A stretch of DNA of 64,000 nt, from positions 28,024,001 to 28,088,000 of the forward strand of contig OX467082.1 of assembly GCA_950106755.1 (NCBI GenBank), read 5' to 3'. Position numbers and translations under genes: made by a program. This DNA is from Climacium dendroides. Its lineage: Eukaryota > Streptophyta > Bryopsida > Hypnales > Climaciaceae. Of this stretch, positions 1 through 64,000 are shown piece by piece. The number at the start of each line of letters is the position of its first letter. The stretch's first letter is position 1. The notes below the pieces were generated by a model. The model ran no database searches, was not told where the DNA came from, and worked only from the letters and a program-made list of their open reading frames with translations.

Positions 1-1218
1 GCGGTGGTAGGACACTAACGCCATCATCAGGTTGGCTGGAATTTGCTTTCCGGTCTCCATCACCTTTTCGTCAAACAACATTGCTTTGTTGATAACTTCG
101 CCCTGATTATCGATGAACTCCCGGATCACCTAAAGGTTCTTTGCGGCTGTTTTGGAGAATTTCCTCTGCTGATCCATTTCTTCTCTCTTCTCCTCCAATT
201 CCCTCGTGAGCTGGTCCACCTTACTCGTGGCTTCGCTCAGCTCTTTCTTCACCGCCTTCTTCATCTTCCGGTCCAGTTGGGAAACGAGCTGCTGCGGCTG
301 ACTGATCTTTAGCAGCTGACATAGTTCTTGAATGGTCTCTTGGTTCTTCCCATACTAGACCCGGAACTCACTGAGTTCCCTCACAATCCGACCTAGGGGA
401 TCCTGGTTCCAGACCGGATCGACTCCCTTACTACCCTCTCCTATTTCTGAGTCTTTCTCCTTCCGGTCTTGCCTCCTCCCCTGAGACTTAGCTTCCTCGA
501 CCAATATAGTGTCTGCCTCTGAATCTTCCTCTTCCTGCCCGGCTTCCTCATCCGAGTCTTCTATCTCGAATTCTGACATGGCTTTGGCCGTATTGTATGA
601 ATCTAACTCTCTATTTGTAAGCCAGCCATGTGCTTGATACAAGTGGTAGAGAAAAGGGGTTATAGGGGAAGGCTTAGACTTCCCTATACCTCCTACCAAT
701 CTCTTGATTTGATCTCTCATCACTACGCCCCAATCTACTTTCCGGTCACCCGACAGTGCACCGAAAATAGTGTTCGCTAGGGTGACCGTAATCCTGTTTG
801 GTCGCTCTGGACTAAGGATGGCTGTTAGATACTTTATTAAACGTTTCTCCCTACCATTTATGCACTCTGCCACAGGGAAACCATCCTTCTTCGTTGGGGG
901 ATTCTGGAACTTACCCACGTAGAAGCAATCCGTCCGGGAAGCCGGTCTCTTGTCCGTCTTCTTAAAATCGTACGTCTCCCTCCACAGCGTTGGAGTCCAG
1001 TCTTCGGGCCGGCTCCTCGACGTCCCCTTCCACTTCCTTAGCGGTGCGCCGATTACCTCCCTCACAATCTCCTCATCTTTCAAATTCCATGGCCGGGCTA
1101 GAAATCCCTCACACCCCATCTGCCAGAGGTCTTCTTCTAGCTCCGCTTTCTCTCGTGGATCTGCTGGTACCACCGGCTTCACCATGCGCAAGGATACAAC
1201 TACCTTTTCTCTCACCAT
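1..1218 (-). pseudogene. Gamma-1 LTR-encoded protein, partial, with nonsense codons
   Basis: I chose the ATG at 1218 because the residues after it (MVREKVVVS) align with the start of the delta protein. The N-terminal module (about residues 1-230) has MGCEGFLARPWNLKDE, then DWTPTLWRETYDF, GKFQNPPTKKDGF and a TLANTIFGALSGDRKVDW segment, the same order as in alpha, beta and delta. An acidic linker rich in D/E follows. The frame meets TAG at 355-357 but continues in the same frame to the window edge, with a second TAG near 130, as a predicted coiled coil (KKAVKKELSEATSKVDQL). It ends at the edge just after an INKAMLFDEK motif matching the NKARLFE signature of the other families. Function unknown. 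The N-terminal module resembles in general layout the 'putative plant transposon protein' domain (PF20167) of Athila/Tat-type elements; this is inference. Confidence 0.65.
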
Positions 1219-1450
1219 CGTAGGCTGTTCTCTCAAACCCTCTCAGTGACCGGAATCACTCTTTGGAGTCTCACAACCACTCGCACTCTAGTCTTCCTAT
1301 CCCGCTCAAGGACCCTCCTCAAGAGTCGCCTCACCAGTACACTTCTAACTCTACCCTCATACGTGAACTTCTAAGTGAACTCTCCTCTCGAGACCCATCT
1401 GTCCTTAATCCGGTTCGTAAACTAAGCCCGTAACTTCTTCTCTTTGGCTG

Positions 1451-1459
1451 ATATATAAG
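1451..1459 (-). promoter_or_regulatory. Putative TATA box of gamma-1
   Basis: The minus strand reads ACTTATATATCAGCC. The corresponding position of gamma-2 (46641-46650) reads GTCTTTATAGGTCAGCC, so the site and its GTCAGCC-like downstream context are kept. It lies about 230 bp upstream of the first ATG. Predicted only; no transcript data. Confidence 0.4.
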
Positions 1460-1942
1460 TACACCTCGAATGCTCCTCACCAATCTCTTCTCAAGGTAGT
1501 TTCCCCACAAAAGGAGGTCTCAGCCACCTGCCCCTCCTATTTCTAGGCCTTCACTCACCCGAGCCGTTACAGGTGACCGTTTTCCTTAAAATAGACTTGC
1601 TCTCAAGTGTGGTCTAGAACTAGGTAGGCACCCGTTACACCCGGATTGCTTGTCTTTCGTTTCCGGTCTCCGGTCTTTTATTTTCTTCCGGTTTCCGGTT
1701 TCTAATAAAAATCACTCTAACCTACTCCTGACCTATCTATGTCGTTTCCGGCCTTTCGGTTTCTGGTTTCTGGTTACTTCTGTTAACACTATTATCTATT
1801 CTAAAGTAACCCTATTCCGGTATTCGGTTCCTAACTACTTACGGTCTACTTTTCTAACAAAAAACAAAAAAATAGGGAGTAAAAAGCTCTATTCCCCTTA
1901 TTTCTCTTCTAAACCTAAAGACTGGATTCCCGTGCTCCCACA

Positions 1943-2937
1943 GTAGTTCCGGAGATTCCGACAGAAGATCGGTTGGGGCGCCTGCGGGAGAACCTCACCA
2001 ACATGGGGTGTAACGGACTCCTGGAGGTGTCGTGGGGGGTCCGTGAGGAGAGTCTGGTGTCTGACATTCTTCGACCGGAAATTGGCATCTTGGATACCAC
2101 CATCCGAGCGAAGCTAGACCTGTGGACGGTGAACACCTGAAGGGCAATCTACAAGTTCCGGGAGGCGCCGAACAAGGTTATGGAGAAAACCAGGAGGTGA
2201 TGGAGGGCGAATTCCGGGTGCCCGCCAACCCGAAGGAAGGTCACCAAGTTTCCGACCTGGTGAATCCGGAATATCGGGATGTGATAGCGTTTCTTAACCC
2301 TATCCTCCATCCCACCAAGCCATGGCAAGTAGTAGCGAAGGTGGCCTCAGGAAAAATGATGATGGATTGGGCGGCCGTCATCCATGAGCTAGTGGTACGT
2401 TCCCTCTGGTCCGGAAAGAAGAGTCAGAGTCCTCTTCCGGCATATCTGTCTCATCTATATGCTCATCACTCTCTGCTCAAAGCCAACGAGGAGAGTGCGT
2501 ATCAAGACATAGTCCAGCTCCAGCAGTACGGGGGAGAAGAGCCCTCGCCTCGAGACGGATCGGACGATGAGGAGACAGAGGACGAGTAGTCGTCCTCTCC
2601 TCTAAAGAAGAGGAAAAGGCGGAATAGGACGCCGCCGGGGAATCCGTCAGAGGAGCCTCCCGCACCGGAGCCACAAGAAGAAGTTCAGGAGCAGAAGACG
2701 GATACCGGACCAACTCCGGAAGACATCCAATCTTCCATGCAACTGGTGGGGCCGGTACGACCGCACACTGTGGCCACTCCGGACAAGGCCGGACCCTCCC
2801 GAACTAGGAGGATAGAGATAGAGGAGGGAGATCGGACCACCATGCGACTGGAAGGGATGCCTTTAGAAGACATCCAGGAGATGGCTCAGCACCTGGTGTG
2901 GCGAGTGGATGACCTCACCCAGATCTGCGAGAACTAC
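1943..2937 (+). pseudogene. Alpha-a LTR-encoded protein, first segment (5' truncated)
   Basis: The segment begins inside the alpha frame (VVPEIPTED..., then LTNMGCNGLLEVSWGVREE), cut on the left by gamma-1. The module continues with WTVNT, a TGA in place of the Trp codon of WRA, and frameshifts near 2190-2330. It then runs in frame through QYGGEEPSPRDGSDDEETEDE, a TAG, and a K/R-rich linker to TTMRLEGMPLEDIQEMAQHLVW at about 2840-2905. The frame breaks off at 2940 where CACTA-1 is inserted, and resumes at 14638. Closest relative in the window is alpha-b (15513-38620). Non-functional as it stands. Confidence 0.75.
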
Positions 2938-2940
2938 GAT
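2938..2940 (+). repeat. Target site duplication GAT (left) of CACTA-1
   Basis: GAT occurs immediately before CACTATAAGAAAA at 2941 and immediately after TTTTCTTATAGTG at 14637 (14638-14640). A 3-bp duplication is diagnostic of CACTA transposons. Confidence 0.9.
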
Positions 2941-3404
2941 CACTATAAGAAAACTGCATTTTTGGTGCTGTTTTCAAAAAACGTGTCGTGTTTTCAAAAA
3001 CGTGCCTGCGTTGGCTGCTGATCAATTTGGGCATTGCAAATTTTATCGGATGTCAAAAAAAACAAGCTATGTTTTTGGAAAGACGCGTTATGTTTCTTTG
3101 AAAATGCGTTCATGTCAGCAAAAACGCGACGATAGAAATTGACGTTACGAAAAACATGTTGAAATTTTTTTTGACGTCAAATAAAACAACGGAAGTCCAC
3201 GTCAGCAACTGCGTCTACTTTCACTGCGGGTACATACAGTCCAGTCACTGCTACCCAAGGTAAAATGCAGCCTAGAGGGTAAAAACGTAGGGATGGATAG
3301 GTACTTCCATGTGCTTCCAAAAAAAAGGCTTGGATGGATGTTCTTGTGGTGGATGATAGTGTATTTTCAGTGAGCATTTCTTAGCATTCTAATGAGGTCA
3401 TTTC

Positions 3405-4437
3405 ATGTACTCAATGAGTGTATTGAATGAAAGCATGGCCTATTTATCAAACTTCATTGCTCCAACATGAGGGAAAAAATGAAAAAAATATCTAACAACC
3501 TCTAAAATGAGCGTATTGAATGAAAGCATGGCCTAATTATCAAACTTCATTACTCCAACATGAGGGAAAAAATGGAAAAAACAGCTAATAACCTCTAAAA
3601 TGAGCGTATTGAATGAAAGCATGGCCTAATTATCAAACTTCATTGCTCCAGCATGAGGAGAAAAATGGAAAACACATCTAACAACCTAGAAAATGCGCGA
3701 TTTGAATGAAAGCATGGCCTAATTATCAAACTTCATTGCTCCAACATGAGGAAAAAAATGGAAAACACATCTAACATCCTCTAAAATGAGCGATTTGAAT
3801 GAAAGCATGGCCTAATTATCAAACTTCATTGCTCCAACATGAGGGAAAAAATGGAAAAAATATCTAACAACCTCTAAAATGAGGGATTTGAATGAAAGCG
3901 TGGCCTAATTATCAAATTTCATTGCTCCAACATGAGGGAAAAAATGAAAAAAATATCTAACAACCTCTAAAATGAGCGTATTGAATGAAAGCATGGCCTA
4001 ATTATCAAACTTCATTGCTCCAACATGAGGGAAAAAATGGAAAAAACATCTAACAACCTCTAAAATGAGCGTATTGAATAAAAGCATGGCCTAATTATCA
4101 AACTTCATTGCTCCAATATGAGGAGAAAAATGGAAAAAACATCTAACAACCTCTAAAATGAGCATATTGAATGAAAGCATGGCCTACTTATCAAACTTCA
4201 TTGCTCCAACATGAAGAGAAAAATGGAAAACACATCTAACATCCTCTAAAATGAGTGACAGCATGGCCTCATTATTAAATTTCATTGCTCCAACATGAGG
4301 AAAAAAATGGAAAAAAAATCTACCAACCTACAAAATGAGCGTATTGAATGAAAGTACGGCCTACTTATCAAATGTCATTGCTCCAACATGACGATAAAAA
4401 TGGAAAAAACATCAAACAATCTATAAAATGAGCGGAA
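3405..4437 (+). repeat. Tandem array, 92-93 bp unit, about 11 copies
   Basis: The phrase AAGCATGGCCTAATTATCAA recurs at about 3431, 3523, 3616, 3709, 3801, 3894, 3987, 4080, 4172 and 4350, with a shortened unit near 4258. Each unit also carries CATTGCTCCAACATGAGG, an A-rich run and CTAACAACCTCTAAAATGAGCG. Copies differ by a few substitutions each. The array is inside CACTA-1, some 460 bp from its left end, outside the transposase gene. No coding potential. Confidence 0.9.
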
Positions 4438-5129
4438 AAATTATCTAAGAAGTTAGAAATCCCGGGTAGCCAACTTCTATTTTATATGGCCGTCACTATA
4501 TTCACTTATAATGCACTTTGGTCCACTCTCAAGGAATATAATTTGTTTACATGAAAAAAGCTCCTATGCACCCTTCAACAAGGAATGCAAATATGTAATT
4601 ATATTCATGAAACAAATGATTCTGAAAACAATAATAGCATTAAAGAACTAATTACATGAACTTTTTCAATACATGTATCATAGACCAAACTACCAAATTT
4701 TGAGGTGTTTTCAAATAAAAATTTATTTTTAATAGGAGGTTCCATTTTGTATGGAATTTTAAAAATACGACATTAGTGTTCGATTTCTTCATATACATTG
4801 TCAGGTTTTTTTTCTAATATATTTGCAACCAAACTTCCTCTATATTTTTTTAAGATAATTTGATCTTCACCTACCTTTGTGGTCCTCATGATTTGATATA
4901 AATTTTACAAAAGCCACCGTCTTAGCAATTTTAATGCCGATGATTCTTGTGTATAATATAATAGTTGTAAACTTGGAATTTCATTACAACATCACTATTT
5001 GAGCATTATTTATTTGTGCTTTCAATTATTATTTTTTTGAATGACATTTCTAATAACTAGCATTCTCTCTCAAAATTTGCAATAAATCTCAATATAACAG
5101 ATATGGCCTGACTTCTTTTTTCTTGTTAC

Positions 5130-6400
5130 TATGTCATTCCTTTTCCAAAGTGAACCTTCCATAAGTTTCATTTGCCTATTACTTTCCTTCAACTATTTGT
5201 TCCCTTCACCTATTAGTCTGCTTCACGTATTGTACTCTTCTACCTCAATTTTTCTTCACCTTGTTTTGGCTCACCCTTTTATTCTCTTATTTAACCTCTT
5301 TTTCTCTTTCACCTCTTTTTATTCTTTATGTTTTTATCCCTTAAACCCTTTGTTTACCTTTTTTCGCCTTCAACTATTTGTATTGATCTCTAATTTTTTT
5401 TTCCTTTCCCAATTTCAATTTGTACCATATGCTAGAATTTAAACTTCGTTGTTCCTTCATGTACATTTTTTAAAATATTATTTTGTCCTTCACCTTTTTG
5501 GCATCTTTTTTTGCCATCACAAACAAGATTCTTCATCTTTTTTTTTGGAACTAATATACTTTGACTATTCTTGTCCATCCTGTAATTTTCCGCTTCCTTG
5601 TTACCTTCTTCTATGTAACCATTCTTTTCTTTATCCCATGTGCTTGTTTTCCTTTTTTTTTCCTATCTTCTTGGTTCCTATCTTATATTTTTTCCACTAT
5701 TTTAGTCTATTTAATCATTTTTTTCTTTGTCCCATGTCTTCTTGGTTCTTATAATGTTTTCCCTAATGTAGTCCCCTATTTCTTTGGTTTTCCTCATATA
5801 TCCCCCTTTTTCTTTTTTTTCCTTTCTCATTTTTTTCCTCTCATTTTTTTCCCTTCCTCATTGTTTTTTCCTTTCTCATTTTTTTTCCCTTTCTCTTTTC
5901 TCATTTTTTTTTCCTTTCTCCTTTCTGCTTTTTTTTTTCTTCCCCCATATTGTCCCCTTTTTTCTGCGCTTTTTTTTATCCTTCCCCCATTTTTTTTTCT
6001 ATTGTTTTGGCTATGTTTTCACCTTCTTTCATTTTTTTCCTTGTTTTTTTGGGGGGAATTTCTTTTCCTTCCCCCATTTTTTTCCCTATTCTTTTTTCTA
6101 TTCTTTTCCTATTTTTTTTGGATTTCCAAATTCTTTATTTTTATATATGTATTTTTTTTAAAGTGTTCCTATATTTCTGATTAGTGTAAGTAGCTTCTTT
6201 ATCTATTTTTTTGGATCACCTCCTCTATTCCTTCAAATATGTCATTCCTCTACCTACTTCATTTTTTCACCTACACAATACGTTCACCATTGTTCTTCCT
6301 GAACCTCATATTCCCCTTTTCATCTTAGTTTCCTATACCTTTTTCTTCCTTCATTTTATTTTTCCTATCCCATTTCAATGGCATTTCGTTGAAGCTCGAA
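5130..6400 (+). repeat. Long polypyrimidine (T/C) tract
   Basis: The plus strand is strongly biased to T and C, most extremely at about 5740-6160, where runs of T alternate with CCC and CCTTCC. Open frames here translate to Phe/Leu/Ser/Pro-only strings and are composition artefacts. It lies downstream of the TNP2 gene of CACTA-1, which reads toward it on the minus strand, so its transcript would be purine-rich there. Confidence 0.85.
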
Positions 6401-6890
6401 TTTGAATTGAATCATACATATTCCTTCCTCTTCTTTAGCAGACATGTCAATTCAAGAAAAAAACTATAAAATAGAATGTGATCATGCGTGCAAAATTCTG
6501 ACATTAAATTATGCAAAAGCCTTTCCCTAACTATGAAGGGTACATGTTCTCTGTTGTCAATGCACATGTCATACTTGATGTTCAATAAAATGTCTGAACA
6601 CATTCTATTCATGTCACAGAGGACATCAAAGAGAACATTGTTACCACTGACGCAGTGTCGATGTTGACTACAATGTTCTTGAAACGCATTATGTCACTCT
6701 TCAGCTCCCACCTCTTGCTGTTCAGCTTCTTCTGTTGCTAAGGGGACAAAGGCACCACCATCTGCTGCTACTGCTCATATGGGCTCTAAGTCAAGCTCCA
6801 CTGGTTGCAAACCAGCGAAGTCTGAGTCCTTCCCTACATCTATCACGCTAGGAATTGACTACTGCACGTGCAGCTACCCACGTCTACCCC

Positions 6891-9800
6891 TCACGTCTGT
6901 GTGGCAAACAATCTTCCAACCCTGTCTCTGTGGATCGTCGGAAAAAAAAACTTGTTGGCAATGCAACGGAAATGCAAAAGAATCTGCGTGGACTTGGCCA
7001 TCCAAGCGGTTGAAGTTTGCCTCGGTGAAGCCATATCGGTCTCAGGAAATGTTAGGGAAGCGAGGATCCTGTGTTTCTCAAATCCAATCACATATGAGGA
7101 CAATGGTGCAATGATTCCTGTAGTCTAACTCCAAAATCTCTTCAATGTAGCCCACATTCTCTGTGGTTCTCTCTATGGGTTGGCCATTGCAAAGCCCCCA
7201 TCGAAGTTGTTGAATGAAGGATGCCACCACACATGAATCACGAGTGACAAGTCCAGCCTCTGCGCTACATACACGCAAATGCATCCCGAAGGCATACATT
7301 TGTCGGTGTGAAGTAGCGAAGCGCTCCGGAGGTTGGCTGTACTGCAGAATATCTACATCGACATCCTCACCCGCACCTATTAGACTTGTTACCTTCGTTG
7401 TCAACCAAGTTGCAAAAGTCGGCAAGTCCTGCAATTCGCTTGGATAACGCATAGCCAATGACGGCCACCGACGTCGGAAGTTTCTTCGAAAGGCCTCCCT
7501 TTCTTGCCATCTTTGTGCTCTTGCTGCAATGTACTCCCTGCAAGACATTGTATGCTCGGTTAGTGACACATGGGCAAAGCATGTGGAGCATGCATCCATT
7601 GGAATTACCATTTCCACCCACAGCCATGTTTGTATTAGTGTATTGCAGTACAGAGGCGTCACAGAACATGTCATCACAAGTGTCACAGATGATGTCTGCT
7701 GTGACATGATTGGTGACAAAAGATTGTGACATTTTTTCTTTCCTTCACAGAATGCAACATTTTTTCTTTCCTTCACAGAATGCAACATTTGACAGGACCA
7801 ACAAGCTAACATGTCACGACTGCCAAAAACAAAATCTGCACTCATGTTTCAATCATTTCAGGTGGCTAAGCGAAATCATACACATCCACAAAGCAATCAT
7901 TACACTCACTGGCGCCATTCCTCCAAGCATGATGCGTTGTCTAACACAAAGGCATGTGCATGGTTGCGAAACCAATCCGACATTTTCCGCTTCCGCTTGT
8001 TGTTTGAATGCAAAATTTCATCATTCATGGTTGCATCTTCATCAGGGTCCCAAACGCGATGGTCAGTTCCTCTATATTGTCGCATGTACTCTGTACAAAA
8101 ACCAAGAGTGTCCTCCATTCGGTAGCCTTCTGCAATGCTACCCTCCGGATGGGCTAATGTTCTTACATAATCTTTCAATGTCTTCATGTAACGCTCAATA
8201 GGATACATCCACCTGCAATGGACTGGACCACATTTGAACAATTGTTCTACTAGATGCACAGGTAGATGAGTCATCACATTCAAAAATGTAGTTGGAAACT
8301 CCTTTTCCAAAACGCAAGTGGCCATCACATCGTCCCGCATCATGTCCTCCTCGTCTGCTTGGCGTACCTCTTTAGCACACAATCGCTGAAAAACTCGGCT
8401 CATTTTAATTATAGCCAATCGCATTGTTTCATCCAATACACTGCGAACTGCAAGGGGAAAGACCTGATGCACATGTTCCAAAAAGGCACGAACAGGAGTT
8501 CAGTATGGTGACTGAAACTGTACATATTATGCTCGAGCAATCTCAGAAGCCAGTAGCCCTTGTTGTCTACGACTTAGAAAGCCTACAACTGATCACACAT
8601 GTCTTGTGAGACGTCTAATAAGATAATTGCGCATGCCAAATTCAACATTACTTCAAAAAATTGACATGAAATTGAACATGACAATGTCATTTCATATGTC
8701 CAAGTGAACATCATGCATTCCTTCCCATTTCAGAGTTTCATATCGCCATTCAATAGGGACCAATTTCTGAAAGATGATATAGGGGGAGGTAATGTCATCT
8801 ACCTGTTGCATGAGGACATGATAATCGTGTGTTTTCATGTACTGCAATTTACCATCCACCAACCGTTTGTGAATGCTTCCAACATAGTTAGAAGGAGTTC
8901 TTAAATTTGAAACAATTGCTGTGAACTCCCGTCGTTCATGTGGTTGCAACACAAATGGAGCATGTGGCATATAGTATGCATCTTGTTGGCGGCGTGGAGC
9001 TTGTAGCCAAATCTCTTCACGAATGCCTAGCTCTTCAGCATCTACCCGACTTCCTGGGCTATCATTCATGCCAAGTAGCGTCTTCATAATGCTTTCACAT
9101 AGGTTTTTTTCGCAGTGCATGGGATCTAGAATGTGGCGTTCTAGCAAATGCTGCACCCACAATGAAGGCAAGCCTTAGTAATCATGAGTTACATTTTGAA
9201 TTCCTTATAGACCCCTTCCACGTAAAAAAAGGTTGAAGTGAAATACTAATTCTGTCAACATTTGTGTTAGCCAAAGCAATGACAGAAATCAAAACACGTA
9301 GAGTGAATATGTTCAAATGGTCATGTGTAGGCAGAGCATTTAACACTGACTGTGCACATGAAGAATTGTTGCGGCATTGGAAAATACTGAACATGCCTAG
9401 TCCAACGTCTTCATGTACGTGTGGGCAAGAGGGCATGTCCAGCCTGACGTCCAAAAAATACAGAGATGTACATACAGTGATAGGTTTGAGACATCTGACC
9501 TCCCAATAGTGAAGCTCATATAAGGCACTGAGACGCTTCACCTCCGTTTCGTGCACTGGATCATTAGGTCCGTTTTCCTTTCCTCCAAGGTCCAAATAAG
9601 ATTGTCGCCATGCCGCATATCGGATGACATCTTGCCCTGACATGATCCTTGGCTTTCCACGATGCTCACTTTTGCCGTTGAATCTTCTATTGCGCCGATA
9701 AGGATGGTGGCGAGGTAAATAGCGGCGGATGCCACCGTATACTATCTTTGAGCCCTTCGTATGTCCATTTTGAAGTAGATCGCCGGTCTTCGCCATTCGT

Positions 9801-11302
9801 GCATCAGTATCAGGTCCACAACTAGGACAGCCCTTGTAACCCTTGCAACAAAGCCCAGAAATGAGTCCATAAGTTGGAAAATCAGAAATAGTCCATAGTA
9901 ACAATGCACGTAACTGGAAAGCGCGACTCCCTTCCAGTTGGGAGAAATCAAGTGCTGGAACACCTTGCCATAGCTCATGCAACTCCTTCAAGAGGGGCCG
10001 CAAGAAAATATCAATATTGTTTGATGTTGGTGACTTTTTTCCTGAAATCAATATGCACAAGGAAATGAAGAATTTCTTGGTGACAAACCAAGGCTCCAAG
10101 TTGTATATTAAGACCAATACAGGCCAAGTGGACCAATTAGTGTTGCTTAACTTGAAAGGATTAACACCATCCAAAGCTAAACCAAGCCGCATGTTGCGAA
10201 TGTCTGATCCAAAGTTGCCAAATGCGATGTTTGTCTCGACGTGTTTCCAAGCAGGGCTGTCTACTACGGAGCGCATGATGCCATCATTGCTGATGTGTTT
10301 CCTATAGCCTGTTAACATCCGCGCTATCTCAGACGACCTCCACATACGCTTTAGTCTAGGAATGAGGGGAAAGTGCCGAATGACCTTTGATGGAACTGTG
10401 TTTGTTCCATCAACCCAACGGCCCTTACCACACTTGGGACAAGAAGTAAGTCCAACATAATCATCTTCAAAAAGCACACATCCATTAGGGCACGCATGCA
10501 CATTGTTGTAGTGCAAGCCCAACCGCCGAATGCTTGTCCGCGCTTCATAGTGAGTGGCTGGCAACTTGTTCCCCGACGGCAACAAATCCACATGCAAGAA
10601 GCGGAACAACTCATCCGTGAATCTATTGCTTACACGGAACACGGTGCACATGTTCATGATGATGATGGTAGCTGAAACAATGCTGCTCTTTGAACCTGGA
10701 AATAGTGATGTGGTTGCTTCCCGATGTAAGTCTTCCAATCCGTGCATATTGTCATCAACATTTTCTTCTTGGTCAACCTCTTCTTGCAGAGCTTCAGCCT
10801 CTTCATGCAGAGCATCTCCTCTATCCAATGCTTCCATCACCTACCGTTGAACCTCGTGATATTGATCCAAAGGAGGAACACCGTCTTCTTCAATGTCAGG
10901 TGGAATGTCTGCATCAGTGTCTCCAATGTCAGGCATGACATCTGCACCGACATTGTCGATGACGTCATCGTCAAATGCGACGTCCTCCACCCATAGCCCG
11001 CGAGAGGGGTAGCCTTCAGGCGGGTCGCCGCCTAGAAGGGACTCTGTGAGAAATGGATCACACCCCACTGCTGCATGGTGTCGTCGGATGACTTCAATAC
11101 TCTTCCGGCGGCCACCCTTGCAATCTCTACAAGGACACCTATATGAACGTACATTGTTTTCTATTGCCACACGCAGCTCTGTGTGCAATATCAAATCACC
11201 TAGAGGGATGTGCCGTAGGGTATGCCCATCGTCTGTGATTTGTATGGTAGCTTGCCTTCGATGGACATCAACATTGGCCCGGTATGCCATGAATTTAGAC
11301 AA
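6891..11302 (-). pseudogene. CACTA-1 TNP2-type transposase gene (4+ exons, in-frame stop)
   Basis: En/Spm TNP2 transposase, the DDE-type nuclease that cuts CACTA ends. From ATG 11302, residues 1-150 resemble the transposase-associated N-terminal domain (SYRCPCRDCKGGRR). A TAG at 10841-10843 then interrupts an otherwise continuous frame. The catalytic region follows (Transposase_21): a zinc-like CPNGC...CPKC, ALDGVNPFKLSNTNWSTWPV, and HYWE. Introns I infer: 9499-9151 (joins HYWE to HLLERHILDPMHCEKN), 8802-8464 (after DYHVLMQQ), and one beginning near 7905. Exon 3 carries the DUF4218-like part (MTHLPVHLVEQLF, RWMYPIERYMKTLK). The last exon (from about 7770) has FRRNFRRRWPSL and a DUF4216-like end (YIEEILELDYRNH...CDWI), with a frameshift near 7090 into the tail ending at 6891. 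Probably inactive unless the TAG is read through or removed by splicing. Confidence 0.88.
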
Positions 11303-12003
11303 ACTTGCACATGCGTTGGAAGATCATTCACAGAGCTTGCACAACAACTATACACATCCTAAAACAGGAAAATGAACTTCTCATTAGCCTGTTCTGCAAC
11401 AAAACTGCCGATTTTGACGTCATGCATGACGTACGAAACAATAGTATTAGTTCACCCAGACACCTTTACAGACATCTTGGTTGATGTGATTGGGATTACC
11501 AACGTAGGGTTCATGTTCATTGCAACTCTTTAAATATAGCCTGGACAAGAGGGTGATACGTCCCTCTTCCGTAGAAAATGTGAATTTGGAAGGATATTTC
11601 AGTGAAGCTGTCATTGTGCTGTGATCATGTTACCTGGCATTCTTGCCCTTACCAAATGGACTACAGAGGACTTGAATTTTTTTTTTTAGTTTCTGTTGTT
11701 TTTAGTAGTTTCTCTTCATTAGCTTGATTTTTATTTGTAGGACGCGGTTATGGCGGTATGAATACAACGATAGTAAGATATGAGCCTTGTAGTGAACATG
11801 TCATTGAAGATGTCAAACGAGACATCAGAAGTGATAGAGAAATGTACGGACTAAGTCAGTTCATCCCTAAAACACCCTTCCCACGTGTTCGTCGAAGGTC
11901 CTAGAAGAACGGAGCTGCATAGGGAAGCCCAAGTCATTGCAAAGATTGTATGCAAGCTTCACTAGCGTTTGATTTTAGAGTTATAGAAAGAGAACATACC
12001 ACA

Positions 12004-13215
12004 ATGGTAAAGGTTTCTGCACTTCCAAAACGTGCTAGGGCAGTCCACTTTATGGAGGCAGCAATGGCTTCAACGTTGAATGTGGACGACTCAGAAGCTG
12101 CAGCCGTTCTGACGAATTTAGTGTCACAAGTTCCAGCAACGTGGCCACTCCGATCAAGCTTGAAGAAGGGCGCAATTCCGCCGCCGCCGCCATGCAGGGT
12201 CGGTGAGGCATCCGCTGAAGAAGCAAGTGCGGCTGCCCCAAACGTAAGAGTTTCCTTGCTTCCTACTTTCTTCCCGTGAAATTTTTGTAGGTGTTCGGCA
12301 ATTTAATTTCCCACATTCCGTTTGTTCTTGTCCGAGATTTGTGAAAATCGCACCGCCGCTGGACGGGATGACTGCGCCCTTCACAGACAGTAATGCACGG
12401 TCAAGGGTCTGAGCCTAACACGGCTATAGGGCTACAGGCGGATATAGGTGGACATAGGCCCACGTGGCAATTTTATGAACGCCAGCTTTTTGATGGTGCG
12501 TCTTGTGGGACATGCGGGTCCTCCCCATTTTTGCCTTGAACAGTGCTTTCAGTTGCCTCTCTCTTAGCCGATGTCATTTTTTTTTTTTTTGTGCACTTGG
12601 GCGTGACTTGTCTGTCCTCTTTCGCTCCATTCTTGTGCGTAAACCACATCAAATTTCCAGTGCAGTTGGGAAAGAATATTGGTCAGTTTAGGAGTGGCCT
12701 CGAAGGCGACAATTTCAAGGGTATCGGTGAGCTCATCGCGGCCGTGACGGCGAGGGTTTTGGGGGGCGGTAATTGTTGGGTTTTCGTTTCTATTGAGCGC
12801 GATGCTTGTTTTCTTTTGGGGACTTGTCCCGCTCCCATTCAATGTAACATTGACTTGGCTGCAATGTTTCTAGGGTGCAGAGGCAGAGTTTTTTGTGCAG
12901 TGGAGAGCACCTCCAGTGACAATGACTTGGGCACCACCGATTGCTGCAAAATTGAGGGAGTCGGCAGCTCCACGATTTGCTGTCCAGGAGGAGGAGGCGC
13001 CGGCAATGCGCATGCGGGCAGAGGGGGAGCGGCGGTCAAAGGCGCGGGAAGACCCTCTGCGCGGCTTGAGCTCAAAGGGAAAAGCCATCGCCCGAGAGGT
13101 TGCACCGCCCTCCAAAAAATTGAAGGTCACTGAGGTGCACGAGGTGGAGGAGGAGGAGGCGGAGGAGGTCGATGAAGCCATTGAAGTTGATCAGAATATT
13201 GGCATGGCAGAGTAG
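12004..13215 (+). CDS. Unrecognised two-exon gene inside CACTA-1
   Basis: Exon 1 runs from ATG 12004 (MVKVSALPKRARAVHF) to a donor GTAAGA at 12244. Exon 2 starts after a TGCAG acceptor at 12900 and ends at TAG 13213-13215. Both sides are phase 0, so splicing keeps the frame (SAAAPN then WRAPPVTMTW), with an intron of about 657 bp. The predicted protein is about 185 residues: Ala-rich start, a basic middle (RMRAEGERRSKAR) with a nuclear-signal-like PPSKKLK, and an acidic tail of E/D repeats. It has no domain I recognise. It could be the second gene of this transposon (a TNPA-like DNA-binding role would fit a short basic/acidic protein) or a captured host fragment. Splice sites are by eye only. 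Confidence 0.4.
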
Positions 13216-13229
13216 TCTCAGGACTGGAG

Positions 13230-14637
13230 GTATGCAAATGATGTCCAACGAGACATCAACTACAACGGTGGCGCGTTTTTTTGGACGTCAACACAGACGT
13301 GTGCTGTGGAGTGTGTCACTTTTGACATCTCAATTGACGTCTTGAATGACATGGGATGTTCTATAGGACGTCTTCAAAGACATGTTGTTTTCCTATAGCC
13401 GGATAACCTGTAGAGCTTCATGTCATCTGTACTATAGAACTTACAAAGACTACATGTGAGAAAAAAATTTACTCATAGAAAACTAAAAATTCTTGTCCAT
13501 TCACGAATGTTACTGCGTTGTTGTTTATAGTAGCATCCATGCAGGCATGGCCCATGTCAAAGTGGACATGAAAATAGACGACCAACTTCATTTCGACCGC
13601 ATAGTTTGACATCAAAGTAAACACTCTAGTGAAGGCCAAGAAAAAGCTATCCAGGCCTCTATAAGTGGTGACCTTTTGCCATTAGCTTGCTATAGCAATT
13701 AGACACGGAAGGTTCTGACCATGCAGGTGTTGTGATTTCTGCAGTCAAGGTTACAACACGGCCTCTGACGGCTCTGATCACTACTAGAAAATTTCGTATT
13801 TCTGTTGTTTTGGTCGCATTGATTCGGTCAAAATCTGACAGAAATCTGTAAATTTCAGCAGAAATCTGTTGTTCGGTGACCAAAACAACGTCACCGAAAC
13901 AACAGAATTTTTGCGTTTTCTACTAGTGGTTAAAGAGAATGTTTACGCAGAACTAAGGTGATGCTGCTAATATGTCTTAGCCTTTTTGTGAACATATTCT
14001 TAAACATATTAGTGAAAAAGAGAAAATGGGAACATGTCCTCAATGACATCATGAACAACATCAACAATAGCACGTCCATGTGAATGAAGCAAAATTTGAC
14101 ATCTACGATGACAATAAACTGCAAGGTTCCCTGTCTTTCCATGCGACTTGGAAAACACACACAATCACTTGCAACCCTGTTTCAATGAGAAGAGGTTGTC
14201 AAAGAAGATGTCAAAAAGAGCATCCTGACGTCAAGAAGAACGTCATCGACAACAAGAATCATGAACATATAGGCCATTTTTGTGGTCCACGTCAACAGAG
14301 TCCACGTCAGATTTTTGGAAGTCCACGTCAGATTTTTGGGAGTCCACGTCATAGTCCACATCAGCAATGTCAATGGGTGAAAAAACAACTGATGTGGCAC
14401 TGCCCGCCAATTTTGCGCTTACGTGGAGTCCAACTGTCAGCCACATGGCGCATTCTGGAGTCCTTGCAAGACCATGTTTTAAGGGATGTAAAAAAAAAAC
14501 AAGGTAAAATCAGGCACGTTTTTTTAAAAAAACGCACGTTTTTTGCTTGTCCATTATAACGCATTTTAGGTGACGTCCACGGTGACGTAATTTCACGTTT
14601 TTTTGGACGTCACAGAACTGCCTGTTTTCTTATAGTG
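13230..14637. repeat. Right subterminal region of CACTA-1 with GACGTC-type words
   Basis: Short words GACGTC, GACATC, GATGTC and CACGTCA recur, for example near 13280, 13345, 13370, 14205-14245, 14290-14355, 14570 and 14605. The left end has the same kind of words near 3120-3215 (GACGTT, GACGTCAA, CCACGTCAGC). CACTA elements normally carry such subterminal repeats as binding sites for TNPA-like proteins. There is no gene here beyond the MITE at 13779. Confidence 0.55.
13779..13928. mobile_element. 150-bp CACTA-type MITE
   Basis: It starts CACTACTAGAAAATTTCG and ends, reverse complemented, CACTAGTAGAAAACGC. The inner arms also pair (TTTCTGTTGTTT near the left, AAACAACAGAAT near the right), so the element folds almost end to end. 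Flanking triplets are GAT and GTT, so the 3-bp duplication is imperfect. The termini differ from those of its host CACTA-1 and are closer to CACTA-2 (CACTAGAAGAAAAA). Non-coding. Confidence 0.75.
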
Positions 14638-15019
14638 GATGGAGCTCTCAACCGGGTGTGCCGGAAGATGGCACTAACCAACCGGAATGCCATCTTCCGG
14701 AGGACGGATGCTTTGATAACGGCGGAGCAACAAAACGGCCTCCTCATTGAAGAATGGAAGAAGTTGGTGATGGAGCTTGGAACGTTGCGCGTAGAGAACC
14801 GGACGTTGCAGGACCAAGTCCGGGACTTAGAATCCAGATGTGTGGATTTGGAGAGCACTCTTCGTACAGCCCAGGAAACGGCCCGGCTCACAGAAGAGGA
14901 CCATCGCCGGCAGATAGCGGCCCTATGTCAAGGAATAGTTCGGCTCCGGAGCTCTTTGGACGTACCGGCGGATTATATCAACAAAGCCCGACTGTTTGAA
15001 GCTAACCTCGATGCAGCCG
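14638..15019 (+). pseudogene. Alpha-a LTR-encoded protein, second segment
   Basis: Continuation of the alpha-a frame after CACTA-1: GALNRVCRKMALTNRNAIFRR, a long heptad-like stretch rich in E, L, R and Q (predicted coiled coil), then DYINKARLFEANLDAA. It is cut at 15019 by the alpha-b LTR. No stop codon lies in this piece. In uninterrupted relatives the next residues are ASSSRVPIVKCLLEQAK. Confidence 0.8.
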
Positions 15020-15308
15020 TGTGGAAATGCGATCCCACATGCTAGACCCATAATACTAGCATAGGACGGAAAAATTCAAAAATTGTCTCCTTTAGAGGGA
15101 AAGATTTTGAGTTCTCCTAGGAAGTTAGGGCAAATTAGGAAAATCGGATATCCAGATCTGGAAAAATTTCATTAGGGCTAAAAACCTAAAATCCGGAACC
15201 TTAGAAAGTTCCGGAAATCGGATGACGGCGCCGGCCCTAAAAACCGGAAACCGGATCTGTACTAGGGATAGGGTTTTGCCGCCAAAACCTGTCCCGTACA
15301 TCGGGCTA

Positions 15309-15317
15309 GTATAAGAG
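15309..15317 (+). promoter_or_regulatory. Putative TATA box of alpha-b LTR
   Basis: GTATAAGAG, conserved as GTATAAGAA in alpha-d (42727-42735) and AATATAAGAA in alpha-c (minus, about 59629-59638). In each it is followed by ACTGTAGCC- or ACTATAGCTGG-like sequence, a C/T-rich leader, and the protein start about 200 bp on. This places the LTR-encoded frame downstream of the probable transcription start, that is in R/U5 rather than U3. Confidence 0.55.
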
Positions 15318-16474
15318 GGGGACTGTAGCCGACCGTGGGCACACTTATCTTCTTTCTTTTGTTCTTCCGCCGGCGTATTTCATTTTCCTCGCTTTGTTAG
15401 AATTCCGGTAGATTAAGGGACTGTGTGAGTTGCGATCGTGCAGGGGTTACCGGAGTGAAAGTGGTGAGCAGAGATTTAGGGAGAGATTGTGTGAGGATTG
15501 TTCGTGAGCACAATGGCTTCTAGGGCAAGCCGGCGGAAGTTGAAGGATCTGCCTGAGGATTTGGAGGACGAGATGCCGGCACCGGCACCCCGACCAAGGA
15601 CCATTCCGGTGATGAAGGTGGTTCCGGAGGTTCCGACGGAGGAGGACCGGCTGGCGTGCCTACGGGAGCATCTCCACAACATGGGGTGTGACGGACTCCT
15701 AGAAGTGCCGTGGGGGATCCGAGAGGAGAGTCTGGTTTTGGACATACTTTGTCCAGAAAGTGGTATCTTGGATACCACCATTCGGATGAAGCCAGACCTG
15801 TGGATGGTGAACACTTGGCGAGCCGTCTACAAGTTCCGGGAGGCGCCGGACAAGGTCATGGAGAAGAACCAAGAGGTGATGGAGGGCGAATTCCGAGCAC
15901 CCGCCAACCCGAAGGAAGGTCACCAGGTTTCCAACCTGGTGAATCCGGAGTACCGAAATGTATAGCGTTTCTTAGCCCTATTCTCCATCCCACCAAGCCG
16001 CGGCGAGTAGTAGCGAAGGTGGCCTCCACCATCTTGGGGAGCCTCCAGGAAAAGATGATGATGGATTGGGCAGCCATCATCCATGAGCTAGTCGGAGACT
16101 TGGTGTGTGCCCTCCGGTCCGGAAAGAAGAGCCAGAGTCCTCTTCCGGCATATTTGTCTCATTTGTACGCCCACCACTCTCTGCTCAAGGCGAACGAGAA
16201 GAGTGCGTATCATGACCTAGTCCAACTCCAGCAGTACGGAGGAGAGGAGCCCTCGCCTCGAGACGGACCGGACGATGAGGACACGGAAGAAGAGGAGCCG
16301 GTCTCTCCGCTAAAGAAGAGGAAAAGGCGGAATAGGACGTCGCCGGTAAGTCCGTCAGAGGAGCCTCCCACACCGGAACCACAGGAAGAGGTTCTGGAGG
16401 TAAAGACGGAGACCAGACCTGTCCCGAAGGGAGTCCAACCATCCTTGCAACTGGTTGGGCCAGTACGACCGCAC

Positions 16475-16479
16475 ACCGT
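16475..16479 (+). repeat. Target site duplication ACCGT (left) of beta-1
   Basis: ACCGT precedes TGTGACAACTC at 16480 and follows TGTTGCGACA at 37465 (37466-37470). A 5-bp duplication is the usual LTR-retrotransposon integration footprint. The alpha frame resumes directly after it. Confidence 0.9.
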
Positions 16480-16761
16480 TGTGACAACTCATATTTTTTT
16501 TTTTTATTTGTTTACCTTTTTGAGCGAACCGGAAATTAGAAATAGGTATCCGGATTCATCTAAAGAGAAAGATAAAACCAAAAATAGTCACAAAAGGACC
16601 TTACGGAACTAATCCGGTTTTAGGTAGAAGCGGAACGGATTAGACTTCCAACCGGATAGTATCTCCAACCGGAATCTCGTTAACCGGATTGGAGAGAACT
16701 GGATGTCAAGAATCGGACCGGATATCCGACCGGTCATAAAGATAGTCCAAGGCGTCAGGAC

Positions 16762-16770
16762 TATATAAAG
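16762..16770 (+). promoter_or_regulatory. Putative TATA box of beta-1
   Basis: TATATAAAG in the context CAGGACTATATAAAGCCT. Beta-2 has CAGGACTACATAAGGCCT at the same place, a weakened version. The protein start is about 290 bp downstream. Confidence 0.5.
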
Positions 16771-17809
16771 CCTAACCCTGCCCATTTTCAGGTCTCTAGA
16801 TTTCCACGTGTTGTCGTGTCCTGATTTAGCGCCTGACGTTTTTATCGTTGACCACGGCAAGGAGAGAAAGTACAAGAGGGTCCGGAAGTAAGTGAGGGGT
16901 GTGAGACGGAGAGATCTCCTCCGGACATGAGTGTGAGAGATTGAGAGTGTGAGCACGCCAGTAGGTTAGTTTACAAGCGGAGCGGAACATCTGAGTGTCG
17001 GCGCTCCTTTGTTAGGACTGTAAAGAGTGAAAACCGGGTAGAGCTACCCTCATGCCGTGGCTGAACCAAAAGAGAGGTTCTAACACCTTGCCCCTGAGTG
17101 AAGTAAAGCTTAGAAAAGTGGTTCCAGTCATGCCGACCAAGGAACCGGAACAGGGAGAACTCAGAGAGGATTTATCGTTGATGGGTTGTCAAGGGTTAGC
17201 TTTGAAACCTTGGGGTTTCAAAGATGAGAGGATGATTAAAGAAATCCTGAGTGGCGTATCAAATTAGTTCGATAACACCTTGAGAGGGAATCCGGTCCAA
17301 TGGACCGAGGCTTTGTGGCGGGACGTATACGGATTCTGGCCAGGAAGACTTGGGCTTGCCAACCGAAAGGATGATTTCGTCCAGGGCAAGTTCGGAAGCG
17401 TAGTAAACCCGAAGGACGGCTACGCGGTAGAAGACTGCCTCGATGACCGGGAGCGATGCTTGCTCCAATTCCTGGTTCCGGTTCTGCATCCGGAAAAGCC
17501 CACCAAGGTGACTATCATCCTAGCTAACACGATCTTCGGAGCGCTGAGCAGAACCCGGAAAGTAGACTAGGGCCGGATCGTCTTTGATCTGGTGTCCCAA
17601 CTTACTACAAGAGTGGGGAGAAGTAGGGCTACCCCACTGTGCCCTTATGTGTACCACCTCTACCAGCAACAAGAACTGCTGACGGAAGTGGAGCTAAAGG
17701 TGTGGAAGGCCTAGGAGCGGACCATGAAGTACGGAGAATCCGAGTCCGACCAAGAAGCAGATTCCGGAAACGAAACCGAGGAGGAGGAAGAAGAAGAAGA
17801 AGAGGAGGA

Positions 17810-17812
17810 ACC
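17810..17812 (+). repeat. Target site duplication ACC (left) of CACTA-2
   Basis: ACC lies directly before CACTAGAAGAAAAA at 17813 and directly after TTTTTCTTCTAGTG at 35904 (35905-35907). Confidence 0.9.
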
Positions 17813-18109
17813 CACTAGAAGAAAAAGCAGGATTTTGCGACTACGTTTTGTGATTGATTTGCAGTCGTATCAGACGTTTGCGACTTAGTGATATTCTGGA
17901 GTCCGCAGTCGCAGTGGACAAGTCGCATGAGTTGCACTGCAGTCGCGAGGATGTTTGTCATTCGATAGGCAATGGAGAACTTCGTCGATGAACTGCTGTG
18001 ACGTGGTTGCTGATGTGGTATTCACTGCCACGTAACTACATTTCACTCACTTGTGACTTGTTTTCAACTTGTATGCGACTTGATTGTAATTCGTCTATAA
18101 CTTCAATGC

Positions 18110-19460
18110 CACTACTATGCAACTTCATTTGAACTTCTGGTAGACTTCATGCAACTTCTGTGCAACTAGAATGCAACTTGTTTGAAACTTTAGTGCAATT
18201 GAAATGCAAGTTCTTTGCAACTGGAATACAACTAGAATGCAACTGGAATGTAATTATTTGCACTCCTATGTTCCAACTCTTGTGCAACTGCAATGCAACT
18301 TATTCCTACCTTTCGGAGAACTGGATTGCAACTCACTTGCAACTCCTGTGCAACTAACATGCGACTAGTTTGCAACTCCCGTGCAAGTAGAATGCAACTT
18401 CAATGCAACTTATTTGCAACTCTTGTTCAACTAGAATGCAACTTCAGTGCAACTAGAAAGCAACTCATTTGTAACTCCTTTTCAACTATTATGCAATTCG
18501 TTTGCAACCTCTGGGCAACTTATTTCCAACTGAAATGCGACTTATTTCTAACTTCTGTGTTACTAAAATGCAACTCATTTGCAACTCCTATTCAACTATA
18601 ATGGAATTCATTTGCCACTTTTGGGCAACTAATTTTCAACTTCAATGCGACTTATTTTCCAGCTTCTGTGCAACTGAAGTGCAACTAATTTGCAACTCTT
18701 GTACAACTACAATGCAACTTATGTCCAACTTTCATTGCAACTCCTGTACGACTAGAATGTAACTTCTTCCCAACTTTGTTTGCAACTCCTGTACAACTAA
18801 CTAGAATGCAACTTCTTTCTTACTTTTATGCAACTCCTGTACAACTTGAATGCAACTGATTTCCAACTTTTTTGCAACTAGGATGCAACTTACTAGAATG
18901 CAACTTCTTTTCAACTTCTGTGCAATTAGAATGCAACTTATTTCCAACTTCTATGCCACTGGAATGCAACTTCTCTGCAACTCTTATTGAATTGGATTGG
19001 AACTTGCTTGCAACTCATTTGCAACTCTTATCAAACTAGAATGCAACTTATTTGCAACGTTTTTGCAACTGGAATGCAACTTCTGCGCTACTGGATTGCA
19101 ACTTCGATGCAACTGGAATGCAACTTGTGTACTACTGCATTGCAACTTCTGAACAACTGAAATGCAACTTCTTTGCTACTGGAATGCAACTTCTGTGCAA
19201 CTAGAATGCAACTTCTATGCAACGAGAATGCAACTTCTGTGCAACTATAATGCTACTTCTGTGCAACTAGAATGCAACTTCTGTGCAACGAGAATGCAAC
19301 TTCTGTACAACGAGAATGCAACTTCTGTGCAACTATAATGCTACTTCTTTGCAACTTCCGTACAATTGGAAAGCAACTTGTGTGCAACTATTATTTGCGA
19401 CTACATTGTAACTTACTTGCGACTACATTGTCACTAACTTGCAACTTCTATCTATGGTAG
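18110..19460 (+). repeat. Left subterminal array of TGCAACT motifs (CACTA-2)
   Basis: Dozens of copies of TGCAACT, usually spaced 10-20 bp, in phrases such as ACTAGAATGCAACTTCTGTG. Frames through it give MQLxCN-type repetitive peptides and are not genes. At the other end of the element the same motif is present in the opposite orientation (AGTTGCA), as expected for subterminal binding sites of an En/Spm TNPA-like protein. Confidence 0.9.
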
Positions 19461-19748
19461 TCTTCTCAAAATCTCTGCAACGCACACAACAGCCTTACAC
19501 TTCTTCTATAGAACTCAAATATTACCCTTCTACATCTTATTTTAATTTGTTTACAAGTCTTGCAACACTCATGTAACTGACTATAACAATGCTAAAAATT
19601 CGATGTGGCTTACAATACTGCCATTTTTTACAAAACAAAACAACTACATGAAATAGTTATAAACCATCGGCACACACAGTGTGCACATGCTGCAAACAAC
19701 ATTCGTAAATGGTTCAATGTCTTTCAAATACATCATTGATCATGATCC

Positions 19749-22475
19749 CTATTTTCCGCCAACCTTCCCTTTGCAGTCTGAAGGAATTAAACCAGCAACA
19801 CTAGCAATGACTGCTATGTACTGTTCTTCCCAGATTGTATTTGCACCCACCACATCTTTCAATTTATATTCATCTCCATTAGGATTAGGATGCATTAGAT
19901 CAACAAAAAACCCTGGTGCATGAGCAACGTCAAGCCTATACCATCTATCCGGAATAGGTTGTCCATGGTACATTTGAGGGCCTGCACCACCACCTACACT
20001 CGTGATAGTTCCTGATGCTACTATTTGCTGTGGGGCTGAAGGATTTAGAAGTGAGACTCGTTGTCCTATTACAAACTGCACCACATAAGAAGAAATCAAA
20101 AATATTCTTAAGAAAAAGTACAGAAAAAAATTTGTAATGATAGAAAAAAACCATCTACAAAAGGACATTGTGAAAGTTCTATACATGTGTTACTCACTTT
20201 GTGTTTGTTTGGAGATTCCACATTTCGGCGTCGTGTAGGTTGCATCTTCATCCTTAAGATTTCCTTCTTCGCTGCAGGCTTTTGCAACTACATACCACAA
20301 TCACAGTCAGTGCATCCACAAAAATTACAAGCACAAAAGAATTCATAGTAGTCTTTTCAAATTCAAATCACTTGTCTTATGCTTTTCTCTCTCACCTCTC
20401 GATCCTTCCCTCTTCTTAGCCGTGAAGAGATGGAACCTTCATTGACAAGATTCTGCGGGACTTCATTAATGGCGGTATTACTATTCAGTACCACTAAGTC
20501 AACTTGAGCATCAGTGGTGCCTTCAACATCTCTCACTTTTCGTTGTGGACTATCGTGTTCTTCCATTCCAACAATCTCTTTAGTGGTCTGTTCACCTTCT
20601 CCAGGCTCCAAGGTAGAGTTCACTATTAACTCATCTGGATCAGTACTCGCATTTATCTCTTCTCCTGTTGGGTGAGTAGGCTGTATACAAGCAAAGTCAT
20701 ATGGATCAATAACGTTGATCTCTCCAGTAGCTACAATAGGGTCTACTAGGTTGGCAGCTACAACAGGATCCACTGAATTGACAATGACAACAGGATCTGA
20801 TGTTGTCTGCTTTAAAAATTTCAACAACGCTAACTGCATCCCTTCAACAGCCTTGGTATTTCGATCTGTACTTGCCAACACATCAACTCGAAAGTCTTGA
20901 AATTCATCAAGTCTTTGTTCCAAAGCCATCACTTTTGCATGGAGTGAAGAAGATACCACCTGTGTTTCACATACAAACACAAAAAAATAATTTAACATGT
21001 TCATATAAGGTAAGATTATTATGCGACTTCTATGCAAGTGCTATTGAACTTCAAGTACTACACTGAACACTTAACTATTGTTTACAACTTTTATGACTTG
21101 TGCATGACTACGATAACATATTTTTAGATTGTAACTTATGAACAACATTTTAATGAGTACTCTACAACTTCTATGAGATTCCTACTCACAAAAAAAAACG
21201 AACTCAAATGATGAAGCCTACTTACCGATGACCCTGAAGCTTGCAATCCTTCTGCAATGTTAGTGAGGCTAGGACTTCCTTCACTCCCTTTTGTCTAATA
21301 GAAGGCCAACATTTCTTTATTTTGTTAAAATGATTTGGAAAGATGATACAAAACATTCACAAATTCAATTGCACAAACACTATGAAAGTCAACAATTTGC
21401 ATGAAAAATGGCTGACCACATCATATTCTTCCCCTGCCTTCCCTCGCCGCCCACGTTTAGAAACATTCTGCACTTTTCTCCGGGCATTGGTCATCATCTC
21501 AGATTTCTTCACTTGATCACCTCCACTCCAGTATTCCTTCAACTGCTTCCACTGGCTAGGGTGAATACGCACTGGACAATCGTCATCTTTTCCTGGAACA
21601 CATAATTTCTTCAACTTATGCCTCTCATTCTTCAAAAACCTTTGCACTGCGTTCCGAAAACCCATGTTGCTAAGGGGATTTCCCAAATATTCGAACTCAT
21701 TATCCATGGTGTCCCTCAACTTCTGTAAAGTGTGGGGCTTGTGTTCACTCCAGTCAATGACGCTCACATCAAGGATCAAAGGGGCAAAGGCCCTCATACT
21801 TTGATCCCAAGCACTCTTCCCGGAAGAAGATGTATCAATCTCTCCATTCAAATTCACATGCACTACACTTGGTTTCTTCCCAATGTCACTTCTAGCTTTT
21901 GATTTCTTCTCATACTCTTTCTACAATTGGCGCCTAGTAGAACGCCCCATACTATCTGACTGCCCTTTGCATGCAGTTGATTGTGAAGGAACCCTAGCAA
22001 CTTCGGATTCAACCACAGCCCGCTCCGGTTGTGGCACTGGTTGTCTTGTACCCTGACCACAAGGAAGCGTAGGATTCACAAGTCTTGCACATTTCTTCCT
22101 ATTACTCAAGGCTTCCTCACCATCATCTTCGCATTCGTTGGCTTTGTTCCCTGCAAGACAAGAGTATAATACCATTAGTATTGTTTGAATTTAGAATAAA
22201 TATAGAAATCAAAGTCAATTTCCATATAACCTTGTATTTTCTTGAAAGGAAATTCATATCTATAAAATTCATCAAAACTCACCATCTTCATTGATGGAAG
22301 AGTTAGATGTGTTGGTCTCCTCTGAAGTGGACATGTTATCTTCGTGGCTTGCACCTACATTGATAGCCTCTGTGGCTTTGTTGTCGACTCTTGTATTCTT
22401 ACGAGTAGCCAACGGCTGAAGTTGAACTTCACGGTCCTTCGTACGCTTCCGCTTTGAAATAGAAGCTCCACTACA
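19749..22475 (-). pseudogene. CACTA-2 TNPA-like (Tnp1/Ptta En/Spm) gene, about 6 exons, one in-frame TAG
   Basis: Minus-strand exons with GT..AG borders seen by eye: about 22475-22290 (basic start, donor GTGAGT); about 22160-21418; about 21292-21225 (donor GTAAGT); 20967-20385 (donor GTGAG); about 20265-20195; 20075-19749. The second holds a module like the plant Ptta/En/Spm transposase family (Transposase_24): FLKNERHKLKKLC, PSQWKQLKEYW and NARRKVQNVSKRGRRG. The fourth starts with a coiled coil (LHAKVMALEQRLDEF). The last resembles the TNP1/En/Spm domain (Transposase_23): NPSAPQQIVASGTITSV. A TAG near 21923 splits the second exon. In En/Spm, TNPA binds the subterminal repeats; here the adjacent TGCAACT array is the obvious candidate target. 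It is encoded opposite to TNP2. Confidence 0.72.
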
Positions 22476-22479
22476 AATA

Positions 22480-25400
22480 AACTAGCAATTTCATTAGCAA
22501 AAAATGCAAAGCACAAATACACTTGTCAATGAAACTGCAGGAAATTTCCAATACTACAATAACACTTCAGCTGGAACACTAAGTTGCAACTACTTTACAA
22601 AAACACTACAATTACATTGCAACTAGAATGGGCATAATTTGTAATTGCATTGTCACTAATTTTCAACTTCATTACAACTATTTTGCATCTACGAATTGGG
22701 ACCTACATTGCAAGTACATGACAAGTACACTACAACTACTGTGTAATTTCAAGAACTTAACCACCTACTAATGCAGAGCATTATTTCATTCCTGTTAGTC
22801 CTTTCCAAACAAATGCAAAAAGTAATCAGGATCTGGACATTATGACCATTAATAGCAGCCGGATTACAACGTATATTGGGAAAGGTGTAGCTCGATCATT
22901 TTTTCCTAGTTCAAATACAGACGACGACCGAGTTCTGAGAATGCGTCGATTAACTTGATTCACAACAAAATTTCCACAGAGAGGATAGTCTCATAGGAGT
23001 ACAAGAAGACTATAGCGAACTCCAAGTTCCAATTTCTAGAGAGTCTCTTACAATTCCTTTGCTGCTTCTTCAATTGGCTGTATGGCAGCAGCTAGCTCCG
23101 CTATTCTGGCATCTCGACGCAATTCCATCTCTGTCTTCTGATAGTCACTAGAAGCCATGTCGTCCAAATTCTACTGACCTGCATCCAAAGTCGTACAGTC
23201 AATGTGAGGCCACGAAAGGGAATTCAATGCAGAATTAAAATTCATTGAACATTGAAGACGAGCACAACCTGCAACAAGCTGCAGATGAGAGGACCACAAC
23301 TTGCAAGTGAAGGCAAGAAACGAAAGAAATTCAAAAGTATGTTGTTCGAGAGATGAACCTATGAAATCGTAATGCTTCTGTGCTCACGTTTGTACAAAGC
23401 TCAATTCTGCAACTCACGAAGGTGTGGAACGCAACTGCAGCCAAGAAAATCACCTCATGCCAACGTTGTCCTCCCCTGTACATATAGAAATGACGGAGTA
23501 CCAAGATCAGACGTTCCTCAAGAGGTTAATGAGGTACCTCTGAAAGCACCGTAGCCTCATGCACAAAACACAGTCGGTATTACTCTCTCCGCAAACGAAA
23601 TGCAATGAAGCTCCAGCATCACTCGTAAGCTGATTCCAATTCTTTCCACAGAACTTTCCAATTCCTCTGGGAGGTGTGATTCTGAACCCAGTACCTCGTA
23701 CCCTCCAATTCCTCTAGGAGGTGTGATTCTAAATCTAGTACCTCATACCTTCGAATAGAACCCTGGAATTTGCGATTGAAAGTAAAATGAGATCTTACAG
23801 TCACCACAGATGGCACGCAACTTTACGCAGAGCAGAAGCCGACTGCTCCACCCCAAATCTAGCGCATGAACCATACAATATTGTAGTCCATGCCTGAGAT
23901 GTTAGTAAATACCATGAATTAGAATTTAGCATGTGTAAGCTGCAGAAGTAAGGCTGTACTTTTTTGATTTCAGGAATCAATGCTGAAATGGTGCTGTCTC
24001 TCGAACGAAAGTATTATAGAGAACAGGGGAAGGCATTGAGGGTCAAGAGGCATGTTGTTGCAACTCACGACGAGACCTCCTTGTGCATGCAGCTTCAACA
24101 TGCGACAACAGCGGAGCATGGGCGTATCTACTCTTTTTTTTTGCTTTTCTGTGTTACTATCAATGTGTTACTATCAAACTCTTTCAGATGAGTACAAGAC
24201 AGAGCGGATGATTGCAATAACTAAGAAGAGAACAGAAGCGGCATCCAGTATGTCCCATCGGACGTTGCGGCTAAGATGCCAAACGAACTTGTGGAAGAGA
24301 GAGAGAGACGATTTCAGGGTGAATTCCAAACGGGTCTGATGCAAATGAAGCACAAGAGGACACCTCGTAACAATTCGTGGCTCCATAAAAACGAAAACTG
24401 AAAACCATATCTCTGGCAATACAATTGCAAAGTATTCCACGTTACATTGCGGCAATAGAAGGTGAAGTTCGAATGAATGTGGTTAACTTACCTGAACCAC
24501 GGGACAAGAAGTCTCTTTCAACGATGCTCTCCAATACGGAGACGAGGGTGCTCACCGATCTGTAGCAGCAATCAAATACAAGCGGAAACCCTAGAAGATA
24601 GAGAACTCCCTGATATGCTGAGAAAGTAAGAACTGGACTTCACAAGCGAGAACTCCCTGAAGCTCTGGAAAGCGAGAACTCCCTGAAGTTTTGGACTATA
24701 GCGACCTCCCTGAAGCTTTGGAAACCGAGAACTCCCTGACGCTTTGGAAAAGCAATACAGAACCCCAGCAAAAGCAGAGAACGATGCAACTGCAGCCCAA
24801 AGAAAGTGGCGGCAAAACGAGGGTTCCGAATCAAATTGCAGGCCTGGATCGTTGATACGTCACCTCCTACCTTTGACCGTGGCCGTGCTCGTAAGCCCGT
24901 GTTCTAGTTCATCCGTGTCACCAAGTCGCACGCGTTCTAGTATCATCTCGTAAACTAGTAGCCTAGCTATCGCTCCACGTACATTCATTTCTGTTTATCA
25001 CATGAAAGTACCTTATTAGGTGGTACTCTATTCAGGCAAACCAAAATGTTCAGGCAAGACCGAAGAATTTATAACTGGATAGCCTCGACTCCCTTGAGAG
25101 TATGCTTAGTACTCCTTAAGGAAAACACTTTGTAGTGGGATGAGGGCTCACCACCAACTGGGGATTGCAATTGGGCAGGCACAAGAGTAGTAACAGTGGA
25201 GAACAAAAGCGTAGAATTAATGTTTGGACAATGGAAGAAGTAGGTGCTGCGATTGGCAGCCATCAAGGGCAAGGAGGCTCACCATGGATCCAAATCTCAC
25301 AGAGAGGATATGGTGCTCAGCAGAAATGCACAAATCTTCATACTTCATTTGGGCGGTCGTAAAATTATATCTTCTCGGTCTCCTTCCATTTTGCGCAGCT

Positions 25401-25500
25401 CTTAATTCTGAAGGTGAAGGTGTCTTACTCTTAGCCTGACAATTGTGTAGTTTTGAATTAGTATTATTTTTTCAATGGAAGGATGAACGTCACTAGGATG
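22480..25500. other. Spacer of CACTA-2 between the TNPA-like gene and the LRR fragment
   Basis: Scattered TGCAACT/AGTTGCA-like words at 22560-22740; an imperfect 48-bp duplication at about 23655-23760 (AATTCCTCTgGGAGGTGTGATTCT, twice); and a short tandem repeat at 24598-24750. Open frames are short and without recognisable domains. It may contain further decayed captured sequence that I cannot identify. Confidence 0.4.
24598..24750 (+). repeat. Short tandem repeat, unit about 26-28 bp, 4-5 copies
   Basis: The phrase GAGAACTCCCTGAAGCTTTGG (and variants with GATATGC, GCTCTGG, GTTTTGG) recurs at about 24600, 24648, 24667, 24700 and 24728. Non-coding, inside CACTA-2. Confidence 0.65.
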
Positions 25501-25536
25501 AAATTTAACAACAATGTCGATGACGGACCTATGCAG

Positions 25537-26996
25537 GATTTGTGCTCGCCGACTTCCGAAATAATGTCCTAGATCCTGGCAGAGTGCTCCGCAGCTGGAA
25601 TTATTCCGATGAATCACCTTGCAAGTGGAGAGGCATTGTTTGCGACAATGTCACTAACCATGTCATCAGAGTGTACCAAACCCGTCATACTTCTTATATC
25701 CTGCTCGTCAGAAATATTAAATTGTTTATGAATATCAAATGAGGTTAGATGCATCTTGCTGAATTCAAATGTGTACCTGATTCTCTTTGTTGTGCACAGA
25801 AACCTGCCAAGATCTCGCTTGAGTGGTACGATCAGTCCTCAGCTCACAGAATTGTCCCAACTGCGTCGCTTGTAAGCCTAATCATCATATCATGTTTGCA
25901 ATGTAATGAAATTGGTGCAACGCCATTTCTTCAGAATAGCACTCCAGTTTTTTGGATTGTACTTTCTTGATGGCTGACCTTGGGAAGACAACATTGTGAC
26001 AGGGGCCTGCACTTCAACAATCTCACTGGCGTTATTCTGTCATCGATTGCAAATCTAAAATACTTGCGGGCCCTGTGAGCATTTACAATTCTAACCTTTA
26101 GGCACGGTTGAAACATTATTGAAAACAAAATGGCCATTGACTGTTGAGGTTCTTGCAAGCAGGATTCGTTAATCTGAATTGTCACGTGGAAGATAATTCT
26201 CCTATTACTATATTGCAGGTACTTGCACCAGAATAACCTGACGGGATCATTACCTGGTGCATTAGGTGTCATGCCGGCTCTTCGAATATTGTGAGTTTCT
26301 ACGTTCCCATGTATCTTAAGTGCTGCTGCTCCTCGTTTGCACTAACTCTTGTTTGCCATGGCAAGCTCTGAAGACACTGGCAAGTTCACAGTGAAGCATG
26401 ACTTCATTTGTCTCGTTATTAATTGAATAAAAACCCTAAAGCTCAGACGAAATGATAAGTCTAATTCAAGTTCCTTCCTAACTGCTTGCGTAACTCCCGA
26501 AACTTGCTAGAGATGTTTCGGGAAACAAGCTGGAGCATTCCATTCCAGCAAGCTTTGCTAGCATGACCCACCTCAAGTTCTTGTAAGCAACGTCCCCCCA
26601 TTTCCAAAATGCATATTTTTAGTTTGTGGATAATGTAGTTCATTTCCTTGTTTACATGCCAATGTTAAAGTGTTGAACATGAGCAATTTAAAATTGAGAC
26701 TTATATATTTTGTTGAAGAAAACTTAAATTGGAGAGCTGCTTTGCTGACTTTACTAGGAACTTGTCTGACAACTTGCTCTCTGGAGAAGTTCCAGGTGGA
26801 GCTATGCTTCATTTCTCAGCATCCTCGTAAGAGTCTCAACCGTTATAGCACATTTTAGGATGACATCTTTCAAGATGCTGCTGGTGTGGAGATTGTAGTA
26901 TGCTCATGTTACATTCTTGTGGTCACATTACAGCTTCGCAGGTAACAGTCTGCTTTGTGGGAGCTCCTTGTTGGGCTTGCCTGGGTGCGGAAAAGG
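25537..26996 (+). pseudogene. Captured LRR receptor-like gene fragment (ectodomain exons only)
   Basis: Six exon-like blocks with GT..AG borders: 25537-25674 (LRR N-cap: RVLRSWNYSDESPCKWRGI, VCDNVT); about 25996-26066 (FNNLTGVILSSIANLKYL); 26218-26290 (YLHQNNLTGSLPGALG); about 26510-26582 (GNKLEHSIPASFASMTHL); about 26755-26826 (SDNLLSGEVPGGAM); 26932-26996 (FAGNSLLCGSSLLGLPGC). One leucine-rich repeat per exon of about 72 bp and a NSLLCG-type C-cap are typical of plant LRR receptor-like proteins. No signal peptide exon, membrane segment or kinase domain is visible. Retained introns show copying at DNA level. The first exon's donor is weak and no complete frame exists, so it is not a functional receptor. 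Exact family not assigned. Confidence 0.75.
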
Positions 26997-27209
26997 TCAG
27001 TCCTCTTTCCTCTGAACAGGTTTGCGTTTGCCTTGGGTTTAGAACAAGCACAATCTTCTGTGTAGTACTGTTTGACAGCCCAGGCAGCAGATCGCTGCAG
27101 CTCTGCCACTGCCTTTTGATGGGTCTGGAGACGATTCACATTTGTCGTAAAAGTGACGGTGCTAGCACCAATGCTCCTGTCACTGACATGTAGCTGTGTT
27201 CCAGCATAT

Positions 27210-28743
27210 CTAGGAACGCCCGACCCATGGTGGCCCCAAATTCCCACAAATGGCCAAACATAGTATCGTCCTGAAGTACCTGGTCCAACTCACACTGAAG
27301 CCAAACACCAGATCAACCTTGTTACTAAGACTGTAATTGCAGATTGGACGACTAACAATTTGGAAGTCATACATGCTTCGTGCAGGTTTACATAAGGCAT
27401 TGCAGAAAACGATATTAGGGTTCCAAGGAAGATATAGCACGATTAGTCTCACCTGCGGAAACATTGAGAATACCAGAATAAAGTATACCAAACCACCAAT
27501 AACGTCAAACGCCAGTTTTTCTTCCGAAACTTCAAGATGTTTCCCCATGCAATCTGTAGAAAAGGTCACAAAATCCATTCATAAGTTCCTGGCTCTTGGC
27601 AGATTATCTGATTGAACTTTATGTTTTGAATTTGCTGCTTTGGTGCACCATGTCGTGTATTGTGAAATATTGTTTATCTTCAAGATAGACACCGGAAAAA
27701 TTTGACGGAGTAAGGCTGACGTACTTGTTCAGATTCTTTGAGGGAAGGGTATGAAAATTTTTTCTCATATACGCCATCCTAGAATTTATTGAAGCCTCCA
27801 AATACATGAACTGGAAAATGTCAATGTCACCATGAAGGGCTTGATCAAGGCCAAAGACCCACCAACCGTGTGGCAGCTGCAACGCAAAGTAGCTCTTCTG
27901 CTGAGGTAACAACCAACCTCGAAGCCAACTCCTATGACATATATACCTCAGAAATGTATGAAGCCCATCAAACCAATCTGTACCCAGCACAAGCGGTTTG
28001 ATGTTAACTGATACTATAATCCACCGAGAACAAACTAGAATTCACAACCGCATCAACCACAAGGCACTTTACATGTTAACAAAGAATAGGAACTACACTC
28101 TGACATTGATTTAGGTGAAAGGTGAGTTGAACAGCTCACGAAGTTTAAAAGTCATTACCGTGATTGCCAGGAATAGCAAAGCAATGTGCCGTATGATACT
28201 CTTAGAAATGATACTCATAGAGAATCCTCAGTTGAGACAATTAATTATTTTGTTGTGAAGAACGTACCTGCATGGTCCTCATATCAAATCGACCTAAGAA
28301 GAGTGTCACTGATACGAGAAGATCACAGGCCGTCTTAAACAGATCTACAGATGTTCTGATCCTAAAAAACCACAACCCAAATTCACACATAAGTCCATCG
28401 ATTATACAAAGATCTGGGCAAGCAAGAAGCAATTGGATAGGGAGAAGCCCACATACCCCGAGTACCAAGGAACCATATCTAGAAAGTGAGGTACAGTAAC
28501 AGTCATTTTCTGTGGTCCATTCTTGAGCTCCGGCTGAGGATGTGTCAAAGCCCATCTGTTCAGAGTCGTTTCATAAATGTGAGACGGAGGTTTTCCAAAA
28601 ACTGCAAAGATGGTTTACTAACACGCACTAAAAAATGATAAACGCTCTGAACGCTTGAAAGAAATAATAGCAAGACCAGGAAAAAAAGGCAAGATAGCAC
28701 AGCCATACCCAGTGGAGCGCTCTACTACATAGTTCGCATCTTG
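27210..28743 (-). pseudogene. Captured fragment of a plant membrane metallophosphoesterase gene
   Basis: Minus-strand exon pieces match my recollection of a plant calcineurin-like metallophosphoesterase with multiple membrane spans: about 28743-28708 (ANYVVERSTG, donor GTATGG); about 28557-28463 (WALTHPQPELKNGPQK, ending VPWYSG, donor GTATGT); about 28372-28268 (TSVDLFKTACDLLVSV, ending GRFDMRTMQ, donor GTACG); about 27990-27790 (DWFDGLHTFLRYICHRSWL, KKSYFALQL-like, WWVFGLDQALHGDID); about 27578-27230 (GKHLEVSEEKLAFDVIGGL, IVSRPICNYSLSNK). The expected GNHD metal-binding motif before WFDG reads LGTD, and exons with the first metal ligands are missing, so no enzyme can be made. Introns are retained, as in the LRR fragment, but the strand is opposite. 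Confidence 0.7.
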
Positions 28744-28749
28744 AAGATG

Positions 28750-30480
28750 AGTGCAGTCACTACACACAATCATACGACCGTTACATAAACTGAAGTTCGG
28801 GAAGCATCAAGAATTGGATAGGAAGAGCATGTTCTAATCACAGGACCTTGTTCTTTAGCATGTGGTTCCTTTCAAGATGTAGACCTTTGGTGATGTCTGC
28901 TACCGTGAAAGTAGACCTTTGGTGATGTCTGCCACCGAATTACCTTATTGGAGTGGAAGCAGAAATAGGAATGAACTCAATGTAGCAGCAATTCAATCGT
29001 AAACCAGGTAACGACAATGAAGGAACCAGTGTTAATCTCCCGATGCAGCTTCGAGTGCTTCCCACACGTAGACTAAAAAATTCTCAGAACCGTGCTAGTA
29101 AAGACACAGCATTCGCACGGAGAAGATGTAATTACCTAGTTCATCCTTCAAGAGCTGCAGTTTGTGCAGCTCACTTTTCTCCATGGTGTCCAACTGACAA
29201 ACCTATGAAATCTACACAAATGTACCAAATTCAAATATTAAAACCACCAGCAGCTGGATTAGATCTCTGCTTTAAGACAAGGAATACAGTGCACATATAC
29301 ACACACAACGTAAAAACAATTCGAATTTGTGCTTCTCAACGTACACGGAAACGAATCACGTCACAAATAAACACTTACAAACGATTTCACAAAGTACAGC
29401 AGACACGATTTAGCTGAGAAAGCACCACTTCAGAGCACAAGGCTAAGATACTCCTTTTTTTTCCTAAATGCAGATTACAACAGCAGGTAAAACGTAGAAA
29501 TGAGAAATAAGTAGGCAATAAAAGGACATTATGTACAGTAGATAGAATGGAATTATTGTTACTCCTATCTTGGAAGTCACATAGAAAGCAGAATGTCGAC
29601 TGACCTGCTTCGAAATAGTAGTGCAGACTTCGCTATGTGGTTCATTTCGTACATTGTAGGCAGTGCTCCAAGAAGACAAGTGAACACAGGCTCGGAGAGG
29701 GTATCTTTCCTCAATAGTATCCCTTGACAAATTTTGATTTCTGGAACCCTCAGACATCTTTCAAATGTAGCGGAGGAAAGGCACACGGAAACAAAACACG
29801 ACACAAAGCAGGTACAAACATTAAACACACAGAAAATGAAAACGAAGCATCGGGAAAATTGTGTGAACGCTTCCTTGAAGTTGAAAATCAAGGGAACAAG
29901 TTTTTCAATCTTCAATATGGCGGTATGTGACCTCGTAAAAAGTATGCCCCAGGAATGGAGAGGTTCCGATAATGGGAGAGGGAGAGGGTGACAAATTTTG
30001 ACAAAAAACGGTCGTTTCAATACACAGAAGACTCAGTTTCTAAGGTAGGATGTTACACTTTGTGCCTCCAGTTTACCGTTCAGTGATCCCAACGGGAAAC
30101 CTTCTGTCATGACACATGCTCTCTATCGAAGCCACTCCCCGTCATGAAAATCGTGTCGGTAGAGGATGGAAACTGTGGACAGAAGTCGCCCCACTTCATC
30201 CATTCGTAGTTCTAGAAAGCAAAACTGGAGAAGGATAGAAAGCCATTTGCTCGAGAAGTTGTTGAGGTATGTACAGACTACTTCACAGTTGGAAGGCGTT
30301 GGTCTACGTAGGCTACAGGAGTGACTGAAATGTCTCACCAACAGAAGAAGGTGAACAAGAGTACTTAGTTTTCATGTCGTATGACGATGATACTCTTTCT
30401 TTTGAAGATTTTGGTTGTATTGGAGAAGGTTTAGGGTTTCTTCTTCGTAACCCTAATTTAGTCCATTTCGAGGATACAAG
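28750..30480. other. Spacer of CACTA-2, no recognised gene
   Basis: AT-rich sequence with short open frames. A small duplication GATGTCTGCYACCG with GTAGACCTTTGGTGATGTCT occurs at about 28881-28940. A minus-strand stretch around 29640-29750 (RYPLRACVHLSSWSTAYNVR) looks gene-like but I could not place it. The 5' leader of the TNP2 gene probably begins in the last 300 bases. Confidence 0.35.
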
Positions 30481-32399
30481 TGCATTTTGAAACTAATTTT
30501 AGTTCCTTTGCGACATTGGAAATTTTGCCAAAGTGGGATGGATAGAGAAGACGACTACATACAAGTCACAGATGAGAGGCGAAAGCAACTACGTGATGAC
30601 AAACTTTGGGTGAGAGAATATCGCCAAGCTAGGTTTTTAAATTTGCATAGAATAAGTTGTCTTTGTTGTAAATGTCAAGGTCGCAGGAAGTGGATAGTTC
30701 CCACTGTGAGGGAACATCTAATCCGAAACGACAGAGACTCAAAATTTCGAGTGTGGCGAGGATCTGGGAGTCCGGAGACATCAGACGAAGAATGGAAGGC
30801 TGGTTTTTGGAACTCAACAGCAGGTCGAGCAATGCAGGTCGATAATCAAGTGGACACTAGGAATATGCTGGACAATTTATTTGAAGACGTTGAAAACTCA
30901 GAGCCCATGGAGGAACGGCTCCATGACATAGAGGGCATGGAAGAACGCTTACATGACACAGTAGTGGAAGCCTTTACAGTAGCAGACAATGTAACCAACG
31001 CATGCAACTCTAGACCAACTGTAGGTGATGACTTGGAGGTCGAAAATGCATTGCCGCAGGAAGAACCGGTCGGTGATATAAATGAGCAAGCAGAAGTTCA
31101 AGGTCAAAACAATTTTGATGCCGACATTTTGGAAGAGGCTTTGCATGAATTATATGAAGGTACTCAATGTACGAAGTTGGCAGCCACCATCCTTATCATG
31201 AACGTGTGCACTATCCATGGGGTGAGTAACAATTTTGCTGATGAATTATTCACTCTTCTCCAAGGACACATTTTGCCACAGAATAATACGTTGCCTAGGA
31301 ATTTTTATGCAGCTCAAAGACTAACAGGCAAATTAGGATTGGCTTACAATAGCATCCATGCATGCGAAAAAGGATGTGTACTGTTTAGAGGAGAACTTGA
31401 AGGTGCTATAAGTTGTCCAAAGTGCAATCGTCCAAGGTACAGGGATCAAATTAGAAAGAAGTTTCCGTTGAAAGTTTTGAGGCATTTCCCTATCATTCCA
31501 AGATTGCAACGCATGTTTCGTAGCCCAGCTCTCTCGAAATTGTTGCTATGGCATTTGGAGAATGGAAGCAATCGTCCAGGAGGAGACAATCTAGTGCGTC
31601 ACCCATGCGATTCAAAAGCGTGGCGCCACTTCCATGAAAATGTGGATCCAACCTTCAGTGAAGACTCGAGAAATATCCATTTTGCTCTTGCTGCAGATGG
31701 AGTAAATCCTTTCAAGCAGAGTCGTTCAAGTTGGTCTACTTGGCCAGTGACCTTGCTAAATTATAATTTGCCGCCTTGGTTGAGCACCAAAATTTTTTTA
31801 TGATGTTAGCTTTGTTGATTCCTGGAAAGCAATCTGTAACTTCAGAAGTATTTAATGTGTATCTGGAACCCTTGGTGGATGAATTGCTGGAATTGTGGAA
31901 AGGAGTGCCAGCATATAATGTTGTACAAGAAGTTGGTGCCCGCTCTTTCAACCTCAGAGCAGTTCTTATGTGGACAATTCATGACTATCCAGGATATGGC
32001 ACAGTAGGAGGATTTGCGCACCAAGGCTATGCAGGGTGTCCATGGTGCGGTTCTGATTTAGGAGCAGAGCATTCAATGGAGCTATGTAAGGAAATTTATC
32101 AAGGGACTCGCAGATGGTTGCCTACTAATCATCCTTACCGCTCAGAGCGTATGAAGGATCACTTTGATGGAAAAGTGGAAGTGCGAGGAAGACCCAAAAT
32201 TGTATCTGTAGAAGAACAGTTGGAATATGCAAAGCAGTATAAGACTTGGAAAGCAGCAGGAAATAGAGACGGAGCTCTAGGGGATCCGTCCAAATTGCAT
32301 AGAGTGAAGCGGTCTAGCATTCTTTTCAGGTTGCCTTATTGGAAGGTGAGTTGTAGTAGTCTTTCAAGTTGAATGACTAAGTAGCAAACTTGTAGTACC

Positions 32400-32650
32400 A
32401 TTACAGTGTCAAGAAGAATGACAATGGATTACTTGCATTTCAGTTGTATTATAGTCGCTTATCAGTCGTATCTTAGTTGCACATCAGTTGTACTGCAGTC
32501 ACATATCAGTTGTGTTGTAGTCGCATATCAGTTGTATTGTAGTCGCGTATCAGTTGTGTTTTAGTCACATATTAGTTGTGATTTAGTTGCATAGCAGTTG
32601 TATTTTAGTCGCGAACCAGATGTATTTTAGTCACATGTCAATTGTGTCAT
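32400..32650 (+). repeat. Intron-1 repeat of TNP2 (CACTA-2), unit about 21-22 bp
   Basis: Repeated phrase TATCAGTTGTATTGTAGTCGCA and variants, roughly eleven copies, inside the first TNP2 intron (32346-32851). AGTTGCA and AGTCGCA words resemble the subterminal motif of the right end. Confidence 0.75.
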
Positions 32651-33789
32651 ATTCGTTTTGAGATGCTTGTAAAGAGCGTTTGCAATGAACACTAAAGTGC
32701 CTACATTGTATTAGAGTCTTGTAGCATGTTGTTTGAGAGAGAGATGAAGTGATAATAAAAGCATTTGGTAGGGAGATGTACAAGTGAATGTGTCTTTCCA
32801 TGTCCGTTGTCAATCCCATACTAACTACTCGAAGGCTATTCATGTGACCAGAGGCTTCTCATTCGCTATACACTAGATGTCATGCACTGCGAGATGAATC
32901 TTGCCAAGAATTTCTTAAAAACAATAAGTGGAAAAAAAGATACGGTGAAGGTGCGACGAGATCTTCAAAGGAGAGGTATACGAAAACATTTGTGGTTGAT
33001 ACCAAATCCTCGTAGAGTTGGTAAAATGTTGAAACCTGCTGCTGGGTATGTGCTCTCTGAGAAAGAGTACGAGCAATTTGCAGACATTATTGACTCTGTG
33101 AAGCTTCCTTCAGGATACTCCTCATCATTTGGGAAGCATATAAAGGCTAAAAAATTTAGAAGCCTCAAATCGCATGATTATCATGTGTTAATGCAGCAAT
33201 TGATGCCATTGGCATTGAGGGGTCTATTGAAACTCGGACCGCGTATGGCCATCATGCGGATTTGTAAAGTATTCAGGAGAATATGTACGAAGGTTTATAA
33301 CCCAGCAGACTTTGAGTCTCTTCAATTAGATGTGGCTGAAAGTATGGCACTACTAGAGATGGAGTTCCCACCGTCATTTTTTGACATTATGACACACCTT
33401 CCATATCACCTAGTCCAAGAATTAGACTTGTGTGGCCCTGTTAGCACAAGGTGGATGTATCCAGTTGAAAGGTATATGAAAACATTGAAGAATTATGTCT
33501 GGAGTATGGCTAGACCAGAGGCTTGCATAGCAGAAGGGTACTTGAAGGAAGAATGCCTTGGCTTTGTTACAGAGTATTTGCAAGGATTTGATGTTGTGAA
33601 GAGGCGCGTCTAGGATGCAGAGGAGGAATTTGGTGATGCTGAAGAAGTTCTAGAGGGTGCGGGTCGACAGTTTGTAATGTCTACTGCATTGCGGGATGCA
33701 GCACATAATTATGTACTGAACAATGTTGCCATTTTGGAGCCACTTGTGAAGTAAGTTGCACTATCCTGTTCATCTTTTATAATCTGATT

Positions 33790-34030
33790 AGTAGAACGAA
33801 GATATGCAAGTTCAATGCAATTGGTTGCAGTAGCAGAGATGGAACTAGAATGCAATTGGTTTTAATAATCTTGTGCAACTGAAATGTAACTATCATGCGA
33901 CTATAATGGAACTGAAATGTAACTATCATGCCACTATAATGCAACTATCATGCAACTATAGTGCAACTGAAATGCAACTATCATGCGACTATAATGCAAC
34001 TAAAATGCAACTACCATGATACTACCATGC
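33790..34030 (+). repeat. Intron-2 repeat of TNP2 (CACTA-2), TGCAACT type
   Basis: Within the second intron (33752-34147), phrases ATGCAACTATCATGCGACTATA recur about ten times. The motif and orientation match the left subterminal array. Confidence 0.75.
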
Positions 34031-35289
34031 AACAATAGTGATTGTCAGGTGTCTAGGGATGTCTTGGTGAGCATTTGTAGTTGTATCTAATTAGGCTACA
34101 ACAAATTGTAACAATGTTAGTTTTAACTTCTTTCACGCACTTGTAGTAAGTGGAAGGAGGATTGTCAAATGGATTCAAGCACCGCACCACTTGATGTGTG
34201 GATAAAAACAGCTGTTCGCAACAGTGACATTGATGCACACAGTCCTGAAGATAGAGATAGGATATTATTATCCACAAAACCATCGCAAAAGGCACTTCGA
34301 TATTCTCGTATGAAAGCTTTTGGAAACCATTTCAGGGTGGATGACGACGCATCCAACCAATTTCAAACATACGACTGCGGGGTTGCATCTGTGTTCCAAA
34401 TTCCAGCTTCTGATCTTCGAGATGTGTCAGGTCACTATGTTGGAGTACTAAAAGATATTTTGAAATTAGACTATGGGTCTCTTAGCACCCCTGTGATACT
34501 AATGCAATGTGAATGGGTGAAGAAAACAGACAATCGACGAAATGCAACATACATTCGAGATGAGGCTGGTTTTCTTGTAGTGAACTTCCGCCACAAAATG
34601 CGTATGATGCTGGATCCTTTCATATTTTCAAGCCAGGCAACCCAAGTGTTCTTTGCTGATGATGTAAGGAAAGAAGGTTGGAAAGTAGTATTGCATAAAG
34701 AAGCTCGTGCTCGACGACAATTTGTAGACACATCAGATGTATTCGTGAGTACCAATATACAAGCTTCTGGTTTAGCTACTCCAGAGGATGTGCCTCCTCT
34801 ACCTATTGTTCCATCTTTGGTTGGAGCTATAGAGTTATCTGCAGAGGATAGTCTCTTAGCATGTGCAAGATATTGACACCATTTATTTCCAAGAAAATGG
34901 TGATTTTTAAGTTTGAAAGTTTCTTTGTATGTTGTATCCTTCATTTCAAATAGACTTAATGCACTATCGCATGCAATTGTTTGCCCTCTATTAAAGAAAA
35001 AAGCGAGTAGAAATGAAGTGAACCTTTATAAATTATAGATGAATAATATCACAGAGGCATACTTATTTGATCTTATGAAGTGTGCAGCTTGAATGGCTCT
35101 AAACCAGCTTCAAATACAAAAATCATAAGTTGCATCTCATAGTGAACTCATAGTAAACTTACAATGACAATTGTCTACCAAAGTAAGGATGCAACTACAA
35201 CTCATACGAAATAAGTACTAAAGCATTTTGACTAAGAACTCTAACTATCTTTGTTTTGTAATCAAACTATAGTCATTATGTTGTTGAAT

Positions 35290-35640
35290 TTTAGTCTAAT
35301 TGTAGCCAAAGTCTACTTCTTCTGTAGTGGAACCGTAGTTGTTTTTTAGTTGCATTGCAGTCTTCTTGTAGTTGCACTGTAGTCATTTTCTAGTTGTATT
35401 GCAATTGTTCTCTAGTTGCATTTCAGTCATTTCTTAGTTGCACTATAGTCGATTTTCAGTTATGTTCTAGTTGCATTGCAATTGATTTGTAGTTGCATTT
35501 GAATCGTTTTTTAGTTGCACTGTAGTCGGGTTCTAGTTGCAGTATAGTTGATTCCTAGTTGCATTAGAGTCATTTTTGAGTTGCAATGTTGCCGTTTTTA
35601 GTTGCAGCGTACTAATTAGTTTGTTTTCTGTAATTGGAGT
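35290..35640 (-). repeat. Right subterminal array of AGTTGCA motifs (CACTA-2)
   Basis: About fifteen copies of TAGTTGCA, TAGTTGTATTGCA or close variants. On the minus strand they read TGCAACTA, so left and right arrays are inverted with respect to each other. The right array is shorter and less regular than the left one. Confidence 0.85.
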
Positions 35641-38600
35641 GACTACATTTTTCCACGGTGGACTCCACTTCGTCGATAGTTGCCTACATGGACAACTGCG
35701 ATGAATATTGGATGTAGAATACCTCCTGTCTGTTCTTCTGTCACAGTATCGTAACCCTACTCTTCATTTTCCAACTACTTTGCGACTACAACTACATACA
35801 CGTCAAATTTGATGCAAATACAGAGGGCTACAGTCGCAGTACAGTTGTATAGGACACATAGTCGCATCACAGTTGGTTGCAACGGACACGTTTTTCTTCT
35901 AGTGACCGTATGTACCTGCCAAGAGGCAGAAGACCACGCCGACTCGGAATCGAGGAACGCCCCCGGGACATCCGCGTCCGTGTAGAGGGGAGACTCCAAT
36001 CGGACCGGATGTGGCATCCGGATCGGGAACCAGAGATCCATTCGACGAGTTGGTTGGAATCCTCTGTGGAATTCGGGCGGATTGGGAAGTTAAGAAGCGG
36101 ACGCTCGGGGAGATCGCGGAATTAATCGGAGCGGAACCGGACAGTTAGTTGCCGCAGAAGGTAGCTAAGAGTGTTATCAATCCGGATGAGCTTCGGAAGA
36201 TGAAGGAGGACAGCAAGCGGCAGCACGATGAGGTGGACACCCTCAAGGTTGAACTTTTCGCGTTGCTCGAGAACGCCACCGCGACAAAGGAGATGGCGGA
36301 GGAAATGAAGAAGTTGGCCGCAGAAGTGAAGGACGTGCTTGGAGGGCCCGGAGCCACGGTCACCAAGGCACGCCTGTTCGAAGAGGAGGTGCACAAGGAC
36401 AAGAAGATATCCGGAACGAGGGTGGTGCACATCCTCACCGATTTTGAGGAGCAGATGGAGAAGCTCCTATCCAAGGCACGGGAGTCAGCGGATCGGATCG
36501 TGGAGAGCAGCCAGAAGTTGACAGAAGTTCCGGTCCGGCTCTCTGAAATTTCTGTTCTGGACTTGTTTCCGGAAGACGTAGCTCATGAACCGAGAAAGGA
36601 CAAGACGCCCCAGTCAAGTAGGGCAAAGAAGGAGACGCCCTCGACCGGACATCAGTCGATAGATTTAGACTCCCCGGAAACTGAGGAAGATCACCCGGCT
36701 CTACCTACGGATGGGGAACGGAACCGGAATCTAAATGAGGTCTTCGAGCAGTTGGAGAGACCTGATGAGAGCCCTACCATTGGATCCCGAGTGTATGAGA
36801 CGAAACAGAAAGGATTGTAAAAATAGGACTTATAGATAGGAACCGGAATGGAATCCGGTTAGGATAAGATAGGACCGGATTGTCAGCGCCTTCAGAGGCG
36901 GAAATCATGTATTCACTTTTTGCTTTTTGCTTTTTGTATATAAAACAGTCTCTGAGCTGGAGACGGGGAGGAGTTGTTTTGGCATTTCCTTGTGTACTTT
37001 CCTTTAAACTAACTTTTGTGTAATTTTCCCGAGTGTTGGCATAGAGTCACGGAAGGAGTGGTGGGCCTACCACTTTCAAAAGCAAGCGGTGAACCCTCTG
37101 ATGGTAAAACAGAGGTAAAACTAAACCGGGTACGGAAGGGTGGACCGGATCGGATCCGCCCAGGAGGGTACATAGGACCGGAAGTTGCAGGGTCTAGAAT
37201 TCAGAAGTCAGTCCAGAGACCGGGGAACTAGTGAAACCGGAAGTGGGATACAGTCCGATCGTAGTCTTCCGGTTGGTGTTTGACATTCCGGTCGTCAGAG
37301 GTAGAACCGGAAAAGTAGAAGTAAAGGGTTTAATTGGGTTTATCTCCTTATTAGAGTTAGCTACTTCACAGGATCTCGTGGGTTCGATCTTTAGGGTCAT
37401 TTTGTTATGCTCTAGGGTGATTTTTGTGAGTATAATAGGGAAATTGCTTACTCTGTGTTGCGACAACCGTCGCCACTCAGGCCGAGGCCGGACCCTCCCG
37501 GACCCGGATGATAGAGACAATGGAGAGGGACCGGACCACCATGCGATTGGGAGGGTCGCCCCTAGAAGACATCCAAGAGATGGCTCAGTATCTGGTATGG
37601 CGGGCAGACGATCTCACCCAGATCTGTGAGAACTATGATGGAGCCCTCAAACGAGTGTGCCGGAAGATGGCGCTAACCGACCAGAACGCCATTTTCCGGA
37701 GGACGGATGCATTGGTGGCAGCGGAGCAGCAGAACGACCTCCTCATAGCAGAACGGAAGAATTTGGTGACGGAGCTGGGGACGTTGCGCGTAGAAAACCA
37801 GACGTTGCGAGACCAAGTCCGGAACTCAGAATCCCGCTGTGTGGATTTAGAGAGCACCCTCCGCATAGCTCAGGAGACGGCCCGGCTCACAGAAGAAGAC
37901 CATCGCCGGTAGATAGCGGCATTGTGCCAAATTGTAATTCAGCTCCTGAGCTCTCTAGATGTGCCGGTAGATTATATCAACAAGGCCCGGCTGTTTGAAA
38001 CTAACCTCGATGCAGCCGCCAGCTCAAGCCGGGTTCCTATCGTCAAATGCTTACTAGAGTAGGCAAGACAAATGGATACATCCCGAGCTGCGATGAGGGA
38101 AATGATGGAGTACTTTATTTCCACGGAGTCGGATCCGGCACCTCAATCTCCCCCGTCAACGCAGACTTTGGTGGTTTCAGAAAGCAGCGATCTAGAACCT
38201 ATGGTTACAGAGGTCTTACTGGTGGTACCGGTGAATCCAGAACTTTCACCACCAACCGGAAGACCAGAAAGAGTGGACTGGGGAGCAGTGGTACCTCCGG
38301 GAAGTGAAGACCTGTTGCCGGTGACTCCGACCATTGACCTGACAAGTGCTTCTCCAGAAATTCACGCCGGACGGACGGTGCAGTCTTCTCCACGTCATAA
38401 GAAGACTCAGAAGGATGCTCGAGGGAGTCCGGACATTCAGGTAGTCGGGACCCGGAGTGTAGACAAGGACACCAGTATTGTGGAAGTCCCAAGATGGGGC
38501 CAAAGGGGTCCGAATCTGTTTTCTCCGGAGAGTAGCCGGAAAGAGGTAAAGCTGGATCTTCTGAAGGACTATGTTCCTTCCAAAGATCCGGATTCCAAAG

Positions 38601-39358
38601 ATCCGGATTCCAAAGAATAGTATGCAGTAGTGTAGTATAGCGGCAATACCGGAGTCCGGCAGTCAAAGCCAGAAAAATAGGATTTGGAATTTTCCGGAAA
38701 TCTAGCGGAGCAATAGGAATGTTTTGTAGGATTTTTAGGATTACGTTAGTCTTAGTATAAGTAGGACTTTTAATGGCCTTTCTAGTCATTTACAACCATC
38801 TCATAGTTTCAGCATTGTATTTTTTTTTGAGCTTAATTGTAAAGTGTTTGGAGTACCCAATCTCTTATCTTTATTGTGTATGGTATATGTTTGTGAGAGG
38901 TGTGGGTCCGTTCTTGCGTTTCCGGAACTGAGAACTTATCTTGTGTGGCAAGAGTCGATTTTGTGAGAGTATCCGGATGTATTAACTTGAGGGGGAGATT
39001 AACCGGATGGTTCCGGCAGTAAGGTTAGTGTAGTACTGCTCGAATGCCGGTATAGCCTACGTGTAGGATACAGCCTTAGGTGAAAGGGGTATTTGAGAGG
39101 CTGCTAGCAACTTCGGTGTACGGGAGTATTGCCGGACGTGCCCGAATTCCGGATTGCCGGAATTCCTCGTAGAACAGAGTCAAGCCCCGGCGCAAGCCCA
39201 AAAAAGTACAGGAAAAACCACCCGGTCGACAGGAGGCTCAGTGTTCGGTTAAATGTTAGAATGTCGTTGTAGTTCTTGACCGTCCCTGTGTGACCTAATC
39301 CGAATCTTTCCGGATTTGTGAGGCGACGGAACAGGAGGACACTTTCTAGGTTAGTGTT

Positions 39359-39381
39359 AGTGAGAGAGAGAGAGAGAGTGA
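39359..39381 (+). repeat. GA microsatellite in alpha LTR
   Basis: GTGAGAGAGAGAGAGAGAG. A shorter GA run is at the matching place in alpha-d (about 60246-60262) and a CT run in alpha-c (about 52790-52800), so it is an ancestral part of the alpha LTR 3' region. Confidence 0.7.
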
Positions 39382-39708
39382 AAGAGAGCGTGTTTCCGGA
39401 CACGGTAAGCATCCGGATGGTGGATCTAGCCACTCGTCATCCAAACCCAGGGATCCCGGAAGGGACACTGAACGGTTTCCAGATTCTTCCGGAACCCATC
39501 CAATACTAGAATTCGGACCGGACCCAAAGTCTGGAAAAGTCTGACGGAGAGAAAAGTGAATGCTTAGATTGGGATAGCCTATAAAACTGTAATCTACAAG
39601 TCCTCGTGGGAACGATTCCGGAGCGGTTTACTCTAAGAAGGCCTTTGGTGTGAATTAAGGGCTAATTGGAGGAATACTGGTCCGACTAATCGCTACATAG
39701 TACGATTT

Positions 39709-39726
39709 TGGCGCCGCTGCCGGGGA
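39709..39726 (+). promoter_or_regulatory. Primer-binding site, tRNA-Asp type
   Basis: TGGCGCCGCTGCCGGGGA matches the complement of the plant tRNA-Asp 3' end (TGGCGCCGTTGCCGGGGA, known from Athila-type elements) at 17 of 18 positions. It lies 11 bp after the end of the alpha-b LTR. This is where minus-strand DNA synthesis would start and is the strongest evidence that the alpha unit is an LTR. Confidence 0.85.
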
Positions 39727-39833
39727 CTTGTTAAGTACAGAATTGTAGGTGACTTCCGGTTTAAGTTATTCACCTACCGGAGCAGAAGGAAAAATTCCAG
39801 ACTGAATAGGGAAGCGGTAAATTCTTTCTCTGT

Positions 39834-41880
39834 ATGAGGCGAGGATCTAGTGAGAGTGAAAGGATTAGAGTCACGACCCGGAGTGTGGCAGCCTGGGAAA
39901 GACGGAATCCGAGTACGTCAAGACGCTCCCCTAGTATAGAGCAACTAGAAGATAGCATTGTTATACCTAGTCCACCAGAGGACGTATCAGTTCCGGATCT
40001 AACATTTGGAACTACGCCTAGTTCAGAAGATATTACGGATAGTACAAACAATCCAAGTTCCTTCGGACCACCGTCGGAAGACTTGAAAGCTCAGCCGAAC
40101 GAAATGGCTAGACAAGTTACTTGACTAAAATACTCTACTTTCTATGGTGACGGTAGTCAGGACGTAGATGATTGGTTGGTAGAATTTAATTCTACTGCCT
40201 GAGCCAATCAGGAAGACAATGGAACGAGACTCCGGATTCTTTCTGGGTTGCTTAAGGCAAAGGCCTTAAAATGGTATAACGATTTACCACATAATGTCCG
40301 GACGAACTGGGAACAGTTGACGGATGAATTTGTATTAACTTTTAGAGAAGCCGAAGGAGAGGCCAGAGCCTTGGGACGGCTCAGTAAGATAGCTATGAAG
40401 ACCGGAGAATTTGTTCGTAAGTATGGACAATGAGTGAAGAGTTTGATTGCCAAACTAACCCCTGGAGTAGCTCAGAGTGTACAGATTGAATGGTATGTGG
40501 TAGGGTTTCCGGAAAGGATGGGCTTCCAAATACGACAGTCTAGACCGGCCACTCTTCAAGAAGCGATGGAGGCAGCCCAACACTATGAGAACTCCAAGCA
40601 GTCCTTACGCAAATCATTGAGGAGGGAAAAGAAGGACAAGACTGGATGAGACAAGAAGGGAAAGAAGAGCCGGAGGTCAAGCTCGTCCGAGACCGACAGT
40701 TTCGGATCGAAGGAAGACCCTTCCGAGTCGGAAGACAACGACTCGGACCAGCCTACAAACAGAAAGAGGACCTCGAAAGGCTATAGACGTGTATCAAACC
40801 GAGCTATTGTAAAGGTTAAAGAAGAACCGGAAGTGGAGTCAAAACGAGCGATTAGAGAAATCCAAGAGAGTTTGGCTACCATCAAAGTACAATTGGCAGA
40901 AAGTGGCAAGCAACGACGGATCCTTCCGGCAGCAAGAGCGAACGTTTGGTGTACTCGATGTGGGCAAGCCAGACACTACCCCAATGAGTGTTTCCAACTA
41001 CCACCCCGGAAGGTACAATTCGTGGATGAGGAGGGAGCAGTTTATTACACTCTTCCGGAACCTGAGGAGGAAGAGGCAGAGGAAGTACCAGTATATCAAG
41101 TTGCCCCATCGTACGGACGGGGTCGAGCCTCACAACCAGTCTATCGAGCTCCATACCACTCGAATCCGGAGTACGCGGACCCGGCAAGACGTTACACCAT
41201 TATGCTACGACCGGTAACGTCTTATGGGGGACCACCGGTTCCAATGGAGAAGCAGTACGGGGCTTGTTTTAATTGTAGGGATCCGTCCCACTATCTTAAT
41301 CAGTGCCCCTACCCCAGATCCGGGCAAGGCAGACCTCTACCCTTACCTTGCCAAAACTGCCGGGAATACGGACATCATACTGAGGAGTGTCCGGAACCAG
41401 CACGGCCACGGGTTACATTCAAACAAGTGGAAGTGCCACCTCGTGAGAAGACAGCTCTAAATTACGGCAACACCGAGGGCATCAAAAATCCGGATCGTTG
41501 ACGGTGTCCGGTGGAGCTGACGGAAGAACGGGCGGTTCAAGTCGCCCAAGTAAGCACCCGTAGTTCCACCCGTAAGCGTGTAGAAGAAAGAAGGAAGACC
41601 CGACTTCATCGCTAGACGACAAGGGCAAGCCGAACTCCAGATCCTTCGGATCATTCCGGAGATTCTCAAAGTGAAGGAGGTGTAGCTGACGATGAGGAAG
41701 GGGTAGTAGTCGCTCCCCCATTTCCGGATGTGAGTCAAGAAGTTAGAGAGGAGATTACTCGGACACAAAAACCGGATGACCCTGTCCGGGAGGTACTTGT
41801 GTCGAAGACTATATTCAAACCAGATTCTCGAATCCGGGTAGATGAGTATGATAACCATTGGTGTATGTTCTATAGAGATT
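39834..41880 (+). pseudogene. gag: Retrotransposon gag with three CCHC zinc knuckles
   Basis: Gag forms the virus-like particle and binds the element's RNA. ATG 39834 opens a Ser/Arg/Pro-rich leader. The Retrotrans_gag-like domain (about 40130-40640) has YSTFYGDGSQDVDDWL, KALKWYNDLPHNVRTNWEQL and FVLTFREAEGEAR. A basic/acidic linker precedes three knuckles: CTRCGQARHYPNEC (about 40956), CFNCRDPSHYLNQC (about 41267) and CQNCREYGHHTEEC (about 41350). Then comes a Pro/Asp-rich tail. In-frame stops at about 40122, 40199, 40431, 40647 and 41500 are all TGA, several readable as CGA to TGA. No protease, reverse transcriptase, RNase H or integrase follows, so the element is non-autonomous as it stands. 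Confidence 0.87.
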
Positions 41881-41894
41881 GCAGGAATAGGTAA

Positions 41895-42717
41895 GGAGGG
41901 AGTGTACCTGGATACTAAGATTGTTCGGATTCTTGAAGAGAGACTGCGAGCAAGGGTGTTTTCCGGACCTAAGTGTGACCGGTTCGTGTTTCTAGTTGAG
42001 TTTTAATAGTCCCGGATGAGTGCGGAGTGTAACTGTTGACTGTTTCAGAACAACTTCCGTTTTCTGGTCGATAGGTTTAGACTTAACCGGAATCCCGAAG
42101 GGGAGGTAACAACTCCCTAATTCAACCATCCCGGTTTTTGCTAGGAATCGAGATTAACTAATAGGCCGTCGTTGTAGTCCAAGTTAGTATTCTAGCCAAT
42201 TATACCTTGCGTGACCTGTTGATCCCGATAGCTATCCGGTTCAACTGTGAAGGAGAGTTCGGCTGGAATTAGGCTTTGTTGTGTTGTGTTTTCCTTCTTC
42301 TTTTTACAGTGGATCTCTTGTCACTCTAAAACTTAGAGGGTAGGTTTTAAACTTCCTGCCTCAAGCCCAATACGCGGATCCCTCTTGATTCAGAGGTTAA
42401 ACTCGATTCCGGTTATCAAGAACGGGAAAGTCAGACTAGCTACCCTCTTTTCAGTTCCGGTTTGATTGTAAATAGATTGTAAATAATGTGTGAATAGGAG
42501 AAGTTAAAGGGTGAGTATGGTAATAGAATAGAATAGTTAGAATTGGGGCTTAACCGGATTAGAGTAGATGTTCTTGGGTTTGTTGTGGCAAGGCAAATCC
42601 CTCTCTTCCGGACAAACAAGGATTCCTCCAACTAAATCTCTATGGGAACAATAAACGGGTCACTTTAGGATCATTTCCGATCCTAAAGAAGCAACCTGAC
42701 TTTCCTGTGCTACGATA
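41895..42717 (+). mobile_element. Gamma LTR 3' fragment
   Basis: This stretch matches, in plus orientation, the 3' part of gamma-2 (reverse complement of about 44784-45720): GTGTACCTGGATACTAAG, CCTTGCGTGACCTG, AGAGGTTAAACTCGA, TGGGAACAATA...GGGTCACTTTA, and the end CCTGTGCTACGATA (gamma-2 ends CCTGTGCTACGACA). No gamma start is present upstream, so it is 5' truncated. It sits between the gag region and an alpha LTR lacking its first 300 bp or so. Confidence 0.7.
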
Positions 42718-44783
42718 TCTAGACCAGTATAAGAAAAGGACTATAGCTGGTAGAAGGCACAGTTGCTTTCTTGCATCTTTGTTTTCCTTCCTTCCCAACT
42801 TTTAGAACTTCCGATAGATTGAAGGATTGTGTGAGTTGTGATCGTGCAGGTGTATTTTGGAGTGACCTTTTGTGAGCAAGAGAGTTAGAGAAAGGTTGTA
42901 CGAGGCTTCTTGCGTGTGCGTGATGACTTCTAGGGCGATGCGACGCAGACTGAGGGAGGAGCCGGAGAAAGCAGATGAGCCAACTCTAATGCCGCAACCA
43001 CGGATGAAGTCAATTCCGGTGCTGTGGGTGGTGCCGGAAATCCCAAACGATGAAGTCCAAAAGGAGCGTCTCCGGAGGAACCTCACCAATATGGGGTGCG
43101 CAAGATTGATGGATGTCCCTTGGGGCATTCGGGAGGAGAGTCTGGTAGTGGACCTATTGTGACCAGAAAGTGGTATCTTGGATACCACCCTCCGGGCGAG
43201 ACCTGGGCAGTGGACGGTGGACGAGTGGAGAGCCATTTATAGGTTCCGGGTGGCGCCGGACAAGATGATGGAGAAGAACCCAGAATACATGGAGGGTGAG
43301 TTCCGGACGGCGGTGAATCCAAAAGAGGGTTTCCAGGTCTCAGACCTGGTAAATCCAGAATCCCGGGATGTGGTAGGGTTACTTAATCCTATCCTCCACC
43401 CGATTAAGCCGAGGCGAGTGGTAGCCAAGGTAGCCTCCACCATCCTGGGAAGCCTCTAGGGAAAGATGATGGTGGACTGGGCATTCATTATCTCTGAGCT
43501 GGTAGGGGATTTCGTGCATTCTCTCTGGCAGGGGAAGAAAGGTGGGAGCCTTCTTCCAGCTTATGTCTCCCACTTATACTTCCACCATTCCTTACTCAAA
43601 GAAAATGAGGAGGAAGCCTATCTAGAGTTGGTTCAGCTCTAGCAGTACGGGGGAGAGGAACCCTCTCACCAGGACAGTCCGGATGACGAGGAGACGGAAG
43701 AAGAAGAGCAGTCCACTCCTCTGAAGAAACGGACCCGGCGAAATGCGACTCCACAGGTGATACAGAAGGGGAGTCCTTCTGCTCCAGAGCAGACTGAGGA
43801 AAACGCTCCGGACCGGACAAAAGCCGGTTCCTCTTGGACCAATCCTTTGGAAGAAGAGGAGGAAGAAAGGACCGAGATCCAACTAGGGGGAACGCCCTAC
43901 GAGGATATTACGGAGATGGCTCAGCACATCGTGTAGTGGGTTGACTACATCATGAAGATTCTCCACAACTATGAGGAAACCTTCAAACGGATGTGACAGA
44001 AGATGGCACTGACCGATCGGAACGCCATCTTCCAGAGGACGGACGCTCTGGTGACGGTAGAGAAGCAGAACGATCTTCTGATCTAAGACCAAAAGAAGAT
44101 GGTGACGGAGCTGGGCGCTCTCTGAGTAGAGAACTGGAATTTGCTAGAATGGGCCGAAGGGTTGGAGTCCAATTGTGCCCGGTTGGAGAACGAGTTGCGA
44201 ACGGCCCAAGAGAAGGCCAAAGTTGTGGAGGAAGAGCACCGCCGGCAAATGGAGGCACTAAGCCAAAGTGTTACCCAGCTCCGGAAATCCTTGGAGATCC
44301 CAGCGGACTACATCAACAAGGCTCGGTTGTTTGAAGCCAAAATCAATGTAGCCGCAAGCTCAAGCCGGGTACCGATTGTCAAGTGTTTGCTGGAGCAGGC
44401 AAAGAGGATGGACGCTTCGCGAGTAGAGATGCGAGACTTGGTGGCATGTTTGGCATCCGTAGAGCCAAATCTGGTAGACCGTTCTCCTTCCTTTCCCACC
44501 CATATATTGCAGGTTCTGGAGGAAACAGCTGTTGCAAAGGTTTTGCCGGTGGTGCCTCCTGTCCCAGAACTATTACATTCACCCGACAAAACAGGAGTGG
44601 AATGGGGTACCATTGTACCCAAGGGAAATGAGGATCTCCTTCAAAAGAACCCGGTCATAGACCTTATGGATACTTCTCTAGAGACAGGGTTACATGAACG
44701 GACGGACGGACGTCCAACGTTCGCGTCCATTGGTTCCCAAATGTTTGCCGACATAGGACGATCAAACTTTCCCCGTCCAGTGG

Positions 44784-47125
44784 TGTCGTAGCACAGGAAA
44801 GCAAAAATCCTTCTCTAAGGCTCAATATTTCTTAAAAGAGGCCTTAAAGTGACTCGAGTATCGTTCCCACGAAGATCGAATTCCTAGGTTCACAATTATC
44901 GGAAAATGGTAGAGTGATGGTTACGAAAACACAAAACCCCAAGCAAAACAATAGATTGGAACTTCCACTTGGTCCCCTTGTTTTCTTGGACAAATACGAC
45001 CGGATCCCTCCGGTCCAACAATTACTAATACACGTTAGACCGGATCTTCCTGATCTAACCACACTAACCGAATTTAATCCGGTTTAACACCCACTTGTTT
45101 ATCACACAGACTCTCTAACTGGTTAGTTTACTATCCCACAGCTTTACACTACCCTATAACTCTCCCAACACTTCTATTCACATACCTTTAGTGGTTGCCT
45201 GTATTTACGTTTTACAGATCGTAACCGGGATCCGCGTTTCTATAGATCTAACCTTAACCTCTAGTATTCACATCTGGTCCAGATTTCTACTCGTAAACAT
45301 GTCGAGTTTAACCTCTAAACGAAGAGGGATCTGCTAATTGGAATTCAGGAAGGAAGTTTAACTTCTACCCTCCGATTTTAAAGTATCAGAAGTTTCACTA
45401 TGTGATCAAACTTTCAAAAATAAACTTTCAAATCCTACAAATGAGAAACAGACCGTCCTCACAATTGGAAAGGAAACACAATCGTATCCAGCAGGTCACG
45501 CAAGCTGGTCTAATTCCTCCTAACCAATGCTACAATGACAACCTATTGAGTTAGTCCTAAATCCGGTCTGAACTAGCGGGGAAGAAAGGGAAAACAAGCG
45601 CTACGGAGGCATGCTAACCCTTACTCTTTCCGAAGAGTACCCCTCCTCCGTACTCCTTCCGAGTCCACACTAGAGATCCCTTCTGCCTCTATCCACACGC
45701 ACTAATTCAATACTGGACCGGATAAACTCAGTATCCAAGTACATCTTGTATCCACTTACACTCACTTTCCAGCCTGGACTTCCAAAACACGGACAAGTGC
45801 CAAGTACACACAACTATGATTTGTTTCAATCACTCCAAGAATGAACCCTCAAGTACTCATGAATATAAGAAAATAAGATAAAGATGCACACCGGGACCAA
45901 AGAAGTCCCGGATTTAAATACTAAACTACTCCTTCAAAATCCTAACCTAAAAGTAATGCTCCAGCCAATCAGGTCCCAACACGTTTCATTCCCTTACTAT
46001 TTTCTAGCCCTGTTGACTTTCACTCAAACTCCCACTACTTCCGCTAAAAGTAGATCTCAGATCCTATAATTACGGACCCGGTCACTTTCCAACTGCTAGT
46101 GGCCGTGTCACTCAAAAAGTAAACTTCATAATTTTGTACAGCTATCCCAAAACTTTAGATTTTCACCACCCTATCCTCAGAAATTTACCCTATGTAACTT
46201 TCTAAGTTCTTAACTTCTTCACGGCCGGCTTCTTTCCGGTTCCGGTCTTCTGTCCCTGGCGTACCTTACCCCGAGCGACAAGCTTCTTCTTCTTGGATGT
46301 TGTAGCCTTAGTTGCCCGAGTCTCTGCCAGTGCTTGATCCGGGTCAGAATACGGCTTTGAGTCTTCCTCAGTCCCGGATTCTTCCTCCTCGTCCTCTTCT
46401 TCTTCTTTTTCTTCCTCCTCGTCATCGTCCTCTAGAATCGTCCTCTTCTTCTGTGCTGACATAATTGGAGGCTTCTTCTTTTGCGTGATTGGTGTGGGCG
46501 GAACATTGGCCCTAGCACTCTGAGGAGTGGTTTCCTCAATCATTCTACCCTTCCCAGATCCTTGCCCCTATGATCTGGTCTTCCTGTAGTCTGGACCGTA
46601 AACTAAAATATGTGAGCCCGTAACTCTTCCTTCGGCTGACCTATAAAGACACAATGGATGCTCCTCACAAACTTCTTCCTAAAACAACTTCCAAGTAAAA
46701 GGAGGTCTCAGCCACTTGCCCCTCCTATTTCTAGGGCTTCATTCACCGGGGACCGTTACAGATGACCGTTTTCCTCAAAATAGACCTGCTCTCAAGTGTG
46801 GTCTAGAACTAGGTAGGCACCCGTTACACCCGGATTGCCTGCCATCCATTTCTGGTCCTTTATTTTCTTCCGGTTTCCAGTTTTTAATAAAAATCACTCT
46901 GACCTACTCCTGACCTATCTATGCCGTTTCCGGACTTTCGGTTTCCGGTTTCCGGTTACTTTTGTTAACACTATTATCTATTCTAAAGTAACCCTATTTC
47001 GGTATCCGGTTCCTAACTACTTACGGTCTACTTTTCTAACAAAAAAAAAAAAAAATAGGGAGTAAGGAGCTCTATTCCCCTTATTTCCCTTCTAAACCTA
47101 AAGATTGGATTCCTATGCTCCCACA
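44784..47125 (-). mobile_element. Gamma-2: solo LTR with target duplication AGTGG
   Basis: On the minus strand it starts TGTGGGAGCATAGG at 47125 and ends CCTGTGCTACGACA at 44784. Flanks are AGTGG on both sides (44779-44783 and 47126-47130). The ends are similar inverted repeats (11 of 14 positions). Length 2,342 bp. A TATA-like TTTATAG lies near 46642-46648 (minus). Most of the coding region seen in gamma-1 is absent; only a C-terminal piece remains. The 3' untranslated part (44784-46200) matches the plus-strand fragment at 41895-42717. Confidence 0.9.
46202..46543 (-). CDS. Gamma-2 residual LTR-encoded protein (acidic/basic tail)
   Basis: A 113-codon open frame from ATG 46543. It starts MIEETTPQSARANVPPTP, then a stretch of nearly pure D/E of about 25 residues, then a Lys-rich tail (TSKKKKLVARGKVRQG) ending KKLRT. 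The delta protein ends with the same order: acidic segment, then TRAAMKTTTARS and KKGRRPKH. So this is most simply the C-terminal part of a gamma protein brought close to the promoter by an internal deletion. The frame is intact. Whether it is expressed is unknown. Confidence 0.5.
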   Translation of the reverse strand: MIEETTPQSARANVPPTPITQKKKPPIMSAQKKRTILEDDDEEEEKEEEEDEEEESGTEEDSKPYSDPDQALAETRATKATTSKKKKLVARGKVRQGQKTGTGKKPAVKKLRT

Positions 47126-50100
47126 AGTGGACGGAAAGGTGGACGGGGCGGACAAGAAGGCGGGTCCGTGTGGGGTCGTCCGATCGAGCGGAAAATGGGG
47201 TAAACAACGGTGTAGGGACCAAACCAGGGTTTTTTTTTCAGTTTTTGGAGAACTGCTGAAGTGGCAATATACGAGAAAATAATGTTACTAAATTTTTTAG
47301 TATTCATCTATATTTTGGATAGAACTGTTCGGTCCGCCCAGTCGGACAAAGGGCGTCTGATCGGGCGGACGGGATGGCCGTCCACCCCTTGTGGCCCGTC
47401 TAATCGGGCGGACGAGGTGGCCGTCCACCCCCTCTGGCCCGTCCGATCGGGCGGACAGACAGCCGTCCGCATGATCGAACAGTCCAAAGGGGGCGGTTTT
47501 AGATCGCCCGCTTCATCTCAACCGTTTGATGAAGCGGACGGGCCAGGCCGTCCGCCACATCCAGCGCAATTCGGACAATTGAAGATTTTCAAGCAGGGTT
47601 TTTTTGGGGTTCTCTGACAAATGGTTATGTGGCCTTTTTAAACCCCTAAGTGGTTTCATATGCAATTCCTACGTGCCATGTATTCTCCAAATTACATGAA
47701 GTATTGACCAAATATGTAAACTACAAAATTGAAGGTGGAACACCCGTTGATTTCCTCATGATTTAAAAAAAATGGTATAATGCTCGTTGTAGAAATGAGA
47801 GGCCACCAAACATACTCAACTCTGTAGTTCTACAAAAATATATATATTACTACAAAATTACATACATGTCGAATGCAACCAAGAAGTACGTATCTCAATA
47901 GAAGACTTCATTAAACATTCCAACAAAATATTAAAAAAAATTGAAATGTAAGTCATTCATATGCAAAGCTTTGTAAACTGCAATTGCCATTGTACATATG
48001 TATTACAAGACACCCAAAACCACTTAGGAGGTAAATGAAGGTCTAGAGTCTACTCTCAGGCTTCATTCTAGGGGTTTGAATCAAAGGAGGCAAACTTAAT
48101 ATATGCAATTTGGAATAGATAATTTATGTATGCAAATTTTGTATATTTTGGCTCTATATGACTATATGAGAAATGAAATGAGGTTTTGGAAGCATTTTGG
48201 CAAAAATATGTAGAGCCTTATTTTTGTCCAGCATTTTTAGAGTGATTTTTCCCCCTTTTCATTCAATAGGCTTCATGTAGGTCTTCTTGTTTTGGAGGAA
48301 TTGGGCATTTCAATGCCTAATAATAAAAAAAATAGACCTAAGGCTTCTTCTCAACTTCCTTAAATTTCACACTCCAAGTCGGAAAAGGCTCACAGATACC
48401 AATTGGCACTGGATCAGCCCAGTCCGCAAGGGAAACAACTGTGTGGAATGGGCCGTCCGTGCCCCTGTTTATACCGTTTGTCGATTCAGACGTCACTATC
48501 CAAATCCGACGGGCGAACGAGTCAACCGCCAAATCGGACGGCCAATATGCCCGGCGCGTCCAATCGCACAATCTCGACAAACTGCGGACGACTGCAGCAG
48601 ACGGAGCCCGCGGACGAACGCTCCGATTGTGCGGCGGACGGACAGCGGATGGTAATCGAGCGAATGAACAGCGGACGGCGGACGGGCGAACAGATAGCGG
48701 ACGGAGCCCACGGACAGATAGCGGACGGCGGACGGGTGGGTGGACAACGTTAGGAATTCTACTTTTAAGATTCTTAATTGCTAATAATTGTTTCATTACT
48801 ATATGAACTGAAGTCATCAAGTCCTGGAAGTGGTCCAATTGTATTAAAGTACTGTCTACACTGAAGTCTCCAGGCGTCAATGTTTGCCAAAGTTCACAAA
48901 AGAATTCTTAATCTTACAAGCTCCAACCCTAAATTCAAACCTTTTATGAATTCCATCAAAACCCTAGAACATGGCCCGTGGGGCCTTTGAATTGAATCTC
49001 CTAAACCCTTGTAAGGCTCACCATTTCTTCCAAAAAAAAAATAAAAATGGAAAGGGTTCTCTTTGTTGGATACATTTTTACTTTTACAACTTATAAGTAT
49101 GTTGCTTCCATAAGTTCCAAGTGTAACCTTGTTTTTTTTTAAATTAGAAAGTCCCTAAATCATTCATTGTAGCCTTTATTTATTTTTTAATAATTGTTAA
49201 ATTTGAACAATCTTTGACATCTTCAATAACATGAGGATGACAATGTGTGTAAGAATTTTGGTATGCCTTTCACTTTGATAGACTGCAACATATTTGCATA
49301 TAAAGTGAATTGCATTCTTGTGTCCATTTTTGCATGTTTCTCTACTATATTTAATAATCTTTCTAACTTTGAACCTTCTTTACTTTGATTTCATTTTTAT
49401 TGACTAAGGGCTTTGAAGTTCTCAATCTTTGAATGAAGGGCTTTGAATTAATGAATTTTCTATGATGAAACATTGAGTTCAAAGTGTAAGCAAAGACTCT
49501 CATTGCTTTACTCTTTTAATTTGTTTTCATACTATTAGGTTACAAATTGTAGGACAATGTAAACGGTTCATAGTTGTAACCTAGAATTTATGCACACTAA
49601 TGAGCCTAATGAGGATGGTGACTCCGTGAGACCCCTAAACCACCAAACTTTGCTTTGCAATGGGGTGGGTTGGAGGACGGGAAATATTCAATCATAAAAT
49701 GAGTGAAAAATAAATTATATGAGCCAAATTATGAAATTATGAAGAACATGAGTGACGGCTTAGAATATATAAAGTTTGATCTAATTCTTTGCAAGAAACA
49801 TCCAACATGGTTTGTAATGCAATGGGTTCCCAATTTAATGCAATGGTTTGTTAAAAAAAAAGCAAAAAACAATGGGTTCCCATTTATTTCAATTTTCAAG
49901 TGTTAATATGATTTACATTTTGTGAGCATTACATCGAAAGTTTACCAAATACATTGAAAAAATCATACTGCTATACTTTATGAGGGAGTGAAATTGACAT
50001 AATGGCATGAATGTTGCAAGCACAATTTGTGGGCATTTGAAATTCATATTCATAGTTTTCTAGGACAAGTACCCTTTAAACCTCATATAGCCAAATTCCC

Positions 50101-50788
50101 AAACATCGTTGAACACATTTCTATAGCAAAAAGTAAAAGAATTTAAAAATATGATTTTTTTGCACATCTATTTGTAGGATCTTATACCTAAATAGTATGA
50201 CTCACCAAATTCTAAATTTCATTTCTTCATTCTAGACCAATTACTAAAAGAAGTACAAAAAAATTGGATTGTGCTTGAGGTGTGCCTTAGGTCACCTTAA
50301 GTACAACTCACCGTAAACTTCAAAGATCTCTAAATGCTTATTTAAAATCTGATTATAATTTGTCTATTTTTGATTTTTTTGATTAATGGAAAAAGCATAG
50401 GATGCTGAAACTTTAATTGACCAAAAGAATCTGACGGTAAGTAAAGGCAACTTGAGAAGAGTCCTATGTCTCGTGGCTTACGAAATATGCCAATATGAAA
50501 AAAATATGGACGTTTGGAAATAGTAGGAGGCGAACTGGGCGGATAGGGCGGGCGGGTGGACAAGGCGGGCGGACGTAGTTGGGTCGTTCGCCGTCCGCCT
50601 GTTCGCTTCAGCGGCGGACAGGGTAGCTTCGTTTGCCCATCCGCCCGTCCACTGGCTCGGGCCACGTCCATGTGGTCCGGGACAGGTCCAGTCCCGGGTC
50701 TCTTCTAGGTCTAGGAGCAAACAAGTATATTGGCGGACGGCCAACTTAGATTTTCTCACTTTTACTATTTCATTTGGGAATCATTGCC

Positions 50789-51300
50789 ATGTCGGATGTG
50801 CTACTATTGCTTCACGCGCTAGAATCTTCAAATGCTATAGAGGCATTCACCGAAGAAGGAAGAAAGATAGGAATGGCAATGATGGAAGAACTCTCTAAAG
50901 CAAAGAACAAATGAGTAATGGAGCTATTTACTATCTCTACAACGAAGAAAGTAAATGTAGCCCCCCCCCCCCCTTGATAAGCGTCCACCTATTCCAATAC
51001 TTCCCTTGAGAAAAAGAAAAGTGGTTAATTGCCTCCGTGAACGTGTAGGGAAAACCTTGATGAAAGCGAAGAAGGAGCAAATGATGGGCAAGCCTAAGAA
51101 AGCTCGTGTATCTTCAACAATATAAGAGAAAAGAAGGGGAAATCAAATACTTTCATCAGACGATGAAGACAACATCATGAGTGATGAAGATGATGGATTC
51201 CAATCAAGAGACTACAGTAGCGGGGCAGAGGTGAAAGGAGATAGTGATTACCACCCCTAGGCATTCAAATTTAGAAAGGATTTGAATCAAGAACATTTAC
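50789..51300 (+). pseudogene. Decayed coding remnant inside element H
   Basis: A start at 50789 gives a 40-residue frame (MSDVLLLLHALESSNAIEAF) ending in TGA. After a C14 run the sequence continues gene-like in other frames: a basic patch (RKRKVVNCLRERVGKTLMKA), then an acidic one (SDDEDNIMSDEDDGFQS). A frame such as this with basic then acidic stretches may be what is left of H's own protein. No domain recognised. Confidence 0.3.
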
Positions 51301-53466
51301 AGAACTTGGTGCTCAAATGCTTACGATTTAGAAAGATGAATAGCTAAGATTTATTAGTTTCTCGGAGCATTTTTTAGTAGTACAAGCTTGCCAATTTATC
51401 CTGAAAAAATGAATCAAACTATCATTTGGGGGGGATTTAGTCCCAAGTGATATTGAAGAAATCTTCATTGTGTGATTTTTTGTTCTCAATTTCAAGTGTA
51501 TAGCACGTAAAATTTTTTGAAGCGCCAAAACTCACAAATATGTAAAAAGAACCCTAAAACAAAATGAAAACCATGCAAAATTGCAAAATGCAAACCCTCA
51601 CTCATTCACTGCCTAAACCCCTTGAACCGTTTGCCCGTCCGCCCCCCCGTCCGCTCGACAGATCGACCGTAGGACGGTGACCGGGGATCGTCCGTCTGCG
51701 TCCACAACGTCCGGACGTGCAATTTTGGACGCGATTTCGCCGCGGACGCACGCCCACGACAATCCTGTCCGGAGACAAGGGTGACTCGGTTTGTTCACTC
51801 TTCTCCCTACCTGAAGGTTACCTGGAGAAATTCCCGGGGAAGTCCGGAAGCTCCAATAGCCGAAACTCTGAGTGCATACAAGGGAACCGATATCTCTGCA
51901 GGTTTAAGTTGGGCAACAAAAGTCCCTGGTGTATTTCCTCCGGAGAGTACTCGGAAGAGGATATACTAGGACTTGTTAAAAGAAATTATTCCTCCTAAGG
52001 AAAAAGGTACATAAGAATAGGAAGTAGTTTTGTACATACTTGTAATAGTGCCGGAGTCTAGTCGCCGATCTAGAAAAGTAGGATCTAGCGGATTACCGGA
52101 AATCTAGCGGACCAGTAGGAGTGTTTTGTGTGATTTTGAGATGATGATAGGTTTAGTATAAGTTAGATTTTGATGGACCTTTGTGGTTACACTCCCCATG
52201 ATTTTCAATGTGTACCTTTGAGCTTAATCCAAAGTGCTTGAAGGCATTCCATTCTCTTATCTATTTGGTGCATAATTTTGTGGATGTGGGTCCATTCGCA
52301 CATTTCCGGATGTTGAGAACTTACCTTGGTTAGCAAGTGTCGAGTTGTGACGCTGGATTGATGGGGAGATTGGCCGGATTGTTCCGGAGGAAGTGTTAGT
52401 GTGCTACCTGCCTGGATGCCGGTATATGCTGAGGGGAGGATATTATCTCGTGTACGAGGGTGTCTATAGTGATTAGTCGGACCAGTATTCCTCCAGTTAG
52501 TCCTTAATTCTCACTAAAGTCCCACTTAGAGTAAACCGCTCCGGAATCGTTCCCACAAGGACTTGAGGCTTACAGATTCATAGGCTGACTCGACCTAAGC
52601 TTTCACTTTCTTTCCTACTTACTAATTCGGACTACAGGACCGGTCCGGCCACTAGTGCCGGATGGGTTCCGGAAAAGTCCGGAAACCATTCAGTTGCCCC
52701 TTCCGGTATGCCTGGGTTTAGGTGACAAGTGGACAGATCCACCGTCCAAATGTTTACCGTGTCCGGAAACACACCCTCTTTCTCTCTCTATCCCTCAACC
52801 TCTACTATTAATGCTAACTTAACTCTTAGGGACCGGAAGTATCCTACTGTTCCGTCTCCTCACAAATCTGGAATGCTTACCGAACCAGGTCATGTAGGGA
52901 CGGTCAAGGACTAAAACGACATTCTAGCATCAACCCGACACTGAGTCTCCCATTGATCGGGTGAATATCCTCGCACTCTATTGGACATTGCGTCGGGGCT
53001 TTGACTCCATCTATGGGGAATTTCGGCATCTGGAATTCGGGCACGTCTTGCAAACTCCCATCCACAGAAGCTGCTAACAACCTCTTAGATACCCTTACAC
53101 CTAAGGCCATATCCTACCCTCAGGCTATACCGGCATCCAGGTGGTAGTACACTAACACTACTGTCGGAACAATCCGGCCGATCTCCCCATCAATCTAGTG
53201 ACGTCTAGAAACCACTCACAAAGTTGACTCTTGCTACTCAAGGTAAATTCTCAGCATCCGGAAAAGGCACGAATGGACCCACACCCCCACAAGCATGCAC
53301 CGAATACAAGAAGTAAGAGAATGGAAAGCCTCCAAACACTTGAATTAAGCTCAAAAGGTACAAGCTGAAAATAATGGGACGGATGTGAATGACCACAAAG
53401 GTCCATCAAAAACTAACTTATACTAAAACTAACATCATCCTAAAGATTCCGCAAAACATCCCTACT

Positions 53467-53694
53467 CACTATAAGAAACCAAAATTTATTGATGTCAAAA
53501 GGAACGAATTTTAGGTGATATTGAAAAAAACAAACCCATGTTTTTATATCAACAATGATGTCCAATATAACATCAATGGACATCGTTGTTGACATAAAAA
53601 CATGGGTTTGTTTTATGATGTCACCTTTGATGTCACCTAAAATCCGTTCCTTTTGATGTCAATCCGTCACGTAAAACAAGGTTTTCTTATAGTG
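53467..53694. mobile_element. 228-bp miniature CACTA element, target duplication ACT
   Basis: Starts CACTATAAGAAACC, ends GGTTTTCTTATAGTG; ACT flanks both sides (53464-53466 and 53695-53697). The interior is a large palindrome-like pair (CAAACCCATGTTTTTATATCAAC against GTTGACATAAAAACATGGGTTTG). It carries GATGTC/GACATC words like CACTA-1, whose termini (CACTATAAGAAAA) it also shares, so it is probably a non-autonomous relative mobilised by a CACTA-1-type transposase. Confidence 0.9.
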
Positions 53695-54949
53695 ACTGGT
53701 CCGCTAGATTTCCAGTAATCTACTAGATCCTATTTTTCCGGCTTTGACGGCCGGACTCCGGTATTGTCACAAGTATATACAACACTACCCTCTATTCCTC
53801 TGCATCCATATCCATGGGAGGAATAAGGTCCTTTAACGAGTCAAGGTTTATCTGCTTCCGCCTACTTCTTGGAGAAAACAAATCAAGGCCCCTTGCTCCC
53901 CAACTTGGACCTCCCACGATATTGGTGCCTCTGTCTAAACTCTGGGTTCCGACTACCGAAACTTCTGGACTTCCTCGAGAATCCTTCCGGGTCTGTTTGT
54001 GGTGGGGAGAAGACTGTACTGACCGAATTCCTCGAATCTCCAGAGGAGTACCTGTAAGGTCAATGATCGGGGTCACCGGGAGAAGGTCTTCACTGCCTTT
54101 AGGTACCACTGCACTCCAATCCACTCCTTTTGGTCTCCCCGGCGGTGGTGAAAGTTCCGGAACAGACAATACTACTAGTAATACTTTTGTAACAATAGGT
54201 TCCGGAACATTACCTTCCAGAACTGTTAAGGTCTGTATGGAACAGGAAGGAGGAGGAGTTACTGGATTTGACTCTGCGGGGGCCAAATACTCCATTGTGT
54301 CCTGCATCTCGGCTCGAGAGGCGTCCTTCCATTTCGCCTGCTCCAATAAACACTTGACAATGGGCACCCGGCTCGAGCTGGCGGCTACGTCGAAGTTGAC
54401 CTCGAACAACCAGGCCTTGTTGATGCAGTCCACCGGAATATCCAAGGAACTCTGGAGTCGGGTCACACCCTGGTATAGTGCCTCTATCTGCCGGCGGTGC
54501 TCTTCCCCCACGACTCTGGCCATCTCTTGGGCTGTTCGTAGCTCACTCTCCAACCTGACACAATTTGACTCCGATTCTTGGGCTAGTCCCAACAAAGTCT
54601 GTTTTTCCACTCATAAAACGCTCGCCTCTGTCACCAACCTCTTTTGCTCCTCTATCAAGTGAGCGTTTTGTTTCTCCACTACCACCAACGCGTTCGTCCT
54701 CCAGAAGATGGCGTTCCGGTTGGTCAGTGCCATTTTCCGGCATACCCGCTTGAAAGTTTCCTCATAGTTTTGGAGAACTTTCATGATGTCTTCTATTCGA
54801 TACACGATGTGCTGGGCCAGCTCTGAAATGTCCTCCAAGGGTGACCCCCCTAATCGGAGCTCGGTCCTCTCTTCCTCCTCTACCTCTGTAAGTCGGGTCT
54901 GGGAAGGTCCGGCCTCAGTCTGAGCGGGACCAACTTCCGGCTGCATAGA

Positions 54950-57900
54950 TGTCGTACGCGTAGTTAGCCGTAAGTATCTTTACAACGACGTATTGTTGTA
55001 AGATGACACGAATTATCATTCCAGGGAACTCTAGTATGATATCGTTTGAATTAGAGGTATCCGAATCTTGAGTACACCCTTCATTCCCCTTGTTTTACTC
55101 CCTTACCTCGTTCTGGAAACTTAGTACATTTCGGAATCCGATCTGGATCTAGACCACCTCCGGAACTTAGTTCCGTCTTTTCAACTTTACGCTTTTTGTT
55201 GCCTCTGTTTTACTCTTAGAGGGTCTGTCCTTGGTCTAGAAAGGGGTGGGGACTCACCACTTGTGTAACTAACCTCTTTGCACCTTGAATAAACAACACA
55301 CCCTAGACAACGCAGTTGCATGAGGAGGGAAGAGTATTCTCTCACAGCTTCCAGATCGGCCGATCCGGAAGCAGGTCACACAAAGAAATTCTCACACCTC
55401 TCTTACTACAACGACGGATCCGAACTTTATAGATTTAAAGGAGTAGGTTTTCAAGGGAAAGACAACGTATCGAGGTGGGGGTTGGTAGACCTTTCGGAGT
55501 AGCGGGAGTTCATTTCCTCTGGCGGTCGCTTATTTCCGCATAAAACCTTCCTAATTCTGGACCCGCAGAGACCTCTACCTTTCTATCCGGATCGCCATTT
55601 CGGCAATTTAAAGGCATGTAACGCTCACTCCCCTATTCAGCTTGCATCCCCTCCTGATTAACTTAACACCCAAAAGATTCGTAGCTCAAGATCTGGATTC
55701 CTCTTCTCCCTCCCCTCTCTTACTCCAGTACAAGGATACAACATAAATGCATACACCAGCTAAAACTCTGTAAGCAAAATGCAGCTAGAAGTATCCTAGC
55801 TGACTTAGATTAAAAAGGAAAATTGAAATACATACGTGAAAGTATTGAGATGGGATTAGGATGGAATGGTAGACTACTAACTTGCCTGCCATTAAATACT
55901 AACTGAAAATCCGAAGTCAACTCCTAAAAGCCTGAAAAGGGAACCCAGAAATCCAGACAACCAATCACTGAACCCCCGAGATATCCGGAAAGATCAGTTA
56001 TTGTTGTCCCGAGAATGCCGGAACTTCCCGAACTACTTGCCTAAAATTCCGGAACCTGGGCCCACGCTCGGAAACCTGTACCGGATCCGATATTATACTT
56101 CCTAAGAATTCTAATGCTTTGGCCTTCGACCCTTCTTTAAGCGGCCATCTACTTGACTGGTTGGTGTTCCCTTCACACTTCTGGCTGTAGTCGTTTTCAT
56201 TGCCGCTCGAGTCTGGATGTGGCGCGCTACGGGAGACAGATCGCTATCCTCCTTCGTTCCGGAAGTGGAATGCGCATTTTTTTCTTCGGAATCTTCAACG
56301 ACTTGAACTTCCTTCTCCTTCTCTAGCGGTGTCTCCTCCAGTATTGTAGGTTCGCTCCTCTTTTTTGGTGTAGACTCTTGCATGTGCGAGAATCCTTCCG
56401 GATTAGTCATTACACTGATCCGGTTGATGAGATCTCCTCTAACCTGCTATCCTGGAATTTTGAACGATCCCCTCAAAAGGTTGGGTACCGTTTGTGCCCT
56501 GGGAATTTCCGGAGTTGAGACTTTGGATGGTACCGGAACCGATTTCACACTAGACTCATGTTCCGGTTCCGAAGCTAGCCTCAAATTTAACTCTGTCATT
56601 CGTATTTTGCTGGAAGTAGGCTCAGCTGGCGTGAGTATCCTTCTCAGTCCCTCCATTCGAGCTGCTTGATCCGCTACTAGTCTCCCTGGAGTACTTGAGA
56701 CAAAAGGGAGTTCTGGAAAGGTTGAGAAATCCATCATCTGATTCGGATCAATGGTCGCCAGTAGCTGCCGTAGTTCTTCTAAAACCCGCTCTATCCTTGC
56801 AATGAAGTCTACGAGGATGGTCACTATCTTGGTCCCAGTGATGTGGCCCTCCGATATCATCTTCGAATCAAACAAAGCCGCTTTTGTGATGACGTCGGCC
56901 TTGATGTCGATTGCTTCGGATAGGTTTTTGACAAGAGAGAGGGCCTCCTTCTCTTTCTCCTTTGAAGATGCCATCTCCCCTTCAGCCCAATTCAGTCAGG
57001 CCTGGAGTTGATTCCGTTCCGCCTCCAACTCCTGAATCCGGTCCTCCCTCTGCTTTAGGTCTTCCGGTTTGGGCAGTCGTTTGATTGCTTCCACAATCTG
57101 ATCCGGTTCTATCTTCAAAACTTCCGCCGTGTCTATCACCAGATCCGCCAGACTATCGTGGAGCACCTTGGCCTCGCGTATCCATTCGAAACCAGCATTG
57201 AAAAATGTTGATTCAGATTCTACTTCCAGTCCTTTACTTGACTTCCCCCTCTCCATCGCCGGTGGTTTGGCTCGTGACCCCGGATCGGTTGACTTCCTCT
57301 TCTTGTTCCTTGGATTGGTCAGAGGTTCCTCGGGGCGCTTTTCCGGTTCCGACTCGACCAGATCTTCCGCTTCTTCCCCAGAAAGTCCGTATGACAGAAT
57401 AGCCTTTCCGGTGTCGTACTGGATTATTTCTGCAACGCTCAAAAGTTCCTGCTCGTGGTATAAATGGAATAGGTAGGTGCTAACTGGACTTGCCTTTGCG
57501 CGGGTTACATGCTCTGCTAGTTTAGAAACTACCCCGGCTATGATTCTATCCCAGTGCACGGCTCGGTTCTCCATAGCCTCGAAAATGGTATTGGCCACCG
57601 TAACGGTGACCCATGTAGGTTTTCTCGGGTACAGGATGGGGATGAGGAACTCTAGAACTTGCCTATGTCTCTCGTCTTTGCATTCGCTAATAGCGAATCT
57701 GTCCTTAGGGTTTGCAAACCCTATGAACTTCCCGGCTACAAAATGGTCCGTCCTCAACGCTAATCCGTTTCCGCTCTTCCGGAACTGATACACATCCGCC
57801 CAAATGTCCTCCGTCCACGTGACTGGCCGTCCTCTCAGAGTGAGCTCATACTGATTCGGAACTCTATGAAGTAGTTCGTGGATCATATCCTCACTCTTAA

Positions 57901-58479
57901 GATTCTAGGGTCGATGTAACAAATCGACACACCCTAACTTGATCAAATCCTCCTCTAACTGCTTGTATACTTCCGGATTGTCTGGAATAGCCGGAGAGAT
58001 AATCCGGGCAGATACAACTACCTTCTATATCACTCTTGATGCCATAAGACCTAAATAAGAATGAGAGGAGAGAGAAGTAACTCTAATTCAGTCGCTAATT
58101 CACCACTTTTTCTTTCAACTACTCACGCGGACAGTCTCAGAAAAACAAAACAGGAAGGTGGAGATGAAAACCCTCGGCAAACACCTTAAATACTAAACCG
58201 TCTCCCTACGATAATTAGGATAACAACTACAAGTCCGTTATACTAACGGTATCCTATTCCCGTAGCTACGGGGTTTGTACGGTAGGTTCCTGTGTTCCGA
58301 GTAATTCTGGATTCCGGATCCAGATAAGTTCCGGTTACGGATTTTGCCGGAATGCCTATTTTCTAGTTTGGGTTTTCTCACACAAAAATCACGTTCTAAC
58401 TATAATTTTTTTTATTTTTCTCTGTTTTCTCATCTAGCTCCCTTAATCTTGATCCGTCTGTAGATTCCGGATTCTCACA
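54950..58479 (-). mobile_element. Delta unit: ORF-bearing solo LTR (3.5 kb)
   Basis: On the minus strand it starts TGTGAGAATCCGGAATC at 58479 and ends GCGTACGACA at 54950, the same CGACA ending as beta and gamma. Flanking pentamers ACAAG and ATAGA do not match well, so the target duplication is decayed or the borders are off by a few bases. It interrupts the alpha-c frame. A TATA-like TATTTAAGG (minus) lies about 290 bp after the start. 54950-56110 is its non-coding 3' part, with no gene. Confidence 0.75.
56111..58045 (-). pseudogene. Delta LTR-encoded protein, nearly full length
   Basis: ATG 58045 (MASRVI, then TAG, KVVVSARIISPAIP). Module: LGCVDLLHRP, a TAG at the Trp position, NLKSEDMIHELL, VTWTEDIWADVYQF, GKFIGFANPKDRFAI, RKPTWVTVTVANTIFEAM, PVSTYLFHLYHEQELL. 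Then acidic and basic linkers, a coiled coil (LKQREDRIQELEAERNQLQA), stops near 56998 and 56990, ADVITKAALFDSKMISEG, a Ser/Thr/Pro-rich region, a stop near 56447, and an acidic then basic C terminus (KKGRRPKH). The module order is the same as in alpha, beta and gamma. About 640 codons; the longest open part is 296 codons. Confidence 0.75.
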
Positions 58480-60559
58480 ACAAGTCTGACTTCTTGTGGA
58501 GAAGGTCTGGCTTCTTGCGCAGAAGGTCCGGCTTCTTCTTTCTGGTTCGGAACTTCCTCCTCCAGTGGCTCTAGCGCAGGAGGATCCTCTGTTGGCCTTG
58601 CCGGTGGAGTCCTCTGCCGCCGGGGCTTCTTCGCCAGAGGAGTGGGCAGCTCCTCGTCCTCCGTCTCCTCATCATCCGGTCCTTCCCGGGGAGAAGGTTC
58701 TTCTCCTCCATACTTCTGGAGCTGAACCAACTCCTGATAAACGTCCTCCTTGTTCGTCTTGAGTAGGGAGTGGTAGGAATACAGGTAGGAGACATAAGCC
58801 GGAAGAGGGCTCCCACCTTTCTTCCCCTGCCGAAAGGAACGCACAAGATCCAATACCAATTCGTGGATGACGAAGGCCCAATCCATCATCATCTTTCCTT
58901 GAAGACTCCCTAGGATGGTGGAAGCCACCTTGGCCACCACTTGCCTTGGCTTGGTCGGGTGAAGGATAGGGTTGAGAAACGCTGCCACATCCCGATATTC
59001 CGGCTTCACTAGGTCTGAAACCTGGTGACCATCCTTTGGGTTGGCCGGTGCCCGGAACTTGCCCTCCATGCACTCTTGATTATTTTCCATGACCTTGTCC
59101 GGCCCCATCCGGAACCCGTAGACAGCTCTCTACTCGTTGACTGTCCACAGTTCCGGTTTCGCCCGAAGGGTGGTATCCAAGATACCGCTTTCCGGACAAA
59201 GCAAATCCACCACCAAACTCTCCTCATGGATGCCTCAAGGGACATCCATCAAACCTTCACACCCCATGTTGGTGAGGTTCTGTCGTAGGCGCTCCAACCG
59301 GACCTCATCGGTTGGAATTTTCGGCAGCACCCGCATTATTGGAATTGCCCTCGGTCAAGGCGGTGGTGGTGGCATTGCATTGTCTGAGTCCTCTAGTTCC
59401 TCCCTCAGCTTACGCCGGCTCGCCCTAGAAGACATCACGCTCACAAAAAACCCTCGCACAATCTCTCCCTACCCCTCTTGCTCACAAAGAATCACTCCAA
59501 AACCCCTTGCACGATTGCAACTCACACAGTCCCTCAATCTATCGGAAATTTCTAAGAGCTAGAAAGGCGGAAAACGCAGATGCAAGAAAATAAGAAGGCA
59601 ATTGTGCCTTCCACCGGCTACAGTTCTCTTCTTATATTGGCCAGACGGATGGACGGTCAGACGAGAGTACGGGATAGATTTTGGCGGCAAAAACCTAACC
59701 CTAGTACGGATCCGATTTCCGGCTTTTAGGGCCGGCGCCGTCATCCTATCTCCGAAACTTTCTAGGGCTCCAAGATTAGGTTTTTATACCTAATGGAATT
59801 TTTCTAGATCCGGAGATCCGGTTTTCCTGAATTTTTCTAATCTCCTATGAGAACTCAAAAACTTTCCTTTTTAAGGGAACAATTTTTGAAATTTCCCGTC
59901 AAATGCTAGTGTTCTAGGTCTAGCATGTGGGATCACATTCCCACAGTGTTTGAGAGTCTGAGAGCAGCTTCCGTGTACGGGAGTTTGTAAGACGTAATCC
60001 GAATTCCGGAATACTGGAATTCCCCCTATAGACAAAGTCAAAGCCCCTGTGTAACACCCAAGAGAGTGCAAGGATGTCCATCCGGTTGACGGGAGACTTA
60101 GTGTTGGGTTAATGCTAGAATGTTGTTGTAGTCTTTGACCGTCCCTATGTGACTTGGTCCGGTAAGCCTTCCGGATTTGTGAGGTGGCGGAACAGTAGGA
60201 TATTTCCGGCCCCTAAAGTTAAGTTAGCATTAGTATTAGAGGTCAAGAGAGAGAGAGAGTCAGTGTTTCCGAACACGGTAAATATCCGGACGGTGGATCT
60301 GGCCACTTGTCAAGGATCCCGAAAAGGGGCAACTGAATAGTTTCCGGAATTTTCCGGAACCTATCTAACACTAGTAGCCGGACTGGACCTCTGGCTCGGA
60401 CTGAAAAGAGGAAGAGAAAGGAAAAGCTTAGACCTAGTTCGCCTAGATCCGTGAGCCTTGAGTCCTCGTGGGAACGATTCCAAAGCGGTTTACTCTAAGT
60501 TGGTCTTTAGCAGAAACTAAGGGCTAACTGGAGGAATACTGATCCGACTAATCACTATA

Positions 60560-62185
60560 GCCCACCAATCCAAAAATCCACCTCTATTTCGTCTGGAGGC
60601 AAATGGTCTCATCTGACTCACAAACATGTCCACTTTTGTAATCACATGCGTGAAGGCTTCATCATCAATGTGATGAACTTTACCAAATTTTTTGACAATT
60701 CCTTTCGCATTCCATAGTGCATCATACACCCGTTTGTCCAACGAGCTAGTAAAATTCTTCTTTCCATTTCTTGATACCACTACTGTACCCGCAACGCTTC
60801 ATTCATCATGTCCTTCATATCGTCTTTGAACTTCTCAATGCCCTCCTCTTAATAACAAACATATTTAGAGTCAAGAGACATGGTAGTTTCCCTCTCATAG
60901 AATTCAACAATGAATTTCCTCAAAAATGTGGTGCAAGTGTGCAAGAGGTTGTCCATGACGTCGGCTTCATTAGGTTCCTCCAAAACCTTCGCTTTGTTTT
61001 TCGCCCTTGGCATCTTGATGAATGTCGCACGATTTGAAAAAAAAAATTGCAAGGGTCCCCCCAAGATTTCACCTTTATTCTCCCAAGGAGAGGAGGCAAT
61101 AGGGCCTAAAGGCACTAAGCTTCTCCACTCTCTCTTGCAAGCAAGGGGGAAGGTAAAAGTGAGAGGCGGACGGCCCAACTGCCTCTCTTATATGAGGCGG
61201 ACGACCATCCTGTCCGCCCAATCTCAGCCGTCCGCCCTGGCGGACCACCAATCATTTACCTCGTCGGATCCATCTGATTAGCCGATCGATCAAATTGTCG
61301 ACCGGACGGACGGGCCACGCGACCAATCGATGGAGATTTTCGTTGAGCCGTCGGATTTAGGGCTGCATCGGATGGCCTTCGTAGTCTGATTCCCCCAACC
61401 GTCCGATCAAGGGTATGGCGGTTTCTGCCTCTGTCCGCGAGGTCGGCCCTGTCCGCCATGTCCGATCGGTCGGCGCCATCCGCCCAGTCCACGTGATTGG
61501 CCTTGTCTGCCGTTGCTGTGGTTGCCCTGTCCGCTCCGTCGTCGCCGCGGCCGGCCCCGTCCGCCCAACCATCCGCTCCATCGGCTCTTCCGTCCGCCCG
61601 CCCGCCCGTCCACTGGACGTACGGGAGTTCGACATTTCTATGTCCTCGGACGCTCGAAAACCCATGGACGTAGACATTGGACGTCCGGGCGTCCCAGCAT
61701 CCGTGCAACCCTGGAATGCACGCAGCCTTCCAATGATAGTACGTTGTTGCCAATTCAATCAATTGTGCACGAAGCATGTTGTTTTCCTCTCGAAGGCCTA
61801 GTTTCTTCGAAAAAGGTACGAGGAATGCAAGTACAGGGAACGATAGTAAATCTTGAGTCTCTTGAGTACCATCTGTCTCCACAATAGCATCTTCCGTGAG
61901 GGTAGAAAGAAGCATCGTTGGCAATATTGAAGAACGTTTGATACGCTTGCTAGGAGGAGTATATTGAATGAGACCGCTAGTGAGGTCTTCTACGACCCTG
62001 TCCAAATGATGGGGATCATATTTGATAAAACCTTCGTCCATATCTGACAAAGTAATTATCTCATGATCCTTTTGTTGAAGGCGTTGAAGTTCTTTAGCTT
62101 ATTCAAAAATGAGAACATTCTTCTGTTCCAAATCATGCTGCAATTTCTTCACATCAGATTGGAGTGAAGCAATTGTCGTGTCTTT
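60560..62185 (-). other. GGCGGACG-rich unknown unit with minus-strand frames
   Basis: Between alpha-d and beta-2. Two minus-strand frames look gene-like. One is 61013 to about 60520 with stops: MPRAKNKAKVLEEPNEADVM, then EKFKDDMKDMMNEALRVQ-type helix, then KVHHIDDEAFTHVITKVDMF. The other is 62050-61256 (264 codons): MSDMDEGFIKYDPHHLDRVV, a leucine-rich middle (LGLREENNMLRAQLIELATT), then a tail of ADGADR-like repeats that merely translate the CCGTCCGCC-type DNA repeat. The 61160-61620 DNA cluster resembles those of element H. No domain is recognised and no borders or target duplication could be found. Confidence 0.35.
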
Positions 62186-64000
62186 TGTAACAACTCATAT
62201 TTTTTGATTTTTTTTCATTTACCTTTTGAGTGGAACGGAAATTAGAAATAGGTATTCGGATCCAGCTAAAAGGAGGGAGATAAATCAAAAAATATTCACA
62301 AGAGAACCTTACAGAACTAATCCGGTTCTAGGTAGAAGCGGACCGGATTGGATTTCCAATCGGAATGGAATTCCAACCGGATTCTCCTTGACCGGATCGG
62401 AGAGAACCAGATGACAAGGACCGGACCAGATGTCCGACCTGTCATAATGACCAGTCCAAGGTGTCAGGACTACATAAGGCCTGACCCTGCCCATTTTCAG
62501 GTCTTTCGTTTTTGCGTTATCTTCGTGTTGTTGTTTCCTATCTTAGCGCCTGATCCTTTCCGTTACGGCGGCAAGGAGCTGAGAGTGTAAGAGAGTCTAG
62601 TAGTGAGTGAGAGGGGTAATGGGTGAGACTTGAGCACGAGCAGATACGGAATAGCGAGAGGCTGAGAGTGTGCGTGCGCAAGGAGGTTGTTTTGCAGGTG
62701 GAGCGGAAGACCAGAGTGTGAGCGCTCCCTTGTTAGGTCAGAAGAGAGTGAATCCGGGTAGGGCCGCCCTCATGCCGCGGCTGAACCGGAAGAGACCAAG
62801 CTCTAGCACCCCACCCCCGAGTGAAGTGAAGTTAAGGAAAGTGGTTCCGGTCATGCCGACCAAGGAACCGGAATAGGGAGAACTCAAGGATGACTTAGCA
62901 TCCATGGGTTGTCAGGGATTAGCCTTGAAACCTTGGGGTTTCAAGGATGAGAGGATGATTAGGGAGCTCATGGGTGGTGTATCGAACAAGCTCGATAATA
63001 CCCTGAGAGGGAATCCGGTTCAGTGAACCGAGGATTTGTAGCGAGCCGTCTACGGATTCCGGACGAGAGGACTCGGGCTTGCTAGCCGGAAGGATGATTT
63101 CATCCAGGGCAAGTTCGAAAGTGCCGTGAATCCGAAGGATGGCTACGCGGTAAAGGACTGTATCGATGACCGGGAGCGTTGCCTGCTGTAGTTCATTGTT
63201 TCGGTCTTGCATCCGGAAAAGCCCACTAGGGTGACCATCACCCTAGGTAACACAATCTTCGGAGCACTGTGTAGAAACCAAAGAGTAGATTGGGGCCGGA
63301 TCTTCTTCGATCTGGTGTCCCAGCTCACTGCAAGAGTAGAGAAAAGTAGGGCCACCCCGCTGTGCCCTTACGTGTACCACCTCTACCAGCAACAAGAACT
63401 GCTGACGGAAGTGGAGATGAAGGTTTGAAAGGCCTAGGAGCGGACCATGAAGTATGGTGAATCCGAGTCCGACCAAGAAGTAGATTCCGGGAAAGAAACC
63501 GAGGAGGAGGAAGAAGAAGAAGAGGAGGATCCACATTTCATCCCCAAGAGGCAGAAGACCACGCCAACCCGAAATCGAGGAACGCCTCCGGTTCAACCCT
63601 GGCCGTCCAAGATGGAGGCTCCAACCGGACCGGATTATCCATTCGGATCGGGAACCGGAAATCCGTTCGACGAATTGGTTGGGATCCTTTGCGGAATCCG
63701 GGCGGATTGGGAAATCAAGAAGCGGACGATTGGGGAGATCGCGCACTTGATTGGAGCGGAACCGGACAGTCAGTTGCCACACCGAGTAGCTGAGAGTATC
63801 ATCAATCCGGATGAGCTCCGGAAGATGAAGGCGGAAAGCAAGCGACAACATGATGAAGTTGACACCTTCAAAGCCGAGGTTTTTGCCTTGAACGAGAACG
63901 CCACTACGACAAGGGAGATGGCGGAGGAGATGATGAGGCTGGCCGCGAAGGTGAAGGACGTGCTCGGAGGACCCGGAGTCACGGTCACCAAGGCGCGCTT
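62186..64000 (+). mobile_element. Beta-2 LTR unit, partial (runs off right edge)
   Basis: Starts TGTAACAACTCATATTTTTT, as beta-1 does at 16480, and stays similar through the leader (GGAAATTAGAAATAGGTATTCGGAT-type sequence, CCCATTTTCAGGTCT, TTAGCGCCTGA) into the protein. The junction with the unit on its left is at CTTT/TGTAAC. The right end is outside the window. Confidence 0.8.
62772..64000 (+). pseudogene. Beta-2 LTR-encoded protein, partial
   Basis: ATG 62772 (MPRLNRKRPSSSTPPPSEVK). Module: MGCQGLALKPWGFKDE, GKFESAVNPKDGYAV, LHPEKPTRVT, GNTIFGALCRNQRVDW, CPYVYHLYQQQELL; poly-Glu; then, uninterrupted where beta-1 has CACTA-2, HFIPKRQKTTPTRNRGTPP, NPFDELVGILCGIRADW, a coiled coil with many K/E, and VTKAR at the edge. 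Stops at about 62874, 63024, 63039, 63189, 63426 and 63435, mostly at Gln or Trp positions. It shows the sequence expected across the CACTA-2 insertion site. Confidence 0.78.

Follow-up and report, generated by a model that had tools for sequence, protein, structure and literature searches.

In mouse mammary tumour virus, an animal retrovirus, the superantigen gene (sag) is located in the 3' LTR, within U3. The aORFs of plant LTR retrotransposons, as far as the accessible parts of the report describe them, belong to the internal region, mostly between pol and the 3' LTR (PMC7264820); a survey of eORFs, in its accessible parts, scored their position relative to the polyprotein and might not separate frames that lie in LTRs (PMC6317226). 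According to the same parts of that survey, tRNA-Asp primer sites and LTRs of up to about 5 kb occur among plant non-chromoviruses (Athila/Tat, OTA) (PMC6317226). The VANC proteins of the Arabidopsis VANDAL elements are described, in the accessible sections of two reports, as binding short, family-specific motifs in their own elements and removing methylation (PMC5735166, PMC10398659). A literature search, mainly of open-access sources and the parts of them that were accessible, retrieved no described plant element with a gene inside the LTR and no named family fitting the one described below.

Here we analyse a 64-kb window (the whole stretch of Climacium dendroides DNA under study) in which a formerly selected protein gene is borne by the LTRs of several related retrotransposon families; this reading is well supported, and we consider an LTR-borne, selected gene highly probable. 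Like sag, the gene is situated inside an LTR and may lie in U3 behind a promoter of its own; unlike sag, whose protein is apparently unrelated, it is present in several LTR families of a plant genome. With the aORFs and eORFs of plants, as the accessible parts of the reports portray them, it shares the coding of an extra protein beyond gag and pol in Ty3-type elements, such proteins often being of unknown function (PMC7264820, PMC6317226), whereas it differs from the aORFs in lying inside the LTR itself (PMC7264820). The element resembles Athila/Tat in its tRNA-Asp primer site and very large LTR; the OTA lineages themselves are delimited by reverse transcriptase phylogeny (with aRH in addition for Tat), and neither reverse transcriptase nor integrase was found in the pieces of the window that were scanned.

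The window, whose tnp2-type CACTA transposons, primer site and gag in themselves suggest a plant host, is a nest of transposable elements which, by self-BLAST and junction reading, comprises five copies of one unit (alpha), two copies of another (beta) and two related genes (gamma and delta). The alpha-b copy (15020-39697, forward strand), inserted in alpha-a, retains both termini at its junctions, TGTGG at 15020 and CTACA at 39693-39697. Its gene is interrupted by a 21-kb insertion (16480-37465), namely beta-1, itself split by a CACTA transposon; once this insertion is subtracted, the net length of alpha-b is 3687 bp, and the 24.7-kb span 15020-39726 amounts to a single 3.69-kb LTR plus nested insertions. 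An 11-nt spacer (39698-39708) separates the end of alpha-b from a tRNA-Asp primer-binding site (TGGCGCCGCTGCCGGGGA, 39709-39726, forward strand), which matches at 17/18 positions, that is, with a single mismatch, the complement of what we take to be the 3'-terminal 18-mer of plant tRNA-Asp. When the window was shuffled 60 times at the dinucleotide level and both strands were compared, the best tRNA-Asp match had 3 to 6 mismatches; the second-best matches in the real window had 5. Downstream lies a broken Ty3-type gag (39834-41891, forward strand), composed of capsid pieces and CCHC knuckles and interrupted by in-frame stops; it matched Retrotrans_gag (PF03732) above the cut-off, with E=1.7e-5, and Ty3_capsid (PF19259; E=3e-4) and, weakly, CCHC profiles below it. 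A search with a gag piece retrieved 19 relatives among 873 candidates, five of them with a precomputed PF19259 domain. The preliminary description had listed the TGTGG start, the CTACA end, the 11-bp gap, the near-perfect tRNA-Asp site and gag, all of which were confirmed, and had raised the prospect of a chance primer-site match, which the shuffles address with 3 to 6 mismatches against 1 in the real site. Pfam scans of 24 pieces of the window yielded no pol, a tRNA scan of the window returned none, and no 3' LTR for the element of alpha-b was found within the 64 kb.

Two solo units bear on the nature of alpha and beta. Beta-1 (16480-37465, forward strand; 2.87 kb net) is an LTR-like unit of the TG...CA form, with the termini TGTGA...GACA and a member of the gene family starting at 17052, and lies inside alpha-b between exact target duplications (ACCGT/ACCGT, 5/5). 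Alpha-d (52464-59945, reverse strand; gene ATG at 59435) is a solo LTR that interrupts the partial copy alpha-e (51769-60560, forward strand; parts at about 51769-52463 and 59946-60560), with a target duplication of GTGT (4/4) or GTGTC/GTGTT (4/5), 4-6 bp being the range taken for Ty3-type LTRs. A TG start is apparent at two independent junctions, those of alpha-b in alpha-a and of alpha-d in alpha-e. Because of the primer site and gag that follow alpha-b, the TG starts, and the target duplications around solo alpha-d and beta-1, alpha is best read as an LTR, and the LTR character of both alpha and beta is apparent from the sequence. Were alpha instead some other mobile unit or an internal region, with a coincidental primer site, this would accord with the window containing no LTR pair and no copy with two LTRs, with the absence of a primer site after alpha-d and alpha-e, and with the ends of these two copies, which have CTATAG at the place of CTACATAG in alpha-b, the only alpha copy with a CA end. 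We consider this very improbable in view of the TG start, the 4-5 bp target duplications around two solo units, and the 17/18 primer site precisely where it is expected, followed by a Ty3-type gag.

A solo LTR is normally the product of recombination between two LTRs. Both solo units with two visible ends and target duplications, alpha-d and beta-1, contain the gene, so that the LTRs of the elements from which they derive would have carried it. The earlier suggestion that the protein frame is inside the LTR is supported by these two units and by the primer site directly after alpha-b; the further suggestion that every solo LTR carries the frame agrees with both cases seen here, the word 'every' reaching beyond them.

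In alpha-b, the frame extends from the ATG at 15513 to the TAG at 38618-38620, in two parts on the forward strand: the 5' part (15513-16479) encodes the N-domain and an acidic/basic linker and contains a frameshift near 15963, and the 3' part (37466-38620) encodes a coiled coil and a tail and contains two in-frame stops. The length of about 705 codons originally assigned to it holds net of the insertion, but the frame is not open in alpha-b, being broken by the frameshift, the two stops and the 21-kb insertion. A complete frame, though broken by mutations or insertions, is contained within the LTR in alpha-b, alpha-d and beta-1. No alpha copy in the window is intact. Alpha-a and alpha-b have suffered insertions in addition to other damage. 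Alpha-c (42713-44791, forward strand), a partial copy with the first TATA box and the gene but with its outer LTR parts replaced, has a single 622-codon frame that contains 7 in-frame stops. Alpha-d is disrupted by stops as well as by the inserted delta unit, and the alpha-e piece contains a stop.

Despite these lesions, the copies retain the imprint of selection on a protein. The dN/dS values are 0.19 for alpha-b/alpha-a (456 codons), 0.18 for alpha-b/alpha-c (568), 0.19 for alpha-b/alpha-d (689), 0.18 for alpha-d/alpha-a (381) and 0.26 for alpha-d/alpha-c (508), with 0.19-0.24 in reverse or shorter alpha comparisons and 0.34 and 0.54 in those with the short alpha-e piece (76-77 codons); between alpha and beta, gamma or delta, synonymous sites are saturated. 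Mismatches between the alpha-b and alpha-d genes concentrate at one codon phase in all four pieces tested, whereas those in the non-coding parts of the LTR show no phase (25/42/32 before the gene and 73/76/71 after it). Similarly, in beta, 65 of 116 and 45 of 80 mismatches in the gene fall in one phase, compared with 40/49/41 in the non-coding part. By these codon-level measures, the alpha frame is a real gene with past selection on its protein and, because all alpha copies are broken, this selection acted on their ancestors.

A separate observation concerns the unevenness of divergence between alpha-b and alpha-d, compared over the alpha-b stretches 15020-15512, 15513-38620 and 38712-39697. 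The two copies differ least towards the LTR termini (first 280 nt, 16.8%; last 164 nt, 17.8%) and most at third codon positions of the gene (42-53%, three pieces; the third-position values of gene piece N2, being out of phase, were excluded). The LTR shell looks younger, or far more constrained, than the gene that it encloses, and recombination is a possible cause.

The gene is flanked by two TATA boxes, one upstream (TATA box 1, 15310-15315, forward strand; aligned in alpha-b, alpha-c and alpha-d) and one after the stop codon, about 0.94 kb before the end of the alpha-b LTR (TATA box 2, 38756-38761, forward strand; aligned in alpha-b, alpha-d and alpha-e). The two TATA boxes of beta-1, at 16764 and 36939, have the same placement around its gene. 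The aligned words TGTA and TTGAGCTTAAT, which follow TATA box 2, are possible 3'-end signals. Because a TATA box is conserved after the gene, the genomic RNA may start downstream and the gene may lie in U3; following the conventional reading of this arrangement, we lean towards a genomic RNA that starts at TATA box 2 and a gene in U3 behind its own promoter. The preliminary description had placed the gene behind a TATA box as the first cistron of the genomic RNA: TATA box 1 does precede it, but the conserved TATA box 2 makes first-cistron status the less probable option. Alpha-b, alpha-c and alpha-d all retain TATA box 1 some 200 nt upstream of the ATG, which would be in line with a genomic RNA that starts there, with the gene in R/U5 and translated ahead of gag. 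We regard such a start as rather unlikely: gag would apparently need a leader of >4 kb with a 700-codon frame in front, and TATA box 2 is kept after the gene in alpha-b, alpha-d and alpha-e, with beta-1 arranged likewise.

In searches for relatives, 246 candidates for one open piece of alpha-d yielded 2 protein matches at E<=0.01, the closer of which is 60% identical, and an eight-sequence profile retrieved 237 relatives at E<=1 among 4968 candidates. The best 120 of these 237 have E values of 2.9e-49 or better and lengths of up to 524 aa, and none of the 120 has a precomputed Pfam domain; some relatives are open over as much as 524 aa. Pfam searches with the alpha, beta, gamma and delta pieces and with relatives returned no informative family, the weak matches being YscO (the best, E 1.9e-4, in 1 of 79 relatives), a B12-binding domain on the beta coiled coil (0.0017) and other, generic coiled-coil families. 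Among prokaryotic and viral contigs, pattern matches comprised 600, 600, 112 and 12 stretches, none of which was confirmed as a relative. Two of the 19 gag relatives share longest-contig values (283830 and 770113) with relatives of the LTR protein, which suggests that gag and the gene are linked in other assemblies. Foldseek detected no match at E<=0.001 for the P0008 model in PDB and BFVD or for the P0060 model in PDB; in VIA-align with the P0008 model, the coiled coil dominated the result. PDB sequence searches with profiles returned only coiled-coil and designed proteins (best E 4e-4), and those with alpha-d alone returned nothing.

The LTR-type sequences are carpeted with the word CCGGA. 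Counted on either strand, it reaches 6.1-24.1 occurrences per kb across 18 stretches of LTR type, which comprise parts of LTRs, the genes within them, gag and related LTR pieces; compared with shuffles of these stretches that keep dinucleotide counts, the z values are 2.3 to 12.9. In the two CACTA transposons and the region 47200-51600, its density is 0.2-0.6 per kb. In larger blocks, there are 352 occurrences in 26,261 LTR-type bases versus 17 in 34,178 other bases, about 3.5 kb of the window belonging to neither, and the borders of the CCGGA-rich blocks coincide with those of elements. The four top-ranked 6-mers all contain CCGGA. The flanking base differs between families, TCCGGA prevailing in alpha, delta and gag and ACCGGA in beta (six Fisher tests, p 0.0013-0.037 without correction; the alpha copies are not independent). 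The word is dense in coding as well as non-coding parts, equally so in gag and the LTR genes. Conserved individual binding sites were considered as well and found unsupported, single sites turning over as fast as other words.

It is a real possibility, if short of an even one, that the carpet is unrelated to the protein and reflects base composition, codon use, an RNA signal or ancient tandem growth. Such a by-product would account for the equal presence of CCGGA in gag and LTR genes, for site turnover like that of other words, and for the GC content of LTR-type sequence (0.49 versus 0.41), but less readily for an enrichment far above dinucleotide shuffles of the same stretches, for the occurrence of the word in both orientations and for its presence in all four top 6-mers.

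The predicted shape of the protein, together with the densely repeated word, suggests that the protein may help the element to resist silencing. In the mechanism that we envisage, TATA box 1 would be the promoter of the gene and TATA box 2 would start the genomic RNA; the gene, located in U3, would be copied along with each LTR and would persist wherever a solo LTR remains. The product, built of a globular N-domain, an acidic/basic linker and a coiled coil, would be nuclear and dimeric; it would bind the CCGGA words spread over the element and keep the element's chromatin active, as VANC does for VANDAL transposons. With the gene in the LTR, solo LTRs and non-autonomous copies could both supply the activator and receive it.

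Only tentatively do we propose that the protein binds DNA and, through the CCGGA carpet, activates the element or counters its silencing. The statement as a whole, an old nest of Ty3-type LTR retrotransposons with a complete LTR gene, the U3 position and the CCGGA-binding mechanism, stands somewhat below an even chance. The comparison with VANC has limits: VANDAL elements are Mutator-like DNA transposons, a different class from the LTR elements here, and in the accessible parts of the reports VANC motifs are located in tandem repeats outside coding sequence (PMC5735166, PMC10398659), whereas CCGGA is scattered through coding and non-coding sequence alike. DUF1985 (VANC) was absent from the 25 of 35 families listed for 79 relatives at E<=0.1 and from all matches of 6 relatives at E<=10, and in these two sets no sequence similarity between the LTR protein and VANC was detected. 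Another role for a real, selected LTR protein has nearly even odds: it could, for example, be an accessory protein of the particle, of RNA binding or of integration targeting, and the VANC-like fold match would then be due to chance. The boldest version of the activator reading, in which an anti-silencing gene has been relocated to the LTRs in one class of plant retrotransposons, a VANC-like protein binds a family-specific, CCGG-centred palindromic word over the whole element, and every solo LTR or non-autonomous copy produces and receives the activator, appears unlikely; if true, an LTR-borne, self-targeting epigenetic defence would have evolved in retrotransposons, convergent with or related to the VANC of DNA transposons.

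Every element carries two copies of a gene that lies in its LTRs, and solo LTRs preserve it further, so that its copy number in a genome could greatly exceed that of gag or pol. If the gene counters silencing, solo LTRs, usually deemed dead remains, would be live sources of activator, and the system would constitute a retrotransposon counterpart of VANC with a directly testable protein-motif pair. Genes of this kind would be masked along with LTRs and missed in annotation, which may explain the absence of a Pfam family here.

The rest of the nest consists of DNA transposons and further members of the gene family. The 5'-truncated alpha-a (1943-15019, forward strand; parts 1943-2940 and 14638-15019), which alpha-b interrupts at 15019, is split by a CACTA transposon with tnp2 (2941-14637; target duplication GAT/GAT) that contains a tandem array of 93-bp units at 3320-4540. 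The CACTA transposon nested in beta-1 (17813-35904, no strand assigned), recognized by its termini and the target duplication ACC/ACC, encodes tnp2 (PF02992, 30457-31803), DUF4218 and DUF4216 and contains a degenerate short-unit array around gcaactggaatgcaactt at 18045-19450. Alpha-d contains a 228-bp CACTA MITE (53467-53694; target duplication AGT), which starts with CACTATAAGAAA, as does the CACTA element at 2941-14637, and the delta unit (about 58512-54928) with the delta gene (56111-57904, reverse strand); delta was considered as a third solo LTR and dropped, no clear target duplication being visible by eye. Beta-2 (62186-63998, forward strand), which carries the gene, extends to the window end. 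On either side of alpha-c (42640-42712 and 44788-44900) lies the same 12-bp LTR-like end, CCTGTGCTACGA, inverted on one side relative to the other, and inverted similarity is seen again at 42323-42406 and 45302-45384. The gamma gene (355-1242, reverse strand) is open over 295 aa; a 0.5-kb stretch upstream of it (1425-1942) is 87% identical to one (46615-47125) beside the LTR-like piece 44791-46600, so that a further LTR family may be present.
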